Shown in pieces: positions 1 through 56,533 of a stretch of 56,533 nucleotides of DNA. The notes under the pieces were generated by a model that had not been told where the DNA came from, did no database searches, and saw only the letters and a program-made list of their open reading frames with translations. The number at the start of each line of letters is the position of its first letter. The first letter of the stretch is position 1. A program made the translations under genes and the position numbers. The stretch is from a virus: IMG/VR virus record IMGVR_UViG_3300043811_000163, positions 1 through 56,533 of that record; one strand, given 5' to 3'.

Positions 1-22
1 TTCGCGCGCAGTGTGTCGCGCG

Positions 23-280
23 TTACTCTCCCAATCGAACCGACAGCATCGTACGAACCATGTCGAGCACGTTTCCGGCGCAGACTGTCGGTTCCATGTC
101 GACTCCCGCGGCGCGTGCGACCCAAGGCTCGGCTGCCTTCAGAGCGGCACGAAGTCCGTCAATGTAACTGGCAGTGGCCTTCTCTGCGAGCACGTGCCCG
201 CAGTCGCAGAACGGCTCATGACCGTAGAAATCACCGCCGCCGCAGCATCTCGGCGCCGTTGTCTGCACGTCTTCGTTCAT
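23..280 (-). CDS. Small Cys/His-rich protein
   Basis: An 85-residue hypothetical protein and the last gene of the leftmost leftward operon. The N-terminal 30 residues hold a Cys-Cys pair, further Cys and His residues and a Gly stretch, suggesting a small metal-binding knuckle; the rest is predicted helical. A purine-rich AAGGGAT lies about 10 nt upstream of the ATG. The start overlaps the end of the ribbon-helix-helix gene by 50 bp, which is longer than the usual 4-bp overlaps here, so the true start may be further in. I do not recognise the family. Confidence 0.55.
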   Translation of the reverse strand: MNEDVQTTAPRCCGGGDFYGHEPFCDCGHVLAEKATASYIDGLRAALKAAEPWVARAAGVDMEPTVCAGNVLDMVRTMLSVRLGE

Positions 281-488
281 TGCCCGTGATCCCTTCCTGT
301 TCGCGCGCAGCGTTTCGCGACGCGTCGCTTGACGGGCCCGGTGGCCGAGGCATTTCCGTTTCCCGGATCAGCCGATCGACTACCGCGGATCGGCTCTCGC
401 CCGAGCGCGACGCGATCTCGACTAGGCGCGCGATGGCGTCCGGCGAGAGGGTGAGGTGGACGAGGGGGCGTAGTCGGCCGGGGCTCAT
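231..488 (-). CDS. Ribbon-helix-helix DNA-binding protein
   Basis: An 85-residue protein. Residues 5-40 (RPLVHLTLSPDAI then ARLVEIA, SGESRSAVVDRLI) have the pattern of a ribbon-helix-helix (CopG/Arc-like) fold: one short strand followed by two helices with a Gly-rich turn. The remainder is charged and probably disordered. It starts with an ATGA overlap on the upstream gene. RHH proteins bind DNA as dimers and often repress, so it is one candidate repressor for the operators found in this half of the window; that link is inference only. Confidence 0.7.
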   Translation of the reverse strand: MSPGRLRPLVHLTLSPDAIARLVEIASRSGESRSAVVDRLIRETEMPRPPGPSSDASRNAAREQEGITGNERRRADNGAEMLRRR

Positions 489-694
489 CCTCGATACTCG
501 CTGTTCTTGTCCGCCGGTTGGGCAGCCAGAAACTCCACCTCTTTGCCCTCTCGCCACGCTTGCTGTCGGGCAGCGAGCCACGCTCGGCAGCGAGCCTCGG
601 CCGCATAGTCGCGCTCAACCTTACGAGTTTCGTCGGTTTCTACCCATGTCGGGTTGTGAAAGGCGCGCTTGTTGTGAATTTCGTTTGCGTTCAT
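485..694 (-). CDS. Small charged helical protein
   Basis: A 69-residue hypothetical protein rich in Arg, Glu and Ala, predicted largely helical, with no family I recognise. It is the first gene of the leftmost operon, directly behind a TTGACA/TACAGT promoter with a 10-bp direct repeat. I chose the ATG at 694 because the longer reading frame would run into that promoter. It overlaps the RHH gene by ATGA. Confidence 0.6.
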   Translation of the reverse strand: MNANEIHNKRAFHNPTWVETDETRKVERDYAAEARCRAWLAARQQAWREGKEVEFLAAQPADKNSEYRG

Positions 695-701
695 GATTCT
701 A

Positions 702-730
702 ACTGTAGCCGCAGTGTAGCCGCATGTCAA
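702..730 (-). promoter_or_regulatory. Promoter with a tandem 10-bp direct repeat
   Basis: Read leftward: TTGACA (725-730), a 17-bp spacer, then TACAGT (702-707). Two copies of TGCGGCTACA lie 11 bp apart (715-724 and 704-713), so they fill the spacer and enter the -10 element. One helical turn between repeats is typical of a site for a protein binding side by side. It differs from the palindrome used by the other early promoters. Confidence 0.65.
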
Positions 731-790
731 GTGCGATTCTTGGTGGCGCGCGCCGTTTTCGGTCCGGGTCGCACGCGGCGCGCATTATGT

Positions 791-997
791 CTAGACTGGC
801 GGTCTGAATTTGCCACAACGTTTGCACACGAATCCGTTGTCGATCTCAAGCCACTCGAGTCGATATCCGGCTTTGGCCGGATTCTTCAGCCGGTGCGGAT
901 AACAGCTCCACGGTCGCTCTTTAGCCGACTCTCGCCCAGCCGCAAACGCCGTTACGCTTGCGATGATGGCTAAGGTGAAACAAATCAGCGGTGTCAT
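791..997 (-). CDS. Small membrane-anchored protein with a CxxC motif
   Basis: A 68-residue hypothetical protein. An N-terminal hydrophobic stretch (residues 3-19, PLICFTLAIIASVTAFAAG) is a signal peptide or single membrane anchor. The C-terminus carries FVCKRCGKF, a CxxC knuckle; with Cys37 and nearby His it could bind zinc. I start at the ATG at 997 because it places the hydrophobic segment at the N-terminus. Function unknown. Confidence 0.55.
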   Translation of the reverse strand: MTPLICFTLAIIASVTAFAAGRESAKERPWSCYPHRLKNPAKAGYRLEWLEIDNGFVCKRCGKFRPPV

Positions 998-1028
998 GGC
1001 CACCTCCGGCGCGCGCATTGTTGCGACT

Positions 1029-1313
1029 CTATTCCTCGAACGGCAGTGGGATCCCACGTGCTCGGCACCAGTCATTGATCTTGGGCTGCTGCAGGAAGTG
1101 CGGGAATTGCCTACCGTGCGCCCACCTCCAGATCTGCATCGGTGTGACATTGAACTCCGCGGCAAGCTTTGCCACGGTTCCGATTTCCTTGACCATGGTA
1201 AGCCACGGCTCGGGCATCGTGCAGTTGGTGCCGGGCCTCTTTCGCAGGTTCTTCTTGACGTCGTCCTCGAAAAGTGACGCCATGGTCTTTGCCGGCTGCA
1301 TGGTTCGCCTCAT
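1029..1313 (-). CDS. Helix-turn-helix protein
   Basis: A 94-residue protein. Residues 42-72 (IGTVAKLAAEFNVTPMQIW followed by RWAHGRQFP) form a helix-turn-helix of the kind seen in phage regulators and YdaS/Cro-like proteins. The start overlaps the upstream gene by ATGA. A DNA-binding regulator is likely. It is a second candidate, beside the RHH protein, for the factor acting on the early operators. Confidence 0.65.
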   Translation of the reverse strand: MRRTMQPAKTMASLFEDDVKKNLRKRPGTNCTMPEPWLTMVKEIGTVAKLAAEFNVTPMQIWRWAHGRQFPHFLQQPKINDWCRARGIPLPFEE

Positions 1314-1597
1314 TCCTTGGATCCGAATCCGCTCGGTTCGAGCTCGCGGTACGCAATTGCTCGGCGCAGATAATCCTGCATCTCGTCGAGCACGTGCGCG
1401 CACTCCGCGAGCAACGCCAATCGAGTCTCCTCCGAGACCTCCGCCTTGGCCTTCTCGAGCCCGGCATAGCGATCGATCGCGTCGCGCGCCTTGCTCACGC
1501 TGGCCAAAAGCTCAGACGTGCTGAGCTGTCGCATCTCGGCTTTCGCCTTCGCGACGCTCTTCTTTTGGATCGGCGGCTGCGAGTATCGGTCGGTCAT
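1310..1597 (-). CDS. Hypothetical helical protein
   Basis: A 95-residue protein, predicted mostly alpha-helical from residue 15 onward with heptad-like spacing of Leu and Ala; no recognised domain. It is linked by ATGA overlaps to both neighbours, so it is translated as part of the operon driven from about 1815. Confidence 0.6.
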   Translation of the reverse strand: MTDRYSQPPIQKKSVAKAKAEMRQLSTSELLASVSKARDAIDRYAGLEKAKAEVSEETRLALLAECAHVLDEMQDYLRRAIAYRELEPSGFGSKE

Positions 1598-1791
1598 CGG
1601 GGGCCTGCCTTCGTCTCGTCGGTCGAAAAGTTCATGATCCCGTCTGGCGGCTCGCGACGGCGACGCGCCTCGATCACGCTGTCGGCCGTGCCAAGGCACA
1701 GCTCGGTCGTGTTTTGAGGATCCGAGGCCAGCATGGCGGCCACGAATCTATCCCAAGCGATTCGCTCATCGGCATCTCGGAACTCGATCAT
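1594..1791 (-). CDS. Hypothetical protein, first gene of the 1.8 kb operon
   Basis: A 65-residue protein of unknown function with one helix around the sequence DERIAWDRFVAAML. GAAGGGAA lies just before the ATG. An early-type promoter with the palindromic operator sits directly upstream (1800-1827), which makes this the first gene of the operon that continues through the HTH gene. Confidence 0.6.
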   Translation of the reverse strand: MIEFRDADERIAWDRFVAAMLASDPQNTTELCLGTADSVIEARRRREPPDGIMNFSTDETKAGPR

Positions 1792-1799
1792 TTCCCTTC

Positions 1800-1827
1800 A
1801 CCATAACCTCAAGTTTGAAAACTGCAA
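1800..1827 (-). promoter_or_regulatory. Early promoter with operator (copy 1)
   Basis: Leftward: TTGCAG (1822-1827), 16 bp, TATGGT (1800-1805). The operator AACTTGAGGTT (1805-1815) ends on the first T of the -10. It lies between the genes starting at 1791 and ending at 1831. Confidence 0.75.
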
Positions 1828-1830
1828 CGT

Positions 1831-2007
1831 TCACTTCGCTTTGAGCCACGCGCGCACCGCGCTGAGTGCCAGGTATTCCGTGTGCACTTGCGCGGTCACC
1901 GCGCGCTCAAGACGCGTCAGCTCGGCCGCGCTGTACTTGTGATCGCCGAGGTCGGCCGCGTCGCACTCGATCGCGGCCTTTTTCGCGGCCACGAGCGCCT
2001 CGATCAC
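1831..2007 (-). CDS. Hypothetical helical protein
   Basis: A 58-residue Ala/Glu-rich helical protein, unknown function. I chose the GTG at 2007 because it forms the usual GTGA overlap with the stop of the upstream gene. An ATG at 2034 is also in frame and would give 67 residues but overlap that gene by 31 bp. Confidence 0.55.
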   Translation of the reverse strand: MIEALVAAKKAAIECDAADLGDHKYSAAELTRLERAVTAQVHTEYLALSAVRAWLKAK

Positions 2008-2174
2008 GCTTCCGGGGAGTTCGGCAGTTCCCATCGCTCAAGACTCTGCGAGTAGCTGATTTTCGGAACGATCACCACGTACTCGTGGCGGCGACCGTCG
2101 GGAGAAAGAAGCGTACGTCTCCGGACCTCGACGCGCGCACCTTGCGCGAGCGGCCCGCACGGGAGCGCGATCAT
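2004..2174 (-). CDS. Hypothetical 56-residue protein
   Basis: A short gene found by reading the gap. It starts by ATGA overlap with the 44-residue gene and ends by GTGA overlap with the next. The middle (HEYVVIVPKISYSQS) looks like beta strands. Both boundaries fit the coupled style of this operon, which is the main evidence that it is real. Confidence 0.6.
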   Translation of the reverse strand: MIALPCGPLAQGARVEVRRRTLLSPDGRRHEYVVIVPKISYSQSLERWELPNSPEA

Positions 2175-2305
2175 GGCGTGCTCTCCCGGAGAAGGACGAC
2201 GACAGGACCGTTTCGGTACTCGCCGGTCGGCGTCAGCATCACGCCGTCCATGGCATCGCGATCCTCGTTCGACAACGGGAATCGGTCGCGATTGAATTCA
2301 GGCAT
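2171..2305 (-). CDS. Hypothetical 44-residue protein
   Basis: A short acidic protein with a beta-hairpin-like C-terminus (GVMLTPTGEYRNGPVVVLL). The ATG at 2305 overlaps the end of the Cys-rich gene by 8 bp and the stop overlaps the next start by ATGA. Unknown function. Confidence 0.55.
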   Translation of the reverse strand: MPEFNRDRFPLSNEDRDAMDGVMLTPTGEYRNGPVVVLLRESTP

Positions 2306-2468
2306 CGGTCTCTTCTCCTTCCGGCTCGCCCTCCACCATGCCTTCGCCGTCGCAGGCCGGGCAGACAGGGCCTCCATCGCATTCGCAGTAGCCCGCGTCG
2401 CATTTGCTGGTCGTGCGGCGGCAAGCCGTGGAACCATGGCCGTCGCACGTGTCACATTCGACCATCAT
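2298..2468 (-). CDS. DnaJ-type Cys-rich zinc-finger protein
   Basis: A 56-residue protein with CDTCDGHG near the N-terminus and CPACDGEG near the C-terminus, plus further Cys between. CxxCxGxG units are the zinc-binding signature of the DnaJ central domain; in small phage proteins they mark a stand-alone zinc knuckle. No J-domain is present, so it is not a chaperone. Coupled to its upstream gene by ATGA. Confidence 0.65.
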   Translation of the reverse strand: MMVECDTCDGHGSTACRRTTSKCDAGYCECDGGPVCPACDGEGMVEGEPEGEETDA

Positions 2469-2713
2469 CGGGGGCCCTCGGGAACCAGACGAACGGCCAT
2501 GGCGTAGCCAGCCTCGGTCACGTTGTAGCCCCCGTCGCCTTTGCCAGACCGAACCAGAAATTCGAAACCGGCCGATGCTAGCGTTCGAGCCACGTTGATG
2601 CGGCTCGCGCGCGGGAAGTACCATCCGATCTCCTTTTCCTGGGCAATAGCGTCTCGGAGCGTTCTCTTCTGCGCCAGCGTCAGTTGATCGGGATGAGTCA
2701 CGAGAAGGATCAT
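2465..2713 (-). CDS. Winged-helix-like hypothetical protein
   Basis: An 82-residue protein. Helices followed by FEFLVRSGKGDGGYNVTEAG resemble a winged helix ending in a two-strand wing, like the C-terminus of the gene at 8694. I start at the ATG at 2713, which overlaps the upstream stop by ATGA, rather than at 2725. DNA binding is possible but not shown. Confidence 0.55.
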   Translation of the reverse strand: MILLVTHPDQLTLAQKRTLRDAIAQEKEIGWYFPRASRINVARTLASAGFEFLVRSGKGDGGYNVTEAGYAMAVRLVPEGPR

Positions 2714-2931
2714 GACAGCCCCCACGTCATCTTCGGGAGTAACCGTAGCATCGAGACATCATCGTTCGCCGGCACTCCGAACACGCCGAGCTGGCGACCC
2801 GCGACGTACGCGGATCTCAACCGAGCGAATTCGACGAAGGTCATCGTGTCGAACTTCGCCTTCGGGATCCGCATAGCGCGCCTCATCGATTCCAATCTGA
2901 CGCGAACATCGACGCGGATTCTCTGGATCAT
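2710..2931 (-). CDS. Hypothetical basic protein
   Basis: A 73-residue protein with a basic N-terminal half (many Arg) and no recognised domain. It is linked by ATGA overlaps on both sides, so it belongs to the operon starting at 3182. Confidence 0.55.
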   Translation of the reverse strand: MIQRIRVDVRVRLESMRRAMRIPKAKFDTMTFVEFARLRSAYVAGRQLGVFGVPANDDVSMLRLLPKMTWGLS

Positions 2932-3182
2932 GGGCTCACCCCAGTCTGAGAGAAGCCCTTCATGTCCACGCCGTTGACCTCGACGCGCACGCCGTCTCGA
3001 TCCATCCCGGCGACGATGTCCCGGCAGCGATTGCCGCCTTCGCAGTAGACGCCTCCATTGCTGGTCGGCGTTCGCTCACCCTTCGAGAGAAGCCGCTTCA
3101 TCCACTTGCGCCCTCGTACCGTCAACGGGTCGATCGAGTAGAGGCCCATGCGGCCGGAGATAATCACGTCCAAGTTTGCCAT
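2928..3182 (-). CDS. Hypothetical protein, first gene after promoter 2
   Basis: An 84-residue protein of unknown function, basic, with two Cys (YCEGGNRC). A GAAGGGAG site precedes the ATG by about 7 nt and early promoter copy 2 lies just upstream. Confidence 0.6.
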   Translation of the reverse strand: MANLDVIISGRMGLYSIDPLTVRGRKWMKRLLSKGERTPTSNGGVYCEGGNRCRDIVAGMDRDGVRVEVNGVDMKGFSQTGVSP

Positions 3183-3203
3183 CGCGTGCTCCCTTCACTC
3201 TTC

Positions 3204-3231
3204 AATATAACCTCTAGTGCGGTTTGGTCAA
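3204..3231 (-). promoter_or_regulatory. Early promoter with operator (copy 2)
   Basis: Leftward: TTGACC (3226-3231), 16 bp, TATATT (3204-3209). Operator CACTAGAGGTT (3209-3219). The operator overlaps the stop codon of the gene ending at 3214, so it sits between two operons with no spare sequence. Confidence 0.8.
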
Positions 3232-3420
3232 GACCTCGGCGGTGAGCTGTCCGGTCTCGACGTAGAGCTTCTGGACGGCAGCGACGTCGCCGTGCCTGGG
3301 ACACTGGCCGTCGGTCAAGGCGAACCAGCAGCGGCCCACGGGCACGCCGTCCGCGGTCTTCTCGAGGATCGCGCAGTTGTTCGCGAACGTGCGGCGCCAT
3401 TGCTTGGTGTGGATGCTCAT
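3214..3420 (-). CDS. Hypothetical protein
   Basis: A 68-residue protein with Cys residues at CAILEK, RCWF and QCPRHG, a possible zinc site. The ATG at 3420 overlaps the upstream gene by ATGA. It is the last gene of the operon that begins at 5368. Unknown function. Confidence 0.55.
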   Translation of the reverse strand: MSIHTKQWRRTFANNCAILEKTADGVPVGRCWFALTDGQCPRHGDVAAVQKLYVETGQLTAEVLTKPH

Positions 3421-3776
3421 GGTACGCGAGCTTTCTTCATCGCCTTCTCCATGGCCCGAAACGACTCGAATACTGGTGCGGCCATGTTGAGCTTCCGGCG
3501 ATCGTACATTCCCAACCGTTCCGCGATTCGCATCATTTGCGAGGGTCGACCGATCTTCTCGAGCAGGATCAGGGCGCCCGCGCAATGAGATTCATTGGTC
3601 ACGTGGCGTATGGGTTCTCCGTCGTCGTCGTACTCGACGGTCTTGTGGCAATGGAACTCACCGCGCACGAGCGATTGGTCGATTTCCCGCACACGGGCAG
3701 CGGTAAGGAAGGGCGGGATGTCCGATCGAAACGGACACTGAGGACACGGCGAGGTCATGGCGTATTGCTTGCTCAT
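3417..3776 (-). CDS. Cys-rich phage protein of the PCxxCPFR type
   Basis: A 119-residue protein. Its PCPQCPFRSDIPPF motif near the N-terminus, EFHCHKTVE in the middle and HCAGALILLEK further on match a small family seen in phages and actinobacteria (resembles DUF6283), with four conserved Cys that probably bind a metal. Function is unknown in that family. Coupled by ATGA overlaps to both neighbours. Confidence 0.65.
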   Translation of the reverse strand: MSKQYAMTSPCPQCPFRSDIPPFLTAARVREIDQSLVRGEFHCHKTVEYDDDGEPIRHVTNESHCAGALILLEKIGRPSQMMRIAERLGMYDRRKLNMAAPVFESFRAMEKAMKKARVP

Positions 3777-4021
3777 CGATACCTGCCTTCATTGCATCGG
3801 AGATCTCCACAGGTCGTATGGCCGTCGAGCGCGGGAAGTCCACAGCCAGGACAGAGCGGCCAGCCCGCGGGGTAATTAAACTGCGGAGCCTGCAATCGAT
3901 AGACGGGCCGGACCATCGGGTGATCTGGACAGGGATCGAAGGCCACGCCGATCCTGCTCTCGGCGCGCGCGAGCTCCTTGCCGCACTCGGAGCATGTCGG
4001 CGGGAATGCGGGGCCGCTCAT
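3773..4021 (-). CDS. Zinc-ribbon protein
   Basis: An 82-residue protein with an N-terminal CSECGKELARAES and a C-terminal CPGCGLP plus two more Cys (TTCGDLRC), i.e. two CxxC pairs that could form a zinc ribbon. Unknown role; one of about a dozen small Cys-rich proteins in this window. Confidence 0.6.
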   Translation of the reverse strand: MSGPAFPPTCSECGKELARAESRIGVAFDPCPDHPMVRPVYRLQAPQFNYPAGWPLCPGCGLPALDGHTTCGDLRCNEGRYR

Positions 4022-4245
4022 CGGCGCACGTCCATGAATTCGGCCGTGATACCGGTCGCGTCATGGAACTTCGGCCGAGCCAAGGAGACGATCCGCTCAT
4101 CGAGCATGCCAGTTACAGCAGCCTCGATGGTCTCATCGGCTGGAGCCTCTTCTTCGGCGTCTGCGGGCCCAATGTCGATCTCGAGCTCGAAGCATACGCG
4201 GTAGACCGCGCGAGCCCGGCGCTCCCGCTTCGCTGTCGTGGTCAT
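4018..4245 (-). CDS. Hypothetical acidic protein
   Basis: A 75-residue protein: a basic N-terminal ten residues, a beta-rich YRVCFELEIDIG, then an acidic helix. No recognised family. ATGA overlaps at both ends. Confidence 0.55.
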   Translation of the reverse strand: MTTTAKRERRARAVYRVCFELEIDIGPADAEEEAPADETIEAAVTGMLDERIVSLARPKFHDATGITAEFMDVRR

Positions 4246-5018
4246 GACGCGATCCCTCCCACAATTCGCTGCGCCTCATGCCAGGCCCAAGGTGAAGGCA
4301 TTCTCTGCCAGACGCCTTCCGAAGGTGCCCACCGAAAGCCGGATTGCTTGAGCGACGTGCGGACCTCCGCGCTCGGCTTGAACGGGAACCGGATGCGTAC
4401 GCGGTTCTCGGCTTCGTCGACGACGACCACGCCTTGCGCGGTTGCGCAATTCCACGGCTCTTTCGCGGGTGCTGTAGCACGCGACTCGAGCTGGGCGATC
4501 CTGAGTTTGCAGCGGCGGATCTCGGCGTTGTTGTTCGACAGCTGGTAGTTCGCGAATCCGATGCGCCCGCAGAAGTCCGGCTTTTTGAGCTCGGCGCCGA
4601 CCTGGTCGCCGACAAGCGCGAAGAGCGCGACGTCATCGCCCTTGCGGATCGCTGCATTCGCAGCCTTCATGGTCGCCTGGTACTTCTCGAGCCCGGCGAG
4701 CTTCTCACGCAGCTTGGCGACCGCATCGGGGTCATCCGACGAGATCGACGGATTGATCTCGGCCGAGTTCGCGCGCCGCTCGAGATCGTCGGCGAGCTTC
4801 GAGAGCTCGAACGACTTGCGCGTGGCTCGGTCGATTCGCTCAAGATCGCGCTTGTGACGGCGGTACGAATGATGGCCCGGAAGTAGGGGGGTACCGTTCA
4901 TAACGTTCAATAGCGCGTCGTACTGATGATACTTCGCGTCCGCAAGCGTCTTGAGCTTGGCCGCTCGGGCTCGCATGCGTTCGATGCGGGATTCTCTCTT
5001 CTCTTCGTATGCGTTCAC
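4242..5018 (-). CDS. DUF3560-like protein
   Basis: A 258-residue protein resembling the DUF3560 family of plasmids and phages, whose function is not known. The N-terminus (AYEEKRESRIERMRARAAK) is a basic coiled coil. It is followed by LLPGHHSYRRHKRDLERID, the most conserved part of the family, and more coiled coil to about residue 190. The C-terminal 60 residues form a compact domain with GFRWAPSEGVWQR, which is common in these proteins. I chose the GTG at 5018, with GGAAGGG 7 nt upstream, since the longer frame has no such site. Confidence 0.7.
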   Translation of the reverse strand: MNAYEEKRESRIERMRARAAKLKTLADAKYHQYDALLNVMNGTPLLPGHHSYRRHKRDLERIDRATRKSFELSKLADDLERRANSAEINPSISSDDPDAVAKLREKLAGLEKYQATMKAANAAIRKGDDVALFALVGDQVGAELKKPDFCGRIGFANYQLSNNNAEIRRCKLRIAQLESRATAPAKEPWNCATAQGVVVVDEAENRVRIRFPFKPSAEVRTSLKQSGFRWAPSEGVWQRMPSPWAWHEAQRIVGGIAS

Positions 5019-5035
5019 GTGTGCCCTTCCTTCTC

Positions 5036-5368
5036 TCAGAAACTGAAATCGTGGTAGCGCTCGCGCCGGCCGACCATCACTCGCGCGCCCTTGAGAATCT
5101 TCCAACCTTTCGCCGTCAGCCGCGCGACCTTGACGGGCGCAGTCGTGTCCGGCGTGTATGTATACACCTGCATCTCGCTCATGCCGTAGCTGTCGGTGCG
5201 GTCGGCCCTGTCCTCTTGCAGGTGAATCGTCTTGCCGGACTTGCTCACGTACACGACCGTGGCCGGGAATCGATCCGTCCAGCTGAGGATAGTCGCGCCG
5301 TCCCCCACCTTCGGTGCCGCGGACTTCGCGTTCGCCATCATCAGGTTGTTCAAGCTTCCGAACTCCAT
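5036..5368 (-). CDS. Hypothetical beta-rich protein, first gene after promoter 3
   Basis: A 110-residue protein. Residues 20-105 alternate short strands (GATILSWTD, ATVVYVSKSG, TIHLQED, VYTYTPD) that suggest a small beta barrel. GAGGTGATG precedes the ATG. It is the first gene of the operon that runs down to 3214. Unknown function. Confidence 0.6.
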   Translation of the reverse strand: MEFGSLNNLMMANAKSAAPKVGDGATILSWTDRFPATVVYVSKSGKTIHLQEDRADRTDSYGMSEMQVYTYTPDTTAPVKVARLTAKGWKILKGARVMVGRRERYHDFSF

Positions 5369-5386
5369 CTCATCACCTCGACCACT

Positions 5387-5415
5387 AACATAACCTCAGG
5401 TTATATTGGCGTCAA
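5387..5415 (-). promoter_or_regulatory. Early promoter with perfect palindromic operator (copy 3)
   Basis: Leftward: TTGACG (5410-5415), 17 bp, TATGTT (5387-5392). The operator AACCTGAGGTT (5392-5402) is extended to a perfect 15-bp palindrome ATAACCTNAGGTTAT (5390-5404). It overlaps the stop codon of the gene ending at 5401. This copy best defines the operator. Confidence 0.8.
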
Positions 5416-5796
5416 GGTTGCCTCATCGGCCGGCAGGCCGAGGCTCTCCCGGGCAAACGCGACGGCTTCCGCTTGCGACTTGATCCCTTTACGGATCCCG
5501 AACGACTCGGCCGCGTCGTCATCGCGAAGCACCACGATCCACGTGGCGTCATTGTCCGAGCGGATGCTGGCCGAGAGACCGTCGGCTTCATTGCGGATCG
5601 TCTGCACCTGCCAGGACGTCCGCAGCACGCGAAGCGCGGCCATCGGCAAGTCGCGTTCGGCTTGCCCGGTCGCGATGAGATTCTCGGCCATGGCAAGCGG
5701 CATCGGGAACATGCGATAGCCGTAGCCTCGCTCGTACGCGCGCTTGCGGCCTCGCTTGTCGACATCGAACGAGATGAAACGGGGAACCGAAGTCAC
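5401..5796 (-). CDS. Hypothetical protein
   Basis: A 131-residue protein, mixed alpha/beta, with ATWIVVLRDDDAAESFGIRK in the C-terminal half. No family recognised. The GTG at 5796 forms a GTGA overlap with the upstream gene and has GAAGGAGG ahead of it, so I prefer it to the longer frame. Confidence 0.6.
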   Translation of the reverse strand: MTSVPRFISFDVDKRGRKRAYERGYGYRMFPMPLAMAENLIATGQAERDLPMAALRVLRTSWQVQTIRNEADGLSASIRSDNDATWIVVLRDDDAAESFGIRKGIKSQAEAVAFARESLGLPADEATLTPI

Positions 5797-6647
5797 GACG
5801 CGCCTCCTTCTTCGAGCTTCACGACTTTGCACCTTGTCAGCGTGGTCTGAGCCTCGCCGTTGTAGTCTCCGAGCTTCTTGACGGTGCCCTTGATCGACAC
5901 CCATTTGCCGAGATCCTTGCCCATGAGAGGGCAGGCATTCGAGAACCACACGAGGCATTCGCCGGTCTCGGCGCGGAACTTGTTCATCCAGGTCGGGAAA
6001 GGCCCATCGATGCCCACCTTCAGCGCGAACTCGAACAGCGCGCGTTTGATCTCGACCTTGGCACCGACAGCGCCCGCGTGCTTCGAGTCGGGCAGGCTCG
6101 CCTTGATGCCGGCGATGCGCAGCGTCTCCGCGTCCTCGGCATCAGGCTCCGTCCAGCGCGTGCCCTCCGTGATCGCCGTGATGTACCGGGCAGCGCGCTC
6201 CTTCTCGAACTTGCTGCAGTGGTTGCTCGACACGATGGCGCGGTAGGTCCGTAGCTCTTCGGCGTGCTCGATTTCGGCGCGCGCGGCACGTTCGGCCTTG
6301 CTCTCGCGCTCGACGCGCTCTCGCTCCATGCGCTCCCGGTACTCGGGGCTCGCGCGATACTGCTCGAGTTCATACTCCTTTTCGGCCCGGCGAATCTCCG
6401 CGAGGTCGGGTCCGCCTTCGAGCGTCACGGCGCAATCGCGCCCGACGTCCATGACTTGTCCCTTCTCGCTCTTGACCCGAACGACGTAGCGGATGCCGGC
6501 TCCGCACTTGTCGCAGCACGAGCCGGGAACGACATGCGCGTCGGGCGTCCCTGCCGCGACGACGAACGCGCTCTCTCGAAATCCGATGACTTCCCACCGG
6601 ACCGGTGCTTCCTTGGTTCCGTACAGCGGCGTGGCGGCGTTCATCAC
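5793..6647 (-). CDS. Zinc-binding protein with a C-terminal OB-fold-like domain
   Basis: A 284-residue protein. Residues 43-75 hold SCCDKCGAGIRYVVRV and a later GRDCAVTL, a probable zinc site seen in many phage proteins that handle DNA. Residues 85-150 are a highly charged helix (Glu/Arg repeats). Residues 245-284 (KWVSIKGTVKKLGDYNGEAQ) look like the core of an OB fold, as in single-strand-binding proteins. A nucleic-acid role is plausible but inferred. First gene after promoter 4. Confidence 0.6.
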   Translation of the reverse strand: MMNAATPLYGTKEAPVRWEVIGFRESAFVVAAGTPDAHVVPGSCCDKCGAGIRYVVRVKSEKGQVMDVGRDCAVTLEGGPDLAEIRRAEKEYELEQYRASPEYRERMERERVERESKAERAARAEIEHAEELRTYRAIVSSNHCSKFEKERAARYITAITEGTRWTEPDAEDAETLRIAGIKASLPDSKHAGAVGAKVEIKRALFEFALKVGIDGPFPTWMNKFRAETGECLVWFSNACPLMGKDLGKWVSIKGTVKKLGDYNGEAQTTLTRCKVVKLEEGGAS

Positions 6648-6850
6648 CTGCTCCCTTCAGCTACTAATATAACCTCGGGTTCGATTGCGTCAAGGTCCAG
6701 GGAGCCGATGTAGATACACCGCGGTGTGGGTCGGTCGCCCTCCTCCCAGGCGACATCGATCGCGTCGGTATCGAGCTCGGGATAGTGGCGGAGAAGCAGC
6801 CGGGCGCCTGCCTCCACAAGCGCCCGGATCTCAGGGTCGGTCGAGTACAC
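6644..6850 (-). CDS. Hypothetical protein between clamp and OB-fold genes
   Basis: A 68-residue acidic protein of unknown function, starting with a GTG at 6850 just after the clamp stop; an ATG at 6892 is in frame but would overlap the clamp gene by 38 bp. Early promoter copy 4 lies inside its last 50 bp, so its 3' end is also control DNA for the next gene. Confidence 0.5.
   Translation of the reverse strand: MYSTDPEIRALVEAGARLLLRHYPELDTDAIDVAWEEGDRPTPRCIYIGSLDLDAIEPEVILVAEGSR
6666..6693 (-). promoter_or_regulatory. Early promoter with operator (copy 4)
   Basis: Leftward: TTGACG (6688-6693), 16 bp, TATATT (6666-6671). Operator AACCCGAGGTT (6671-6681). It is embedded in the 3' end of the upstream gene and is followed by GAAGGGAG before the ATG at 6647. 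Confidence 0.75.
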
Positions 6851-6854
6851 TGGC

Positions 6855-7598
6855 TCACTCCGCGGCCGCGTCTTTGGACCAGCCAAGTGCATCGGCGACG
6901 GATTCGCCGGCTTTCGCTTCGGCCTTCGGCTCTACGGGCGTCATGTCGCCGGGAAGCCTGGCGAAGTCCTCGAAGATGGCGCGCGCGGAGACCACGCCTT
7001 CGGCCGCTTCCGGTTCGCGCATCGGCATGACGATGACGAACAGCTCGGGCACGTTCGCGCTCGTGATCACGATGGGGCCGCGGTCTTTGGTCGGACGGAT
7101 TCGAATCGAGGCTCCCGTTCGCTCGGATCCCAGCGATTGAAACGCCTTGGCCGCGTCCGCGATATAGAGCGCGTTCGCGTACGACAGCGTGTTCGACGTG
7201 TCGTCCGGGAACACTTGCGGCAAGGGCGGGAACGTGGCCTGGACCGCGCGAAACTTCACGGCCGCGTTGCCCGCGGTCAAGGTCCCGTCGCTCTTGCCTT
7301 CGGTCAGTTCGACCTCAGCGAACGCCGGTTTCTTGCCCGCAGCCTTGACGAACGCGTTGACGTCTGCGAGCGAGATCAGAAACTGCGTTCGGACGTCGCC
7401 CTCGATTCGGAACGCGCTCTCGACGAATCGATAGAGCGCCAGCCTGTGGCCGTCGGTTCCTGCGAGGTCCAGGCTCGGCCCGTTCAGATCGACGCAGACC
7501 GAATTGAGCTGCGGCCGGGTTTCATCCCGGCTCACATGGGTCGCGACGGCTTTGAGCGCCGCGATGAATCGAACAGGATCATTGAATGACAGTTTCAT
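6855..7598 (-). CDS. DNA polymerase sliding clamp, DnaN-like, two-domain form
   Basis: A 247-residue relative of the bacterial beta clamp, the ring that tethers DNA polymerase to DNA. TDGHRLALYRF (residues 48-58) is the hallmark of beta-clamp domain II, and VIVMPMR near the C-terminus matches the end of domain III. FPPLPQVFP between them fits the linker strand of domain II. Domain I (about 125 residues in Escherichia coli) is absent; the first residues already align with domain II. It could therefore assemble as a trimer, like T4 gp45 or PCNA, rather than a dimer. GAAGGAGAC precedes the ATG. A 30-residue charged tail follows the MPMR motif. No polymerase or clamp loader is in the window. Confidence 0.85.
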   Translation of the reverse strand: MKLSFNDPVRFIAALKAVATHVSRDETRPQLNSVCVDLNGPSLDLAGTDGHRLALYRFVESAFRIEGDVRTQFLISLADVNAFVKAAGKKPAFAEVELTEGKSDGTLTAGNAAVKFRAVQATFPPLPQVFPDDTSNTLSYANALYIADAAKAFQSLGSERTGASIRIRPTKDRGPIVITSANVPELFVIVMPMREPEAAEGVVSARAIFEDFARLPGDMTPVEPKAEAKAGESVADALGWSKDAAAE

Positions 7599-7615
7599 GA
7601 TTGTCTCCTTCAGGG

Positions 7616-7795
7616 TCAGACGCATTCGCGTCGGTAATATCCGAGACCCGCCGTCTTCGACGGCTCGGGCGTCTTCGGCTCGTTCCATTCGTGCCCGCAC
7701 TCCGTGCAGCGCTTGCGAAGCGCTGTGGGTCGTACATAGACGAGCTCGATCGTGTCGCACCCGCATTCGGGGCAGTGGCCGTCCCAGGCTCGCAT
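7616..7795 (-). CDS. Zinc-ribbon protein
   Basis: A 59-residue protein with HCPECGCD near the N-terminus and RCTECGHEW in the middle: two CxxC pairs about 20 residues apart, the layout of a zinc ribbon. It starts at an ATG that overlaps the upstream stop by one base (TGATG). It lies just upstream of the clamp gene. Confidence 0.65.
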   Translation of the reverse strand: MRAWDGHCPECGCDTIELVYVRPTALRKRCTECGHEWNEPKTPEPSKTAGLGYYRRECV

Positions 7796-7974
7796 CAGTC
7801 TCTCTCCACAGGCGCTTGCCGCGCTGCTTTGGGGTCACCGAAGTCGATGTCCGAGCCGCCGCACTTGGGGCAGCCCGAATCGCCGAACGAGGCCCGTTCC
7901 GCCGCCTTGACGGTCCGGAACGCGTGCCCGCATTCCTGACAGTAGAATCCGCATCCGTTGGTCTTGGTGGCCAT
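7795..7974 (-). CDS. Zinc-ribbon protein, first leftward gene
   Basis: A 59-residue protein with YCQECGHAFRT and GCPKCGGSDID, a classic two-knuckle zinc ribbon similar in layout to its downstream neighbour; the two may be an old tandem duplication. First gene of the leftward operon that includes the clamp, 26 bp from early promoter copy 5. Confidence 0.65.
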   Translation of the reverse strand: MATKTNGCGFYCQECGHAFRTVKAAERASFGDSGCPKCGGSDIDFGDPKAARQAPVERD

Positions 7975-7999
7975 CTTTCGAGCTCCTTCCTACGCCTCT

Positions 8000-8027
8000 A
8001 TCATAACCTCTAGTTCGACCATCGCAA
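8000..8027 (-). promoter_or_regulatory. Early promoter with operator (copy 5, leftward half of a divergent pair)
   Basis: Leftward: TTGCGA (8022-8027), 16 bp, TATGAT (8000-8005). Operator AACTAGAGGTT (8005-8015). It faces away from copy 6, whose -35 begins 7 bp further on. Confidence 0.8.
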
Positions 8028-8033
8028 GGGCCC

Positions 8034-8061
8034 TTGCGCGAATCAAACCTCGGGTTATATT
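8034..8061 (+). promoter_or_regulatory. Early promoter with operator (copy 6, rightward half of a divergent pair)
   Basis: TTGCGC (8034-8039), 16 bp, TATATT (8056-8061). Operator AACCTCGGGTT (8046-8056). Operator centres of copies 5 and 6 are 41 bp apart, close to four helical turns, so one regulator could bind both on the same face. Confidence 0.8.
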
Positions 8062-8083
8062 GATGGGTGAGAGGAGAGACGAG

Positions 8084-8395
8084 ATGGGAACCAGGACCCC
8101 TTGGGGGACAGCGGATCACGTGAAGCGGTACGCCGAGGGCGTCACCTTCTACGGGACGCCGAGCCATGGCGGCTTCAAGCTGGCGCCCCAGCAGAATGCG
8201 AAAGTGCCCGAGGCTCTTCGCAGGGCCAGCTTCTGCGGCAATGGAGAGCGCGGCTGGTACGAGGAAGACTGCGACTGGAACATCGTCGCCTTCGTCTTCC
8301 CGGAGCTCTTTACTCCCGCGGAAGCCGTGGGAGCTCGCGAGTACGTCAAGAATCACTACCCCGCCGCGTTCGCGGCGATCAAGGAGGCATCGTGA
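8084..8395 (+). CDS. DUF7007-like protein
   Basis: A 103-residue protein. TPWGTADHVKRYAEGV, then TPSHGGFKLAPQQN, then GWYEEDCDWNIVAFVFPELF match a family of unknown function (resembles DUF7007) found in phages, plasmids and mobile regions, often beside anti-restriction or DUF3560-like genes. First gene of the rightward operon, with GAGGAGA upstream of the ATG. The longer in-frame start would run through the divergent promoters. Confidence 0.7.
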   Translation: MGTRTPWGTADHVKRYAEGVTFYGTPSHGGFKLAPQQNAKVPEALRRASFCGNGERGWYEEDCDWNIVAFVFPELFTPAEAVGAREYVKNHYPAAFAAIKEAS

Positions 8396-8682
8396 AAACG
8401 CTCGGAGGGAGAAAGGCTGCGATCAGCCGTAAGCGGCTTCTGCTCGGCAGCCAGGGAGTTCGAGCCTGGCAGGTATTCGACGGACTGACGAGTCGCTGGA
8501 TGTACGGCCAGTATTCACAAGTCGAGGCCCGCACGTTCGCCAGCAAGTTGAACCGCGAGCTGGCCTTGCGCGGAGAGCATCCGCGCGATCGGTACAGCGC
8601 GAGGTCGAGCGCCGAAGTCGGCGAATGGGATCCCTGGCAATTCGGCCGGGGGCCCTCGTTCAGCGAAGCGTACGCAGCGTGA
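8392..8682 (+). CDS. Hypothetical protein
   Basis: A 96-residue basic protein. VRAWQVFDGLTSRWMYGQYS suggests a small beta hairpin followed by helix; no family recognised. It starts at a GTG that overlaps the upstream stop (GTGA). Confidence 0.55.
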   Translation: MKTLGGRKAAISRKRLLLGSQGVRAWQVFDGLTSRWMYGQYSQVEARTFASKLNRELALRGEHPRDRYSARSSAEVGEWDPWQFGRGPSFSEAYAA

Positions 8683-8693
8683 AAGGAGACATC

Positions 8694-9242
8694 GTGAGCA
8701 ATCTTCTTCTGAACCGACACGGAAGCGTTTTCACAGCCACGCGCCAGGACGCGCGCGCCATTGTCTCGCGACTGCGAGCCTTTCTCGACTGCCGCGATGT
8801 CTGGTTCAAGCGCGTACAAGTAAACGAGGGCGGGACGACCGAATACGATTGGGTCGCGCTCGTTCTGCCGGCGAAGCACCACGTCGCGGCGCGCGCGTTC
8901 GTCGAGGGCTGGACGTCCGGTCGATCGGACGGGCTCGATCTGCACTACGGACGAGGCTATCGTCTCACGGAGATCGCGGAAGAGAACGCCACGCGTCCGT
9001 TCGAGAAGCCGAAGGGTGAGGTTCCGACTGTCGCGCGCCGGCCCACGCTGGCGATGATTCGCGCTCTCGCGGCTGCCCAGGACAAATGGCTCGTGCCGTG
9101 GGACTTCGGCTCGGCGACGATCTCCGCGCTCAAGAAGAGCGGATGGATCACTCCGCGCACCAACGAGAACAATGGGGGAACGCAGTACGGCATCACAGAA
9201 GCGGGCACCAAAGTGCTCGCAGAAGCGAGAGGACAATCGTGA
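8694..9242 (+). CDS. Hypothetical protein with a C-terminal winged helix
   Basis: A 182-residue protein. Residues 1-110 are mixed alpha/beta with no recognised family. Residues 120-180 (PTLAMIRALAA, ISALKKSGWITP, GTQYGITEAGTKVL) have the helix-turn-helix plus wing layout of small DNA-binding domains. AAAGGAGAC precedes the GTG. Possible regulator; role unknown. Confidence 0.6.
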   Translation: MSNLLLNRHGSVFTATRQDARAIVSRLRAFLDCRDVWFKRVQVNEGGTTEYDWVALVLPAKHHVAARAFVEGWTSGRSDGLDLHYGRGYRLTEIAEENATRPFEKPKGEVPTVARRPTLAMIRALAAAQDKWLVPWDFGSATISALKKSGWITPRTNENNGGTQYGITEAGTKVLAEARGQS

Positions 9243-9739
9243 GCACGGACAGAGAAACGAGCATACCGCTCGGACCAAGGCTCGCGGACCGAGAGGTCAC
9301 CATGTTCGCAGGAGACGGAGGCGGCCGGCGACAATCGGCGTTTTCGATCAATGGCCTTCGGATTTCAGTCACTCCGAGCGACGACGAGGACAATGAACGC
9401 GCCTTCGAGTACGCCTGCGAGCTCTCGAGGCATGACGCTTCGATCGCCGATCTCTGTGCGACCGTGCAAGACCAGGCGAACGAGATCGTATCGCTCAAGC
9501 TGAAGCTCCCTGGACGGCGCAAGGTGCGCTTGCTCGGGCGAGGCTTCGTCCGGTTCGACGACTGGGGCACCCTCTGGCTCTTGAACAGGCAAGATCGCGG
9601 CTTTGGCGAATGGGGAATCTCGTTCGAGGACTGGGACGTTCTCTTTCGTCGGTACGATGTGCGTGTCGTCGAGCACGGTTCCGATGCGCACGGCATGTGG
9701 TGGGCTGTAGAGAACTTCGAACGAAAGGCAGACCGATGA
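9239..9739 (+). CDS. Hypothetical protein
   Basis: A 166-residue protein with a helical middle (ASIADLCATVQDQANEIVSL) and a Trp-rich C-terminal half (DDWGTLWLLNRQDRGFGEW). No family recognised. GTGA overlap at the start, ATGA at the end. Confidence 0.55.
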   Translation: MSTDRETSIPLGPRLADREVTMFAGDGGGRRQSAFSINGLRISVTPSDDEDNERAFEYACELSRHDASIADLCATVQDQANEIVSLKLKLPGRRKVRLLGRGFVRFDDWGTLWLLNRQDRGFGEWGISFEDWDVLFRRYDVRVVEHGSDAHGMWWAVENFERKADR

Positions 9740-10185
9740 ATTCAACCGCCCGCAGTCCGTCATCTCCCAGGCTCCGCGTCGTTCCGAAGGAGCCGCGCGC
9801 GCGGCGCGAGCTCGGCGTAGTCGGTCAGGTCCGAGCCGCACTCAAGCCGCGTAACAGGCTAGCCACGGCGCTCGGTGCTCTCTTGGGTGGAGGCGTGCCG
9901 ATGGCGAGCTGGCAGCTGGCTCACCACGAGGTCGACGCGACCTTGCCTATCTACGCCCAGCTGCCGGCGTGGCTCGTCGTGGGAGGTCTCCTGTTCTCCG
10001 CATTGACCGTCTGCCAATGGGCGATGGAAGCCTTCGGCTCGCCGTGGAAGGCGCTTGGCTTCACGGTGCTTCTCGAGGGGATTCTGACCTTTGCACATAC
10101 CCCGTGGCTGAGTGTCGCCAGCGTCTGCTACCTAGTGGCGATCAATGCCACGGCAACGGGCGTCCGGCTCTCGAGGACGGCTTGA
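9736..10185 (+). CDS. Membrane protein, three to four helices
   Basis: A 149-residue protein. After a basic N-terminal 40 residues there are hydrophobic segments near residues 44-62, 76-97, 104-118 and 123-140. It is the last gene before early promoter copy 7, which overlaps its end. An inner-membrane role is likely; function unknown. Confidence 0.6.
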   Translation: MNSTARSPSSPRLRVVPKEPRARRELGVVGQVRAALKPRNRLATALGALLGGGVPMASWQLAHHEVDATLPIYAQLPAWLVVGGLLFSALTVCQWAMEAFGSPWKALGFTVLLEGILTFAHTPWLSVASVCYLVAINATATGVRLSRTA

Positions 10186-10209
10186 CAGAATCGAACTAGA
10201 GGTTATGTT
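10182..10209 (+). promoter_or_regulatory. Early promoter with operator (copy 7)
   Basis: TTGACA (10182-10187), 16 bp, TATGTT (10204-10209). Operator AACTAGAGGTT (10194-10204). The consensus -35 makes it probably the strongest of the set. It drives the block that begins at 10232 and may extend to 14478. Confidence 0.8.
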
Positions 10210-10231
10210 ATAGGTGAGAGGAAGAGAGAGC

Positions 10232-10780
10232 ATGGCCACCGTGAGTTACCTCGCTGATTTCTGCAAGCCTTACCTCGTTCATACGAGCTGCGGCCACCTC
10301 GTCGTGCGCAAGATGCGAGAGTCGACCGCGGGCGTTACCTGGACCGAGACCACAGTCCTCGAAGCGCCCAATGGCGCGCCCTGCGATGTATGCGCGGCAG
10401 AGCAGAACGCTCAATTCGAAGCGCAATCGGCCGCCGCGCGTGAGACCGTGAAGCCGGTCGACGAGCGGCATCACCGCAACGTGACCGAGATTTGCAAGAT
10501 CATTGCGGCCGCTCTGAAGCGTCGCAGCGGTCGTTCCTGGTCGGTGACGCACGGCCGCGGTACAGCGTACGGATGGATCACGATCTCGTCGCAGCCCAAG
10601 GCGCGCGTGCACGGCAGCATGTCCGAGAAGGACGCCATCGAGCTCGCCGCGCTTCTCGGGCTTGACCATGCGCATCATCAGGGTGTCGATGTGCCCGCGA
10701 GTTCGGACTATCGCCGCGAGTACATCGAGCGCGCCGAGACCGGAACGGCGACGACGTTCGGCAAACCGTACTGGGATTGA
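10232..10780 (+). CDS. Conserved hypothetical protein
   Basis: A 182-residue protein. The N-terminus holds HTSCGHLVV and CDVCAAEQ, a likely zinc site. The C-terminal part has WSVTHGRGTAYGWITI, LAALLGLD, and HHQGVDVPASSDYRREYIER, a sequence pattern I have seen in uncharacterised bacterial and phage proteins with no known function. GAGGAAGAGAGAG precedes the ATG at 10232; the frame-first ATG lies inside that site. Confidence 0.65.
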   Translation: MATVSYLADFCKPYLVHTSCGHLVVRKMRESTAGVTWTETTVLEAPNGAPCDVCAAEQNAQFEAQSAAARETVKPVDERHHRNVTEICKIIAAALKRRSGRSWSVTHGRGTAYGWITISSQPKARVHGSMSEKDAIELAALLGLDHAHHQGVDVPASSDYRREYIERAETGTATTFGKPYWD

Positions 10781-10795
10781 AATGAGAGAAAGACT

Positions 10796-10858
10796 ATGGT
10801 AGGTAGTATCGAGATGGCCGGCGGCGCTACCAACGCCCCGGCCCTGGCGCAAGGCTGA
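10796..10858 (+). CDS. Possible 20-residue leader peptide
   Basis: A short open frame in the 92-bp gap between two genes, preceded by GAGAGAAAGACT and ending 15 bp before the next ATG, where its stop merges into the AAAGGAG site of the next gene. It could couple translation, or be chance. Confidence 0.25.
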   Translation: MVGSIEMAGGATNAPALAQG

Positions 10859-10872
10859 AAGGAGCCCCGCAC

Positions 10873-11079
10873 ATGAGCAAGCCTATCACGGTCATCGATC
10901 TCTGTTCAGATCCACTCTGCGGCAACGAAGCCACGCACACGATGATCTCGCGCGTGCCGGGACACCGCACGAAGGTCTGCGCTAACCACCTCGCGCAGGT
11001 CCAGACCGCCGCCGAGAAGGCGGGGCTCGGTGAGCGCGTCAAGCTCCTCGACATTCGGCCGATTGAGATGCAGTCGTGA
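10873..11079 (+). CDS. Small Cys-containing protein
   Basis: A 68-residue protein: LCSDPLCGNEATHTM then VCANHL gives a C-C-H-C-H arrangement that may bind zinc; the second half is helical. Clear AAAGGAG upstream. Unknown function. Confidence 0.6.
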   Translation: MSKPITVIDLCSDPLCGNEATHTMISRVPGHRTKVCANHLAQVQTAAEKAGLGERVKLLDIRPIEMQS

Positions 11080-11291
11080 GCACACCCACCGTGGTCCTTT
11101 GGGACCCGTGTCCGTCGCATCCTGGATACGAGAACATTGAACGAGGACCATCGCATGAATGCATGCGTGGCGAACTCCGATGCGTATATTGCGGCGCGCC
11201 TATCGACCCGGTGCAGTGCAACGGTTGCGGCCGATTCATTTCGATTGCCGAGATCAACAAGTACGAGTCCCGTTGCGCGGAGTGCGCATGA
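11076..11291 (+). CDS. Zinc-ribbon protein
   Basis: A 71-residue protein with CVYCGAPI, QCNGCGRFI and RCAECA: three CxxC motifs, enough for one or two zinc sites. GTG start overlapping the upstream stop (GTGA). Unknown role. Confidence 0.65.
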   Translation: MSTPTVVLWDPCPSHPGYENIERGPSHECMRGELRCVYCGAPIDPVQCNGCGRFISIAEINKYESRCAECA

Positions 11292-11698
11292 GCGACGCCC
11301 TCACCAAGCCCCCCTCGGCCGGGTCAATGGACCGTGTGGCCGAGCTCAAGGCGCGAGTCGACGATCTCAAGGCCAAATGTCGCGAAGCGCAAGACACCCT
11401 AACCCTCATAAAAGGGACCGCAGATCCGTCTGGCCGCAACAACTACTGGAAGCGCTTCCACGCAGCCAAAAAGCATTGGAACGATTGTGTCCGTCAGCTC
11501 CAGGAGGCAAAAACAGACCTCGTTCGCGCCACCGGAACGACTGGTAGCGATCCACGATGGCACCTGATTGCCGAGGCGTGGAGGCTATTGCAGCGGCTCG
11601 AGGACCACGGAGTCGATCTGGGAGAAGATGGCCGAAAACTGCTGGACGAGATCGAATTCCACATCCCGACATCCAAGCTCACAGGTGACTCCACATGA
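11288..11698 (+). CDS. Coiled-coil hypothetical protein
   Basis: A 136-residue protein. Residues 15-85 are strongly predicted coiled coil (VAELKARVDDLKAKCREAQ), followed by a short helical domain. ATGA overlaps at both ends. Unknown function. Confidence 0.6.
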   Translation: MSDALTKPPSAGSMDRVAELKARVDDLKAKCREAQDTLTLIKGTADPSGRNNYWKRFHAAKKHWNDCVRQLQEAKTDLVRATGTTGSDPRWHLIAEAWRLLQRLEDHGVDLGEDGRKLLDEIEFHIPTSKLTGDST

Positions 11699-12006
11699 AT
11701 CCCGTCGAGAAGGACGCGATCTGGTCGATGTCCTCGACGCCCTTCGGCGGCCGACACCGATTCCGTATTCTCTCGATCCGAGGTACGGTCGCGATCATCA
11801 AGCTCGAGGGAACTGGAAGAGAGACCACGATCGCGCTATCGGTATTGCATCGAGGAAGCCGGGGCTCTCGCATCGAGGTCACGGCAGACGGAAAAGTGAT
11901 CGACCAGGCCGCGCACCAAGCGCAAGTCACCGCGAATCGGATGCGAAGACGGAACGAGAAGAGAGCGAGACCATGCGCCAAGCAACGCGAAAGCAAGAGC
12001 ATGTGA
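11695..12006 (+). CDS. Hypothetical protein with a basic tail
   Basis: A 103-residue protein: a beta-rich first half (FRILSIRGTVAIIKLEG) and a very basic C-terminal 30 residues (RMRRRNEKRARP), which suggests nucleic-acid contact. ATGA overlap at the start. Unknown function. Confidence 0.55.
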   Translation: MNPVEKDAIWSMSSTPFGGRHRFRILSIRGTVAIIKLEGTGRETTIALSVLHRGSRGSRIEVTADGKVIDQAAHQAQVTANRMRRRNEKRARPCAKQRESKSM

Positions 12007-12158
12007 ACTCGCTACTCGGGCGCATCGAGTATCTGCGAGGGCGCGTGCGCGCACTAGCGCAAGAGAACAGAGAACTGCGAGAAGACAATCTGCGATTGCG
12101 AGCCGAGAGGAGAATTCGATGCGACCGAAAGCCAAGCGCTGCCTTGCCGACATCCTGA
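11973..12158 (+). CDS. Leucine-zipper-like short protein
   Basis: A 61-residue protein, mostly one coiled coil (LLGRIEYLRGRVRALAQ, ENRELREDNLRLRAE) with Leu at heptad positions. It overlaps the upstream gene by 34 bp if it starts at the ATG at 11973 (GAGAAGAGAG ahead) or nearly abuts it if it starts at the GTG at 12004. Confidence 0.5.
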   Translation: MRQATRKQEHVNSLLGRIEYLRGRVRALAQENRELREDNLRLRAERRIRCDRKPSAALPTS

Positions 12159-12283
12159 AGGCGCTCGATGCCGCGGAGGTCGGACGCGACATCTCGAAAG
12201 AGGAATGGCGCGAGATTCTCGAGGAGGTTGGAAGTGCTGTCGAGATACGAATCGATTGCCTCAACGAAGAGGAGTTAGCATGA
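12119..12283 (+). CDS. Hypothetical 54-residue protein
   Basis: A short acidic helical protein read from the gap. It starts inside the end of the upstream gene (GAGAGGAG ahead of the ATG) and its stop overlaps the next start by ATGA, which supports it. Unknown function. Confidence 0.5.
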   Translation: MRPKAKRCLADILKALDAAEVGRDISKEEWREILEEVGSAVEIRIDCLNEEELA

Positions 12284-12819
12284 GACTGGACGCTACCGCG
12301 CTCTTGCCGTTTGGGTTCGACTCGGGGGCCACCTTCAGCGAGTGCCGCAAGTACAGGTACCGCCTCTGGCGAGCCTGGGGCGATCGAGAGCATCGGTGCG
12401 TCTTCGTCGGTCTCAATCCGTCCACTGCTGATGAAAACGTGGACGACCCAACGATTCGCAAGTGCGTGGGCTTCGCGAAGCGCTGGGGCTTCGGCGCGAT
12501 CGACATGGTGAACGTGTTCGCTTGGCGATCGACGGATCCCGACGGCCTTCTTTCGGCAACGCCGAATCACGTGGGGCCAGACAACACAGAGACGCTGGAG
12601 CGCGCGTTCAACGACGCGCACCGCATCGTGTGGTGCTGGGGCAAGCACAGCGCTCGTGTTCGGCGTCTCGTGCAGTGCGCGCAGCAGGAGTTAGGCTGGT
12701 TCACGACTCCAAAGCGATGCGAGGTCGGCACGTTTGGGCGAATGGCTGATGGCTCACCGAGGCATCCACTCATGCTGGCATACGTGACTCCTTTCGTTCC
12801 GGAGCCGGTTCATGAGTGA
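12280..12819 (+). CDS. DUF1643 family protein
   Basis: A 179-residue member of the DUF1643 family. The signature FVGLNPSTADENVDDPTI is followed by CVGFAKRWGF, VNVFAWRSTDPDGL and VGPDNTETLE, all characteristic of the family. Function is unknown; the family is common in phages and on bacterial chromosomes, often as a single domain of about this length, so the protein looks intact. ATGA start overlap. Confidence 0.85.
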   Translation: MRLDATALLPFGFDSGATFSECRKYRYRLWRAWGDREHRCVFVGLNPSTADENVDDPTIRKCVGFAKRWGFGAIDMVNVFAWRSTDPDGLLSATPNHVGPDNTETLERAFNDAHRIVWCWGKHSARVRRLVQCAQQELGWFTTPKRCEVGTFGRMADGSPRHPLMLAYVTPFVPEPVHE

Positions 12820-13009
12820 GCCCGCGCACCGCCTTATCGTGAGCGCCATGGTGACCGCCGTGATCTTCAGCATGCTCACGGTCGCCGTTCGCGCTTCCCC
12901 CGGATCATCTTGCCAGCACACGCCGCAGTGTGGACACGGCGAAGTCTGCCTGGCGGACGGACCATTTGCTACTGTCGGGCACTGCGTAAAATTGAGGATA
13001 CTTCCGTGA
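12812..13009 (+). CDS. Small exported or membrane-anchored Cys-rich protein
   Basis: A 65-residue protein. Residues 8-28 are a hydrophobic signal or anchor segment ending in AVRASPG, a plausible signal-peptidase site. The mature part has four Cys (SSCQHTPQCGHGEVCL and GHC) that could form two disulfides in the periplasm. It overlaps the DUF1643 gene by 8 bp. Confidence 0.55.
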   Translation: MSEPAHRLIVSAMVTAVIFSMLTVAVRASPGSSCQHTPQCGHGEVCLADGPFATVGHCVKLRILP

Positions 13010-13233
13010 AGCCATCGCGCATCCGCCGTCACGTCTGGGGCGAGGACGACGTCTGCATCCAGTGCGGCCTGGCTCGAGACGGCTTCACGATCGATCGTGC
13101 AACCTCGACGCGAACGAGGTACACGAACTTCGAAGGCTTCGTGTTCGCTGCAGCGGGAGAGTGCAAGCCGCGCAGCACAGAAGAAGTGGAAGCGTCGCGC
13201 GTCGCGGCGCAGTACAGGCGAGCGAAGTCATGA
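13006..13233 (+). CDS. Small protein with a CxxC motif
   Basis: A 75-residue protein beginning RIRRHVWGEDDVCIQCGLARDG: His plus CxxC, a common zinc-binding start in phage proteins of unknown role. GTGA overlap with the upstream stop, ATGA overlap with the next gene. Confidence 0.6.
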   Translation: MKPSRIRRHVWGEDDVCIQCGLARDGFTIDRATSTRTRYTNFEGFVFAAAGECKPRSTEEVEASRVAAQYRRAKS

Positions 13234-13514
13234 CCATCGGACGAGAGAAAGGCACCGTCATGATCGATATCGACGTCACGATCGAGATTCGGGCCCGCGC
13301 GCAGTGCAGCGAGTGCGGGCGATCGATCGAGACGCGGCACGAACTCGACGAGGTCGAGGCCCAGCGCATGTCAGTCAATCTGCTCGGTCACGTCGTGAAG
13401 GACGTACGCGAGAAAGTGGACCAGGAGATGCAGTGCCGAGGCTGGCGCGAGGTTTGCGGTCGATGTAGAGACAAGGACGTACCGGGAGACGGAAGCCGTG
13501 GACCTTCGCAGTGA
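13230..13514 (+). CDS. Zinc-binding hypothetical protein
   Basis: A 94-residue protein. QCSECGRSIETRHE and VCGRCRDKD supply two CxxC pairs separated by a helix of about 45 residues. The ATG at 13230 gives the ATGA overlap; a second ATG at 13260 would drop ten basic residues. Unknown role. Confidence 0.55.
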   Translation: MTIGREKGTVMIDIDVTIEIRARAQCSECGRSIETRHELDEVEAQRMSVNLLGHVVKDVREKVDQEMQCRGWREVCGRCRDKDVPGDGSRGPSQ

Positions 13515-14037
13515 TCTCGAGCAGCGCGCGGCGGATTTCGCGACCGCGGCGCACAGTCTGATCGGGCAGACTCGCAAGTACACGGGAGAGCCATACTGGA
13601 CGCACTGCCGCGCCGTGGCCGAAATCGTACGAACCGTGCCGCACTCCGAATCCATGCTGTCGGCCGCTTGGCTTCACGACACAGTGGAAGACGTCGGGGT
13701 GCCGCTATCGTTGCTCGAGGCGAAGTTCGGGCGGGACGTGGCCGAACTCGTCGAGATGTTGACCGACGTGTCGAAGCCGAGCGATGGCAATCGCGCAGTT
13801 CGCAAGCATCTCGACCTAGCGCACACCGCGCGCGCGAGCCCGTCGGCAAAGACGATCAAGCTGGCCGATTTACTGGATAATACCCGGTCGATAGTCGACA
13901 GAGATCCGAAGTTCGCCACGGTCTACCTTCCTGAAAAATTGGCCCTGCTCGAGGTCTTGCACGAAGGCGACGCCACGCTCTGGGCCCGCGCACACAAGTT
14001 GGCCCTGGACGGCTTGGCCAAACTGAGGGAGACTTGA
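13498..14037 (+). CDS. MESH1-like (p)ppGpp hydrolase (HD domain)
   Basis: A 179-residue single-domain HD hydrolase of the SpoT/MESH1 type, which removes pyrophosphate from the alarmones ppGpp and pppGpp. The metal and catalytic residues are in place: His36 (EPYWTHCRAV), His60-Asp61 with Glu64-Asp65 (AAWLHDTVED), and Asp124 with Asn128 (KLADLLDNT). Length matches the family's small stand-alone hydrolases; there is no synthetase or regulatory domain. GTG start at 13498, overlapping the upstream gene by 17 bp. In a phage it could lower host stringent-response signals during infection. A RelA/SpoT-like module also occurs in the portal polyprotein downstream. Confidence 0.85.
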   Translation: MDLRSDLEQRAADFATAAHSLIGQTRKYTGEPYWTHCRAVAEIVRTVPHSESMLSAAWLHDTVEDVGVPLSLLEAKFGRDVAELVEMLTDVSKPSDGNRAVRKHLDLAHTARASPSAKTIKLADLLDNTRSIVDRDPKFATVYLPEKLALLEVLHEGDATLWARAHKLALDGLAKLRET

Positions 14038-14040
14038 ACC

Positions 14041-14478
14041 ATGGCCGAGGAAGAAACCAGATTCTACGACTTCGATAACATGCCAGCCTTCGTCAAGGGC
14101 GGCGCGTTCCGACTGGTCACGCCTGCCGGCGAGAAGCGTATCGAGGACATCGCGCGATTCCTGCAAGACGCCCAGCCTATTTCGAAAGAGCAGTTCGATC
14201 GGCTGTGCGCGGGGGGTCGAGCCGATGCGGGCGAGTCGAAGAAGGCTGGACTCGAGCCGCTGAAGGACGAGAAGGCCGATGCGGTCCCTGGCCCAGGTCT
14301 CGACACGGTTGTCATCGATGACATCATCGCAAACCCAGGCAAGTACCGAAAGCAGTGGGCCGAAGACACGCAGCATCAGTATCCTGGCAAGTACACGCAA
14401 GAGCAGCTCGACGCATCGTGGGATCAGCTGGCGCATCAGGTCGGATTGCCGACTGCGAAAGAACTCGACGCGCGTTAG
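14041..14478 (+). CDS. Hypothetical protein at the end of the rightward block
   Basis: A 145-residue acidic protein, no recognised domain; the C-terminal third is helical (YTQEQLDASWDQLAHQVGL). GGGAG precedes the ATG. It converges with the portal gene, the two overlapping by 4 bp (TTAG shared), with no terminator between them. Confidence 0.6.
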   Translation: MAEEETRFYDFDNMPAFVKGGAFRLVTPAGEKRIEDIARFLQDAQPISKEQFDRLCAGGRADAGESKKAGLEPLKDEKADAVPGPGLDTVVIDDIIANPGKYRKQWAEDTQHQYPGKYTQEQLDASWDQLAHQVGLPTAKELDAR

Positions 14479-17400
14479 CCTTTCGGCGGCGTATAACTCA
14501 TCGTGTAGTAGCTAGGGTGGTCGAATTCCTTGTAATCCCATCCATTGGCCGCGTACTCTGGATTGAACGAGTTCTCGGATGTCGGTTTGAATCCGACCGA
14601 TTCGTAGAGCTTGTTCAAACGCGGGCCGTAGCACTCGACGTAGTTCACTCCGGCATTGCGCACGACGTGGTCGAGTAGCTTGAGCCCGGCGCCCTTCTCT
14701 CCACCCTGGTTGAATAGCGCGGTCGCCTCGACGCGACCATCTCCGTGATCGTGAACTGCAACGCCGGCTTTGCCGTCGGGCGTCGTGAACAGTTTCATGT
14801 GCGCGAGGTCGTCTTCGCTGTAGTGCGAGACATGATTCGTGAACTTTGAGCCTTCGAACGCCTTATCGAAGGCGGCCTTGAACTCGTGGGGGCTCGCGGT
14901 CTTTGGCGTGAACGAAGTCGCAGGAGACGCACTGCCGCCCGCGCCGAATCGGCCTTGCTCGTCGCGAGGATGCTTGCCCTCATCCCAATCGCCCGCATCC
15001 TGCCGAACTTTCGACCAGACACCATCGTATAGAGCTTTCGACTTGGCGGTTTCTCGATCCACGGTCGCGCGTTCGTCAGGCGTGAGGTCGCGACCTTTAG
15101 CAGCGGCTTGGATATTTCGAATCGTCTCGTACATTCGATGCCCAGGGCCATTTTTCGCAGCGAGCAGTGGTTTCAAATGGACCTGCAGTTCGCCAATGTG
15201 CCCGCTCGGATATTTGACGTTCATCATCACGTCGCGATAGCCGAGTGCTGTCGGGTTGCTCATCCGATCTTTGGGCATGCGCGCGAGCGTGATGCCTTTC
15301 TGCTTCATGGCCTCAATTACGCCGCGAACGTCCTTGACCGAGTCGACGGCCACGGTAGCGCGGACTACGTCACCAAGCTTGCTCCAATCGCCATTGTAGT
15401 CGGCATTGACCTTTTGCTCGGCACGCGCTTCGTGCTTGATGGGTCCGATCCCGACAACGGGCCCGGGATGACTGAGGTCGAGTTTGTCGTTGAACTCTTG
15501 CTCGCTCATGTTGAGGTCGCCACGAACGACTTTCGCACCGATGGCTTGGGCGACGCCTTTGCCGCGGTCGAGCAGATCCAACTGTTCTTCATGAATGGCA
15601 GGTGCCGCCTTGAAGAGTGCTTCCTTCGTGCGTTCGGGCTGCGCGAACTCTTTCGGGACGCTTGCGAGCTCGCTCTCTTTGAAGAGAGGCTCGCCGTGGA
15701 TGCTTTCGGCAGGCGATGCGCTGCTGCCTCCCGAGCCGAATCGCCCGCGCTCGTCTCGTGGCTGGTCGGCATCGAAATCGCTGCGCGTGCTGTCGCGTTT
15801 TGGTACTCCTCCGTAATCCGAGATTAGAAACTTCCCGGACTGTCCACGACCCCACTGGTTCGAATAGGCGAAGTCGGAGAGATCAAGCTTCGGAAGCTTC
15901 GAGCTTAGCTCCTTCATGGCGGTCAAGAATTGGCCAGCGGACTTCATCTTGTCGCCGGACTTGCCCCCATGAATCGCCTGATACGTAGCCGCGAACAGCC
16001 AGTCCTTGCCGTGAACATCTTGATCCCCGCCCCAAGGGTCTTTGATTGTGACCGTGTACGATTTCTTTTGGTCGGCCTTCGAGATGCCAAAGTGATCGGC
16101 CAATTGCGCCGATGTCACCGGCTCCACTTTCTCCTGCCGTACCCAAGAGTAATCTGGTGCGTGCTCTGTGATCTTGGCTAGGATATCGCTCTTGCTCGAA
16201 GCCTCTGCTTCTGCTCGATTGTCTTTCTTGGCTTTCGCGTTCTTGGCGACCTTGATGACAGTGTTCCCATCTTCATAGACTTTACGGGACGCGCCTTCGC
16301 CGAGGACTTTGAGTTTCGAAGTGTCAGGATGCTCGGAGACGGTACGGGGCTCTGTGCTACCGCCACCTTCCCCAAACTGTCCGTTGGCGGCGCGCGGCTG
16401 ATCGTCCGAGTAATCAGCTTTTGGGGTCGAGCCTTCGCTCTCACCTCCGGCGCTATCGATGAGCGCCTGCAGCTTGTCCTCGTCGAGCGAGTCGAGGTAG
16501 TCCGCTGCAGCTTCCGTCACGAGCTGCGCCAGCCATTCTTCGGGATCCGCGTCCGCATCCGAATCGTATCGGAGAGCGTCGATCGCGTCGTGAATAGCAC
16601 CACCGAGGTCTTCACCGAGATTGTATCCAGCGAACGACAATCCCTTCTCGGTCATCTTCTCGAGCGCGTGGTGCGCGATCTGGTGAGCGATCTTTTCGGA
16701 GACGAGCCTGACGGCTTCATGGCCGATCGCCTCGAGAGGCAGCAATCCGACCACGTGGCCGGCGACCACGCTGGCAGCGATCCCAATCGCGACCTTCGCG
16801 ATGGCGTGCTTCTGCTCTTTGGTCACCGGCTGTCGCGTCACGAAATTCTTCACCCCGACAATGGCGTTCTTATACTCGCCGATCTTCTCTTTGACCTCGT
16901 GCAGCGCGGCCTTTCCGATCTCTTTCGCTCCCGACCGTAGCACGGAGCCGACATGCTTCAGGCTCTCCTTGAGTTTGGTCAGGTGAATGCGCGTCAGACG
17001 AGATTGCGCGGCGTGTTCGTGTGCGCCGGATCGCTCTGGCTTGACGCGGCTGGCTGTACCACCCGATCCGCCCGCGGAGAACTTGCCGGTCTCGTCGCGC
17101 GGATGGTCTTCCTCGACGAAGTCGTCGGCGCGCGTCTCCGGCAAGATCGCTTGCACGGTCTTTCTGAAAGTGTGCGCGCCCGACAGAAGCTCTCCGCTCG
17201 ACAACCACATCACGGTGGTATTCGGTTCTGCCGCAAAGGCTTCTCCCACGAACTCGAGCGCCTCGAACACATTGACCTTGCGACCGTCGACCGGAGACAG
17301 AACCGACGGCAGCTTGCGGAGCTTGGTCGCGGTCACCCCGGTTTCTTCACGCAGTTCGCGGATCGCCGCGTGCTGCGCGGTCTCACCCTCGTCGATCATT

Positions 17401-19820
17401 CCGCCCGGGAACGCGAACTCGTGCGGGAACTCGGGACGCGTGACCGTCAGATATTTGCCTTGCTCGTTTTTCACCACGACGATCGAGGCTTGCCCCTCTC
17501 GATCATCGGCTGCGTCATTGGTCGCAAACGGATTGTGCATGGCGTGCGCGCCGGCTTTGGCCATGTGATCGTTGGCGATCTGGAAATGGCGCGCGGAGGC
17601 ATCGGAATGCCGGGCTCGATCGTCCACGGACACGCGATGCCCGGATGCCATCGCTGCGCGTCTATTGCCTTCGCGAATGTGCGCGACGCTGGCTTCCATG
17701 TGGGCGGCTGCAGCTTCCCGGTGCGCAGGCAAGGTGCCGAGCTTGTAGGCCAGTTCGGACGCTTCATTTGCAGCCTTGGTCCCGTGATCGATCCACTGCT
17801 TCGATCCAGGATCTCTCGACTGGTCCGGGTCGTGCGCGTCGAGCGCATCCTTCTGTATGGGCTCCTGCGGAGGCTTCGGCGTCAAAGCTTCGGCCTTGCC
17901 GATGTGCTTGGCGGCTTCTGCCGTGTTTCCTACGCCGAGATGGGCATTGGCTGCACGCAAATGGAGCTTGGCGAGATTGGTGGCTTTCTGCGGAGGCGTG
18001 AGCGGTCCAGGCTTCTTCGGAGCCACTGCGGGGCCCACAGCGGGCTTCGCCTTGACCTCCGGAGGGATCGGTTCCTTCTTCTTCTCGTCTCCGGCGCCCG
18101 GGGCTTGATCCGGCTGCGATTCGTCCTCGGCCGGATTGCCGGCTCCCTTGTCGGGCGGCGTTCCCTGGCCTTCCCCTGCGGGAGCCACGACCGAATGAAG
18201 CGCACTTCCGGGCAGAGGCACAGTGGGCGATTGACCTTCCGGAGTTCCACCCCCGGCGCCCCCACCCAGCGCCTGCACTTGAGCCGATGCGGAAGGATCG
18301 TTCTCGTACGGATCGAACTTGGTCTTCTCTTCGATCTCTTCTTCGATTTCCTCGACGTCGATCGACTGGTAGATGTCGCTGAGCGTGAGCGCGACTTGCT
18401 CGGCGGTCACGACCTCGTTTTGGATGTAGATCTGATCGCGCTGCGCGTTGGTGAATCGCGTCTTCGCGAGCTCGTCATCGGTCGGAGCGTAGAGCGGATG
18501 GAAATGGACCTTGAAATCGACCGGCTGTCCCTTGAAGGGAGAATCATGGGCGAGCGCGATGAGTCGGTAGAGCCGTCGGATTTTCGGAGCAAGGAAGTTG
18601 ACTTGCTCGTTGGCGATCGTGTCGTACCACTTGATTCGATCCGACTCTCCGGTCGCGTTCATTCCGGCCGGGCTCATGCCGAAGAGTTCGGTCAACGGCA
18701 TATCGAACGCCGCAGCGAGCCGCTGCATGATGCGGTCGATCGCGTCGGGGATCCCCGTCATCGGGGTCACCACGCGCGTGAAATCTTCTTCGCCGCCCGC
18801 ATCGAGCGCCACGCCGTGCATGACGCTGCGCGTGCGCTCCATTAGCTCGAGACGAGCTCGGAGCTTGCCTTCCTGGCCCGCTGTGATCGCGTTGAAGAGG
18901 CCCTTGAGTTTGAAGATGCCTTGCGACGCGTCCGAGATCAGATACGCGAGAGCATCGAAGGATCCATCGCACTGCCGGAGCACTTCGTAGCCGCGCTGCA
19001 GTACCGACCAGGACCAACCCGCGAGCGTTTGCCGCGTGATGATGTCGGGCTCGACTCCGTCGAATCGAATCAGGCGGCTCTCGTGGACGTTGAGAATCGA
19101 GGTTGCGATGTTCGCGAGCTTGGCCTTGCTCTTGGTCTTGTAGCCGAACTTGGTTCCGTCGGAGCTTCGGTACGACGAGGTCGCGACCGCGTTGGCGATG
19201 AGATACGTTCTCGGCTGCCCATACTTGGGCTGCATCGGGTCGGAGTAGTAGTCCTGAACGTACGCGAACCTTCGATCGATCTGATTGATGAAGTCGAAGC
19301 TCTTGATGTTCTTTTCGTCCAGCGGCTCCCACGGCTCTCGTCCGTCATCGATTCCCAGGATGAGCAGCGCGCCGCCGTACTGCCGGCCGAAGGTCAAGCC
19401 TTGGTGCAGCCGCAGATCGCATTGCAATCGCTCGGTCGCGTATTCGCTCAGGTCTTGAATCTTCGACTTGTCGAGCTCTCCGGCCTTTTTGCTCTCGAGC
19501 TCGTAGCCGCGCCGGAACATCTCGTTCGGACGCTTCTCCACGGCTTTCGCGGCGAGATCGTTGCCGGAGACGAGATCGGTGATCTCGACGTCGTTCAGGC
19601 GCCAAGGCGTTTCGAAGTACCCGGCTCGGGTCTTGTCCGCGATCGTGCCGAGCCCGGTCTGGTAGTTGACCCAGCGGTCTAGCTTTTGCTCGAGAGCGAA
19701 GATGCGGGTTTCCGCGTCCTCTCTAGAAGCAAGCGTCTGCGCGGCGGCTCGGCGCAGATCCGATCCGTCATTGGCCGGCGATGCCGCCGGGACTGCGGCT
19801 TCGGCCGGACCATGCTCCAT
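14475..19820 (-). CDS. Portal protein fused to Nudix, kinase-like, RelA/SpoT-like and GNAT-like modules
   Basis: A 1781-residue protein; ordinary DUF1073 portals have about 450-550 residues. Residues 40-480 are a DUF1073-type portal, the ring through which DNA enters and leaves the capsid. Residues 505-610 are a Pro/Gly-rich linker; 612-760 contain Ala/His-rich helical repeats. Residues 775-895 are a Nudix hydrolase with a complete Nudix box (Gly807, Glu813, Arg821-Glu822, Glu825-Glu826, Gly828). Residues 930-1130 are helical with a membrane-like stretch near 1005-1040. Residues 1165-1345 look kinase-like (LGEGASRKVY loop, Lys1190, SDYGG). Residues 1460-1600 resemble RelA/SpoT (Arg1487, KDRMSNPTALGYRD, ELQVH). 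Residues 1640-1781 look GNAT-like. Four PRDExGRFGxGGS-type linkers separate the last modules. The gene runs opposite to all other head genes. Confidence 0.85.
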   Translation of the reverse strand: MEHGPAEAAVPAASPANDGSDLRRAAAQTLASREDAETRIFALEQKLDRWVNYQTGLGTIADKTRAGYFETPWRLNDVEITDLVSGNDLAAKAVEKRPNEMFRRGYELESKKAGELDKSKIQDLSEYATERLQCDLRLHQGLTFGRQYGGALLILGIDDGREPWEPLDEKNIKSFDFINQIDRRFAYVQDYYSDPMQPKYGQPRTYLIANAVATSSYRSSDGTKFGYKTKSKAKLANIATSILNVHESRLIRFDGVEPDIITRQTLAGWSWSVLQRGYEVLRQCDGSFDALAYLISDASQGIFKLKGLFNAITAGQEGKLRARLELMERTRSVMHGVALDAGGEEDFTRVVTPMTGIPDAIDRIMQRLAAAFDMPLTELFGMSPAGMNATGESDRIKWYDTIANEQVNFLAPKIRRLYRLIALAHDSPFKGQPVDFKVHFHPLYAPTDDELAKTRFTNAQRDQIYIQNEVVTAEQVALTLSDIYQSIDVEEIEEEIEEKTKFDPYENDPSASAQVQALGGGAGGGTPEGQSPTVPLPGSALHSVVAPAGEGQGTPPDKGAGNPAEDESQPDQAPGAGDEKKKEPIPPEVKAKPAVGPAVAPKKPGPLTPPQKATNLAKLHLRAANAHLGVGNTAEAAKHIGKAEALTPKPPQEPIQKDALDAHDPDQSRDPGSKQWIDHGTKAANEASELAYKLGTLPAHREAAAAHMEASVAHIREGNRRAAMASGHRVSVDDRARHSDASARHFQIANDHMAKAGAHAMHNPFATNDAADDREGQASIVVVKNEQGKYLTVTRPEFPHEFAFPGGMIDEGETAQHAAIRELREETGVTATKLRKLPSVLSPVDGRKVNVFEALEFVGEAFAAEPNTTVMWLSSGELLSGAHTFRKTVQAILPETRADDFVEEDHPRDETGKFSAGGSGGTASRVKPERSGAHEHAAQSRLTRIHLTKLKESLKHVGSVLRSGAKEIGKAALHEVKEKIGEYKNAIVGVKNFVTRQPVTKEQKHAIAKVAIGIAASVVAGHVVGLLPLEAIGHEAVRLVSEKIAHQIAHHALEKMTEKGLSFAGYNLGEDLGGAIHDAIDALRYDSDADADPEEWLAQLVTEAAADYLDSLDEDKLQALIDSAGGESEGSTPKADYSDDQPRAANGQFGEGGGSTEPRTVSEHPDTSKLKVLGEGASRKVYEDGNTVIKVAKNAKAKKDNRAEAEASSKSDILAKITEHAPDYSWVRQEKVEPVTSAQLADHFGISKADQKKSYTVTIKDPWGGDQDVHGKDWLFAATYQAIHGGKSGDKMKSAGQFLTAMKELSSKLPKLDLSDFAYSNQWGRGQSGKFLISDYGGVPKRDSTRSDFDADQPRDERGRFGSGGSSASPAESIHGEPLFKESELASVPKEFAQPERTKEALFKAAPAIHEEQLDLLDRGKGVAQAIGAKVVRGDLNMSEQEFNDKLDLSHPGPVVGIGPIKHEARAEQKVNADYNGDWSKLGDVVRATVAVDSVKDVRGVIEAMKQKGITLARMPKDRMSNPTALGYRDVMMNVKYPSGHIGELQVHLKPLLAAKNGPGHRMYETIRNIQAAAKGRDLTPDERATVDRETAKSKALYDGVWSKVRQDAGDWDEGKHPRDEQGRFGAGGSASPATSFTPKTASPHEFKAAFDKAFEGSKFTNHVSHYSEDDLAHMKLFTTPDGKAGVAVHDHGDGRVEATALFNQGGEKGAGLKLLDHVVRNAGVNYVECYGPRLNKLYESVGFKPTSENSFNPEYAANGWDYKEFDHPSYYTMSYTPPKG

Positions 19821-19829
19821 GCAATCGCA

Positions 19830-19835
19830 AACGTA
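19830..19835 (-). promoter_or_regulatory. Possible late -10 element for the portal gene
   Basis: Leftward CCTACGTTTGCG, with TACGTT ending 9 nt before the portal ATG. It matches the late motif used by two rightward genes (21334 and 31464) and sits back to back with the rightward copy at 19846, so the two head operons would diverge from one 40-bp region. The portal ATG has no Shine-Dalgarno site. Confidence 0.5.
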
Positions 19836-19845
19836 GGTACGAGCC

Positions 19846-19851
19846 TACTTT
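19846..19851 (+). promoter_or_regulatory. Late leaderless-type promoter element (TACTTT)
   Basis: CCTACTTT then CGCGGC then ATG: 6 nt between the element and the start codon, with no Shine-Dalgarno site. Transcription from the expected +1 would begin at the A of ATG. Confidence 0.6.
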
Positions 19852-19857
19852 CGCGGC

Positions 19858-22101
19858 ATGGCGGAAACTGTCGCTGACGCACCTCTCTCGGCCAAAGAGA
19901 CCGAGGACATGCCCGAGGCCCATTTCGCGGATCCGGAAGGAAAACGCTTCCCTCTATACGATCCGAAGACCAAGGCGCTCAGCGCGGAGCACGTCAACGC
20001 AGCGGGTTCCTACGCGGAAAAAATGCACAATTCTGGTGAGATCTCCGATGCGAAATACAAGGAGATCATCGCCAAGGTCAACAAGGCGAAAAAGACGCTG
20101 AAGATCGGCGATTTCGCGGACGACAAGAAAGACTACGACCGCACGCAAGCCGCCAATCCCGTCGAGGACGAGGCCGTTCAGAAATGGACGGCGGCCTCGA
20201 AAGACATCCACCGCGCCGACAATCCTCCGAGCTGGGTCGATGATGAAGCCACGTGGGAGAAGGCCAAGGAGGCGGTCGGCAAGGACTGGGACAAGTACGA
20301 CGATCCGTACGCGGTTGTCGTCTCGGTCTACAAGAACATGGGCGGATCGATCGGTGGCGGAGGCAAATCCGACCATGCCGATGCGGGTGAGCATTTTGGC
20401 GACACGGGGCTCGACCAACCCGGTTGGGAGCATGTCCGCCGCGTCGATTTGGCCTCGGGTTCAGTCGGCGAGTCCCGGACGACTCCGCAAGGCGGCATCA
20501 TCGCGCGCGCGAACCTCACTCGGACAGGGGTCTTCGACTACCGCCAGCCGGACGGCACGATCCGCCGAGAACTGAGACACCCCGACGAGGTCTTCGACAA
20601 GAAGAGCCTCGATTCCTTGGCTCATGCGCCGCTCACGATCGATCACCCCGACAAGGTCACGCCGCACAACTACAAGCGCGTCACGGTCGGCCATGTCGCG
20701 GGAACCCCGCATCGGGCAGGCAAATTCGTGCAGCAAGACGTGCTCGTGCAGGACGCGGATGCGATCGATGCGGCCAAGAAGGGCAAGCTGCAGGAGCTCT
20801 CGTGCGGCTACGAGTGCGCCATTGATCCCACGCCGGGCGACTACAACGGCGAGAAGTACGATGCGATCCAACGTCGCATTCGGTATAACCATGTAGCCGC
20901 GGGTCCGGCAGGCTGGGGAAGAGCCGGCCCCGAAGTGCGCATGCACCTCGACAGTGGTGCGGCCATCAGCTTGGCGCCCGATGCGGCTGCGTCGCCATCG
21001 GCCATGGCGCGCGAGGATGCCTCGCCTGGCAGTACGCACTCGGCGGCCGCGAATGCTCGAAGCGCAGAAGTCAAAGCCTTCGAAGATCATCTGCAGCCCA
21101 AATCGAAGACGGAACACAAGAAGGCGGCCGATGCCCATATGCAGGCTGCAGAAGCCCACGATTACGCGGCGATTCACGGCGATCCGTCGATGAAAGCCGA
21201 TCACGAAAAGGCCGCTGCCGATCATCGACAAAAGTCCGCAGATCACATTGCAGATTGCAATAAGCTCGACGAGGGTCACGCCGATCCCCGACCCGATCCA
21301 GGGTATGGGACTACGGCCGATAGTCGAGCGCCCTACGTTCGCGCTATGCCCGTCGAAACCGACGAAGAGAAGCGCCGCAAGGCCGAAGAGGAAGCGCGTG
21401 CAGAGAGGGTGCGGATCGACTCCGAACTCGCTCAGCTGCGCAGTGACAACGAACGACTCCGCGGCGAGAACACCGCGATGAAGTCGTCTAGCACGAGCGC
21501 CACGCTCGCCGCACAGCAGCAGATCGAAGCGCAGCGCATGGACGCCGCGTTCGACGAGATGTTCGCCGCGGTCGATGCAGGCACGCGCTACGTGAAGGAC
21601 TTCAACCGGTACCGCGCCGATGGCTCTCGCAAGAGTGTCTCGGACATCCGGCGCGAAGTCGTTGCGGCGCTCAAGCCGTCGATCCGGATCGACGCCAAGG
21701 AGACCGACGCGTTCATCGCGGGCGTCTTCTCCACGATCGTGCAGGAGAGGGAAGCAGCGGACCGAGGACGCGCCGCGATGGCGTTCGCGTCTTCGCCGCT
21801 CATCACGCCGGCCATGTCCCACGCCGACGCGGGTCGAAGAATGGGCATGAAGAAGCCCGATCGCGCCGCGGACCCGGACGACGAACCGGACGACGACGAG
21901 CCCGACGCCGAGACCAAGAAGGCGCAGGACAAGATGTTCCAGAAAATGAAGGACGCGTACAAGACCCGCGACAAGGGCGGGATGTCGCGCTTCTCGGCTC
22001 GGGATCGTCGCAAGGGAGACGGCCGCGCTCCCAATCCGACTCCTGCCTTCAACGGTGGGAATCAGGGCGACTTCAACGGCGGCTTCGGCGGAGGAATGTG
22101 A
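19858..22101 (+). CDS. Prohead protease (DUF2213-like) fused to scaffold-type C-terminus
   Basis: A 747-residue head-maturation protein. Residues 18-85 and 95-163 are two small helical domains often seen before phage proteases (the second with NPPSWVDDEATWEKAKEAV). Residues 205-365 are a DUF2213-like protease domain; candidate active-site residues are His263 (DHP), His279 (VGHV) and Ser315 (ELSCGY). Residues 400-470 are Ala/His-rich helices resembling those in the portal tail. Residues 498-747 are acidic coiled coil and low-complexity sequence like a scaffolding protein. An internal ATG at 21346 preceded by a late-type element could make the scaffold alone. Order protease, cement, major capsid is standard for this phage type. 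Confidence 0.8.
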   Translation: MAETVADAPLSAKETEDMPEAHFADPEGKRFPLYDPKTKALSAEHVNAAGSYAEKMHNSGEISDAKYKEIIAKVNKAKKTLKIGDFADDKKDYDRTQAANPVEDEAVQKWTAASKDIHRADNPPSWVDDEATWEKAKEAVGKDWDKYDDPYAVVVSVYKNMGGSIGGGGKSDHADAGEHFGDTGLDQPGWEHVRRVDLASGSVGESRTTPQGGIIARANLTRTGVFDYRQPDGTIRRELRHPDEVFDKKSLDSLAHAPLTIDHPDKVTPHNYKRVTVGHVAGTPHRAGKFVQQDVLVQDADAIDAAKKGKLQELSCGYECAIDPTPGDYNGEKYDAIQRRIRYNHVAAGPAGWGRAGPEVRMHLDSGAAISLAPDAAASPSAMAREDASPGSTHSAAANARSAEVKAFEDHLQPKSKTEHKKAADAHMQAAEAHDYAAIHGDPSMKADHEKAAADHRQKSADHIADCNKLDEGHADPRPDPGYGTTADSRAPYVRAMPVETDEEKRRKAEEEARAERVRIDSELAQLRSDNERLRGENTAMKSSSTSATLAAQQQIEAQRMDAAFDEMFAAVDAGTRYVKDFNRYRADGSRKSVSDIRREVVAALKPSIRIDAKETDAFIAGVFSTIVQEREAADRGRAAMAFASSPLITPAMSHADAGRRMGMKKPDRAADPDDEPDDDEPDAETKKAQDKMFQKMKDAYKTRDKGGMSRFSARDRRKGDGRAPNPTPAFNGGNQGDFNGGFGGGM
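21334..21339 (+). promoter_or_regulatory. Late element inside the protease gene (TACGTT)
   Basis: CCCTACGTT, 6 nt, then an in-frame ATG at 21346 (Met497 of the long protein). Same geometry as the other leaderless-type starts. Confidence 0.5.
21346..22101 (+). CDS. Probable nested scaffolding protein (in frame within the protease gene)
   Basis: A predicted 251-residue product sharing the C-terminus of the long protein, as lambda Nu3 does within gene C. It begins PVETDEEKRRKAEEEARAE, a charged coiled coil, has a helical middle, and ends in a Gly/Asn-rich tail. No separate scaffold gene is found between protease and capsid, which favours this reading. Inference from the internal late-type start. 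Confidence 0.5.
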   Translation: MPVETDEEKRRKAEEEARAERVRIDSELAQLRSDNERLRGENTAMKSSSTSATLAAQQQIEAQRMDAAFDEMFAAVDAGTRYVKDFNRYRADGSRKSVSDIRREVVAALKPSIRIDAKETDAFIAGVFSTIVQEREAADRGRAAMAFASSPLITPAMSHADAGRRMGMKKPDRAADPDDEPDDDEPDAETKKAQDKMFQKMKDAYKTRDKGGMSRFSARDRRKGDGRAPNPTPAFNGGNQGDFNGGFGGGM

Positions 22102-22109
22102 GCTAGGCC

Positions 22110-22736
22110 ATGCCCCAGACCAACGTCAACCTCACCCCGAACCCGGCGCAACCGGGCCAGCCGCTCTCGAACGATCGCACGAGCTACCTCGTTCGCTGCG
22201 TTCCTGCCGGAGTCGTCGTCCCGTTCGGCGTGCTCTGCGAGGTCTATGCGGCCTCCAACGGTCAGGCCCTGTGCCGTCCCGTGCAGGACGCGACCACGGG
22301 ATCCTCGTTTCTCCCGCTTCTCGGCGGCATCTCGATGCTCGACGCGTTCGCGGTGGAAATGGGATACACCACGTACTCGGTTCCGCCGAGCACGACGGGA
22401 TCGTCGTCTGCGGGCTACCCGATCGGCTTCTCGGTTCCGCTCGTGTACCGCGGCGGAATCTGGGGAGCCTGGGACGGCAATACTGGCACAGCGCTCCCGC
22501 TCACGGGCGGCATCCAGGTCTGGCACTCCAGTGACGGGTCGCACTCGCAGGGCGTGTTCACCACGCTCTCCGCGCAGACCACGCTGCACCAGGAGATCGA
22601 CGGACCCTTGCCGTACATCACGGTGTGGGATCCCTTCCTGAAGAGCGGCGCGTACACGGATTCCTTCGGGAACGTCGTGGACATTGTCGCTCTGCAAATC
22701 AACCTGCCGGGGCTTCTGACCCCAGGAGTCGTCTGA
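22110..22736 (+). CDS. Capsid cement/decoration protein (probable)
   Basis: A 208-residue beta-rich protein lying between protease and major capsid genes, where phages with DUF2184-type capsids place their structural cement protein. Sequence alone (GGISMLDAFAVEMGYTTYS, VPLVYRGGIWGAWDG) shows strands but no catalytic motif. The call rests mainly on position. It overlaps the capsid start by one base (TGATG). Confidence 0.6.
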   Translation: MPQTNVNLTPNPAQPGQPLSNDRTSYLVRCVPAGVVVPFGVLCEVYAASNGQALCRPVQDATTGSSFLPLLGGISMLDAFAVEMGYTTYSVPPSTTGSSSAGYPIGFSVPLVYRGGIWGAWDGNTGTALPLTGGIQVWHSSDGSHSQGVFTTLSAQTTLHQEIDGPLPYITVWDPFLKSGAYTDSFGNVVDIVALQINLPGLLTPGVV

Positions 22737-23917
22737 TGGGTCGCGAACGCGGACAAGTGCAGCTCTCGGCGGACAACCCGTACGCGGGCATGGCCACCGC
22801 CAAGGTCTTCTCGGATCACAATCCGTTCGAGGGCTTGCCGAAGTACGACTCGCGCTTCGCTCGATCGTACGCGCGAAACATCCTGCAGACCAACGGCTAC
22901 TTCGCCGAGCTCGCGCAGGAAATGCGCCAGGACGGCTACCTGCGTCACGACGCCGGGCTGTCTCTCGCCTTCGCCCGTTCGCTCGAGTGGATCATCCGCA
23001 AACCGTACGAAGCGGAGTACCCGGAGCTCCGAGCCGCAGAATTCCTGCCGCTCATGACCGAGGTCCCGCCCGAAGCGGCCACCTTCACCTACCGCATGCT
23101 CGACAAGGTCGGGCAAGCCGCGGTGATCCAGGAAAACGGATCGGACGCGCCCAAGGTTTCGCTGAAGGGATCGGAGTGGCAGAGCCCGATCGTGACGATC
23201 GGGGCGAGCTACGACTACACGATCCTCGACACGCTGCGCGCCGGCAGGATGAACATCCCGCTCGAGGCGTACAACGCGGAAGCCGCACGATTCGCGTGCG
23301 AATACCTGCTCGAGAACATCGCGGCTGTGGGACTTCCGAACTCCGGCGTTCCCGGATTCACGAATGCCCCGGGCGTCTCCGGTTCCGCTCAGGTCTCCAC
23401 GGGCGGCAACTGGATTGCCCAGATCGCCTCGATCGCGCAGGCGTCCACGACCAACCCGACCCCGCCAGCGGTTGCCGTCACCCAGGCCATTGCGGGCGAC
23501 ATCAACGCCGCCATCAAGAAGGTCTTCGTGGCCACCAAGGGCACGCATCGACCGGACACCGTGCTCGTGGGCTACAACGCCTACGGCGCGCTCATGACGG
23601 CGCCGCGAAGCCCCGGATTCACGGGCGACACCATCCTCGACTACCTGGAGAACCTCTGCCAGGTCAATATCGAGTGCTGGCCGCAGCTCGACACGGCGGG
23701 CTCTGTGACCACGACCTACGCAGGCCAGAACTACAACGGCCGCGTCATGGTCTACAAGAAGGACCCGAAGCTCCTGAACCTCGTCGTCTGCCAGCCGTTC
23801 ACCCAGCTGCCTCCGCAGCCGATCCGGATGGCGTGGGAGGTTACCACCTACATGCGCACAGGTGGGGTGACAGTGCGCTACCCTCTGACAGTTACCTACA
23901 TCGATTCTGTGTCCTGA
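22736..23917 (+). CDS. Major capsid protein (DUF2184-like, HK97 fold)
   Basis: A 393-residue protein resembling the DUF2184 family of major capsid proteins. FARSLEWIIRKPYEAEYPEL, the central GASYDYTILDTLRAG and the C-terminal RMAWEVTTYMRTGGV are typical parts. It assembles the icosahedral shell. AGGAG lies ahead of the ATG at 22736. High codon bias toward C-ending codons fits high expression. Confidence 0.85.
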   Translation: MGRERGQVQLSADNPYAGMATAKVFSDHNPFEGLPKYDSRFARSYARNILQTNGYFAELAQEMRQDGYLRHDAGLSLAFARSLEWIIRKPYEAEYPELRAAEFLPLMTEVPPEAATFTYRMLDKVGQAAVIQENGSDAPKVSLKGSEWQSPIVTIGASYDYTILDTLRAGRMNIPLEAYNAEAARFACEYLLENIAAVGLPNSGVPGFTNAPGVSGSAQVSTGGNWIAQIASIAQASTTNPTPPAVAVTQAIAGDINAAIKKVFVATKGTHRPDTVLVGYNAYGALMTAPRSPGFTGDTILDYLENLCQVNIECWPQLDTAGSVTTTYAGQNYNGRVMVYKKDPKLLNLVVCQPFTQLPPQPIRMAWEVTTYMRTGGVTVRYPLTVTYIDSVS

Positions 23918-23944
23918 TCCGGGGCTCAAGAAGGGAGCTCCACG

Positions 23945-24349
23945 ATGGAAGAAGAACTCACGCCGCCCGCGCCGGGCAAGTCAAAGAAGGCGGAAGCTGC
24001 CAAGGCTCTTCCGCTCAAGCCTTCCGAGCGCTACGCGATCGTCAAGGACGATCCCAAGCTGCTCGACAAGCACAAGGCGCTCATCAGCCACTTCGAGAAG
24101 CTCGGGCTTCAGCCGTACGCGTGCGTGCTCTTCGCCAGTCACGTCATCGTGACCGAGGACGATGCGGCGCATTTCGGAGCCAGTCAGACGGCCAAGTGGC
24201 TCGACACGTTCTCGCGGATGTACCCGGTTCCGTACTGCGACGCGAAAAATTGCAACTTGATGGCGTTCGTGCAGAAGATGAAGCTATCCGGTCTCGATTG
24301 CGTCGAGTTTCCGGAATACCAGCAGCTGGCGGCGGCGCTCAGCGGTTGA
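23945..24349 (+). CDS. Hypothetical head-region protein
   Basis: A 134-residue protein with a Lys/Ala-rich N-terminal 25 residues and a compact alpha/beta remainder with three Cys (YACVLFASHVIV, YCDAKNCNLM). AAGGGAG precedes the ATG. Position after the capsid gene suggests a virion or assembly role; no family recognised. Confidence 0.6.
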   Translation: MEEELTPPAPGKSKKAEAAKALPLKPSERYAIVKDDPKLLDKHKALISHFEKLGLQPYACVLFASHVIVTEDDAAHFGASQTAKWLDTFSRMYPVPYCDAKNCNLMAFVQKMKLSGLDCVEFPEYQQLAAALSG

Positions 24350-24362
24350 CCGGGGGCCAGTT

Positions 24363-24980
24363 GTGGCCCTGCTCGCCGTTCTTCAGATCGGCAACGCGCT
24401 AGCGAGTGAATCCACCGCGAGCGTGCTGACGGGCAATTCTGTCCTCTGCACGCTGACCACGTTCGACAGCGAAACGCAGCTCGAGACCAACGCGGACGCG
24501 AGCTCGACGCAGGTTCTGTGCAACTGCACCTTGAGCGCCGGCACGTACGCGGCCGGCTCGCTCATCGCCGTGGTTCCTGGTGCGTCGCCGTCGGTTCCGT
24601 ACGCCAATGTCAACCCGGTCACGAGCTCCGGGGGAGTCGTTACAGGTGTTCTCTTTCAGGCTCAGGTGCCTGGGCCCACCGCAGCGCTTGCGCCGAGCAC
24701 ACTCACCCAGGTCGCCAGCGGTACGCCCGGATTCACGGCCGTGACCAATCCGGCTGCTCAGAGTCAGCTGGGCGCGTACAGCGTGACCGCGGTTCTATTT
24801 TCACCGCTGGGTAACCAGACCGCGATGACCGTCACGAGCCCTTCTATCGGAGTGTATCAAGCGACCACGCCGCCGTTGACCATTGACGGCACGTACGCGG
24901 TCCAGTTCTCCGGAACATCGGATAGCGGTGCGTTCGATTTCGTGACGCAAGGCGCTGTCAACGCGACGGCGGGAACGTGA
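24363..24980 (+). CDS. Virion protein carrying a baseplate-J-like insertion domain
   Basis: A 205-residue beta-rich protein. Residues 49-137 match residues 95-181 of the baseplate J-like protein at 50647; by eye roughly half the residues agree, with CNCTLSAGTYAAGSL against CNATLAAGTYAAGSL as the clearest block. The rest is Thr/Ser-rich beta structure. It is likely a surface domain placed on the capsid or neck. GTG start at 24363 with GGGGG nearby. Confidence 0.65.
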   Translation: MALLAVLQIGNALASESTASVLTGNSVLCTLTTFDSETQLETNADASSTQVLCNCTLSAGTYAAGSLIAVVPGASPSVPYANVNPVTSSGGVVTGVLFQAQVPGPTAALAPSTLTQVASGTPGFTAVTNPAAQSQLGAYSVTAVLFSPLGNQTAMTVTSPSIGVYQATTPPLTIDGTYAVQFSGTSDSGAFDFVTQGAVNATAGT

Positions 24981-24987
24981 GGTCGAA

Positions 24988-27453
24988 ATGACCGCGCCCG
25001 CGTCTGTCGTTCTCCAGTATCCGATCACGGTGCTGACAGCGCCGTTTACGATGCCCGCCGTGGGTTCGACGGTCGACGTCACAGTTGGGGCCACGCAATG
25101 GATGGTCATTGGGGCCACCATATTTGTGCAGGGCGCCGGAACGCTCCTTGTCTCGAATGTCACTGGAACCACAACAGCCATTCTCGAGAATCCGTCGCCT
25201 GCCGTGACGGGCAATGTCTCGCCTGGAACCGTCATTCCGATCGACAATTCGGTCGGAGTCGCCCCAGGCATCAATGGCCCTACAGGTCCATCGGGAATCA
25301 CGCAGACGACGCTCGAAGCTTCGTATACGCAACCCGCGCCGGGAACGCCCGTCACGATCGCCGTGGCGACTTCCGTATTGGCTGCGGCAGGCTCGTTCGT
25401 GACTGTGGCTGGAGCCGGCTCGAACAATTCTCCGGGAGGTCACTATTTCGTTCTCTCGGTACCGGACGGAACGCATCTCACGGTGTCTCCTACGAGCGAA
25501 GCGGGGAACTGCGCTCAAGGGACGCTCATCGCATCGGGTGGCGCGGTCACCTTGTCTGGTTCGTCGGGTCTCGCTCAAGACGCTTATGGAAACGCGGTCA
25601 TTCCGGCGTCAGGCTATTCCTGGCAGATTTCTCCGACCGCGTTCGGCTTCGAAATAGGCACGGATTGGGGCGCCACGGCGATTGCCGGCGATGGCCAGTG
25701 GCATACGATCGCGACGATTACGCCAGCGGTCAACGCAGATGAAATCGTCGAAATGTCCGTGCTGGTGGTGTTGCGAAATCTCGCGGAAACCCCTGGATTC
25801 TCTCGGTGGCGCTGGTTTTTTTCCGTGCAGAACCAGTCCGGCACGCTCACAGAAGCGGACGGCACGCAGCTCCCCACCTTGGTGGATATCAAGTCTGGTT
25901 CTTCATCGCCGCCGTCGGGCAATACGCAGCTCGTCGTCTCGGGCACGAATATTTTGGTCCAGGTTCAGGCTCTCTCTTCGTTTTTCGCCCGATGCGCGGT
26001 CAGTATCGATCGAGCCCAGGCTCCGGGAAATCCGGTCGTCACGGCGATCTTGCCGTCGTTCGACAGTGTGGGGGCCACCGCGGCTGTCACGATTTCGGGC
26101 GCCGTGCTGGGCCGAGTCACAGCAGCGGGTATCAAAATTGGCGGAGTCAAGTATCCGCTGACCAATTTCGTTCTGTCCGGATCGACCACGATCACGGGCA
26201 ACATCAGCGCATCGACTCCGATCGGGAAAGGTTTCGTCTACGTCACGGTCAGCTCATTCGATTTCGTCACGACGGTGCCATTCTGGTCGCTCGGATCTGC
26301 TCCCGCTGGTCTCGTGATTTCGCCCACATCTGGCAGCGACATCGGAGGAACCGCGTTGACTTTGACAGCCAGCAGCGGACTGACCGGAATCGATGCGCCT
26401 GGAGGTGGCCTGACACTCAAGGGAGCCGCAGCGACAGGCGTCACCTATATCAGCGATACCGATGCCACGGCGACGAGCGGCGTGGGTACGGCTGGACTCG
26501 GAAATGTGGTGGCCACCACGCCGGCCGGATCGGGAACGATCCTCAATGGATGGACCTATACGGCTCCCCCGGTCCCGACACTCACAAGCATCGGCCCGAA
26601 CATTGCCCGCTCCGGCGACATTATCACGCTGCACGGCAGCGGATTCACTGTATCGGCCCCCGTGGTAGACTTCAATTCGACACCCTCGCTCAGCGTGATC
26701 GTGCTCAGCGATACAAAGGCCACGGCTCTAGTCCCTTCGTTGACCGCCTCGGCAACGCCGTTCTCCGTGACTATCACCACGTTGGGCGGCACGACCAGTG
26801 GGGTCAATTTCTACTGCGCTCCGTCGAGTCTCACATACCTCTGGGTGCCTTGCCCAGATACGCTCGTCGTATCGAGCAGCAATATCAGCTCGTGGATCGA
26901 TAATTCCGGCCAGTTTGCGATGACGCAAGGAACCGGTGCGAACCAGCCGACCGAGAGCACGTCCGCATTCTCGACAGGCGCTGTTTCTGCCCACTTCAGC
27001 GGAAATCAAGAGCTCATCTATTCCACAGCCACATTGCCAGGTTTGACGGTCCCATTCACGCAAGGCATGTCGGTCAATGGACCGGCAAGCAGTTCCGGCG
27101 ACCATATCGTCATCTCGAACCCGTCCGGCACCACGTTCTTTGGCTTCTTCAATGCGGATGTCACGGCAGGATCGACGTCCGTTCTGAACGACACGAGCTG
27201 GACCGGCGGGTCTCATCTCGTCACGTGCGTGTTCGAGGCGACCGGTGCGATCTCGATCGACAACGGGACTGCGTTCACAGGCGCGCTCGGCAACAATTCC
27301 TTCACGAGTGGCGTGCAGGTCGGTTCCTACGGAGGAAACAGCCTGTTCTTCAGTGGCGATCTGGGAATGTTCTTCCTCGCCGACGGCACACTATCGACCG
27401 GTGACGCGGGAATAGTTCATGGGATCTCCCAAGCAGTTTATGGGACACCGTGA
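24988..27453 (+). CDS. Large adhesin-like protein with IPT/TIG and LamG-like domains
   Basis: An 821-residue secreted-type beta protein with almost no charged helices. Three IPT/TIG-like Ig domains are visible, the clearest starting PTLTSIGPNIARSGDIITL. The last 200 residues (NISSWIDNSGQFAMTQGTG and onward) resemble the LamG/concanavalin-like domain of the gene at 29254. Such domains bind carbohydrate or other surfaces. Lying between capsid and neck genes, it may be a head fibre. GAGGTCGAA precedes the ATG. Confidence 0.65.
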   Translation: MTAPASVVLQYPITVLTAPFTMPAVGSTVDVTVGATQWMVIGATIFVQGAGTLLVSNVTGTTTAILENPSPAVTGNVSPGTVIPIDNSVGVAPGINGPTGPSGITQTTLEASYTQPAPGTPVTIAVATSVLAAAGSFVTVAGAGSNNSPGGHYFVLSVPDGTHLTVSPTSEAGNCAQGTLIASGGAVTLSGSSGLAQDAYGNAVIPASGYSWQISPTAFGFEIGTDWGATAIAGDGQWHTIATITPAVNADEIVEMSVLVVLRNLAETPGFSRWRWFFSVQNQSGTLTEADGTQLPTLVDIKSGSSSPPSGNTQLVVSGTNILVQVQALSSFFARCAVSIDRAQAPGNPVVTAILPSFDSVGATAAVTISGAVLGRVTAAGIKIGGVKYPLTNFVLSGSTTITGNISASTPIGKGFVYVTVSSFDFVTTVPFWSLGSAPAGLVISPTSGSDIGGTALTLTASSGLTGIDAPGGGLTLKGAAATGVTYISDTDATATSGVGTAGLGNVVATTPAGSGTILNGWTYTAPPVPTLTSIGPNIARSGDIITLHGSGFTVSAPVVDFNSTPSLSVIVLSDTKATALVPSLTASATPFSVTITTLGGTTSGVNFYCAPSSLTYLWVPCPDTLVVSSSNISSWIDNSGQFAMTQGTGANQPTESTSAFSTGAVSAHFSGNQELIYSTATLPGLTVPFTQGMSVNGPASSSGDHIVISNPSGTTFFGFFNADVTAGSTSVLNDTSWTGGSHLVTCVFEATGAISIDNGTAFTGALGNNSFTSGVQVGSYGGNSLFFSGDLGMFFLADGTLSTGDAGIVHGISQAVYGTP

Positions 27454-29252
27454 TGCGTGGCGTCACTGGCACCTCCATGGGTCTCGTGCCTGCGGCTCCA
27501 CAAGCGATTCCTTCAAGCCTCGCGATCTCCCAGACAGGATCTGAGGCGACTGGATTTAGCGGGTCGTCCTATTTCTCCGTCACGGGAAGCGGATTCGCGT
27601 TCGGGAACAACACCACGATTGCGATCGGCTTCGATCTGCATACGTTGCCCGTCGTTCCGCAAACAATCGTACAGGATGCTCTGGCCGCCACCAATGGCTG
27701 GCAGGTGCAGATTGATTCGACAGGGCAAATTCTGATCGCATTCCCTGGTGGAGGGACGACCATATCGACCACGCTCCTCGCGAGCATCGGATTCAACTCG
27801 GTCGTCATCACCAAGGATGTGGCGACCACCGACAAGGTCCGAGTCAGTCTCAACAATCTGTCGGAAGGCATCTTTACGATTCCGGCGTCAGTATCGACCA
27901 ATTCGTCGAGCATCTGTCGGATCGGCAACGACGATACGGGCGCCACACCGTTCTCGGCGGGGGCCGTGCTGTGGTTTCAGGGTTACAGCGTCGTTCTGTC
28001 CGACAGCGACATGAACACGAAGGCTGCGATGGGACAGCAAAACCGATGGATTCCCGTGCCGTCCTCACAGGAGTCATCGCTCGTGGTCGACTGGGAGGTA
28101 GGCGCCTCTCGAGACTGGAATGGAATTGCCTCGACCACGACGAGCCAAGGAAGTGTGCCGGTCACCTGGACGGTCACGGGCTCGGGCCTGTCACTCGCCC
28201 CGCTTCAGGAGCTCTATTTCCCTTGGTCCGCGATCCAGCCATACGCGCAGGACAATGCGTACTCGACCTCGCCCTACGGCACGTATCTTCGTCTGATCTT
28301 CGGGTCGCAAGACCAAGCGATCTACGTCGACACGACCGTCGGAGATATTTTCGAGTCTTCTTCAGCCCTATTCTCGGCTCCGGTGTGGAGTATCTCTCAA
28401 CACAATATTGCGACATTCTGCGGGGCCACGTACGGCTCCCTTCAGGCCGGAGTGCGCGGGTGCATGCGAGTAGCGACGCCTGGCTCCGGATTTGGGCGGA
28501 CCATCGAAGTGTGGAGCGGGCCGCAAACGATCAGCGGCGGTGTCGGTCCAGTGTACGGAACGACCATTCAGGCCGTACGGCTCCAGACCGTTTCCGGGCA
28601 AGCCGTCAATCCGATACCAGCGCCCTCCAACGTGCTCAACATTTTGGGCGATTCGATCACGGCGGATGGTCTAGTAGCCACGCCGGTAGGCCAGTTCGGT
28701 AGTGCGTCGATCTACCGAAACGCCGTCCGTGGGAAAGCGAACGTTGTGGTCGATGGCGGCGGCAACTCGAGTCTGTTCGAGAACTGCACGATATTTTTTG
28801 CCACGCCCGCCGCATACGCCGCGCATGTAGCTGCCACGATTGCCAACGTGAACGCGGGCGGATTGCAGGTCGTACTCGTGGCCATCATGGTCAACGACTA
28901 CCTTTTGGCCCAGCAGTCCGCGGCGTCCTACGGGACCATGTTGACGACGTTCATGAACGCGCTGCACACGGATGCGCCAGCCGCCACGATCATTGTGCAC
29001 GGTACGACCCTTCTGGGCGGCAGCTACGAAACCCTACCCAACAACACCTATGGAAACATTCCAGACGACTATCGCAATGCTGCGGCCGCCGCAGTCAGTG
29101 CGATCGGCGCGTCGTGGGCGAAATATTCGAACTACAAAAACGTGATTATGACCGCGGACATCTCGACGCTCGACAACATTCACCTTCTGAACTCGGGACA
29201 AGCCAAGGTGGCGGCTCAGTATCAGGCGGACAAGTTCTTCGGGACGTTCTGA
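27450..29252 (+). CDS. SGNH/GDSL hydrolase fused to a LamG-like domain
   Basis: A 600-residue protein. Residues 35-195 look LamG-like. Residues 395-600 are an SGNH hydrolase: block I NILGDSIT (Gly400-Asp401-Ser402), block III Asn482 (VNDY), block V Asp575 and His578 (DNIHL). Such enzymes remove acetyl or acyl esters from polysaccharides, so it probably trims surface glycans. GTGA overlap with the adhesin gene points to joint production. Confidence 0.75.
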   Translation: MMRGVTGTSMGLVPAAPQAIPSSLAISQTGSEATGFSGSSYFSVTGSGFAFGNNTTIAIGFDLHTLPVVPQTIVQDALAATNGWQVQIDSTGQILIAFPGGGTTISTTLLASIGFNSVVITKDVATTDKVRVSLNNLSEGIFTIPASVSTNSSSICRIGNDDTGATPFSAGAVLWFQGYSVVLSDSDMNTKAAMGQQNRWIPVPSSQESSLVVDWEVGASRDWNGIASTTTSQGSVPVTWTVTGSGLSLAPLQELYFPWSAIQPYAQDNAYSTSPYGTYLRLIFGSQDQAIYVDTTVGDIFESSSALFSAPVWSISQHNIATFCGATYGSLQAGVRGCMRVATPGSGFGRTIEVWSGPQTISGGVGPVYGTTIQAVRLQTVSGQAVNPIPAPSNVLNILGDSITADGLVATPVGQFGSASIYRNAVRGKANVVVDGGGNSSLFENCTIFFATPAAYAAHVAATIANVNAGGLQVVLVAIMVNDYLLAQQSAASYGTMLTTFMNALHTDAPAATIIVHGTTLLGGSYETLPNNTYGNIPDDYRNAAAAAVSAIGASWAKYSNYKNVIMTADISTLDNIHLLNSGQAKVAAQYQADKFFGTF

Positions 29253-29253
29253 C

Positions 29254-30096
29254 ATGAAACAAGCTATTCGCACGGCCTCGATGTTCATTCTGCTGACGTG
29301 CGCGCTGTTTGCGATCGGATCGCGCAGCGGTACATGGATCGAAGAGCCCGCCCATGCGATGCGCCTTGGCGAGGGCATCGGCCTAAGCAAGCAGCCCACC
29401 CAATCGGCAGCGTGGACGCCGATCTCGCTACAACCAACGGTGTGGTTCCGAGCGGATAAGGGGATCACGCTCAACGGTTCGAATGTCAGTGCATGGGCCG
29501 ATCAGAGTGGCAACGGAAACAGCGCGAGCCAAGGGACCTCTGGGGATCAGCCGGCGTTTTCGGCGACTGGCAATCCGCTCGGTGGCGCCTCGGTCGTCTG
29601 GGGCGGCGGGGTCAGTGGCGTGTCGACCAATGCCATGACAATTGGAGCGTTCAGCGCGCTCAGCACGGGCGCGGTGGTCGCGACCGTCCAATACGCGGCC
29701 ACGCTCTCGTCGATCCGCCAGCTGGTCAATGGCCTGGAGAGCGGAGCCAACGGAGACTGGGAAGTCTGGACGCAGAGCAGCAAGACACAGTTTTACGCGG
29801 GCGCCACGAAGGCATCGGGCAGCACGTTCACGGGCAGCACCTGGCATACGATCGTTGCCAATTTCGCGGCAAGTGCATCGTCTCAACTGTTTGTGGACGG
29901 TGTCTCGCAAGCGACAGGGACGGTCGGGACCAACTCGTTCGGTGGAAGTGGGTTCACGCTCGGCAATACCGTGACTCCTACAAGTGCCGGTTGGCACGGG
30001 GGCATGACCGAGTTTTTGATCGTGCCCACGACCCTGACGACCGCTCAGGTCGCCCAGTATTCCACGTGGGCCACCGCGCAGTGGGGCGTCAACTAA
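29254..30096 (+). CDS. LamG-like domain protein with an N-terminal hydrophobic segment
   Basis: A 280-residue protein. Residues 4-24 are a signal-like hydrophobic stretch after MKQAIRTAS. Residues 60-280 are a concanavalin/LamG-like beta sandwich (VWFRADKGITLNGSNVSAW, WHTIVANF, LFVDGVSQATG). It shares this domain type with the two genes before it. Carbohydrate binding is likely. Confidence 0.65.
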   Translation: MKQAIRTASMFILLTCALFAIGSRSGTWIEEPAHAMRLGEGIGLSKQPTQSAAWTPISLQPTVWFRADKGITLNGSNVSAWADQSGNGNSASQGTSGDQPAFSATGNPLGGASVVWGGGVSGVSTNAMTIGAFSALSTGAVVATVQYAATLSSIRQLVNGLESGANGDWEVWTQSSKTQFYAGATKASGSTFTGSTWHTIVANFAASASSQLFVDGVSQATGTVGTNSFGGSGFTLGNTVTPTSAGWHGGMTEFLIVPTTLTTAQVAQYSTWATAQWGVN

Positions 30097-30106
30097 AGGA
30101 TCGGCT

Positions 30107-30985
30107 ATGAAAAGCTACGTTTGCCTCATGCGAAACGCGCTTCTGTCCGCCACGATCGCCCTGAACTTGGTCGGATGCCGCGGTTGCCATCCCGCTGCTT
30201 CCGTTCGGTCGGGACCGATCGGCGCGCAATCCACGCTGAGTGCATATTCGGCGGGTGGCGGCGCCCAGGCGATTGTTCTGCAAAATGCCACTGTGACTGC
30301 GGCCGGATCGGTCGTCGTCACGAACATGCCGATCGGCGCGACCAAGCTCACGGTCAATGTCTCGGGCACTGCGACCGGGTCAATGACTTTCACGATCACC
30401 GAGGTCGATTCGGGAGATCGCGCGACCGCGCTGGGATCTCCCGTCAGCACGTCGGCGATTACGACCACGGGCGCCACGAGCGCGTCATTGACCCTGGCGT
30501 CGTCCGGAACGGTTCTCGTCAGCTGGACCGCGACGAGCTCTCCGAGCTTCACCGGGGTGTGGGCTAGTCTCACCTCGACGGGACTTGCCACGACCGGGGG
30601 CGGTTCAGGCAGCGCGTCGACCGTCTCGATCTCGAGCCCGGTTGCGGCGGCGGGAGCTGTCCCGACGGTCGCGTGGGCACCGGTCGAGGTCAGTCAGGCT
30701 CCGCAGTCGAACTGCCCGGACCAAGGCGCGTTCGTAGGTGACGCTGGTGCGACCGGTTCCGGGTCCGTTCTCGTCGATGCCTCGATCACGACGACGGGTG
30801 TGGCGCGTCGCATTTGGGTCGGCACGGCCGGTACGGTTTGTTTGACCCACCTGAACGACACGAGCGCCAGTACGTGCACGTGTTACCTGAATGTTGCGGC
30901 TGGCACGTATCTCGACGGCGTGTTCACCGCGATCTGCGGAGCCGATGCGGGAACCACGGCAGGGTCCTTCGTTCTCGAGCGATAG
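30107..30985 (+). CDS. Lipoprotein-like beta-rich protein
   Basis: A 292-residue protein. MRNALLSATIALNLVGC fits a lipoprotein signal peptide with lipobox LVGC, so Cys24 would be lipidated if exported. The rest is Ser/Thr/Gly-rich beta repeats. AAAGGA precedes the ATG. A lipidated protein in the middle of virion genes is unusual; it may be surface-displayed in the infected host or a reused fibre. Confidence 0.55.
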   Translation: MKSYVCLMRNALLSATIALNLVGCRGCHPAASVRSGPIGAQSTLSAYSAGGGAQAIVLQNATVTAAGSVVVTNMPIGATKLTVNVSGTATGSMTFTITEVDSGDRATALGSPVSTSAITTTGATSASLTLASSGTVLVSWTATSSPSFTGVWASLTSTGLATTGGGSGSASTVSISSPVAAAGAVPTVAWAPVEVSQAPQSNCPDQGAFVGDAGATGSGSVLVDASITTTGVARRIWVGTAGTVCLTHLNDTSASTCTCYLNVAAGTYLDGVFTAICGADAGTTAGSFVLER

Positions 30986-30992
30986 AAGAAGC

Positions 30993-30998
30993 TACCTT
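30993..30998 (+). promoter_or_regulatory. Late leaderless-type promoter element (TACCTT)
   Basis: GCTACCTT, 6 nt, ATG at 31005; no Shine-Dalgarno site. Confidence 0.6.
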
Positions 30999-31004
30999 CA
31001 CGCC

Positions 31005-31376
31005 ATGCCCGTGGAAGCCGCCGTGAACGAACCGCCTAGCGCAGAGCCGGCTCCGGAGCACGTAGAGCCAATCGCAGAGACAGCGCCGCCCGAAGAGGCC
31101 AAGCCGTGCGAGGATCCGAATCATGGGCCGCCGGCCTTGCGCGGATCCGAACAGCGAGGGATCCAGATGCACACGTGCCCGAAGTGCGGACTGGAAACCG
31201 TGACGCGAGTCGGTTTGGCCGATGGCGTCAAGGTCACGCGTTCGCCGCAGCTCAATGAGCGCGGTCGTCCGACAGGCTCCACGATCGTGCGCGTCGATTC
31301 GGTGCCCACCGGCCAGGTGATTTCGTCTCCGCCCGCGCGTCGCCGAGGCCAGCCCACGGTTCGATTGTCCTCGTGA
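31005..31376 (+). CDS. Hypothetical protein with a zinc knuckle
   Basis: A 123-residue protein: a Pro/Glu-rich first 45 residues, then HTCPKCGLETVTRVG and a basic tail. No family recognised. First gene after a late-type element; the start at 31005 is set by that element. Confidence 0.55.
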   Translation: MPVEAAVNEPPSAEPAPEHVEPIAETAPPEEAKPCEDPNHGPPALRGSEQRGIQMHTCPKCGLETVTRVGLADGVKVTRSPQLNERGRPTGSTIVRVDSVPTGQVISSPPARRRGQPTVRLSS

Positions 31377-31444
31377 GAGGCTTTTCGTTCTACGTATTCG
31401 GTCTCGTCGCGCTTGCCGTTCTCTCTATACTCGCCGTGCGGTAA
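31373..31444 (+). CDS. Possible 23-residue membrane peptide
   Basis: GTG start overlapping the upstream stop (GTGA) followed by a single hydrophobic helix (FSFYVFGLVALAVLSILAV). Too short to judge by family; the overlap and clean transmembrane pattern are the only support. Confidence 0.35.
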   Translation: MRGFSFYVFGLVALAVLSILAVR

Positions 31445-31452
31445 TCCCGCAC
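31436..31452 (+). other. Perfect inverted repeat GTGCGG-N5-CCGCAC
   Basis: A 6-bp stem with a 5-nt loop ending directly before an ATG at 31453. No T-run follows, so it is not an ordinary terminator; it may end or stabilise the short upstream message. Confidence 0.4.
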
Positions 31453-31463
31453 ATGGCAGGCCC

Positions 31464-31469
31464 TACGTT
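31464..31469 (+). promoter_or_regulatory. Late leaderless-type promoter element (TACGTT)
   Basis: CCCTACGTT, 7 nt, ATG at 31477. It selects the second ATG of the frame as the true start of the lipoprotein. Confidence 0.55.
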
Positions 31470-31476
31470 CACGGGC

Positions 31477-32004
31477 ATGAAGCGAATCGCTCTGGCCCTC
31501 GCCATTCTCGCGCTGCCCATTCTCGCGCTCGTCGCGAGTTCTGCCTGCTACCCGCAGTCCAGTCCTTCGCCGAGCAAGCTTGGTGGAAACGCGACGTGGG
31601 GTCCGCAAGGCCCGACAGGTCTGAGCGGCGATGCCGCCTCGTCGATCCCGCTGACCGGGACCTTCGGCCAGCAGAAGACGCTGACCGTCGAGATCTACAA
31701 CACGGACGGCGCGGCCTGGACCGGAACCATCAACTTTCAGGGGTCGAATGACGGTACGAACTGGAATGCCGTCCCGTGCGTGAACCTCGGCGGTACAGTC
31801 GGAGCGATCGGCGCGGTAGCATCTTCGACGACCGCCAATGGGCTCTGGCAGTGCAATGTCTCCGGACTCGGGTACTTCCAAGCGCAAGGCGTTACGATCT
31901 CGACTTCAGCGAACGTGACCTTCAACCTCGCCGATTCGAACTTCCCGATCAGTTTCACTTTGGTCGATGCTGCAACTGGCGCGGTCATTCGCACGAGCTA
32001 CTGA
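31477..32004 (+). CDS. Lipoprotein-like protein
   Basis: A 175-residue protein starting MKRIALALAILALPILALVA and a lipobox ending in Cys24 (ASSAC). The mature part has Gly/Pro-rich sequence, then a beta domain with TGTINFQGSNDGTNWNAVP, common in phage and bacterial surface proteins. I chose the ATG at 31477 over 31453 because it gives a proper signal peptide and fits the late element. Confidence 0.6.
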   Translation: MKRIALALAILALPILALVASSACYPQSSPSPSKLGGNATWGPQGPTGLSGDAASSIPLTGTFGQQKTLTVEIYNTDGAAWTGTINFQGSNDGTNWNAVPCVNLGGTVGAIGAVASSTTANGLWQCNVSGLGYFQAQGVTISTSANVTFNLADSNFPISFTLVDAATGAVIRTSY

Positions 32005-32018
32005 GCGTTCGGAGCGGC

Positions 32019-32024
32019 TAGCTT
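32019..32024 (+). promoter_or_regulatory. Late leaderless-type promoter element (TAGCTT)
   Basis: GCTAGCTT, 6 nt, ATG at 32031; no Shine-Dalgarno site. Confidence 0.6.
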
Positions 32025-32030
32025 CGTCGC

Positions 32031-32402
32031 ATGGATGTGGCGGCCTTCAAGCTGCAATTCCCGGAATTCAAAAGCGTTCCGCAGGATTACGTTCAGGCTC
32101 TTCTCATCCGATCCACGATCCGAATGGGTGGGCTCACGACCGCCACGAGCTCAAGTCCGGATGCGCGAATTTGGGGTTCGTACGGCGCAGCTGGGCAGCC
32201 GCTAACGCTCGCCGACATCGCTCAAGCCTGCTGGACCGCGCACTTGCTAATCTGCTCTCCCTTTGGCTCGGAAACGCGGTTGAATCCAGAGACCACCGAA
32301 TCGACTTACAAGGCGCAATGGACCGAGCTGGCTGAAGCAGTGTACGGCGGCTTCATTGTGTCTGGCAACGGTGGCTGCGGCTGGCCCGGTAGACCGTTCT
32401 GA
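32031..32402 (+). CDS. Head-tail connector (DUF4054-like)
   Basis: A 123-residue protein. It begins FKLQFPEFKSVPQDYVQAL and has a later AHLLICSPFG, the pattern of the DUF4054/gp6-like connectors that form a ring below the portal. Length fits the family. It is followed, with a one-base overlap, by the tail-completion gene. Confidence 0.7.
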   Translation: MDVAAFKLQFPEFKSVPQDYVQALLIRSTIRMGGLTTATSSSPDARIWGSYGAAGQPLTLADIAQACWTAHLLICSPFGSETRLNPETTESTYKAQWTELAEAVYGGFIVSGNGGCGWPGRPF

Positions 32403-32893
32403 TGGCCGGCAAGGTCAAGATCACCGACAAGGACCACGGGTACGCGGCCTTGGTCAAGCGCCTCTACGGCGAGACCAAAGCGCGCGTCGAAGTAGGTATC
32501 CTCGCCGGGGAAGGACATGCGGATGACGAGCACGGCGAGGGCACGACGCTCATCGATGTCGCGACGTGGATGGAGTTCGGCACGACCGACGCGAACGGAA
32601 ACATCCATGTCCCGGAACGCAGTTTCATTAGGGAGTGGTTCGACTCCGCAGAAGCAAAGCTGCGCGATGATATGATTATATTGATGCAGTCTGTTGTGCG
32701 CGGGGAACGAACCAAGGATCGGGCGCTTGAACTGCTCGCGCTGCGTTGTGTAGGCCAAATTCAGGATCGCATTTCGAGCTCGTTGCCGCCCCCTAACGAT
32801 CCAGAAACAGTGCGCCGCAAAGGTTCAAGCACTACTCTCATCGATAAGGGTCAATTGCGGGCTGGTATTAGTTCGCGGATCACCAACGGATAA
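32402..32893 (+). CDS. Neck/tail-completion protein (HK97 gp10- or Mu gpG-like)
   Basis: A 163-residue protein. VEVGILAGEGHADDE, VATWMEFGT, PERSFIREWF and the C-terminal TLIDKGQLRAGISSRI are the conserved stations of the gp10/virion-morphogenesis family that joins head to tail. Its last 69 bp are overlapped by the opposing endonuclease gene, but its C-terminus looks complete. Confidence 0.75.
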   Translation: MAGKVKITDKDHGYAALVKRLYGETKARVEVGILAGEGHADDEHGEGTTLIDVATWMEFGTTDANGNIHVPERSFIREWFDSAEAKLRDDMIILMQSVVRGERTKDRALELLALRCVGQIQDRISSSLPPPNDPETVRRKGSSTTLIDKGQLRAGISSRITNG

Positions 32894-33562
32894 CGCGCGA
32901 TCGAGATACCTCGCTGCGGCTCGCAATCTCTTCGGGTCGTCTTTCATATGGCCGATCCCAAGATTACAGTTCCCGCAGAGAATGCCGCGGACCGCACCGG
33001 TCTTGTGGTCATGATCGATGTGGCGCTGTTTCATGTGCTTGGTCCGGCAGATGGCACATCGGCGGCCTTGACGTAGAAACATCGCCTCGACCTCTCCGGC
33101 AGTCATGCGGTATTGTCTTTTCAGTCGCACTGCGCGATTGATCCTAGCCGCGCGCTCTTTATCGCGTTCATAGTACGCTCGCTTGATCTCGGCTGTTCGC
33201 GCTTTGTACCGCGCTCTGAAGTCGGGATCGGATGCCAATCGAGCCTTCAGGATCGCATATTTCTTCTGACCATATTGCCGTTGCCATTCTCTCTTTCGCT
33301 GTTGACGCGCCTTGACTTTGTCTGGGTTGCGACGGCGCCACTCTCGATGTATTTCACGGCTATGTACGGTATTGGCTGCCTGCCACGATTTCGAGCGTGC
33401 TCTCCTTCTGTCTGCTCTGACTGCAAGGTCTTCGTCTGATACAGGCGGGTAGCAATTTCGTCGGCATTTCTGCCGCCGTTTGAACTGGCATGGGTACTCG
33501 TCTTCACGTCGGGTCAATTCCGTGCCGCATCCGGAACACTTTCGCGCTACGCTCTCATCCAT
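32825..33562 (-). CDS. Endonuclease VII-type homing endonuclease
   Basis: A 245-residue protein, probably a free-standing homing endonuclease. The C-terminal 80 residues are the recombination endonuclease VII fold (CAICRTKHMKQRHIDHDH, then GILCGNCNLGIGH) with the His-Asp-His metal site and zinc Cys pairs. The N-terminus has two more Cys pairs and a long basic helix for DNA contact. It points against the late genes and is preceded by a hairpin shared with two other endonuclease genes. AGGGAG before the ATG. Confidence 0.8.
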   Translation of the reverse strand: MDESVARKCSGCGTELTRREDEYPCQFKRRQKCRRNCYPPVSDEDLAVRADRRRARSKSWQAANTVHSREIHREWRRRNPDKVKARQQRKREWQRQYGQKKYAILKARLASDPDFRARYKARTAEIKRAYYERDKERAARINRAVRLKRQYRMTAGEVEAMFLRQGRRCAICRTKHMKQRHIDHDHKTGAVRGILCGNCNLGIGHMKDDPKRLRAAARYLDRALSVGDPRTNTSPQLTLIDESSA

Positions 33563-33583
33563 CGGGGGTCACTCCCTGGTCAG

Positions 33584-33620
33584 GCCCCCGGACGGTGACA
33601 CGTCGCGGGGGCGCTATTTT
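33584..33620 (+). terminator. Hairpin terminator beside an endonuclease gene (copy 1)
   Basis: GCCCCCG (33584-33590) pairs with CGGGGGC (33606-33612), followed by GCTATTTT. The T-rich tail is also the -10-like element of the next gene. Confidence 0.6.
33615..33620 (+). promoter_or_regulatory. Late-type promoter element (TATTTT)
   Basis: GCTATTTT, then CATAGC and a 5-nt leader before the ATG at 33632. Less good match than others. Confidence 0.4.
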
Positions 33621-33631
33621 CATAGCACGAA

Positions 33632-34276
33632 ATGACTCAGCCTGCCTATTCTGTCCAGCCGTCTCCACGGATCCCAAAGCAGACCCTGCTTCAGCTCATT
33701 GCGACGCTCTCGGGAGTCCAGACGTTATGGAGAAGCGACCGAGCCCCGGCAATCCCCGGCGAATCGCCCGGCCTCGAGCACGCACGCATCTGGCTCAAGA
33801 TCACGACGTACGCGAACAACGGCACGGACGAGCAGCGGCTCCAGTACGATGCCGCGGCCGACACCAACGACCTCTTGAATGTGGGACAGAGGCAGTTCAC
33901 GCTCTCGATCCGGGCGGAGTGCTTCAACCCCATTTCCGAGATCGAAGCGTACGATCTCTGCGAGCGCATTCGGTTTCGACTTCGAACGGCCACGGCAAGA
34001 TCCATTTTCTCGCCCGCAAATCTCGCGCTACGCGACGTCCAACCGATTGCGGCCTTCGAGCAGAAGGTCGACGTCGGGGGCACTTCGCGTATGATTCCTT
34101 GTGCCACGATGGATGTCCGATGGAACTGGGTGGCGACCGGTGACCCCAATCCGCAAGACTCGATGGAGGGAAACTGGATTGAAGGCATCGACGGACTCAC
34201 CGCGCCATTCACCAACAGCAACGCGCCTGGCGTCATCGGCGACAGCATCATTCCTGGCACGCTGAACGAGCCCTGA
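33632..34276 (+). CDS. Tail terminator / neck protein (probable)
   Basis: A 214-residue protein. LLQLIATLSGVQTLWR at the start and a mixed alpha/beta core fit phage neck-terminator proteins that cap the tail tube. Position between the tail-completion gene and the sheath gene supports this. The C-terminal 50 residues are low complexity. Confidence 0.55.
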   Translation: MTQPAYSVQPSPRIPKQTLLQLIATLSGVQTLWRSDRAPAIPGESPGLEHARIWLKITTYANNGTDEQRLQYDAAADTNDLLNVGQRQFTLSIRAECFNPISEIEAYDLCERIRFRLRTATARSIFSPANLALRDVQPIAAFEQKVDVGGTSRMIPCATMDVRWNWVATGDPNPQDSMEGNWIEGIDGLTAPFTNSNAPGVIGDSIIPGTLNEP

Positions 34277-34279
34277 ACC

Positions 34280-35029
34280 ATGGGCGTCAAGGTCTACGAC
34301 TTCAAGTTTCGCTCGGGAAAGCACGCGTGGGCTGTGCAGTGTCCGGCATGCGGACATTCGCATTCGTTCGACGATCGCTGGACCTACAACGGCAACGCGT
34401 CATCCCCGACGTTCGCGCCGTCGATGCTGGCCGACCAGGGTGGCCCGGCGCGCTGCCACTCGTTTCTGCGCGCGGGCGTCTGGGAGTATCTCAGCGACTG
34501 CAAGCACGCCATGGCAGGCAAGCGAGTGCCCGCGCCCGACTGGGATCCCGCGCCGACCGTCCAGGCCGACACGACTACTCCGGCGTCGGCACCGGAACCA
34601 GCGCCGCCAGCGCCCGCGATCCAAGCTTCATCTCCTACATTTCATGTAATGCAAATGCCGACGTTGGAAGAGCAGGAAGCCTTCCGTGCGAGGACCGCGC
34701 GGCTATTTGCGGCGCTCCAAGCGTACGAGGTCGCACTTCCCGTCGAAGGCGCCTCTCTGCTCTGCGCGCATCTCTTCGCGACGTCGGAAGCGTCCCATCA
34801 CATGGGCGCCACCGAAGCGATTGTCTGGACTCGCGGATTCAAACAGCGCTACCCCAAATGCTGGCACTGGCTGCGGCTTTACCAGGTCGAAGCGTTCGCG
34901 AAAGAACTGCTCGACAGCGAGCTTGATTCGGTTTCTCCAGAAAGGCTCGCGGTCATGGCCTGCGTCATCCGCGGGGCCAACCTCCCGACGATCGAAGAAG
35001 AAGAGTCGGAACCCGTGGCGGCCCCGTGA
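34280..35029 (+). CDS. DUF6527-like zinc protein
   Basis: A 249-residue protein. The first 85 residues (WAVQCPACGHSHSFDDRW, YNGNASSPTFAPSML, CHSFLRAGVWEYLSDC) match a small zinc-binding phage family resembling DUF6527 and sometimes mislabelled ammonia monooxygenase. A Pro/Ala-rich linker (90-120) leads to a helical C-terminal domain with no known match. Confidence 0.65.
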   Translation: MGVKVYDFKFRSGKHAWAVQCPACGHSHSFDDRWTYNGNASSPTFAPSMLADQGGPARCHSFLRAGVWEYLSDCKHAMAGKRVPAPDWDPAPTVQADTTTPASAPEPAPPAPAIQASSPTFHVMQMPTLEEQEAFRARTARLFAALQAYEVALPVEGASLLCAHLFATSEASHHMGATEAIVWTRGFKQRYPKCWHWLRLYQVEAFAKELLDSELDSVSPERLAVMACVIRGANLPTIEEEESEPVAAP

Positions 35030-35274
35030 CCACGGAACAGCGCATTGTCGAGGGCATCGCGGCGTTCTGCATACTCTACTGGACGTCGACCGCGCTCTGG
35101 CTTGGCTGGAGAGTCGTGGACGCGCTGGAAGGAATTCGCAGACACCTTCTCGGCGTCAGCATTGCCCGAAGCGAGCGCGCGACGCCTCCAGCGAGAAGAG
35201 TGCCGATAGCCCCGGGTTCCGAAGAGGACGCCGACGAAGAGCCCACCGTGGTCACCAGGCGCCGCGATGGGTGA
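35026..35274 (+). CDS. Small membrane protein
   Basis: An 82-residue protein with one hydrophobic helix near residues 9-31 (GIAAFCILYWTSTALWLGW) and a charged cytoplasmic tail. GTGA overlap with the upstream gene. Unknown role. Confidence 0.55.
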   Translation: MTTEQRIVEGIAAFCILYWTSTALWLGWRVVDALEGIRRHLLGVSIARSERATPPARRVPIAPGSEEDADEEPTVVTRRRDG

Positions 35275-35413
35275 TCTCGACCTCATGAAGCTCGTGCGCG
35301 AGACCAAGCTCTCGACGAAAGACGCCGTCGAAATCGCGCTGCTCTATCAGGATTTGCGTCGTCCGAAGTGGAAGCGGCTGCTACGCTGGCTAATTTGGGG
35401 CCGTACGCGCTAG
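35267..35413 (+). CDS. Short basic protein
   Basis: A 48-residue protein that overlaps the membrane-protein gene by 8 bp. Two short helices and a Trp/Arg-rich C-terminus (KWKRLLRWLIWGR) that could be amphipathic and membrane-active. Its stop overlaps the opposing endonuclease stop by 4 bp. Confidence 0.45.
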   Translation: MGDLDLMKLVRETKLSTKDAVEIALLYQDLRRPKWKRLLRWLIWGRTR

Positions 35414-36156
35414 ACGTGCTTCCAGGTCAGGCCGCGAGCCACGCTGAAGATTGCGCCTTCGCTGACGCCAAGTCGACGCGCGATGGAAGTCTTCGGTTCG
35501 CCACGAGCGAGGGCGGGGCGGACCTCGTTGACGACGAGTTCGGCCGTCAGTTTAGACATGCCGTGACGCTCTCCGCGAGGGATACGCTCTGGTCTAGTGA
35601 CGGCGGAGTGTCGATTCTTCTCTACCATGTCAACGCTGTTTTCTTCAGCGGTGCCCTCGAACAGATGGTCAGGTCGCACGCAACCGGCTGGACCGCTGTC
35701 GCATTTATGTAGACACCACGGATGTGGCCAGCGGCCGTGTTCCAAGAAGAATGATACGACGTGGCCGGAGATCTGGTGCTCACCGACCCATAGTTTGCCG
35801 CCGTAGGCGCCAACGCGAATCCAGCAAGGTCCAAGTTCAGGACGATGTGAAGGCACAGGTCCGTTCTTGTCGACCTTCTCCCAGAAGCGATCCGACAATG
35901 GTGCGCCGGAAATGCATCGCCTTGAGCAGCGATTGCGCCGATTGAAGTTGCTTAGATGCTCGCCCTCCCGGCGCACCAAGTCTTTGCCGCAGGTGAGACA
36001 CTTGCGACCCGTCGGGCACTGCCTCCGTGAGTCGACTGCGCATTTTTTGCACAGGAGACCAGAGAGCCGAGCGATGGCCGACGCATGCGCAGGGATGTTG
36101 ATCAGTCGCATCGTGCCGCATTGCCGACACGGAAGTTCGAAGCTACTCTCAGGCAT
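35410..36156 (-). CDS. HNH homing endonuclease
   Basis: A 248-residue protein from the ATG at 36156, with GGGAGG ahead. N-terminal Cys pairs (LPCRQCGTM, CLTCGKDLV) precede an HNH nuclease core: NGPVPSHRPELGPCWIRVG, then LHKCDSGPAGCVRPDHLFEG with the His, Asn-type and His positions. The C-terminus ends in a helix-turn-helix (TSIARRLGVSEGAIFSVARG) for target binding. Same subfamily as the nucleases at 45016 and 46764. Confidence 0.8.
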   Translation of the reverse strand: MPESSFELPCRQCGTMRLINIPAHASAIARLSGLLCKKCAVDSRRQCPTGRKCLTCGKDLVRREGEHLSNFNRRNRCSRRCISGAPLSDRFWEKVDKNGPVPSHRPELGPCWIRVGAYGGKLWVGEHQISGHVVSFFLEHGRWPHPWCLHKCDSGPAGCVRPDHLFEGTAEENSVDMVEKNRHSAVTRPERIPRGERHGMSKLTAELVVNEVRPALARGEPKTSIARRLGVSEGAIFSVARGLTWKHV

Positions 36157-36180
36157 CGGCGCGCCTCCCGCGCTGGTCAG

Positions 36181-36217
36181 GACCGCGGCGCCTGCAAGCG
36201 CGCGCGGTCGCCTTATT
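36181..36217 (+). terminator. Hairpin terminator beside an endonuclease gene (copy 2)
   Basis: GACCGCG (36181-36187) pairs with CGCGGTC (36203-36209), followed by GCCTTATTTG. Flanks match copy 1 (CTGGTCAGG before it, TAGCACG after it). Confidence 0.55.
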
Positions 36218-36248
36218 TGTAGCACGGCGTCACGTCGACCGCTCGCCC

Positions 36249-36254
36249 TACTTT
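36249..36254 (+). promoter_or_regulatory. Late leaderless-type promoter element (TACTTT)
   Basis: CCTACTTT, 7 nt, ATG at 36262; no Shine-Dalgarno site. Drives sheath and tube genes. Confidence 0.6.
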
Positions 36255-36261
36255 CGCAGCG

Positions 36262-38118
36262 ATGGGCGTTACCGATTCGGTCAGCGTTTCGATCAGCGTC
36301 AGCTCATCGCCAGCGGTTGCCATTGAGAGTCTCCAGACTCCCCTCGTTTGTGCGTTTCACAATAACTACCCGCAGCGATTCAAGTTTTATTCGGGTCAGG
36401 GCGGCGCCGGCTTGGCGCAGATGGTCACCGATGGTTTTTTGGTCACGAGCCCAGCGTACAAGGCGGCTTCTGCGATCTGCGATCAGTCGCCGTGTCCCGC
36501 AGAATTCGCCATTGGGCGACGAGCTCTGCCCCCCCAGCAAACGCTCACGCTCACGCTCACGGACGGCACCCCAAACGATTCGTACAACCTGACGATTGTC
36601 GGAACCGACGGAGTGAGCCACGCGATCTCGTACACGATCGCAGCCAGCCCTGGTTCGGCGCTCGCGTCCTCGGCGACCACGAACGTCACGAACGGTTCGG
36701 CCGCGGTCACGTTCTCGGCCGCGCAGACCTTGCTCAAGGGCGGTGCTCTGGTCTTCGGGACCGGAGCTCAGCCGGGAGTGTTCTACTTCCTGAGCGCGAA
36801 CGTCACGGCCTCGACGTCGGGCACGCTCACTGGCAACTACCTCGGGACCTCGGACACGACGGCGCCAACCACGTACACGGCGCCGCTCACGGGCACGTTC
36901 CACACGACCGCGGGATCGAATCTCGTGCCGTCGACGAGCTCGCAAGTGGGTGTCGTAGCAGTCGGCGACGCGATCATGTTCGCGACCCAGCCGAACGTGT
37001 TCTACACGGTCACCGCGGTCTCGGCGACCGTCGTCACGCTCTCGTCGAGCTACACGGGAGCAGGATCGACGACGGACAACGCGGTCGATGTTTCGCCGGT
37101 CACGTACGCGGCAACCCAGCTCGAGACCTTGATCGCCGCGCTCACGAACGTCGGAACCGTATCCGTCACGGGCGCGGTCATCACGATTCAGCGACCCACG
37201 CCGGACGGAAAGCTCGTCGACATCCAAAGCTGGCTCACCAACGGGTTTGCGAACATCCAGCTTGCGGACACCACGGCCGATCCGGGGATCGCGACGGATC
37301 TCGCGGCAATCTACGCCGCCGATCGGCTCGACTGGTACGCGCTCGTCCTCGACTCGAACTCGGCGGCCGAGATCAAAGCGGCGGCCGCCTGGATCGAAGC
37401 GACCGGACAGGGCGGCAAGGTCTTTTTCGCGAACAACTCGGACTACGCGAACACGCTCAGCACCAGCACGACCGATCTCTTCTCGAGCCTGCAGACGTCG
37501 GGCTACAAGAAGACGCACTGCCAGCAGAACAACCAGCAGCTTCTCTGCTACGCGGGTGCTGCAGCGGCGGCCTGGGCTCTGGTGCAATCCCCGGGCTCGT
37601 ATGCGATTGCGCAGGGCGCGAATCTCATCGGCGTGCCCATCGACACCGACATCACGCTGCCGGAAGCCCTCGCGCTCGTGCTCAACGACTACACGGCGAG
37701 CAACCCGACCCTGGTCGGCAAGAGCGGCAACTTCTTCCGGCTCACGGCCAACGTGAGAGCGTCGTTCTGGGGAGTGACTCCGTCGGGCCAGTACATGGAC
37801 CTGACCATTTTCATCGACTGGCTGCAGCTCAACATGCAGGCGGACGTCTTTGCCGTGCTTGCGAGCCTGCCCAAGGTTCCCTTCACGGACATCGGGATTG
37901 GACTCATCGGCGACGCGATCGACACGCGGCTGCACATCGCCTCAGCCCCTCCGTACAACGCGATCGACCCGACCCAGCCCATCGTGGTCAATGTACCCAC
38001 GGCCGCCTCGGTCCCGACCGCGAACAAGGTCGCGCGCAATGTCCCGAACATCACGTGGTCGGCGACCTACACGAGCGCGATCGAGAGCGTGACCATCCAG
38101 GGAACGCTGGTGGAGTAA
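36262..38118 (+). CDS. Tail sheath protein (DUF3383-like)
   Basis: A 618-residue contractile tail sheath. The N-terminus (SVSISVSSSPAVAIESLQ), the central LIAALTNVGTVSVTGAVI and DRLDWYALVLDSNSA, and the C-terminal FIDWLQLNMQADVFAVLA are typical of DUF3383 sheath proteins. A Thr/Ser/Val-rich Ig-like insertion occupies roughly residues 130-285, probably an exposed surface domain, and makes the protein longer than usual. The tube gene follows after 4 bp. Confidence 0.85.
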   Translation: MGVTDSVSVSISVSSSPAVAIESLQTPLVCAFHNNYPQRFKFYSGQGGAGLAQMVTDGFLVTSPAYKAASAICDQSPCPAEFAIGRRALPPQQTLTLTLTDGTPNDSYNLTIVGTDGVSHAISYTIAASPGSALASSATTNVTNGSAAVTFSAAQTLLKGGALVFGTGAQPGVFYFLSANVTASTSGTLTGNYLGTSDTTAPTTYTAPLTGTFHTTAGSNLVPSTSSQVGVVAVGDAIMFATQPNVFYTVTAVSATVVTLSSSYTGAGSTTDNAVDVSPVTYAATQLETLIAALTNVGTVSVTGAVITIQRPTPDGKLVDIQSWLTNGFANIQLADTTADPGIATDLAAIYAADRLDWYALVLDSNSAAEIKAAAAWIEATGQGGKVFFANNSDYANTLSTSTTDLFSSLQTSGYKKTHCQQNNQQLLCYAGAAAAAWALVQSPGSYAIAQGANLIGVPIDTDITLPEALALVLNDYTASNPTLVGKSGNFFRLTANVRASFWGVTPSGQYMDLTIFIDWLQLNMQADVFAVLASLPKVPFTDIGIGLIGDAIDTRLHIASAPPYNAIDPTQPIVVNVPTAASVPTANKVARNVPNITWSATYTSAIESVTIQGTLVE

Positions 38119-38122
38119 GCAA

Positions 38123-38581
38123 ATGGCTGATTTCGCGGTCACGATCTCGGACAGCGATTCGTGGCGAGTGACCTTCGCCGGAGTCGCGCTCACGCGCGGT
38201 GCGGGCGCATCCGGTCTCGCCGATGGAGTCTTCTTCAAGGGAAGCGCAGAGAAGCCGTCCTTTACTGTCGTCGAAGGCACCGATGGGACCGTTGCGCGGT
38301 CGAAGACCAATTCGCGTCTCTACCACGTCGAGTTCCACGTCCTTCAGACCAACTCGGTCACCAACGGGTTTCTCTCGTCGATGCTCACGGCCGACGAGAA
38401 CAACCCGAACGGCGCGGGCATCGGCTCATTCGTCGCGCAGGATCTGAACGGCACTTCATACTTGAAAATGGTGAAGTGCTGGTTGGAGAAGTGGCCGGAT
38501 GCCGAACTCGATCGCACGGCGAAAGAGCGCGTCTGGCTCTTCACAGGGGTGAGAACGAAGTATATCCAGGGCGGGAACTGA
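38123..38581 (+). CDS. Tail tube protein (DUF3277-like)
   Basis: A 152-residue protein. FAVTISDSDSWRVTFAGVAL, then FTVVEGTDGTVARSKTNSR and KCWLEKWPDAELDRTAKER follow the pattern of the tube proteins that accompany DUF3383 sheaths. It forms the inner tube stacked inside the sheath. GGAG precedes the ATG. Confidence 0.75.
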   Translation: MADFAVTISDSDSWRVTFAGVALTRGAGASGLADGVFFKGSAEKPSFTVVEGTDGTVARSKTNSRLYHVEFHVLQTNSVTNGFLSSMLTADENNPNGAGIGSFVAQDLNGTSYLKMVKCWLEKWPDAELDRTAKERVWLFTGVRTKYIQGGN

Positions 38582-38609
38582 CCTACATCTCTTGGCGATA
38601 GCTCGCCGT

Positions 38610-38615
38610 TAGCTT
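38610..38615 (+). promoter_or_regulatory. Late-type promoter element before the sigma gene (TAGCTT)
   Basis: GTTAGCTTTGCG; expected +1 near 38622. No ATG lies at the usual distance, so the sigma message would have a leader, or start at a non-standard codon. Confidence 0.5.
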
Positions 38616-38682
38616 TGCGTCAGGGTGATCCCACCTGGCGCGTATCCAAGAGAATCCGACGCGCGAAGAGCTCGCGGTCTAC

Positions 38683-39171
38683 ATGCCGCTGGTGTTCATG
38701 GCCGCCAAGCGTGCGATCCGGCGGCTGCCGTCGAGCGTGCAGTTCGATGATCTCGTCGCGGCGGGCACGATTGGCCTGCTCGACGCGATGCGACGATCGC
38801 CCAATCGGGGTTCTTCCTTCAGCGCATACGCGCGCGTCAGGATTCGTGGAGCCATCCTCGACGAGCTCCGATCCCAGGACTGGCTGAGCCGTAGAGCGCG
38901 CAAGCGCCTACCGGACACGGTCTTTCTCGAACTGTTAGATCACGCAATCGAAGACTCTCCGCAAGAGCGGGCCGTGCTGCGCGCATCCATTGCCCGTGCG
39001 ATCGTCAAGCTTCCCTTGCGGGAAGCCGAGATCGTTGCTGGCTACTACATCGAGGGCGTCTCATTTTTGGAGATCGCCAAGCGGCTCGAGATCAGCCAGG
39101 CGAGGGTCTCGCAGTTGCATTCGCAAGCGATGGATCGATTGCGGGCCGAACTTGCGCGGGAGGATCGCTAG
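38683..39171 (+). CDS. Phage sigma factor, FliA/WhiG-like
   Basis: A 162-residue sigma-70 family protein that would direct host RNA polymerase to phage promoters. Region 2 is clear: PLVFMAAKRAIRRLP, FDDLVAAGTIGLLDAM, SSFSAYARVRIRGAILDEL and SQDWLSRRARKR. Region 4 is clear: LPLREAEIVAGYYIEGVSF, EIAKRLEISQARVSQLHSQA. These match the FliA/WhiG type; region 3 is reduced to about 30 residues. The frame is open upstream to 38629 and encodes ENPTREELAVY, which looks like genuine sigma sequence, but only CTG (38635) could start it; 38683 is the conservative ATG. Its stop codon forms part of the next late element. Confidence 0.85.
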   Translation: MPLVFMAAKRAIRRLPSSVQFDDLVAAGTIGLLDAMRRSPNRGSSFSAYARVRIRGAILDELRSQDWLSRRARKRLPDTVFLELLDHAIEDSPQERAVLRASIARAIVKLPLREAEIVAGYYIEGVSFLEIAKRLEISQARVSQLHSQAMDRLRAELAREDR

Positions 39172-39174
39172 CTT
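39169..39174 (+). promoter_or_regulatory. Late leaderless-type promoter element (TAGCTT) over the sigma stop codon
   Basis: GCTAGCTT, 6 nt, ATG at 39181. The TAG is the stop codon of the sigma gene. Confidence 0.6.
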
Positions 39175-39180
39175 GATGGC

Positions 39181-39390
39181 ATGCGCTGGTCGATTCTCGC
39201 GTTCGCGGACCGCCCGATCGCACCTCTCTCGCCCGTTCCGCCATCGCTCGAGGTGATCGAGCACGAGCCTCTCGACATTCTCACCAAACGCGAGAAGCTC
39301 GGAGCCGAAGCCAGCCGGCTGGGCGTCCGACCCGTGTTCAACCGCGATCCGTTCAGTCGCGACTACGGCAAGCTGCTAGGAGTGCGGTAA
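39181..39390 (+). CDS. Hypothetical protein
   Basis: A 69-residue protein with a Pro-rich first third and a short helix. Similar small proteins occur beside tail genes, but I recognise no family. The start is fixed by the late element. Confidence 0.55.
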   Translation: MRWSILAFADRPIAPLSPVPPSLEVIEHEPLDILTKREKLGAEASRLGVRPVFNRDPFSRDYGKLLGVR

Positions 39391-39391
39391 C

Positions 39392-39649
39392 GTGTGCCAA
39401 TGTCGTCCTAATCTTAGAACGATCTGCTGTGGCAGCACGCTCTGTCACAAGCTTGCAGGGCTCGCGCATGGCGAAGCGTGCTCCTGGTGCACTTCGCCAT
39501 CGAGCCTCGTCCTGGCCCCCAGCGATTGCGTGACGTGTCCGACGTGCAAGGGCCGTGGAACGGTGCCGCGACCGCGCAGCGTGCCACCAGGAAGCGCGGA
39601 AGGAAACTTTCGGTACGACCGGGCCTCCGAGCCGCCTGACGCGTCCTAG
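39392..39649 (+). CDS. Cys-rich zinc-finger protein
   Basis: An 85-residue protein with ten Cys: CQCRPNLRTICCGS, ACSWCTSP and CVTCPTCKGRGT. CPTCKGRG is a DnaJ-type zinc unit. GTG start two bases after the upstream stop. Unknown role. Confidence 0.55.
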   Translation: MCQCRPNLRTICCGSTLCHKLAGLAHGEACSWCTSPSSLVLAPSDCVTCPTCKGRGTVPRPRSVPPGSAEGNFRYDRASEPPDAS

Positions 39650-39867
39650 CGCCTCGTGGGCGGCCTGCCGACGTGCGGGCTCCGGTCGGTCGATTTCCAG
39701 CGGCACTGTTTGACCGCGACGCGCAAGTTGTCGATGCGTGCGGTCTTCTCGTGGCCGCATTTTCGGCAGCGCACGGTGAGCCAGACATCGGAAACGTGAT
39801 CTCTTCGGACCCGTAGTACGATCCAGTCGCCAATATGCTCGCCCGCGCGGGTCTTCGGAATAGTCAC
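39646..39867 (-). CDS. Small zinc-binding protein on the opposite strand
   Basis: A 73-residue protein starting at a GTG. GEHIGDWIVLRVRR, then VRCRKCGHEKTARIDNLR and CRW resemble small phage proteins with a CxxC knuckle often linked to mobile genes. It lies in reverse between late genes, like the endonucleases, and may be a cargo insertion. Confidence 0.5.
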   Translation of the reverse strand: MTIPKTRAGEHIGDWIVLRVRRDHVSDVWLTVRCRKCGHEKTARIDNLRVAVKQCRWKSTDRSPHVGRPPTRR

Positions 39868-39898
39868 CTGTCTGTCACTAAACGTAGTGGAAATTCCC

Positions 39899-39904
39899 TA
39901 CCTT
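39899..39904 (+). promoter_or_regulatory. Late-type promoter element with a 30-nt leader (TACCTT)
   Basis: CCTACCTTTGCGGCACG: 6 nt after the element comes ACG rather than ATG; the gene's ATG is at 39941 with a GGAG site. This copy shows that the motif is not simply a translation signal. Confidence 0.55.
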
Positions 39905-39940
39905 TGCGGCACGATTAGCGCGAGGGCCGGAGCACCACCC

Positions 39941-40384
39941 ATGAAAAAGAATGCCGAGATTTCGATCGACGGTCAGCGTTACCGCCTGACGCAGCCGGGC
40001 GCCGAGACCATTGCCGAGCTCGGCGAGAAAGTGATCGAGGCAGCGGCCATGACGATGCAGGGCAAGACGGGGCTCGCGGTCGTCTTGCGCGAGGTCCGCA
40101 CCGCGCTCGTCGGAGCCTGCCAGGTGCTCGTCATCGACAGCGAAGACGAGAAGAAAAAGGCTCGCTACGTCGAATTGGCGCTCGTCTTTTCCGATCACTT
40201 CGCAGGGGATCAAGCCAAGAGTCTCGGAAAGTGGTTCGTGTGGGCCGCGAAGGAGTCCGGGTTGACCGCTTTTTTAGGTGGAATGCTGAGCGGGACAGTC
40301 CCGTCGCTGAAGGACAAACTACCTTCCGTATTCCGGATGGATGCTGCTGGTTCCTCGACCGACTCGTCTATTCCGAGCGCATGA
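39941..40384 (+). CDS. Tail assembly chaperone, short form
   Basis: A 147-residue protein directly upstream of the tape measure, where tailed phages place the chaperone that coats it. Mixed alpha/beta (DGQRYRLTQPGAETIAEL, LREVRTALVGACQVL). A slippery heptamer T TTT TTA lies at 40270-40276 in the correct frame, so part of the ribosomes should shift to make a longer product. GAGGGCCGGAGC precedes the ATG. Confidence 0.7.
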   Translation: MKKNAEISIDGQRYRLTQPGAETIAELGEKVIEAAAMTMQGKTGLAVVLREVRTALVGACQVLVIDSEDEKKKARYVELALVFSDHFAGDQAKSLGKWFVWAAKESGLTAFLGGMLSGTVPSLKDKLPSVFRMDAAGSSTDSSIPSA

Positions 40385-40536
40385 AGGTGCACTCGCGCGC
40401 CGAGCTCGAAAGAGATTGGAGCGCCGAGGACGTGATCGGTTCGCACCATATGCTCGACGCGATGGAGAGAGCGGAAGCGCGCGCCGCCGCGGAAGCCCGC
40501 ATGCGAGCCGGTGAAGGCCGCAGAAGGCCGAGGTGA
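39941..40536 (+). CDS. Tail assembly chaperone, -1 frameshift form (predicted)
   Basis: Predicted 198-residue fusion analogous to lambda gpGT: residues 1-112 of the short form, then 86 residues read in the -1 frame from the AGG at 40276. The extension (WFLDRLVYSERMKVHSR, WSAEDVIGSHHMLDAMERAE) is a plausible helical domain and ends 3 bp before the tape measure start. It has an ATG of its own only late (40381), which supports expression by frameshift. Confidence 0.65.
40270..40276 (+). promoter_or_regulatory. Programmed -1 frameshift site TTTTTTA
   Basis: Fits X XXY YYZ with zero-frame codons GCT TTT TTA. After slippage both tRNAs still pair (TTT TTT) and reading continues at AGG. Confidence 0.65.
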
Positions 40537-40539
40537 ACT

Positions 40540-42210
40540 GTGGGCGCGTTGCGGGAAATCCTGGCCGTCTTCGACATTCAAGTCCCTACAGAGGCTCTTG
40601 AGCACGGCGAAAAGAAGATCGAGGGCTTCAAGGACAAGCTGCTCGCGATCACCGGAGTCGTCGCGGAAGCCTTCGCGATCGAGAAGGTTCGCGAGTTCGT
40701 CCAAGAACAAGTCGAAGTCACGACCGCGCTCGAACGCGAATCGCAAGTCTTGGGGATCACGACCGAGGCGCTCGAGGTCTTCCGGTACGCGGCGGGCGAC
40801 GTTGGTGTCGCCACGGAATCGATGGACACCGCGATCCGGTTTTTGAACCGCAACATCGGCGAAGCCGTGGCCAAGGGCGGAGAGACTGCGGCCATTTTTC
40901 AGAAGCTACACATCGTGCTGAAGAACGCCGACGGCACGACGCGAGATACGGGCGACGTCATGGCCGATCTCGCCGACAAGGTCGCGCAGATCCCGAACGC
41001 GTCGGAAAAGACGCGGATCGCGATGGAGCTGCTCGGTCGACAAGGCGCCCAGCTCATCCCGGTCCTGAACAAGGGGCACGATGGATTTCAGGAAGCCAAG
41101 CGAGACCTCGACGAGCTCGGGGGCCCGACCTCGAAAGCGTACATTGCGGCCGCGAAAGGGATCGAGGAGTCGCAGCATCGGCTTACGGTCGGTTGGGACG
41201 CGATCAAGCGATCGATCGCGATCGAACTCTTCCCGGTCGTCAAGGGCCTGACCGATCTCTTCGTCAAGCTCGTCAAAGAGGGCATCGAGCTCACGCGGCA
41301 CACGTACATTTTGCAAGAGGCATTGGTCGCGCTCGGAGTCGTATCGACCTACAAGGCCGGCCTCGGCGTCGTCAGTCTATTGCAGAAGTTCGGTCTCTTG
41401 AAGCCGACCGTGATGGAGAACGTGACGGCTTTGCTTGGCGTCGCGCGCGCGGTGATCCCTTGGCTCGTCTTGGCTCTGATTGCCGAAGACTTTTTCGTCT
41501 TCATGAAGGGCGGCAAATCGATCATCGGCGACATTCTCGATCAGCTCTTCGGAATCGGATCCGCGGCTGCCGGCGTCATTCTGATCAAGGCAGCTTTCGC
41601 GGATCTTGTGGATGGATTGAAAGGTTTGGCAGAAGTTCTCGTGGCGGCCATGATCACGCCGCTCATGCACGCCTGGGAGATCATCAAGGGTATCGCCACG
41701 GTCTTCTACGATATTGCGACGCTCAATACGAGCCACATCGGGCAAGATCTCAAAAACATGAGCCGGGAGCTTGCCGAGACCACCTTGGCAGCGAAGAAGT
41801 CCTTCCAAGAAGGCTGGGGCATGATGACCGGGGAAGGCGGATCGCATCTCGCCAAGGGTATGGACGACGCGGCGCAGGCTATCCTCGATGCGAGAAAAGC
41901 CGCGCAGATGGACCAGCAATATGGTCCCATGTACGGGGCGAATGGAGTGTCCGGCGCGGTCGGAGTCGGAGCGATCAAGTTCAGCGGCGGACGAGGCGCG
42001 GGCCATGTGCGCGAGCCCACATCGTTCGGCTTCGGCCGTGGTGGCGAAGCGCAGAGACCGGTCGTGCATCAGCATATCACCAACAACGTGCAGATTACCC
42101 CACCGAAAGATGCCGACATCAACGAAGTCGGGGATGCACTCGGGCAAGGCGTGGCGAAACCGGTCGAGCGCGCGGCCGCGAACGCGTACACGGCAGGCAA
42201 CAAGAGCTAG
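40540..42210 (+). CDS. Tail tape measure protein
   Basis: A 556-residue helical protein. Residues 20-200 are coiled coil with RESQVLGITTEALEVFRYAA, as in many tape measures; residues 270-400 hold hydrophobic helices (ALLGVARAVIPWLVLALIA) that may enter the membrane during DNA ejection; the C-terminus has GGEAQRPVVHQHITNNVQI. It sets tail length; 556 residues suggests a tail of about 80 nm by the usual 1.5 angstrom per residue rule. GTG start. Confidence 0.8.
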   Translation: MGALREILAVFDIQVPTEALEHGEKKIEGFKDKLLAITGVVAEAFAIEKVREFVQEQVEVTTALERESQVLGITTEALEVFRYAAGDVGVATESMDTAIRFLNRNIGEAVAKGGETAAIFQKLHIVLKNADGTTRDTGDVMADLADKVAQIPNASEKTRIAMELLGRQGAQLIPVLNKGHDGFQEAKRDLDELGGPTSKAYIAAAKGIEESQHRLTVGWDAIKRSIAIELFPVVKGLTDLFVKLVKEGIELTRHTYILQEALVALGVVSTYKAGLGVVSLLQKFGLLKPTVMENVTALLGVARAVIPWLVLALIAEDFFVFMKGGKSIIGDILDQLFGIGSAAAGVILIKAAFADLVDGLKGLAEVLVAAMITPLMHAWEIIKGIATVFYDIATLNTSHIGQDLKNMSRELAETTLAAKKSFQEGWGMMTGEGGSHLAKGMDDAAQAILDARKAAQMDQQYGPMYGANGVSGAVGVGAIKFSGGRGAGHVREPTSFGFGRGGEAQRPVVHQHITNNVQITPPKDADINEVGDALGQGVAKPVERAAANAYTAGNKS

Positions 42211-42213
42211 TTT
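42208..42213 (+). promoter_or_regulatory. Late leaderless-type promoter element (TAGTTT) over the tape measure stop codon
   Basis: GCTAGTTT, 6 nt, GTG at 42220. TAG is the stop of the tape measure gene. Confidence 0.55.
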
Positions 42214-42219
42214 TGCGCT

Positions 42220-43362
42220 GTGCCGCTCACGCAGCCCGCATCGACCCAGCCGACGGTTTACCAAGAAGCCTTCGTCCAGTACGTGGACGCGACAGGCGCG
42301 ACGCAGACCATCGTGTTCGATGCCGTTCTGACCGAGGATTGGCCGCAAGGTACGACAGTCACGGAGCACCCCGTCGAGCAGGGCGCCAACGTGGCCGATC
42401 ATGTCCGGGTCAAGCTCATCACGTGCAAGCTGAAGATCCGCGTCACGAACGAACCGCTCGATTCGAATCAGTTCACCGATCCGATTGGTGGCGCGGGCAA
42501 CTTCAGTCCTCTTGCGCTTCAGGTCCCTTCCCCGCAGCAGCAGCAGTTCGACGGCGTCGTCACGGTTCCCACATGGAACAATGGGCTCGATCAAGCCGTC
42601 CAGATCGGCACGATCGCGGGCGCTTCGAGCGATATTGCCTCTGCAGCGGCCGACGCCATCGCGAACGCGACTCCACTCGGCAATCTCTTCGGTCTCGCGC
42701 TCAAGCCGTACATCGTGGTCACGCAGACCGGAAACGAGCTCATCGCGTACCCGGACCCGGCTCTCGATGTGCCTCCCGCCATTGCAGGCTCACCGATCCG
42801 AAGCCTCGGCGATGTCGCAGGCAATGCTGTCTTCAACGCAATCGATTCTCTCGTGCCGGCCGGAGTCGAGGTCGACGAAGTCGTGCAGACCACGGCGGGA
42901 TTGCCACCGACCGCTCCGATTCCACCGATCACGGCGCAAACGATCCAATTCGATCCGACCGCGGACTACGCGCAGGCCATGATTGCGCTTCTTGGTCTTC
43001 TGAAAAATCAAGCCATGACCTTCACGGTCTACGGATCGAAACAGACGCAGCCATCGATGGTCATCGAGGATCTCACGCTGCACAGGGGAGCTCCCGAAGA
43101 AACAGGAACTGGCGCAGACATCGAGATCGGATTCAAGCAGGTTCGCATTGTCAGTACGCAAACCGTCAATGCACCACTACCCACCGTGCCGAGAGCTCAG
43201 ACACCAGTGAACAACGGTGCTCAGGATCCGGTTCCATTGACCGACCCGACCATTCAGTCGTTTCTGCATAAGACCACCACGGGCGCGATCAACTTCTTCT
43301 CGAGGGGCACGACCCCTACTCTGGGCGGACTGCCGTCGAGCGCGCAAGGGTTTACGCCATGA
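42220..43362 (+). CDS. Distal tail/baseplate protein, Dit-like
   Basis: A 380-residue protein. An early VTEHPVEQGANVADHVRVK followed by an alpha/beta core, and a late TFTVYGSKQTQPSMVIEDL then EIGFKQVRIV, fit the Dit-like tail proteins that link tube to baseplate. A long Ala/Pro-rich insert lies between. GTG start fixed by the late element. Confidence 0.7.
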   Translation: MPLTQPASTQPTVYQEAFVQYVDATGATQTIVFDAVLTEDWPQGTTVTEHPVEQGANVADHVRVKLITCKLKIRVTNEPLDSNQFTDPIGGAGNFSPLALQVPSPQQQQFDGVVTVPTWNNGLDQAVQIGTIAGASSDIASAAADAIANATPLGNLFGLALKPYIVVTQTGNELIAYPDPALDVPPAIAGSPIRSLGDVAGNAVFNAIDSLVPAGVEVDEVVQTTAGLPPTAPIPPITAQTIQFDPTADYAQAMIALLGLLKNQAMTFTVYGSKQTQPSMVIEDLTLHRGAPEETGTGADIEIGFKQVRIVSTQTVNAPLPTVPRAQTPVNNGAQDPVPLTDPTIQSFLHKTTTGAINFFSRGTTPTLGGLPSSAQGFTP

Positions 43363-44036
43363 GCGGCGTTCTCATCCAGACCACGAACAGCGCGTTCTAC
43401 GTGCAGACCACCACGCTCGAGGGTGTGCTCTACACTCTGTCGTTTCAATATAATCAGAGAGTGTCGGCTTACTACCTATCGATTGCAGACGCGAACGGGG
43501 TGGATATTTACAACGGCGTGAAGCTGGTCTGTAACCAGCGCCTGCTCCGAAAATGCGCGGATCCGCGCAAGCCTCCGGGTGATTTCTGGGTGATCACTTC
43601 GACCAATGATTCTTCACCTCCGCAGTTGAACGATCTCGTGATCGGGACAGGAAGATGCTCCCTCGTCTATTTCACCTCGGATTGGGTGGGTCTGATGACG
43701 GGGATCCCGCCGGGATCGTTCTCTCCGGTCGGCGACTCCGCGACCGTGCCGAGCTCATACAACCAGACCGGGATCATCCTACCGGGCGATTTTCTATCAT
43801 TCAATGGTGGCAGCCCGAGCAATCCCTACCAAGTCTCCGGCGTGACCGCGTCGGGCATCTCGCTCGCGAACGCATATGTAGCCCCGGCGAATGGGGGAAC
43901 CGGACCTGTGCGCGCGATCTGGAATAGCCCGAGCCTGTCCGTTCTTCAGGGTCGCATCCTGCAGCAAGTGCAGACCAATACGACGACCGGCACAGCGAGT
44001 ACCTACGGCAGCGGCAGTGGACAGGCACAAGCATGA
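43359..44036 (+). CDS. Baseplate plug protein
   Basis: A 225-residue protein. LYTLSFQYNQRVSAYYLSI, then ADANGVDIYNGVKLVCNQRL and KPPGDFWVI match the baseplate plug family (resembles DUF6983), which closes the tube end. A beta-rich C-terminal extension follows. ATGA overlaps link it to both neighbours. Confidence 0.7.
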   Translation: MSGVLIQTTNSAFYVQTTTLEGVLYTLSFQYNQRVSAYYLSIADANGVDIYNGVKLVCNQRLLRKCADPRKPPGDFWVITSTNDSSPPQLNDLVIGTGRCSLVYFTSDWVGLMTGIPPGSFSPVGDSATVPSSYNQTGIILPGDFLSFNGGSPSNPYQVSGVTASGISLANAYVAPANGGTGPVRAIWNSPSLSVLQGRILQQVQTNTTTGTASTYGSGSGQAQA

Positions 44037-44977
44037 CGCAGCCTGTTGGGACTCTCACGATACCGGAGATCGTCATTCAGGGCGCGGCTCCATCGACGAT
44101 CCTGTTCTCGCGCGCTTCGCGCATCACGGTGGGCACGCGACAGATCTCCAACTTCGGCCAACAGATCGGGCTCGACGTCTGGTTCTCGGTTCGACGATCG
44201 CTCAAACCGAACGAACCGAACACGTGCGACCTCAAGATCTGGAACCTGTCGGACTCGACGCGCAAGGTGCTCGAACAGAGCTCACAGATCATTCCGAGTA
44301 TCAGCTCCGCTCCGGGCGCTCCCAACACGGGAATTCCAGTCAAAATCGAAGCTGGTTACGTGGGGAATATCTATACGATCTTTCTCGGCTACATGCGCAG
44401 CGGCCAGACCGTGCGCGACGGCGACGACTTCGTGACCGAGTTCCAAACTGGCGACGGCGATGAGGCGCAAGCCATCGCGCGGATCAATCAACAGCTCGGC
44501 CCCACGAACGCGTACACAGTCGCGCAAGCACTACTCGCGGCCATGCCGAGCGTGGGCCAGGGCAATCTTTCCGCGGTCGCCGACATCTTGAAAGGGTCCA
44601 CGCTCTACCAGCAAGGCGTACTCCTCAAGGGCAACCCGAAAGAGATGCTGACGGACCTGTGCGCGTCGGTGGGACTTGAGTTCACGATCCAAGGACAGCA
44701 AGCCTTGTTTCTCTCTCTAGGGCAACCTCTCTCCGGGAGCGCGTACAAAATCTCAAGCAATACCGGTCTGGTGGGTGAGCCCAGCGTAGACACAAAGGGG
44801 ATCCTCAGCTGCGTCGTGCTGATGCTTCCCGGACTGAGGCCAGGCCAGCCGATCGTGATGGATTCGGAATTTGTACAAGGTACGTTTCGCATCACGAGCA
44901 TGACGACGGTCGGGGAAACGGCAGGAAACGAGTGGTGTCACAGACTCGAATGCAAACGTTATGGTTTGGCGGCATGA
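44033..44977 (+). CDS. Baseplate hub protein (gp27-like)
   Basis: A 314-residue protein. TCDLKIWNLSDSTRKVLEQ, VKIEAGYVGNIYTIFLGYM, and the C-terminal FRITSMTTVGETAGNEWCH are typical of hub proteins of the gpD/gp27 type that carry the spike. Position before the spike gene agrees, with an endonuclease gene inserted between. Confidence 0.75.
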   Translation: MTQPVGTLTIPEIVIQGAAPSTILFSRASRITVGTRQISNFGQQIGLDVWFSVRRSLKPNEPNTCDLKIWNLSDSTRKVLEQSSQIIPSISSAPGAPNTGIPVKIEAGYVGNIYTIFLGYMRSGQTVRDGDDFVTEFQTGDGDEAQAIARINQQLGPTNAYTVAQALLAAMPSVGQGNLSAVADILKGSTLYQQGVLLKGNPKEMLTDLCASVGLEFTIQGQQALFLSLGQPLSGSAYKISSNTGLVGEPSVDTKGILSCVVLMLPGLRPGQPIVMDSEFVQGTFRITSMTTVGETAGNEWCHRLECKRYGLAA

Positions 44978-45015
44978 TGTGCTACATTGGGCCGATCAGC
45001 GCGGGAGGCGAGCCG

Positions 45016-45498
45016 ATGCCTCGAGTGTACATCATCAGGCCAGTTACAGAGAGATTTTTGGACCACATCGACTACAATGGGCCGATTGTAAGGCCGGATC
45101 TGGGACCGTGCCATTTGTGGATTGGTGCGCTCGACCGTCACGGTTACGGAGAGATCTCGTTGGGCCCTACGTCGCGACCAAGAGTGGGCGCTCATCGGGT
45201 GGCATTTTTGGCGCATTATGGCCGATGGCCGGAGCCAAATGCGCTCCATCGATGCGACAATCCTCCGTGCGTGCGCTGGGAACATCTCTACGAAGGAACA
45301 CATGCCGACAATAGCGAAGACATGGTAAGAAAGGGTAGAAGTGTAGCGAAAGTGACCTCGGAACAGGTCAAAGAGATACGCAAACGATACGCCTCAGGAA
45401 AGGTGACGCAGGTCCAGCTTGCCGAAGAATTCGGTCTCAGACAGACACAAATCAGCAACATAGTTCGCTATGTTCAGTGGCGATGGAACGGCAACTAA
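45016..45498 (+). CDS. HNH homing endonuclease
   Basis: A 160-residue HNH nuclease: YNGPIVRPDLGPCHLWIGA, AHRVAFLAHYGRWPEPNAL, HRCDNPPCVRWEHLYEGT, DNSEDMVRKGR. The C-terminus is a helix-turn-helix (TQVQLAEEFGLRQTQISNI). GGGAGGCGAG precedes the ATG at 45016. It lies in the same direction as the late genes, and its last 16 bp overlap the start of the spike gene. Confidence 0.85.
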   Translation: MPRVYIIRPVTERFLDHIDYNGPIVRPDLGPCHLWIGALDRHGYGEISLGPTSRPRVGAHRVAFLAHYGRWPEPNALHRCDNPPCVRWEHLYEGTHADNSEDMVRKGRSVAKVTSEQVKEIRKRYASGKVTQVQLAEEFGLRQTQISNIVRYVQWRWNGN

Positions 45499-46139
45499 CG
45501 GACACAACCGTGCACAACGCACGGGATGCTGCGCTCAGGAATAGCATATATGGATGTTATCCAGGGAACATTGTCACCTACGACTCGACGCAGGAGACGG
45601 CCTCGGTCCAGATCGGTACGAATGACGTGCGGAAGGACGTGGACACGGGCGCGCGCGTGAGCGAGCCGTTCCCGGTGATCTTCGGTGTGCCAGTTGCGTG
45701 GATGCGGTTCGGCGGGTTCGTGATCAAGGGTTCGCTAAACCCGTACGATCCGGTCATGCTGATCGCGATCGATCTCGATCCGGCTCCATGGCGCGCGGCG
45801 GGACGAACGCTTCGACCCGTCGACCCGGGCGACATTCGGCGACACGGGGGTGGTTACTGGTGGGCCATCCCGACCGACATCACGCTGAAGCGCACGCCGT
45901 CGAGCCCGACCGGCACCCTGTCGATCGGAGTCGAGGGAGGGCAGCCGCTCATCGAGATCACGGCGGCCGGGATCAATCTCGGAGCATCAGCCAGCAACTT
46001 TGTCGCGCTATCAAATCTCGTTGCAACGCAGCTCGGGCTTATCTCGACCGCGTTTGATACGGTGGCGACCGCGCTCAGTATTCCAAATCCGTACGCAGTG
46101 CCTGGGCCTGTCGCTGCATCGCTCACGAAGGCTCAGTGA
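45483..46139 (+). CDS. Baseplate spike protein (gpV/Gp138-like)
   Basis: A 218-residue protein. An N-terminal helix, then an OB-fold-type domain (NIVTYDSTQETASVQIG, PVIFGVPVAWMRFGGFVIK), a Gly/Trp turn (RRHGGGYWWAIPTDI) and a beta-helical end match spike proteins that pierce the outer membrane. Endonuclease genes flank it on both sides. A GTG at 45477 is an alternative start. Confidence 0.75.
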   Translation: MERQLTDTTVHNARDAALRNSIYGCYPGNIVTYDSTQETASVQIGTNDVRKDVDTGARVSEPFPVIFGVPVAWMRFGGFVIKGSLNPYDPVMLIAIDLDPAPWRAAGRTLRPVDPGDIRRHGGGYWWAIPTDITLKRTPSSPTGTLSIGVEGGQPLIEITAAGINLGASASNFVALSNLVATQLGLISTAFDTVATALSIPNPYAVPGPVAASLTKAQ

Positions 46140-46764
46140 CGCGGTAGCGTTTCGGACGATCCGTCTTCGGGACATATCGACGTCGATCGTAGTCTCGGCG
46201 GCACGATTTGCATTCTCTGCGACCGGCACGAGACCCCGTCGTCCGCACGAAGAGGTTTTCGCCAGCGTACGGATGGCCTTTCGGACAGTGCGTCCTCAAT
46301 GAACAAAGGCTTACGTCCGGAACGTTCTGCCGCCCCTTTGCGATCATGTCCTGTACGTTGTCGCTAAAAGTTCCTTCGAACAAGTGGTCCCAACGCACAC
46401 AGCCGATCGGACCATTGTCGCATTTATGAAGACAGCACGGCTCCGGCCATCGGCCCCATTTCAAGAAAAATGCAACGCGGTGAGCGGCCCTCGACATAAT
46501 TTTGGTGCTCACGTACAGCATGCCACCGTACCGGCCTGGACGGACCCAGCATGGACCGAGCTCGGGACGATGCGCAGGAACTGGCCCGTTCTTGTTGACC
46601 GTAGCCCAGAAACGCGAAGCGAGCGGCGTCGAATTTGACCCATAATGTCTGCAATATCGGCATAGTTGGAGCTTTTTTTTGGCGATACGGCTCGGTAGAT
46701 CGTACGTGATTCGATTACGCCCGCACTTCGCGCATGGCACGTTCGTGGTACGCTTCGTTGGCAT
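46123..46764 (-). CDS. HNH homing endonuclease
   Basis: A 213-residue protein. N-terminal CAKCGRNR and LCRYCRHYG zinc pairs, then the HNH core NGPVPAHRPELGPCWVRPG and LHKCDNGPIGCVRWDHLFEG, then a second zinc module (THCPKGHPY, CKSCRRDYDRR). Very like the nuclease at 36156 and, in its core, the one at 45016. CTGGAG precedes the ATG. Confidence 0.85.
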   Translation of the reverse strand: MPTKRTTNVPCAKCGRNRITYDLPSRIAKKKLQLCRYCRHYGSNSTPLASRFWATVNKNGPVPAHRPELGPCWVRPGRYGGMLYVSTKIMSRAAHRVAFFLKWGRWPEPCCLHKCDNGPIGCVRWDHLFEGTFSDNVQDMIAKGRQNVPDVSLCSLRTHCPKGHPYAGENLFVRTTGSRAGRRECKSCRRDYDRRRYVPKTDRPKRYRVTEPS

Positions 46765-46790
46765 TGGCGATCTCCAGTCGCTAGTGTCAG

Positions 46791-46829
46791 GCCCCCGGCC
46801 GGTTGCACGGCGCGGGGGCTTCTTTTTTT
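46791..46829 (+). terminator. Hairpin terminator beside an endonuclease gene (copy 3)
   Basis: GCCCCCG (46791-46797) pairs with CGGGGGC (46813-46819), followed by TTCTTTTTTT. The best intrinsic terminator in the window; sequence is nearly the same as copy 1. Confidence 0.75.
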
Positions 46830-46831
46830 CC

Positions 46832-46837
46832 TACCTT
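46832..46837 (+). promoter_or_regulatory. Late-type promoter element (TACCTT) with leader
   Basis: CCTACCTT directly after the terminator T-run; expected +1 near 46844, giving a leader of about 19 nt to the ATG at 46863. Confidence 0.5.
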
Positions 46838-46862
46838 ATCGGTGGAGTCTTGCCAACGAACC

Positions 46863-47708
46863 ATGACGACTTTGTGTCGGACAAATTCTGGCGACATCGC
46901 CATTCCTCTTTCCATACAGACGGATCCGGGAACATATACTTCATGGAAAATACAAGATGAGCTTGGACTTTGGCTTGGGGAATGGTTTATTGACGTAACA
47001 GTTGGATTTCCTTGGGTAAATAGGGTTATCGGTTTAAAGAATCCGTCTCTCTCCCAAATCCGCGCTCTTCTTCGCCAGGCCATCCTCGAGACGCCGCTGG
47101 TCGTGTCACTCGTCGATCTGAATCTGTCGCTCAATCCGAAAACGCGCGCACTCGCGTACGCGTTCAGGGCGTTTCTGCAGAACGGGGCTCAAGTCACGGG
47201 CGGCACGGGCGTTCCCTTCATCGTCAACGGCGGGGCTCCAGCGCAGAACTTCGGCAATGTCCCGGTCGGGCCCGCGGGCCCCGCGCCGTGCATGAATGCG
47301 TCCGCGCCGTGCGGATGCACAGAGGGTGAACAGGGACCGCCTGGACCCGCTGGGCCGGCAGGAACCAATGGCGGTTTGACGCCTTCGTACATTGCGGGCC
47401 CGACCACGTTCAGCGCGGTTGCGGGCTTCTTCTATGTGATCGATCTGACCGGGCCCGTGGTGATGAATGTGCAGACGCTGCCCGTGGCGTCATCGGCAAG
47501 CAGCGGCACAGGATTCATTCTGGTCGGGGCAACGCCATCGTCCGGCGCGAGCCTAACTGTCAACGCTCCGGCGGGAGTCGCATTCGCTCCGCCTCCACCC
47601 AACAACGACACAACTCTATCGAGTCTTGTGTTCAACACGGCAGAGGACGCAGGCGCGAGTCTGAATATCGATAACTACAACGTACCTGGTGTGTACGCCA
47701 CGAGTTAG
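46863..47708 (+). CDS. Baseplate wedge (gp25/W-like) fused to a collagen-like fibre segment
   Basis: A 281-residue protein. Residues 1-115 are gp25-like (GEWFIDVTVGFPWVNRVIG, IRALLRQAILETPLVVSL), the lysozyme-like wedge that starts sheath assembly. Residues 125-170 contain Gly-Pro-Ala and GEQGPPGPAGPAG collagen-like repeats, and the rest is a beta domain. Wedge and fibre parts are usually separate genes. The first 180 bp are clearly AT-richer than the surroundings. Confidence 0.65.
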   Translation: MTTLCRTNSGDIAIPLSIQTDPGTYTSWKIQDELGLWLGEWFIDVTVGFPWVNRVIGLKNPSLSQIRALLRQAILETPLVVSLVDLNLSLNPKTRALAYAFRAFLQNGAQVTGGTGVPFIVNGGAPAQNFGNVPVGPAGPAPCMNASAPCGCTEGEQGPPGPAGPAGTNGGLTPSYIAGPTTFSAVAGFFYVIDLTGPVVMNVQTLPVASSASSGTGFILVGATPSSGASLTVNAPAGVAFAPPPPNNDTTLSSLVFNTAEDAGASLNIDNYNVPGVYATS

Positions 47709-47716
47709 GGATCAAC

Positions 47717-50605
47717 GTGTTTCCAGGTCTTTCTATGAGCAGGCATCTGTCAAGATGGTATTCGGTGTTGCTCTGCGTTTTCGCCGCAGCGTGCACTGTT
47801 CGATCGAGCCCTCTTCCCGATCCGAAGCTCGGCGGCGGCAATTTCGCATTCCCTGTCGGCCCAGCCTCGGGAGATCTCGGTGGCACCTACCCAAATCCCA
47901 CCGTCACGGGAATTCAGAGCATTCCTGTACCTACGCCGACGGGAACCAACACGGTCCCGACCTTCAATGCCGGCGCAATCGCTTGGGCGACCGCGGGCGG
48001 AGGCTTCTCGGTTACTGGGACCGGATTTCCGATCGTCATCGGTTCTACGCTTCAGACGACCGCCTACACTCTCTCGGGCGACGTATCTTCCGGTACGCCA
48101 TCGGCCGGGAATATTCCGACGACGGTCCTGGCGCTCCAAGGTTTCTCCGTCGCCACGACGACGCCGACGAGCGGGCAAGTTCTCGAATGGAACAGCGGCA
48201 CATCGAAGTGGACGCCTACGGCTCTCCCCGCAGGGACATCCGTCACCGGTACAGGCTACTGGCACAACACGGGAGGAACGCTCGACAGTGCCGCAAGCAT
48301 TGGGACCGCCGACCAGCTGACAGACACGAATCACGCCGGTACCGCGACGGAATGGTTCACGCTCGGCGGGGATTGCGGCTTTCTGAGTCACAACATCACG
48401 TGCACCAAGATCAACGGCACGAGCGTTCCTGCCGGTGGATCTCTCACGACTGGAAATGTTCTTCAGGTGAGCGGCGCGAGCGCGGCGACGTGGGCGGCGA
48501 TCAATTTGGCGGGTGGGTCGAACTTCGTCACGGGGACATTGCCGCTTGGCAACGAAGGGGCGCCCACTGGCACCGGGATCGCGCACGTCGCATCAGGGTC
48601 TTGGTCGGCGGCGGCCTCGCTCGGAACGGCCGGACAGTTCCCCGTTGTAAACTCCGGCGCGACCGATTACGCGTGGCAATCGATGTCCGGCGACGCGACG
48701 CTCTCGTCGTCGGGCGCGATCACCTTCGCGACGGTCAATTCGAACACCGGCTCCTTCGGTTCGACGACCACGATCCCGACGTTCACGGTCAACGGAAAAG
48801 GTCTTATCACTGCAGCGAGCTCGGTCTCACTCGCGGCATCCGGACTGCCAACGATCACACTGACGGGCGACGTCACCGGCTCGGCGAGCGGAGGCTCGAT
48901 CGCTACGACCGTTGCGGCAATCTCAGGGTCGACTCCAATCAACATCACGCCAGCTACACTGCAGTGGCTCAAAGGGACCGCCAGCCCGACCCTCACTGTT
49001 GCCACCCAAACGACGGACACGGCACCTCCTAAGCTCACGCTCGGATGCGCCGCCCCGCTCTCCAGCGCATCGACCAATATCACGGCGGGCAACTGCGTCG
49101 TCAACATTCCGGCGAACGCGAGCGGCACGTCGAAGTACGGCGCGCTCGAAGTGGACTATGGGGGCGCCCCTGTCAGCGGCGCATTCCCGATCGCATACAT
49201 CCAGCTTGATCCGAATACGTCGAACGTCGGCTCCATATTCCTCGGGAAGAACGTCACGATCGACGACAATCACATGGCGCTCGGTGGTGACGGGAGCACG
49301 TTCACTCAGCTAGAGGCACCATCTAGCGGGACACTCTACGCGTACGTAGGAGCGACAGAGATCTGGCAATCGACCACGTCGACACTCACGCTGGAACTGT
49401 CACCTACGGTCGTACCACTTGCCGGTACCGGCTCTCGTCCGGTCGTTGCGAGCAGCGCGGGGCTGCTCTCGGCACCGACCAACCTGACAGTTGGTCAGGG
49501 CGGCACCGGCGACACGACGCTCACAAGCAACGGCGTGCTCTACGGTCAGGGCACGAGCGCGATTGCGGCGACCGCGGCCCCGACGACCGGGCAAATCCTG
49601 GGTCAGTCTGGCGGCGTCCCGACCTGGGTAACGGCGCCCGTTTGGCACACCACGACATTCTGCTCGTCCGGCTGCACCCACACGTCCGGCAGCACGTACA
49701 CGCCAAACTCGTCCACTGCCCTTCTGTACGTGAGCGGATGCGGCGCGGGCGGCGGCGGCGGCGGCGGTGCGATGGGCCAATCGGTGACCGGCGGCCATGC
49801 AAACCCTGATGGGGGCGGTGGTGGCGGCGGCGAGGGCTTGTGGCATTCGTCCGTTCCAGTTCAGTTATCGTCGAGCTCCGCGATCACCGTCAATGACGGG
49901 ACGGGCGGTTCGGGAGGTCCGGGCAGCACATCCTCTTCGCCAGGGACGAATGGCAGCAACGGGACGGGCTCGACGCTCGTGCAGAGCTCCACAAATCTCG
50001 TGGTGTTCGGTGGGGCCAGCGGGGGTACGGGCGGGGCGCAATCGAACGCATTTGCTGACTTGAATCTCGCGGGTGGTGGAGTCCCGACGCTCGCGTCAGG
50101 CAGTCCGCAAAACTTCCGTTACGTGTTCGGACTGCCAGCGGTCCCTGGCGCAGGCGGCTACGGGGGCGGAAATGACGTGCTGGATTCTATCGTCGATCAA
50201 GCGACGGCAGGGGCAGACTCCGTGGTGGTGCTGAGCACGAGCGGAGAGGGTGGCGCCGGTGGGGCGCAGGGCTCCGGCACGGGTGGTTATGGGGGCGGCG
50301 GCGGAGCCGGCAGTGCTCTCGGGCTTGGTGGGGCTGGCGGAGCGGGCGGGAATGGGACGACGCCCGGCGCAGGAGTCGCCGGATCGAACGGTACGGGCTT
50401 TTGCGCCGGCGGGGGTGGCGGCGGAGCCGGTGGAGACTCGGCGCTCAGCACGGGGGCCGCGGGCGCCGCTGGTGGCAACGGGACCTCTGGGTATGTGCAA
50501 ATCGACGAGCTTTTCCGCTGGCTCGACCTCGCCGCCGCCGCGAACGACAACGCGCGGCCGTGGAAGCCGTGGGCCCATACCTTCGCGAGAGCGGAGAATT
50601 TCTAA
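47717..50605 (+). CDS. Tail fibre with Gly-rich tip and lipobox-like N-terminus
   Basis: A 962-residue fibre. The N-terminus (LSRWYSVLLCVFAAACTV) looks like a lipoprotein signal with Cys at its end. Then GDLGGTYPNPTVTGI, a motif frequent in phage fibres, occurs early, followed by long Thr/Ser/Gly beta repeats. Residues 670-930 contain many poly-Gly runs that resemble the polyglycine helices of receptor-binding fibre tips such as phage S16 gp38. GTG start; the ATG at 47735 is an alternative. Confidence 0.7.
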   Translation: MFPGLSMSRHLSRWYSVLLCVFAAACTVRSSPLPDPKLGGGNFAFPVGPASGDLGGTYPNPTVTGIQSIPVPTPTGTNTVPTFNAGAIAWATAGGGFSVTGTGFPIVIGSTLQTTAYTLSGDVSSGTPSAGNIPTTVLALQGFSVATTTPTSGQVLEWNSGTSKWTPTALPAGTSVTGTGYWHNTGGTLDSAASIGTADQLTDTNHAGTATEWFTLGGDCGFLSHNITCTKINGTSVPAGGSLTTGNVLQVSGASAATWAAINLAGGSNFVTGTLPLGNEGAPTGTGIAHVASGSWSAAASLGTAGQFPVVNSGATDYAWQSMSGDATLSSSGAITFATVNSNTGSFGSTTTIPTFTVNGKGLITAASSVSLAASGLPTITLTGDVTGSASGGSIATTVAAISGSTPINITPATLQWLKGTASPTLTVATQTTDTAPPKLTLGCAAPLSSASTNITAGNCVVNIPANASGTSKYGALEVDYGGAPVSGAFPIAYIQLDPNTSNVGSIFLGKNVTIDDNHMALGGDGSTFTQLEAPSSGTLYAYVGATEIWQSTTSTLTLELSPTVVPLAGTGSRPVVASSAGLLSAPTNLTVGQGGTGDTTLTSNGVLYGQGTSAIAATAAPTTGQILGQSGGVPTWVTAPVWHTTTFCSSGCTHTSGSTYTPNSSTALLYVSGCGAGGGGGGGAMGQSVTGGHANPDGGGGGGGEGLWHSSVPVQLSSSSAITVNDGTGGSGGPGSTSSSPGTNGSNGTGSTLVQSSTNLVVFGGASGGTGGAQSNAFADLNLAGGGVPTLASGSPQNFRYVFGLPAVPGAGGYGGGNDVLDSIVDQATAGADSVVVLSTSGEGGAGGAQGSGTGGYGGGGGAGSALGLGGAGGAGGNGTTPGAGVAGSNGTGFCAGGGGGGAGGDSALSTGAAGAAGGNGTSGYVQIDELFRWLDLAAAANDNARPWKPWAHTFARAENF

Positions 50606-50646
50606 ATGCTCGACGAGCGCATATCTGAAAAGATCAAGGATATCAA

Positions 50647-51978
50647 GTGCCTAGCTGGGGAATAACTCCTGCAGGATTTTCAAGTAAGCCGCTCACGCAG
50701 ATCCTCGCCGATCTGCAAGCGGCTTGGCTGGCGAACGTCGATCCGACCGCGGATCTCTCTCCGACCACGCCGGAAGGGCAGATCCTCGGCATCATCTCCA
50801 ACGCGTACGCCGAGCTCTGGGAAATCGCGCAAGCCGCGTGGAACGCGTACAACCGCGAGGACGTAGAAGGCGCCGGGCTCGACAATCTCGGTGACATCTC
50901 GGGCACGCCTCGAGACGGACCGACCTTCACGCAAGTCGTATGCAATGCCACGCTTGCGGCGGGCACGTACGCGGCGGGATCGCTCGTGGCGAACGTCCAG
51001 GGCAATACGGCTCTCACATTCTCGAACCTCAACTCGGTCACGAGTACGGGCGGAGTCAATGTCGTCCTTTTTCAGTCGACCACGATCGGGCCGACCGGAA
51101 CGATCGCGCCAGGCACGCTGAACGCGATCACGACTCCGGTGACCGGATGGACCGCGATCACCAACCCCGCATTTCAGTCGCAGCTCGGGCAAGACGACGA
51201 GACAGATACAGCGTATGCGGTTCGCCAACAGCAGGACATCGCTGGCGATGGCGGAGCGACACCGCCCGCCACGGTCGCCGCGCTCAACATCCTGCTTCAG
51301 ACCACGTATGCGAACGAGGGGGAGACGGGACCGTTTAGCGCAAGCCTGTTCGAGAACACTGGCGATTCCCCGCTCACGATCGACACGTTGACGATTCCGC
51401 CGAAGTCGTTTGCTGCCATCATTTATGATCCATCGGGAATTGTGCCGGCCACAGGGCCAGCGACGGCGGCGCCAGGCTCGGGTCAAGGATCGATCGCCTC
51501 GACGATCTGGCAAAACAAGCCCGTGGGCATCTCGTCGTTTGGGTCGATCTCCGGTGTCGTGGCCGATCCGTTTCTCGGAAATCAAACAGTCTCTTGGAGC
51601 GAGCCTACTCAAGAACCTCTATTCATCACAGCGACCGTGGCGATCTACCCGGGCCAGGTCTGGGACAACGGATCGGGCGCCGGGATCAAGTTCGCGATTC
51701 AGGCAGCGCTCGTAGCCGCTGCGATTGCGACGACACCCTCAAGCGGTATTCCTCCCACGGGCCAGCTGACGCCTGGGGCCAGCGTCATCGGCAGCCAACT
51801 TGAGGCGGTAATCCTCTCTGTGCCTGGCGCGTATGCTGTGCAAGTGCTCGAATTCGATTTCGTGTCGAGTCCGACGAACACGGCTGACATTACCGACGTG
51901 AGCCCGTTGGAAGTCGCGACCATTGCGCAAGTAACGGTCGCCACCAATGTGCTGCTGACACAAGGCGTCTTTCCGTGA
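50647..51978 (+). CDS. Baseplate J-like protein
   Basis: A 443-residue protein of the baseplate J (T4 gp6) family. PLTQILADLQAAWLANVD, LSPTTPEGQILGIISNAYA and VEGAGLDNLGDISGTPR are the family start; the C-terminal half has FITATVAIYPGQVW and the closing beta domain. Residues 95-181 form the Ig-like insertion shared with the protein at 24363. GTG start with AAGGAT upstream. Confidence 0.8.
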   Translation: MPSWGITPAGFSSKPLTQILADLQAAWLANVDPTADLSPTTPEGQILGIISNAYAELWEIAQAAWNAYNREDVEGAGLDNLGDISGTPRDGPTFTQVVCNATLAAGTYAAGSLVANVQGNTALTFSNLNSVTSTGGVNVVLFQSTTIGPTGTIAPGTLNAITTPVTGWTAITNPAFQSQLGQDDETDTAYAVRQQQDIAGDGGATPPATVAALNILLQTTYANEGETGPFSASLFENTGDSPLTIDTLTIPPKSFAAIIYDPSGIVPATGPATAAPGSGQGSIASTIWQNKPVGISSFGSISGVVADPFLGNQTVSWSEPTQEPLFITATVAIYPGQVWDNGSGAGIKFAIQAALVAAAIATTPSSGIPPTGQLTPGASVIGSQLEAVILSVPGAYAVQVLEFDFVSSPTNTADITDVSPLEVATIAQVTVATNVLLTQGVFP

Positions 51979-52835
51979 TCCCGACTCAAAACACGGCCGT
52001 CGTCGCGGAAGCGGTCAGCTTCCTGACGAGCATGTATCGCTCGAAGCCGAACATTCGCGCGATCGTGACCGCTCTGCTGTCCGAGGCGCAAACGCTCGAG
52101 AACGCACTCTATGGCTCGTATGTGGATCGCCGACTGTCGACCGCGGTGGCCGTGGTGCCTACGCCATCGTATGGCACGATCGCTACGATCAGCAGTTCCT
52201 GGTACGAGCAAGTGGTCGCGCCGTTGACGCTACCAGCAGCCACGTACGGAGCGGCCACGCTCGCGATTTCGATCGATATGTTCCCCGGATTGGTCTTCAC
52301 GAACCCATCGACATTTGTGTCGACGGGGGCGCTCGCACCAGTGCCCTTGCAGTCGACAACCAAAGTCGCGGTCGGCACCGTGCAGCAGCCGAACAGCGTC
52401 TTTGACGCGATTGGCGCGCTCGTCCAGCAGCCTCGCGGTGGTCTCGACGACTCGGACTATCGGAGCATTCTGTACCTGAAGGTCGCTGTCAATAAGAGCG
52501 GTGGCCGAACGACAGACTGGAGCGGATTCGGGCAAATCCTGCTCAAAACGAGCGGTGGGCCGATCGAATACGTCGAGGGCGCACTGGCCAGTTTCGATTT
52601 CATCGTGCTCGACATGGCGCTGAGCCCAACCGTTGTAGCGAGCGTGCTCGCGGGCGGCGTTCCCAATGGGGTCGGCGCGAATCTTGTCTACAGCACGTGG
52701 GCGGCAGCCGACACATTCGAGGTCACGAGCGCATACGGGGGCGGCACGCTGATCGGAGAAGGCTTTGGCTCCGCGTATCCTTTACCGACCGGGACCGCGG
52801 GCGGCCTGATGACAGCAGCGCAGAACATCGCGTAA
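51975..52835 (+). CDS. Baseplate/tail-fibre attachment protein (DUF2612-like)
   Basis: A 286-residue protein. PRGGLDDSDYRSILYLKVAVNK-type wedge motif (split here as DDSDYRSILYLKV and AVNKSGG) and the region around FGQILLKTSGGPIEYVE match DUF2612-type wedge proteins that follow baseplate J. GTGA overlap with the J gene. Confidence 0.7.
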   Translation: MIPTQNTAVVAEAVSFLTSMYRSKPNIRAIVTALLSEAQTLENALYGSYVDRRLSTAVAVVPTPSYGTIATISSSWYEQVVAPLTLPAATYGAATLAISIDMFPGLVFTNPSTFVSTGALAPVPLQSTTKVAVGTVQQPNSVFDAIGALVQQPRGGLDDSDYRSILYLKVAVNKSGGRTTDWSGFGQILLKTSGGPIEYVEGALASFDFIVLDMALSPTVVASVLAGGVPNGVGANLVYSTWAAADTFEVTSAYGGGTLIGEGFGSAYPLPTGTAGGLMTAAQNIA

Positions 52836-52875
52836 AAAAGGAAGCGCACCACTTACTAAACCGCAAGCGGTAGGC

Positions 52876-52881
52876 TAGCTT
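52876..52881 (+). promoter_or_regulatory. Late leaderless-type promoter element (TAGCTT)
   Basis: GCTAGCTT, 7 nt, ATG at 52889; a short CCGCAAGCGG hairpin lies just upstream. Confidence 0.6.
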
Positions 52882-52888
52882 CGAACCG

Positions 52889-54109
52889 ATGGGCGTCGGG
52901 ATCCCGAAATTCGGAACGTGGGCAGTCGCCGAAGTTGACTTTCCAGCGGGCGGAAATCCGTGGAATGGGCAACCAGTTATCGTCGCGCCATCGGGCGACA
53001 TTTTCACGCCAGACACATTCCCTCCGGCCGAATACTTCAATTATCTCTTCAACTTAGCGTTCGTTCAAGATGTGGTACTTCTGTCGGTCGGCGGTCTCGG
53101 GCCCGCGCGAAATTGGCACACCCCGTTCACGGACAGCGCAGGAACGTCTGGCGATCTCGTATGGAATCAGGCCGTTCGCCGATGGATGATGGTTTGGTGG
53201 AACGGCAGCAACTCCATGAACGCGGATTACTACTCCGGCGGAGACCAAGTGCGGGTGGCATCTGGTGCAACCGCGCAGGCCGTAGCAGCGATTCCGGGGC
53301 CTTCCGCTTGCGGGAGTGATGGGGTTCTTTATACGATGAGTGGAGGCACGCTATTCGGTCTCAGCGGGACCACGTGGTCGACGGTGCGAGCGCCCTTCAT
53401 TACGGCCTCGGCATGCGCGGTGGCGACCATCGGCACAGCGTGGGCTCTCGTCGTAAATGACACGAGCGGAGCCGGTTGGCAATATTGGAGCGGCGCTTCT
53501 CTTGCAGCAGGTACCAAGATTCTCGACCAGGCGGGCACCTCTCCGACCAATGGTTGGGCGATGGCGTCCAACGGCGCTACCGCGACTTTGGTCTGTTTCG
53601 TCGAGAGAGCGGCCAGCGGCGTTGTTTATACAGCATCCACTTCGGCGATTGTCAGTACAACAAACCTGACAACGTTCCTTGGAAGCACGGACGTTCCGCT
53701 CGACATCACGTGGGATAGCACGAACAGCCGCTGGCTGATGGCTGTCAGCGTTGCCGGTGGCACAACGACGGCGTTCTGGTATTCGTCGGACGGTGTGCAC
53801 TGGACCAAGGCGAGCCAGCTCACCTCGATGCGGTTTGGATTCACAGCGATCGGTGGCGTCAACCTGCGAGCGATTGGCGCTCTCATCGCAGCGACCGCTT
53901 TCGACACCGTGGCGACTTTTGCACTCTGTTACTCTACGGACGGCGGAGTCACTTGGAACTCCAGCGATACGCTCTTCGCGGGCAGCAGTTCCACCTCGGC
54001 CCAGCTACGAGCCAGCGATGTTGGCTTCGCGATCGTCTATCCGAACGAAACCACGAACCAGCTTCAGTTTTCCGACAGGTTCGGCGTTCCTACCGCGCAG
54101 CTCAGTTGA
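52889..54109 (+). CDS. Tail fibre/spike protein with propeller-like repeats
   Basis: A 406-residue protein. The first 55 residues (PKFGTWAVAEVDFPAGG, FTPDTFPPAEYFNYLF) resemble fibre attachment domains. The rest contains repeated W-and-G strands such as ITWDSTNSRWLMAVSV, FWYSSDGVHWTKA and YSTDGGVTWNSS, the last two being Asp-box-like turns of beta-propellers. Probable receptor binding. Confidence 0.65.
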   Translation: MGVGIPKFGTWAVAEVDFPAGGNPWNGQPVIVAPSGDIFTPDTFPPAEYFNYLFNLAFVQDVVLLSVGGLGPARNWHTPFTDSAGTSGDLVWNQAVRRWMMVWWNGSNSMNADYYSGGDQVRVASGATAQAVAAIPGPSACGSDGVLYTMSGGTLFGLSGTTWSTVRAPFITASACAVATIGTAWALVVNDTSGAGWQYWSGASLAAGTKILDQAGTSPTNGWAMASNGATATLVCFVERAASGVVYTASTSAIVSTTNLTTFLGSTDVPLDITWDSTNSRWLMAVSVAGGTTTAFWYSSDGVHWTKASQLTSMRFGFTAIGGVNLRAIGALIAATAFDTVATFALCYSTDGGVTWNSSDTLFAGSSSTSAQLRASDVGFAIVYPNETTNQLQFSDRFGVPTAQLS

Positions 54110-54620
54110 TGTGCGCCCAGAGATCCGCGACGTCGTTCGCGGTGGGGCTCTCGAGGCTCTCGGACAGTATTGGCGCCATCAAGTTACCGGCCCCGATGTG
54201 AACGCATCCGAGCGCGTGCCCGAGCTCGTGACCCGCCACTATGGTCACGTCGATCGCGTAGAGGCTTGATGATCCGCGTGACAGATTTTGCAGCGCGCTT
54301 GTGAAAAGCACGATGCCCGAGCCCCATGCGTGATTTTGCTCCGCGCCGAGATCGTCGGACGAGAGACCACCGCCGCCCGTTGTCTGTGCGACCATGCAGA
54401 TTTCGTCACCTTGGCCCTGACACGCTTGCAGGACGACGTTCAGACGTAGACCAGGGATCGCGTTCTCCCAGTTCGCGGCGGCTTGCTCGACGTATGGCAA
54501 TTCAGCGGACAAAGAACTATCGACCGACACAGTGCGATCGAGAGGGCTCGTCCCGGCCGTGCTCATGGCACATCCAGACAGGCTGGCCAGCAGCAAAGAC
54601 CCAAGCAGTATCGCCTTCAT
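54102..54620 (-). CDS. Metzincin-type zinc protease, lipoprotein
   Basis: A 172-residue protein on the opposite strand. Residues 1-17 are a lipoprotein signal peptide with lipobox LSGC (Cys17). HELGHALGCVH (His131, Glu132, His135, His141) is the full metzincin zinc site and Met148 (NLMAP) is a plausible Met-turn. It is close to a matrixin catalytic domain in size. The ATG at 54620 has GGTGAGAG just upstream, so I prefer it to 54632. It would sit lipid-anchored outside the host inner membrane. Its end overlaps the fibre gene by 8 bp. Confidence 0.8.
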   Translation of the reverse strand: MKAILLGSLLLASLSGCAMSTAGTSPLDRTVSVDSSLSAELPYVEQAAANWENAIPGLRLNVVLQACQGQGDEICMVAQTTGGGGLSSDDLGAEQNHAWGSGIVLFTSALQNLSRGSSSLYAIDVTIVAGHELGHALGCVHIGAGNLMAPILSESLESPTANDVADLWAHIN

Positions 54621-54702
54621 TGCTCTCACCATCTACAATGTAAGGCTGAGCCCATATCCTCGAAACTGACCGCGCGTGTAGTACGCAAGTGTGCGATTCC
54701 CC

Positions 54703-54708
54703 TAGCTT
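54703..54708 (+). promoter_or_regulatory. Late leaderless-type promoter element (TAGCTT)
   Basis: CCTAGCTT, 7 nt, ATG at 54716; no Shine-Dalgarno site. It lies in the 95-bp gap divergent from the protease gene. Confidence 0.6.
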
Positions 54709-54715
54709 CTGCGGC

Positions 54716-55204
54716 ATGACCGATTCGGAGAATCTGCGAGCGGCCACGGCGATCTATGAGGGGAACGGGAAGGTGCTCGAAGCCTACACGCCGCAGACGC
54801 CGTTTGAAGCGGCGGTGATGTACGTGCTTCGGGAGACCAAAGAGGAGTTCAAGAAGCTTCACCACGCGATCGACGACGCGAAGCTCGAACTGTACACGGA
54901 GATCGTCGATTTGAAGGGTCGCGTCGATGTGCTCGGCGCGGCGGCCATGGATGCGAGAAACGACGCCATCGAGATCGGCAAGAAGTACGATGCGCTGGTC
55001 GAGCGGGATCGATTGAACGGAAAAGCGCAAGCGCGAAGCGAAGCCCCCTCGTCGCCCGAATTGCCGAAGCACCGCGCGACCGATCGGAGCGATGCGCGAT
55101 TCGAATCAGACTCACCCCCCGCCGAAGATTGCGCAGTGCGACCTACGCGGGCCCCCCTGATGGGAGACTTTGCACCGACGCCCGACGACGAAGAAGAGCC
55201 GTGA
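54716..55204 (+). CDS. Hypothetical coiled-coil protein
   Basis: A 162-residue protein: helical/coiled coil from residues 30-100 (ETKEEFKKLHHAIDDAKLEL), then a disordered acidic tail. Sits before likely lysis genes. The late element fixes the start at 54716. Confidence 0.55.
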   Translation: MTDSENLRAATAIYEGNGKVLEAYTPQTPFEAAVMYVLRETKEEFKKLHHAIDDAKLELYTEIVDLKGRVDVLGAAAMDARNDAIEIGKKYDALVERDRLNGKAQARSEAPSSPELPKHRATDRSDARFESDSPPAEDCAVRPTRAPLMGDFAPTPDDEEEP

Positions 55205-55210
55205 ACACCG

Positions 55211-55690
55211 ATGCTGACCCTGCTTCTCGATGCAGCGCCTTCCGAACCACCGAGGTGGATATTTGAGCTTGGTGGCACGATTCTGTTTTCCGTCATTGGC
55301 TGGCTCATTTCGCGCGGAGTGAAGGCCAACGACGACAAATCGAAGCAGCTCGCCGAGCAGAACGCGGACCAGGGCCGGCGCATCTCGCAGCTCGAGAGCG
55401 ATCGGGCCTCGATGACGATCAAGCTCGATTGGCTGAACACGGAGCTTCAGCGACACCAGAGAGGCTGCGAGGATTCGGTCGACATGCGCCTCTTCGAAGA
55501 AAGAACGGGCAACCTCCGAGCCGATCTCGATCAGTGTCTTTTCCAGCTCGGCAGGAAACCGTCGACCGGGACCGTGCGCGCCATGATCAGCGGAAGCGAT
55601 CAGAGAGTCGAGCCGGATTCGAATCCGCCGGTTCCGCCAGCTACGCCGCAGAGGCGGCCGCCGTTCCCATCGCGACCCGGGAACCGCTAA
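55211..55690 (+). CDS. Membrane-anchored coiled-coil protein (possible lysis protein)
   Basis: A 159-residue protein: one hydrophobic helix at residues 16-34 (WIFELGGTILFSVIGWLIS), then coiled coil to about 120 and a Pro-rich tail. One N-terminal anchor plus coiled coil is the layout of an inner-membrane spanin, but it could also be another membrane protein. Confidence 0.5.
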   Translation: MLTLLLDAAPSEPPRWIFELGGTILFSVIGWLISRGVKANDDKSKQLAEQNADQGRRISQLESDRASMTIKLDWLNTELQRHQRGCEDSVDMRLFEERTGNLRADLDQCLFQLGRKPSTGTVRAMISGSDQRVEPDSNPPVPPATPQRRPPFPSRPGNR

Positions 55691-55697
55691 AGTTCCC

Positions 55698-55703
55698 TAC
55701 CTT
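55698..55703 (+). promoter_or_regulatory. Late leaderless-type promoter element (TACCTT)
   Basis: CCTACCTT, 6 nt, ATG at 55710; no Shine-Dalgarno site. Confidence 0.6.
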
Positions 55704-55709
55704 CTTGGC

Positions 55710-56533
55710 ATGAAGGTCAAAATGTTCGTGCTCGCCATTTTCGCCGCGAGCCTGACGGCGGTCTGCCTGTTTTCCTGTCCCGCGTTCGCGCAGACGCCAG
55801 GTCCAGCTCCGGATCCGTCCGTCCTGTTCAATGCGATCTACTCGCACCAATGGGCCGTCGTGGTCGGATTCGTTCTGTATTTCGCATTTGCGCTGACCAA
55901 GCAAGGCTGGTTTGGTACCTGGCTGCAAGCGAAGTTGCCCAGTCAGTATTACTCGATCGTCGTGCCGCTCTTCGGCGTACTCGGGACCGAAGCGGTCGCA
56001 CTCGTGCAGGGCACGCCGTGGACCACAGCGCTGCTGAATGGATTGCTTTCGGGAATCACCGCGGTCATGGCTCACGAATCCGTCGTCGAGGCTGTCCGGG
56101 GCGGCAGAGAAATCGTCCCGGCGAAGTCGTCAAGCAAGTCGAATGGCGGAGGTCCCGCGAGCGTGAAGCCAGTGGCTCCTCCAGCAGCACCTCCGCCGCC
56201 TCCGCAAGCACCTCCGCCCGCGGCCGCTAGGGTCGGCCTGGTACTTCTCGCGCTGCTCGCTTCAGGCTGCCTCTCCGTCCCGACCGTCCAGGTCACTCCG
56301 CAGAACCAAGCTGAAGTCAGTGGCTGCACTCAGAACGCAAATTGGCACAACGCGTCATGGATCGCGGCGGGTGGCCTGGGCGCGGCCGGCGCGGGTCTCG
56401 GAGCCGCGGGTGCCCTGACCAACGACACGAACACGCAGCACGTGCTTGCCGGCGTCGGAATCGGGGTCGGCGTGGTTGCTGTCGGAGCCGCCGCCGTAGA
56501 AGCCGTGACCGCCGCGAACTACACGGGCGCGAA
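55710..56533 (+). CDS. Membrane protein with internal lipobox, cut by the window end
   Basis: At least 274 residues, no stop inside the window. A signal peptide (MKVKMFVLAIFAASLTAVCL, then CPAFAQ) is followed by two or three membrane helices (VVVGFVLYFAFAL, IVVPLFGVLGTEAVALV), reminiscent of a holin. A Pro-rich linker (near residues 150-172) leads to RVGLVLLALLASGC, which looks exactly like a lipoprotein signal in mid-protein, and then Gly/Ala-rich hydrophobic segments. It may be a fused holin and spanin-like lipoprotein, or the second half may start internally. Confidence 0.5.
   Translation, partial: MKVKMFVLAIFAASLTAVCLFSCPAFAQTPGPAPDPSVLFNAIYSHQWAVVVGFVLYFAFALTKQGWFGTWLQAKLPSQYYSIVVPLFGVLGTEAVALVQGTPWTTALLNGLLSGITAVMAHESVVEAVRGGREIVPAKSSSKSNGGGPASVKPVAPPAAPPPPPQAPPPAAARVGLVLLALLASGCLSVPTVQVTPQNQAEVSGCTQNANWHNASWIAAGGLGAAGAGLGAAGALTNDTNTQHVLAGVGIGVGVVAVGAAAVEAVTAANYTGA

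Follow-up and report, generated by a model that had tools for sequence, protein, structure and literature searches.

Why should a phage portal protein, a structural component of the head, run on without a stop codon into a series of enzyme-like modules? This question is raised by a gene in the window, which is the whole 56,533-nt stretch of viral DNA analysed here (IMG/VR record IMGVR_UViG_3300043811_000163, positions 1 to 56,533). An earlier note, made from the sequence alone, had described one stop-free frame leading from the portal through all C-terminal modules, and the open reading frame (ORF) was found exactly as claimed. Codon statistics favored its frame over the other five in nine of nine segments, which makes a frameshift unlikely. 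A search within the ORF for start codons preceded by a Shine-Dalgarno-like sequence found none. The frameshift check named in the note thus came out in favor of a fusion rather than separate genes, and separate translation of the modules from internal starts was rejected. An invertible segment around the minus-strand portal was likewise discarded, as none of the 25 longest pairs of inverted repeats flanked it convincingly. The features of the gene, from the portal domain to the C-terminus, are as follows.

14475..19820, minus strand: portal fusion gene, 1781 aa, stop codon included; single open frame, coding along its whole length
18432..19583, minus strand: Phage_portal_3 (DUF1073) portal domain, aa 80–463 (PF06381, 1.1e-70; phrog_146, 9e-92)
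17991..18320, minus strand: P/E/G-rich spacer, aa 501–610 (sequence composition)
17511..17990, minus strand: His/Ala-rich helical repeats, aa 611–770 (sequence; weak TPR_2 match, 0.14)
17136..17510, minus strand: Nudix hydrolase module, aa 771–895 (PF00293, 1.3e-15; Nudix matches in the PDB)
17061..17117, minus strand: junction motif 1, EEDHPRDETGKFSAGGSGG, motif at aa 907
16416..17060, minus strand: helical module with one hydrophobic stretch, aa 921–1135 (no relatives)
16359..16415, minus strand: junction motif 2, SDDQPRAANGQFGEGGGST, motif at aa 1142
15783..16358, minus strand: kinase-like module, aa 1155–1346, with G1176, R1179, K1190, D1316, D1335 and G1337 (phrog_4301, 3e-8; family alignment; Foldseek)
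15723..15779, minus strand: junction motif 3, DADQPRDERGRFGSGGSS, motif at aa 1354
14985..15710, minus strand: RelA/SpoT synthetase module of the Tas1/Apk type, aa 1371–1612, with K1462, R1466, K1470, D1484, R1487, Y1528, E1544 and H1561 (profile and model)
14931..14987, minus strand: junction motif 4, DEGKHPRDEQGRFGAGGSAS, motif at aa 1618
14478..14903, minus strand: GNAT-like module, aa 1640–1781 (phrog_2563, 0.003; Acetyltransf_10 in family members, 7.6e-4)

The DUF1073-type portal identity proposed earlier was confirmed: PF06381 matched over the whole domain (238.6 bits against a curated cut-off of 33.8), and the PDB homologues were portal structures of 12 chains. The closest relative of the whole portal protein (L001) reached only 38% and has no modules, and most portal relatives stop 40–80 aa past the domain with nothing of the kind at the C-terminus. 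The module order given before was also correct, but it had missed the P/E/G-rich and His/Ala-rich stretches between the portal and the Nudix module. Repeats similar to the His/Ala-rich ones also occur in the adjoining head protease.

Three of the enzyme-like modules could be assigned with differing firmness. The Nudix box is complete at aa 807–829 (G807x5E813x7R821E822LREETGV, fitting GX5EX7REUXEEXGU; PF00293, 58 bits), and the intact Nudix module claimed earlier is therefore real at the sequence level. The kinase-like assignment was upheld as well: in an alignment of eight family members, the Gly loop, the beta-3 Lys of VIKVAKN, a catalytic-type Asp and DYG were invariant, and Foldseek matches of a fair model (pLDDT 64) were overwhelmingly kinases at a probability of about 1. 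The VIKVAKN pattern alone brought up its relatives; searches with the single sequence, by tblastn and in 369 genomes gave none or one weak match. For the GNAT-like module, the fold called in the note appears right, with moderate support from relatives, some of which match GNAT families of Pfam, and from the family profile, whose best PDB match was the acetyltransferase YjaB (0.04); the virus's own copy had no match in a Pfam search. The acetyl-CoA motif A, [QR]xxGx[GA], is degraded in this family. The helical module had no detectable relatives.

The RelA/SpoT identity of aa 1371–1612 is settled by profile, predicted structure and active site, and is the best supported among the modules. The module matched the type VI secretion (T6SS) toxin Tas1 at 2.4e-17 by profile, and its AlphaFold model (pLDDT 93) had Tas1 as the best Foldseek match, followed by further RSH matches. 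All active-site motifs are kept; in an alignment of 14 synthetases, 28 columns were invariant, among them those of the catalytic Asp and Glu. The earlier assignment was thus correct in kind, but its limits, 1460–1600, were too narrow. In Pfam RelA_SpoT the copy in the fusion scored 14.8 bits (0.035), below the gathering score of 27, and a homologue in Bordetella phage PHB04 passed with 30.5 bits. By the signatures defined for Apk and RSH enzymes (PMC12226406), syn2 (R-A-T) and syn4 (V-H) resemble the R-Y-T and Y-H of Apk, and syn3 (DxM) is neither GxN nor the guanosine-reading SxH. In a synthetase tree the module grouped with stand-alone synthetases (L129 and L130), apart from those fused to two other divergent portals (L140 and L141), and the portal–synthetase fusions therefore look independent in origin.

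The nearest solved relative in sequence and fold is the T6SS effector Tas1/Apk1 (PDB 6ox6). Tas1 is carried on a PAAR protein and is bound by its immunity protein Tis1, whereas here only a hydrolase is evident. Homologues of Tas1 occur attached to delivery domains of many kinds (Sec signal, T7SS, XopAD, MuF, DUF4157 and Rhs/PAAR; PMC12691689), and the delivery domains listed there for exported alarmone synthetases omit the portal.

Two genes were annotated on the 3′ side of the portal gene.

13498..14037, plus strand: RelA/SpoT-type HD alarmone hydrolase gene (HD_4, 2.3e-17; MESH1/Rel hydrolases, e-12 to e-13)
14041..14478, plus strand: 145-aa ORF separating the hydrolase gene from the portal gene, toward which it is transcribed (no family match found)

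The hydrolase gene is separated from the end of the portal gene by 437 bp and is on the opposite strand, outside its operon. Its product has the H...HD(T)xED...KxxDxxxN motifs in alignment (HD_4, 63.6 bits) and resembles Rel/MESH1 hydrolases more closely than it does the solved (p)ppApp hydrolase (0.039). A DatZ-type dATPase was considered for this gene and dropped, since the matches were RelA/SpoT/MESH1 hydrolases. A similar order is found in Bordetella phage vB_BbrM_PHB04 (MF663786), where a portal gene is followed by a synthetase (38% identical to the module), a small ORF and an HD hydrolase (38% identical), although that portal belongs to another family and is not fused to the synthetase. 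The 145-aa ORF showed no similarity to the small ORF of PHB04; its position fits a possible second immunity protein. With the virus's own HD hydrolase as sole query, a hydrolase gene accompanied this type of synthetase at 8 of 15 phage loci (two of the eight being near-copies of each other and one PHB04 itself) and at 0 of 188 control loci. The paired loci include PHB04-type phages and L141, and the pairing was also seen in all four cellular Tas1-like (T6SS-like) loci. An HD_4 search of the synthetase-bearing records L129, L130, L132, L137 and L140, some of them fragments, gave no match.

The recurrent pairing suggests that the HD hydrolase is probably an immunity or detoxifying partner of the synthetase module; its opposite strand, its closeness to Rel/MESH1 hydrolases and the synthetase-bearing records that gave no HD_4 match speak against this. 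The earlier note had proposed effectors against host metabolism or defense; the effector reading is favored by context, but the adjoining hydrolase gene suggests a toxin–immunity pair instead of a generic metabolism effector. It is rather unlikely that the gene encodes a conventional alarmone hydrolase of phages which lowers host (p)ppGpp and is unrelated to the portal module. Its top PDB matches are (p)ppGpp hydrolases, lone genes of this sort are known in phages (Adele, PMC12846349), and it runs toward the portal gene rather than in the same direction; against this stands the pairing with the synthetase described above, unmatched in the controls.

The modules also recur on other head proteins. 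Besides the synthetase fusions of L140 (portal, 1e-72) and L141 (portal, 1e-22), a related portal (L222) carries an ADP-ribosyltransferase (2.4e-22) behind a variant junction, and a stand-alone synthetase homologue follows the portal gene in PHB04-type phages. Two minor capsid proteins, one of the MuF type (L147) and one of the VG15 type (UtzChips), and large polyvalent proteins contain the GNAT-like module; such carriers are considered to be packaged (PMC5512222). This context supports the notion of virion-borne effectors put forward in the note; its further claims, that all modules are effectors, that twelve intact copies are present per virion and that they enter the host, are unsupported.

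At each of the four module junctions after the Nudix module lies a short motif, [HQ]PR[DA]xxG[RKQ]F..GG, which, like the hydrolase gene, had escaped the earlier note. In other phages it links portals to the same type of synthetase or to an ADP-ribosyltransferase, and it is common to portal, MuF and head-protease fusions and to other long phage proteins. It is present also in proteins without relation to toxins, and may therefore be merely a spacer. A candidate enzyme for cutting at these junctions is encoded next to the portal gene, in divergent orientation and 37 bp away.

19858..22101, plus strand: head maturation protease (DUF2213; phrog_530, 1.2e-63; PF09979, 6.7e-40)

Portal C-termini are on the capsid side of the ring, so the cassettes would point into the head interior once the ring is assembled. 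The portal normally remains in the head, also after DNA release, and portals are not known to leave it; portal-borne delivery would thus need a release step in which the C-terminal part is cut off or unfolded, most simply by cleavage at the PRDxxGRF junctions by the neighboring head protease. Considering the sequence evidence as a whole, we postulate that the portal probably serves as the head anchor of a polymorphic or polyvalent effector, whose modules would travel inside the virion and enter the next cell with the DNA, and whose synthetase would be held in check by the hydrolase. In the producing cell, the hydrolase would clear the alarmone made by the synthetase. In the next cell, the synthetase would make (p)ppApp (less likely (p)ppGpp, or tRNA pyrophosphorylation), drain ATP and check the growth of the host or of competitors, and the Nudix, kinase-like and GNAT-like modules would act on other targets.

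Activity late in infection within the producing cell, before or without packaging and with the portal merely localizing the enzymes (for example for host nucleotide reprogramming or competitor exclusion), is unlikely. Active sites are kept, portals are not known to exit the head, and the hydrolase would be required in that cell; however, a 12-copy head protein would be a wasteful carrier for an intracellular enzyme, and the modules are found again on polyvalent proteins and on minor capsid proteins of the MuF and VG15 types, which are considered to be packaged (PMC5512222). We regard as quite improbable that the C-terminal part is non-catalytic filler for folding or inner head architecture: the degraded acetyl-CoA motif and the helical part without relatives would fit, but the Nudix box, the kinase Lys, Asp and DYG and the synthetase motifs are all intact, most portal relatives do without such an extension, and the synthetase travels with a hydrolase. 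An assembly error or frameshift joining separate genes, as the separate synthetase gene of PHB04 might suggest, has a negligible probability and is already largely refuted by the unbroken coding signal, the lack of internal starts, the independent portal–synthetase fusions elsewhere and the uniform kind of the junction motifs.

The proposed portal-anchored effector is best read as a variant of the MuF-toxin and polyvalent-protein theme; portal fusions with PBECR, 2H and InPase domains have already been reported (PMC5512222, Iyer et al. 2017). MuF-Apk2 toxins produce (p)ppApp and are neutralized by the neighboring hydrolase Aph1 (PMC12226406, PMC11699363). The MuF polymorphic toxins of the Apk2 family, with IapK and Aph1 (PMC12226406, PMC5576092, PMC11699363), likewise have an N-terminal phage head protein, a C-terminal RelA/SpoT-type synthetase and an alarmone hydrolase gene alongside. 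Here, in contrast, the anchor is a portal without an N-terminal MuF domain (MuF is encoded by a gene of its own, at 108 kb of the contig), several further modules are attached, and the hydrolase is on the other strand. MuF toxins are also tied to temperate phages, whereas no integrase match was found in this virus. By analogy, the portal fusion would work like a MuF polymorphic toxin, but it is not one. With Nudix, kinase-like, RSH and GNAT-like modules after the portal, it is a virion-associated protein of a portal–terminase phage with at least two conflict-type domains, as polyvalent proteins are. PMC5512222 describes 2 to 15 such domains per virion protein and lists RelA/SpoT, GNAT and kinase among them. 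In its searched text, RelA/SpoT appears in fusions with MuF and in none with a portal, and neither a hydrolase partner nor the junction motif is mentioned.

A portal-fused toxin would have a fixed place and copy number in the virion, making its packaging, cutting and delivery directly measurable, and it bears on how MuF-type toxins are carried and released. The junction motif offers a sequence handle for further virion-borne effectors and a testable candidate site for the head protease. With synthetase and hydrolase repeatedly paired in phages, the (p)ppApp toxin–immunity theme of T6SS and MuF also reaches genes linked to portals. More tentatively, portals could be a general, little-noticed platform for polymorphic toxins, with PRDxxGRF..GG marking where cassettes dock and possibly where a protease cuts, and with a Tas1-like synthetase and other enzymes held at portal stoichiometry and fired with the DNA. 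This virus may carry ready-made weapons in every particle.

The portal gene of this phage is an uninterrupted minus-strand frame of 1781 codons (14475-19820), confirming that the portal runs without a stop into a string of further modules, as the earlier note had claimed. By codon usage, with other genes of the phage as the training set, each of the gene's nine segments scored better in this frame than in any of the other five, and a start codon with a Shine-Dalgarno-like sequence was nowhere detected inside the gene; both results argue against a frameshift having joined separate genes. The source contig, a 113,473-base IMG/VR record, shows myovirus features (tail sheath, terminase, and E217/Pam3-like cement and capsid genes), carries at 108 kb a MuF gene separate from the portal fusion, and yielded no phage-integrase match. 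The portal gene lies on the strand opposite to the remaining head and tail genes; it diverges from the protease gene across 37 bp (19821-19857) containing an imperfect palindrome (CGAAAGTAGGCTCGTACCTACGTTTGCG). The modules of the fusion and the adjoining hydrolase gene are as follows.

aa 80-463: DUF1073 portal (1.1e-70; Pam3 and E217 portals among the best PDB matches)
aa 771-895: Nudix hydrolase, box intact
aa 1155-1346: kinase-like module (motif conservation and Foldseek)
aa 1371-1612: RelA/SpoT synthetase (profile, AlphaFold and Foldseek)
aa 1640-1781: GNAT-like module (evidence weaker than for the other modules)
13498-14037, plus strand: RelA/SpoT-type HD alarmone hydrolase gene, adjoining the portal gene (HD_4, 2.3e-17)

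The portal, Nudix, kinase-like and RelA/SpoT assignments of the earlier note all held, and its GNAT-like assignment stands with less support. In Pfam, the single synthetase sequence scored 0.035; a 14-member profile matched Tas1 (2.4e-17) and, less strongly, (p)ppGpp synthetases (1e-3 to 1e-4), and the model of the module (pLDDT 93) retrieved Tas1 first in Foldseek (2.9e-9), followed by small alarmone synthetases. For the kinase-like module, whose relatives were obtained solely by a scan for the pattern VIKVAKN, the Gly loop, Lys, catalytic-type Asp and DYG were invariant in an alignment of eight family sequences; its fair AlphaFold model (pLDDT 64) matched overwhelmingly kinases, with APH and choline kinases on top. 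No relatives were detected for the part described as membrane-like (aa 921-1135). His/Ala-rich helical repeats (HxxAAxxH) are common to portal aa 611-770 and about aa 410-475 of the head protease (19858-22101, plus strand), and a similar stretch follows a PRDExGRF junction in the head protease of another locus, L069.

The fusion has four copies of the motif [HQ]PR[DA]xxG[RKQ]F, with Gly-rich sequence after each, at aa 907, 1142, 1354 and 1618; every copy lies between two modules, and even one copy arose in 13 of 20,000 composition-preserving shuffles of the protein. A related DNA pattern did not find it elsewhere in the contig. Among the matches listed from a PRDExGRF scan of IMG/VR, 29 long ORFs included four that match MuF, two that match portals, one that matches the S78 head protease, and others that match ADP-ribosyltransferase, zeta toxin, Tpt1, PI3/4-kinase-like or GNAT families; in the shorter ORFs listed, the motif was mostly near one end, within low-complexity sequence. 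Given these families and positions, the motif is, judged by its sequence distribution, a joint used repeatedly in phage proteins, with many head proteins among them. It may mark a site of cleavage, serve in binding to the capsid, or simply be a spacer. A portal of another family (L123:2701-5121) continues through the same junction into a PI3/4-kinase-like or HipA-like module, and head-type proteins at L048 and L073 contain, in addition to the PRDExGRF joint, other recurrent joint-like motifs such as GHEFHGNQWT and AFHGNQHTGG.

An alignment query collected 14 viral and six genomic synthetase loci. At L140 the junction connects a portal (1.2e-72) to the synthetase, and at L141, of which L142 is a near-copy, it does so for a more distant portal (1e-22). 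Phages of the PHB04 type (L126, L133-L139, L162) encode the synthetase separately, directly after a portal of another family, and at L131 the synthetase forms the end of a polyvalent protein that has four junction-like motifs. In the tree, the synthetase of the present fusion grouped with the stand-alone L129 and L130 (96/94 and 95/92), apart from the fused L140 and L141, pointing to more than one origin of the portal-synthetase fusion, although long branches leave the tree uncertain. Most DUF1073 portals retrieved with a portal-only query stop 38-80 aa past the domain. Others extend further: the 1164-aa portals of L222 and L223 carry the junction variant HPKDESGKF and then an ADP-ribosyltransferase (2.4e-22), the 826-aa portal of L226 has the junction QPRQDDGKF, that of L229 (same record as L140) carries the synthetase, and that of L221 has a 202-aa proline-rich tail without a junction. 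One portal anchor with exchangeable C-terminal toxins, as predicted here, matches the way in which polymorphic toxins are laid out.

The HD hydrolase, a gene product that the earlier note does not mention, matches Rel, MESH1 and HD-domain protein 3 with values between 1e-12 and 1e-13, and is 38% identical to the hydrolase located after the synthetase of Bordetella phage PHB04. With the window's own hydrolase as sole query, 8 of the 15 phage synthetase loci proved to contain a homologue, a count somewhat inflated by redundancy (L133 = L134; L135 = PHB04), versus 0 of 188 control phage loci. One additional record, that of L131, has a homologue 27 kb from the synthetase, and five synthetase-bearing records have none; in cellular Tas1-like loci, an HD gene lies about 200 bp downstream in four of four. 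In a characterized system, Apk2 makes (p)ppApp, Aph1 hydrolyses it, and IapK blocks the toxin (PMC12226406; PMC11699363).

In the same contig, ATAACCTCTAGT is repeated at 1803, 3207, 5390, 6669 and 8003 (plus) and 10195 (minus); allowing up to two mismatches, the window holds seven matches versus 0.84 expected, a number reached in 0 of 100 shuffles, and the repeats may act as a promoter or operator of the phage. Beyond the window, an adenylosuccinate synthetase (L003:7774-9033; contig 63774-65033, minus strand; phrog_1211, 2-aminoadenylosuccinate synthetase-like) keeps the GDEGKG aspartate and has a possible link to PurZ/Z-DNA. The contig (L003-L005 and part of the window) also encodes a TROVE/Ro60 vWA RNA-binding protein, a KilA-N protein, pentapeptide repeats and a YqaJ recombinase.

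A 2017 paper described polyvalent proteins in which enzymes (PBECR, 2H and InPase) are fused to portals, and reported RelA/SpoT on MuF (PMC5512222); in the present phage RelA/SpoT is on the portal. MuF-Apk2 toxins have already been characterized (PMC12226406; PMC11699363), and the delivery domains given in a 2025 survey of Tas1 homologues do not include a portal (PMC12691689). In the open-access literature searched, we found no portal-synthetase fusion with a nearby hydrolase, no such five-module string and no description of the common junction motif.

On sequence evidence, the phage combines a portal-fusion architecture with conserved active sites and a recurrent synthetase-hydrolase pairing. 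Two of the three syn motifs are Apk-like and the third is neither Apk nor RSH; since only two are Apk-like, the identity of the synthetase product is uncertain; tRNA pyrophosphorylation, the reaction known from FaRel2 and CapRel, is a less likely alternative to (p)ppApp synthesis. Because portal C-termini face the head interior, the modules would be packaged into the virion, and in the producing cell the hydrolase would detoxify the synthetase product. Proteolysis at the junctions, suggested by the DUF2213 head protease gene 37 bp from the portal gene, would release the modules, which would be ejected along with the DNA and act on host adenylates.

Follow-up and report, generated by a model that had tools for sequence, protein, structure and literature searches.

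Distribution of the box

The DNA analysed here, a 56,533-nt window covering half of a 113-kb myophage record that assembled as a circle, raises the question of whether a short sequence recurring just before the start codons of structural genes acts as a late promoter giving leaderless messages and, if it does, which factor reads it. The original prediction had proposed such promoters from fifteen elements of the form SC-TA-N-(C/T/G)TT, all of which were found again at their positions.

The strict motif SCTANBTT occurred 17 times on the + strand and twice on the - strand of the window (19 and 4 times, respectively, in the whole 113-kb record). Between 19.8 and 57 kb, the 17 copies on the + strand compared with a Markov expectation of 2.9 and a maximum of 8 in 300 simulations. 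Copies with RTG 6-7 nt downstream numbered 12 in this interval (0.14 expected, simulation maximum 2), with the starts at 30128, 31477 and 21346 having been picked partly with the motif in view. A box 5-11 nt upstream was carried by 12 of the 36 rightward genes of the structural module and by 1 of 109 genes elsewhere (Fisher P = 1.2e-7), the latter being the portal gene, which alone among the head genes runs leftward. The box marks the structural module and not, as put forward, the late half, and precedes about one-third of the module's genes. The anticipated restriction to part of the genome was observed and the box was not equally frequent upstream of other genes, but the notion of a phage-wide code was too broad for a signal found at 12 of 36 module genes and the portal.

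When the late upstream regions were searched de novo and unsupervised, with gene starts set from the coding score alone, gCTAncTTC came out as the top motif; the search with start codons left in was uninformative, being dominated by the start codon. The invariant positions of the box were C-13, T-12, A-11, T-8 and T-7. The comparison of the window with Rfam revealed no match.

Position of the box relative to start codons

For eleven elements a distance of 6 or 7 nt to the start codon had been given, and it held for each of them, the codon being ATG except for GTG 42220. The list was nevertheless incomplete, as a twelfth site, GC-TACGTT at 30116 (30114-30130, +), had been overlooked. It is located 6 nt before ATG 30128, a codon within ORF 30107 and in its frame, and the gene encodes a lipoprotein-like product, with an alternative start at 30107 that has a Shine-Dalgarno site.

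The remaining sites of this class, all on the + strand, begin with CC-TACTTT (19844-19858), 6 nt before ATG 19858 of the head maturation protease and scaffold gene (19858-22101, DUF2213/protease match). Spacings of 6 nt were also found for GC-TACCTT and ATG 31005 (30991-31007; 123 aa product), GC-TAGCTT and ATG 32031 (32017-32033; virion structural protein, phrog_302), GC-TAGCTT and ATG 39181 (39167-39183), GC-TAGTTT and GTG 42220 of a Dit-like tail protein (42206-42222) and CC-TACCTT and ATG 55710 (55696-55712). In the 39181 and 42220 sites, the TAG of the box is at the same time the stop codon of the preceding gene, a sigma-28-like gene and the tape measure gene, respectively. The spacing was 7 nt for CC-TACGTT and ATG 31477 (31462-31479), CC-TACTTT and ATG 36262 of the tail sheath gene (36247-36264), GC-TAGCTT and ATG 52889 (52874-52891) and CC-TAGCTT and ATG 54716 (54701-54718). 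Signal peptides begin at the box-defined starts 31477 and 55710; start 31477 was favoured over 31453 because the signal peptide MKRIALALAIL begins there.

Other copies stand further from their genes. On the - strand, CC-TACGTT (19830-19837) precedes the leftward portal gene (14475-19820, portal match), with 9 nt between it and ATG 19820. On the + strand, GC-TATTTT (33613-33634), 11 nt before ATG 33632, leaves a leader of about 5 nt without a Shine-Dalgarno site and has a GC hairpin just before it. CC-TACCTT (39897-39943) is followed by a leader of about 30 nt with GGAG and ATG 39941, and another CC-TACCTT (46830-46865), with a hairpin and T-run directly before it, by a short leader to a baseplate wedge gene (GTG 46842 or ATG 46863). 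The element at 38610 (38610-38637) was correctly placed but lacks the SC prefix; this weaker box, GT-TAGCTT, is followed by a Shine-Dalgarno-like AGGGTGAT and a possible CTG start at 38635. The downstream gene, previously left unrecognised, encodes a sigma-28 (FliA/WhiG-type) factor. GC-TATGTT, 8 nt before ATG 45483 (45467-45485, +), is doubtful, and the copy at 35389 adjoins a small ORF and does not fit the rest of the set.

A predicted nested scaffold start

The 21334 element, CC-TACGTT (21332-21348, +), does not precede a separate gene as had been assumed. It represents an internal start, since it lies inside the protease gene, and ATG 21346, 6 nt downstream, is codon 497 of that gene, in frame. 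The 251-aa product starting there would contain the coiled coil MPVETDEEKRRKAEEEARAERVRIDSELAQLRSDNERLRGENT and gave a weak Phage_scaffold match at residues 11-86. The internal box, for which rare GTT and GCT codons are used, stands exactly where the predicted scaffold domain begins. This internal box and the box of the leftward portal gene on that gene's own strand, both unforeseen, support the original reading of the elements as promoters, with the transcription start deduced from the spacing.

Shine-Dalgarno sites and the -35 region

The claim that box genes are devoid of Shine-Dalgarno sites was confirmed by anti-Shine-Dalgarno duplex energies at -17 to -4, the median of which was 0.25 kcal/mol for the twelve box genes and -4.5 kcal/mol for other late genes (P = 1.2e-5), with -5.4 kcal/mol elsewhere and -2.2 kcal/mol for random sequence. 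The value for the other late genes likewise agrees with the presence of such sites at genes inside the operons. By spacing and duplex energy, the box genes have their start codons at the predicted +1 and no Shine-Dalgarno site, as expected for leaderless messages.

Nor was there a clear -35, as had been anticipated: the best six-column information upstream of the boxes equalled that of random windows (P = 0.54). These late genes are preceded by a conserved -10-like box with no conserved -35, the arrangement of single-element promoters.

In the mechanism suggested by these data, the box would serve as the -10 in about 15-17 late promoters of the phage, from which head and tail genes are transcribed. 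Because the last T of the box would lie at -7, the first transcribed base at the 6-nt spacing would be the A of AUG, and at the 7-nt spacing transcription would start one base before AUG. Such mRNAs would have to be translated in the leaderless way, with later genes of each operon translated via Shine-Dalgarno sites. This promoter and leaderless core is, taken alone, very probably correct. The motif, its spacing, its limits in strand and module, the pattern of Shine-Dalgarno sites and the two sigma genes are read directly from the sequence; the transcription start, leaderless translation, late timing and box-reading factor are what we infer from it.

Candidate factors reading the box

Two sigma factors are encoded in the record. 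The first (38635-39171, +; 178 aa from the assumed CTG) contains regions 2 and 4 and matched FliA structures (E 2e-29) and TIGR02479 (E 1e-41, 143 bits), the score staying below the curated cut-off of 190; linking region 3 is shortened. It conserves the FliA residues at 81, 84 and 91 (Asp, Arg, Arg), which read the extended -10 of sigma-28 promoters. Its region 4 helix is normal, so a -35 would be predicted at its promoters. A TAAA 19-22 nt upstream of the box was present at only 3 of 16 sites (30116, 39899 and 52876), with a stop codon accounting for one of them, and a general sigma-28 -35 for the boxes was rejected; the full arrangement of TAAA, spacer and GCCGATAA was matched just three times in the record, each time poorly.

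The second factor (85196-86113 of the record) matched PF04542 at 26.4 bits (cut-off 24), and no match to region 4 was found in it, so that the sigma similarity is confined to region 2, as in T4 gp55. Its C-terminal part weakly resembles a primase C-terminus, it is encoded with the replication block and its own gene has a Shine-Dalgarno site. A clamp-like gene is located at 6855-7625, and no clear clamp motif was seen by eye in this protein, whose structure prediction without alignment had a mean pLDDT of 36.

A phage-encoded sigma on the host core RNA polymerase would read the late promoters, probably the best account of the reader since the -35 is not conserved. The region-2-only protein is the candidate initiator and the sigma-28-like factor, with a box copy before its own gene, a candidate self-reinforcing second factor. 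For the whole explanation (-10-only late promoters, leaderless mRNA, host core with phage sigma) we estimate a probability of roughly 0.6. An extended scheme is distinctly more speculative: a cascade of both sigmas would define a late regulon with leaderless first genes, the transcription switch would equally be a switch from Shine-Dalgarno to leaderless translation and the nested promoter would set the scaffold-to-protease ratio.

Alternatively, the leaderless late promoters could be read by the host housekeeping sigma, a phage co-activator or a modifier of the polymerase standing in for the -35 contact, as reported for Thermus phages. Early genes instead use TTGAC and TATRTT promoters with Shine-Dalgarno leaders, and their -10s share T-12, A-11, T-8 and T-7 (TANNTT) with the box; record site 100930 in addition reads TTGACC-16-TACGTT, with TTGACC joined to GCTACGTT, so the box may also be recognised by the host sigma. 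Predicted leaderless starts are not strictly late either, since TTGACA-17-TACAGT lies 7 nt upstream of the ATG in early gene 485-694. In Thermus phage P23-45, the modified host polymerase reads middle and late genes (PMC10770324). However, early promoters lack the invariant C before TA and the C/G third position of the box, late sites have no conserved -35, the phage has two sigma genes of its own, and no enrichment of the strict box before ATG was seen in the genomes of Sorangium, Minicystis and other candidate hosts; host-sigma reading is the less likely account.

The fixed distance to start codons would also suit a translation or RNA-processing signal with no promoter function. This is very improbable: the box is -10-like and not complementary to the 16S rRNA tail, copies 39899 and 46832 precede leaders and come after intergenic or hairpin-T-run sequence, and the minus-strand copy serves a divergent gene. 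Chance or codon usage, for which the shortness of the motif and the three partly motif-guided starts could be invoked, is already refuted statistically by the 12 sites against 0.14, the 17:2 strand bias, the unsupervised recovery and the module restriction (P = 1e-7).

Comparison with known systems and relatives

Late promoters consisting of a single box and leaderless phage mRNAs are each already known, chiefly in T4, phiEco32 and Thermus phages. Late-class genes of Thermus phage phiYS40 are reportedly expressed from a single -10-like element without a -35, the phiEco32 sigma is of the ECF type, and T4 late promoters are -10-only, although the T4 late box, TATAAATA, differs from the present one and T4 mRNAs have leaders. 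In phiYS40, used as a positive control, TANNNT peaked 6 nt before starts. According to PMC3594737, describing Sevostyanova et al. 2007, its middle and late transcripts are leaderless; phiYS40 thus resembles the present phage in its leaderless late class and in early genes with -10/-35 promoters. It differs in boxes without fixed C-13 or T-8 (TANNTT gives no peak there), in TTGAC at some start-adjacent sites and in being a phage of a thermophile with 32% GC, whereas the present phage is GC-rich, encodes two sigmas and confines the box to structural genes.

In phiEco32 and phage 7-11, a phage-encoded sigma reads a single short box, tAATGTAtA, of the middle/late class, which also precedes the sigma gene; the box is different and the portion of PMC4331800 available reports no leaderless starts. 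The likeness of T4 gp55 to sigma is limited to domain 2 (PMC2988020), as is that of the 85-kb factor; a clamp-like gene is likewise present here, but no counterpart of gp33 was recognised. In leaderless genes of Deinococcus-Thermus, TANNNT lies a few nucleotides ahead of the start codon and acts as the -10, with a -35 being optional (PMC12340547), but these are genome-wide host housekeeping promoters, not a phage late class, and a C-13/T-8 requirement is not reported there.

Searches of IMG/VR and phage records with the capsid, terminase, both sigmas and the early-promoter pattern found no close relative and none bearing the box, and no comparable box class was present in remote terminase relatives (identity of at most 45%) or in five viral contigs with sigma-28-like genes. 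The few CTACCGT-7-ATG sites of L181 were not above the reversed control.

Both features are predicted here together in a GC-rich phage with two sigma genes, so transcription timing may coincide with a change in translation start. One box, 15-17 sites and two candidate readers form a clean set for testing. The box also helps to find starts missed by gene callers, such as the nested scaffold, and allows temporal genes of uncultivated phages to be classed by sequence only. The phage is possibly one of Myxococcota: among the genomes compared, Polyangia are indicated as host group by Rsr (54% to Sorangium/Minicystis) and by the sigma-28-like factor (region 2, 56%/52%), while the proteasome-type ATPase lies nearer to actinobacterial forms.

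Distribution of the box in the phage genome

The original prediction listed fifteen copies of the octamer SCTANBTT (the box), a putative late -10 element typically located 6–7 nt before the start codon. All 15 were present where they had been placed, and a twelfth site with a predicted leaderless start, overlooked before, was identified at 30116. In the region of rightward head and tail genes (19.8–57 kb, 36 genes), the strict box occurred 17 times on the + strand and twice on the - strand, with two copies per strand in the other 76 kb of the record. A first-order Markov model of this region gave an expectation of 2.9 copies against the 17 observed (simulation maximum 8), and of 0.14 against 12 for a box followed by RTG at 6–7 nt (simulation maximum 2).

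Genes were called by codon usage alone to keep the predicted motif out, and the upstream regions of the late rightward genes (36 genes, 45 nt each) were searched without supervision. The best motif, gCTAncTTC, recovered the box de novo: about 15 of the regions contained it, and in most it began between -13 and -15. The other genes gave purine-rich Shine-Dalgarno-like motifs instead. Only one of the 109 genes that lie outside the rightward structural module had the box (Fisher P = 1.2e-7). This was the leftward portal gene (14475–19820, - strand), whose ATG follows a box on the gene's strand at a distance of 9 nt; in its 1781-aa product the portal protein is joined to additional domains, among them a nudix-like stretch. 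The strict box before ATG was not enriched over the reversed control in the tested candidate-host genomes; provided that the host belongs to the tested group, this result speaks for a signal proper to the phage.

Promoter and translation start features

In 15 core sites aligned on TA, C-13, T-12, A-11, T-8 and T-7 were invariant, partly by construction as the sites were chosen as box matches. Position 3 was C or G in 14 of the 15, the base before the C was C or G, and the six bases after the box leaned to CGCGGC. As proposed, no -35 element was visible, the information in that region being no higher than in random windows. With the last T of the box taken as -7, a 6-nt gap would put +1 on the A of AUG. 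Hairpins lay immediately 5' of the boxes at 46832 and 33615, and the TA of those at 39169 and 42208 formed part of the stop codon of the upstream gene.

The duplex energy with the anti-Shine-Dalgarno sequence was computed for positions -17 to -4. The median was 0.25 kcal/mol for the twelve box genes, -4.5 for other genes of the same operons (P = 1.2e-5), -5.4 for genes elsewhere and -2.2 for random positions, in agreement with the claim that Shine-Dalgarno sites are missing from box genes and present at their operon neighbors. In the genes starting at 31477 and 55710, a signal peptide begins at the box-defined start. The preference for ATG among box genes (11/12) was not significant.

The element at 21334 lies inside the protease gene and sets an in-frame ATG at 21346 (codon 497). 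The protein from this start begins with MPVETDEEKRRKAEEEARAERVRIDSELAQLRSDNERLRGENT, weakly matches Phage_scaffold from its residue 11 and looks like a coiled-coil scaffold. Similarly, the lambda scaffold gene Nu3 is nested within gene C; the nested start described here has its own putative promoter.

Early promoters

Unlike the box genes, the early genes (1.8–10.2 kb) have CTTGAC-16-TATRTT promoters and Shine-Dalgarno sites. These promoters sit within a repeated sequence, AACYNGAGGTTATRTTA (7 matches versus 0.27 expected), copies of which overlap the early -10 at 1799, 3203, 5386, 6665 and 7999 on the - strand and at 10194 on the + strand. Because its core approaches the palindrome AACCTNAGGTT, AACYNGAGGTTATRTTA possibly serves as the operator of an early repressor. 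In the early gene 485–694 (- strand), TTGACA-17-TACAGT, with a full -35, lies 7 nt before the ATG, so predicted leaderless starts are not exclusive to the late class.

Candidate factors recognizing the box

Family searches revealed two sigma factors in the record. The one encoded in the replication block (record 85196–86113) carries only region 2 of sigma-70 (PF04542, scoring above the cut-off), with a recognizable core-binding segment; no region 4 was found by these searches in its C-terminal part, which weakly resembles a primase C-terminus (E 0.1). The other (38635–39171, assumed CTG start) is encoded within the late cluster and has regions 2 and 4 of the FliA/WhiG type. It conserves FliA Asp81, Arg84 and Arg91, the residues that read the extended -10 of sigma-28; a contact of this kind would suit the invariant C immediately 5' of TA. 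As the 38610 box precedes its gene, self-activation of this sigma-28-like factor is suggested, as has been described for the sigma factors of phiEco32 and 7-11 (PMC4331800). However, its region 4 is intact although the box sites have no -35, and therefore the shape of the promoters agrees better with the region-2-only factor. A host sigma aided by a phage helper is a possible reader as well, since TANNTT is common to the early -10s and the box, and at record position 100930 TTGACC is joined to GCTACGTT.

Relation to known systems

This kind of system is already known. Most middle and late mRNAs of the Thermus phage phiYS40 are reported to be leaderless (PMC3594737), as is predicted here for the mRNAs of the box genes from the sequence, and in our own count of the phiYS40 sequence TANNNT peaked 6 nt before starts (12 of 58 genes at 6–7 nt). 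The authors of a study on AR9 remark that leaderless transcripts are frequent in phages (PMC5312081), in Deinococcus TANNNT adjoins the start codon in about a third of genes (PMC12340547), and the sigma likeness of T4 gp55 is confined to domain 2 (PMC2988020). What is new here is the box itself and its confinement to structural genes, together with the presence of two sigma genes and the scaffold start nested in the protease gene.

Other features of the phage genome

The record comprises 113,473 bases, the window being its bases 1–56533, and because the 127 bases at its two ends are identical, it is very probably a complete, circularly assembled genome. Searches of phage records and IMG/VR yielded no close relative. 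The genes for portal, protease, major capsid protein, tail sheath, tape measure and baseplate indicate a contractile-tailed phage, and the other half of the record encodes a DnaB helicase, a lambda-type exonuclease, Rsr/Ro60, an Mpa-like ATPase and 33 tRNAs. The Rsr/Ro60 gene (record 102251–103894, E 3e-149) adjoins a cluster of 30 tRNA genes (101.1–108 kb); actinobacteriophages also have Ro-like genes of this sort. The ATPase (record 97927–99429) is a homologue of the Mpa/ARC-type proteasome ATPases (TIGR03689, E 8e-77). The adenylosuccinate-synthetase homologue at record 63771–65033 (- strand; best PHROG '2-aminooxy adenylosuccinate synthetase', E 7e-66) is possibly a PurZ-type enzyme, with 2-aminoadenine in the DNA.

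Repeated GCGCGCAGTGTNTCGCG elements precede small leftward genes at both record ends (window 1–320; record 110.4–113.4 kb), and the first 280 bases of the record recur exactly at 110844. A DnaN-like clamp is encoded at 6855–7625, and two of the phage's proteins, encoded at 82280–83947 and 86255–87145, end in segments resembling clamp-binding motifs, ELQVSLFG (record 83900–83947) and MLQVSLM (record 87110–87145), respectively.
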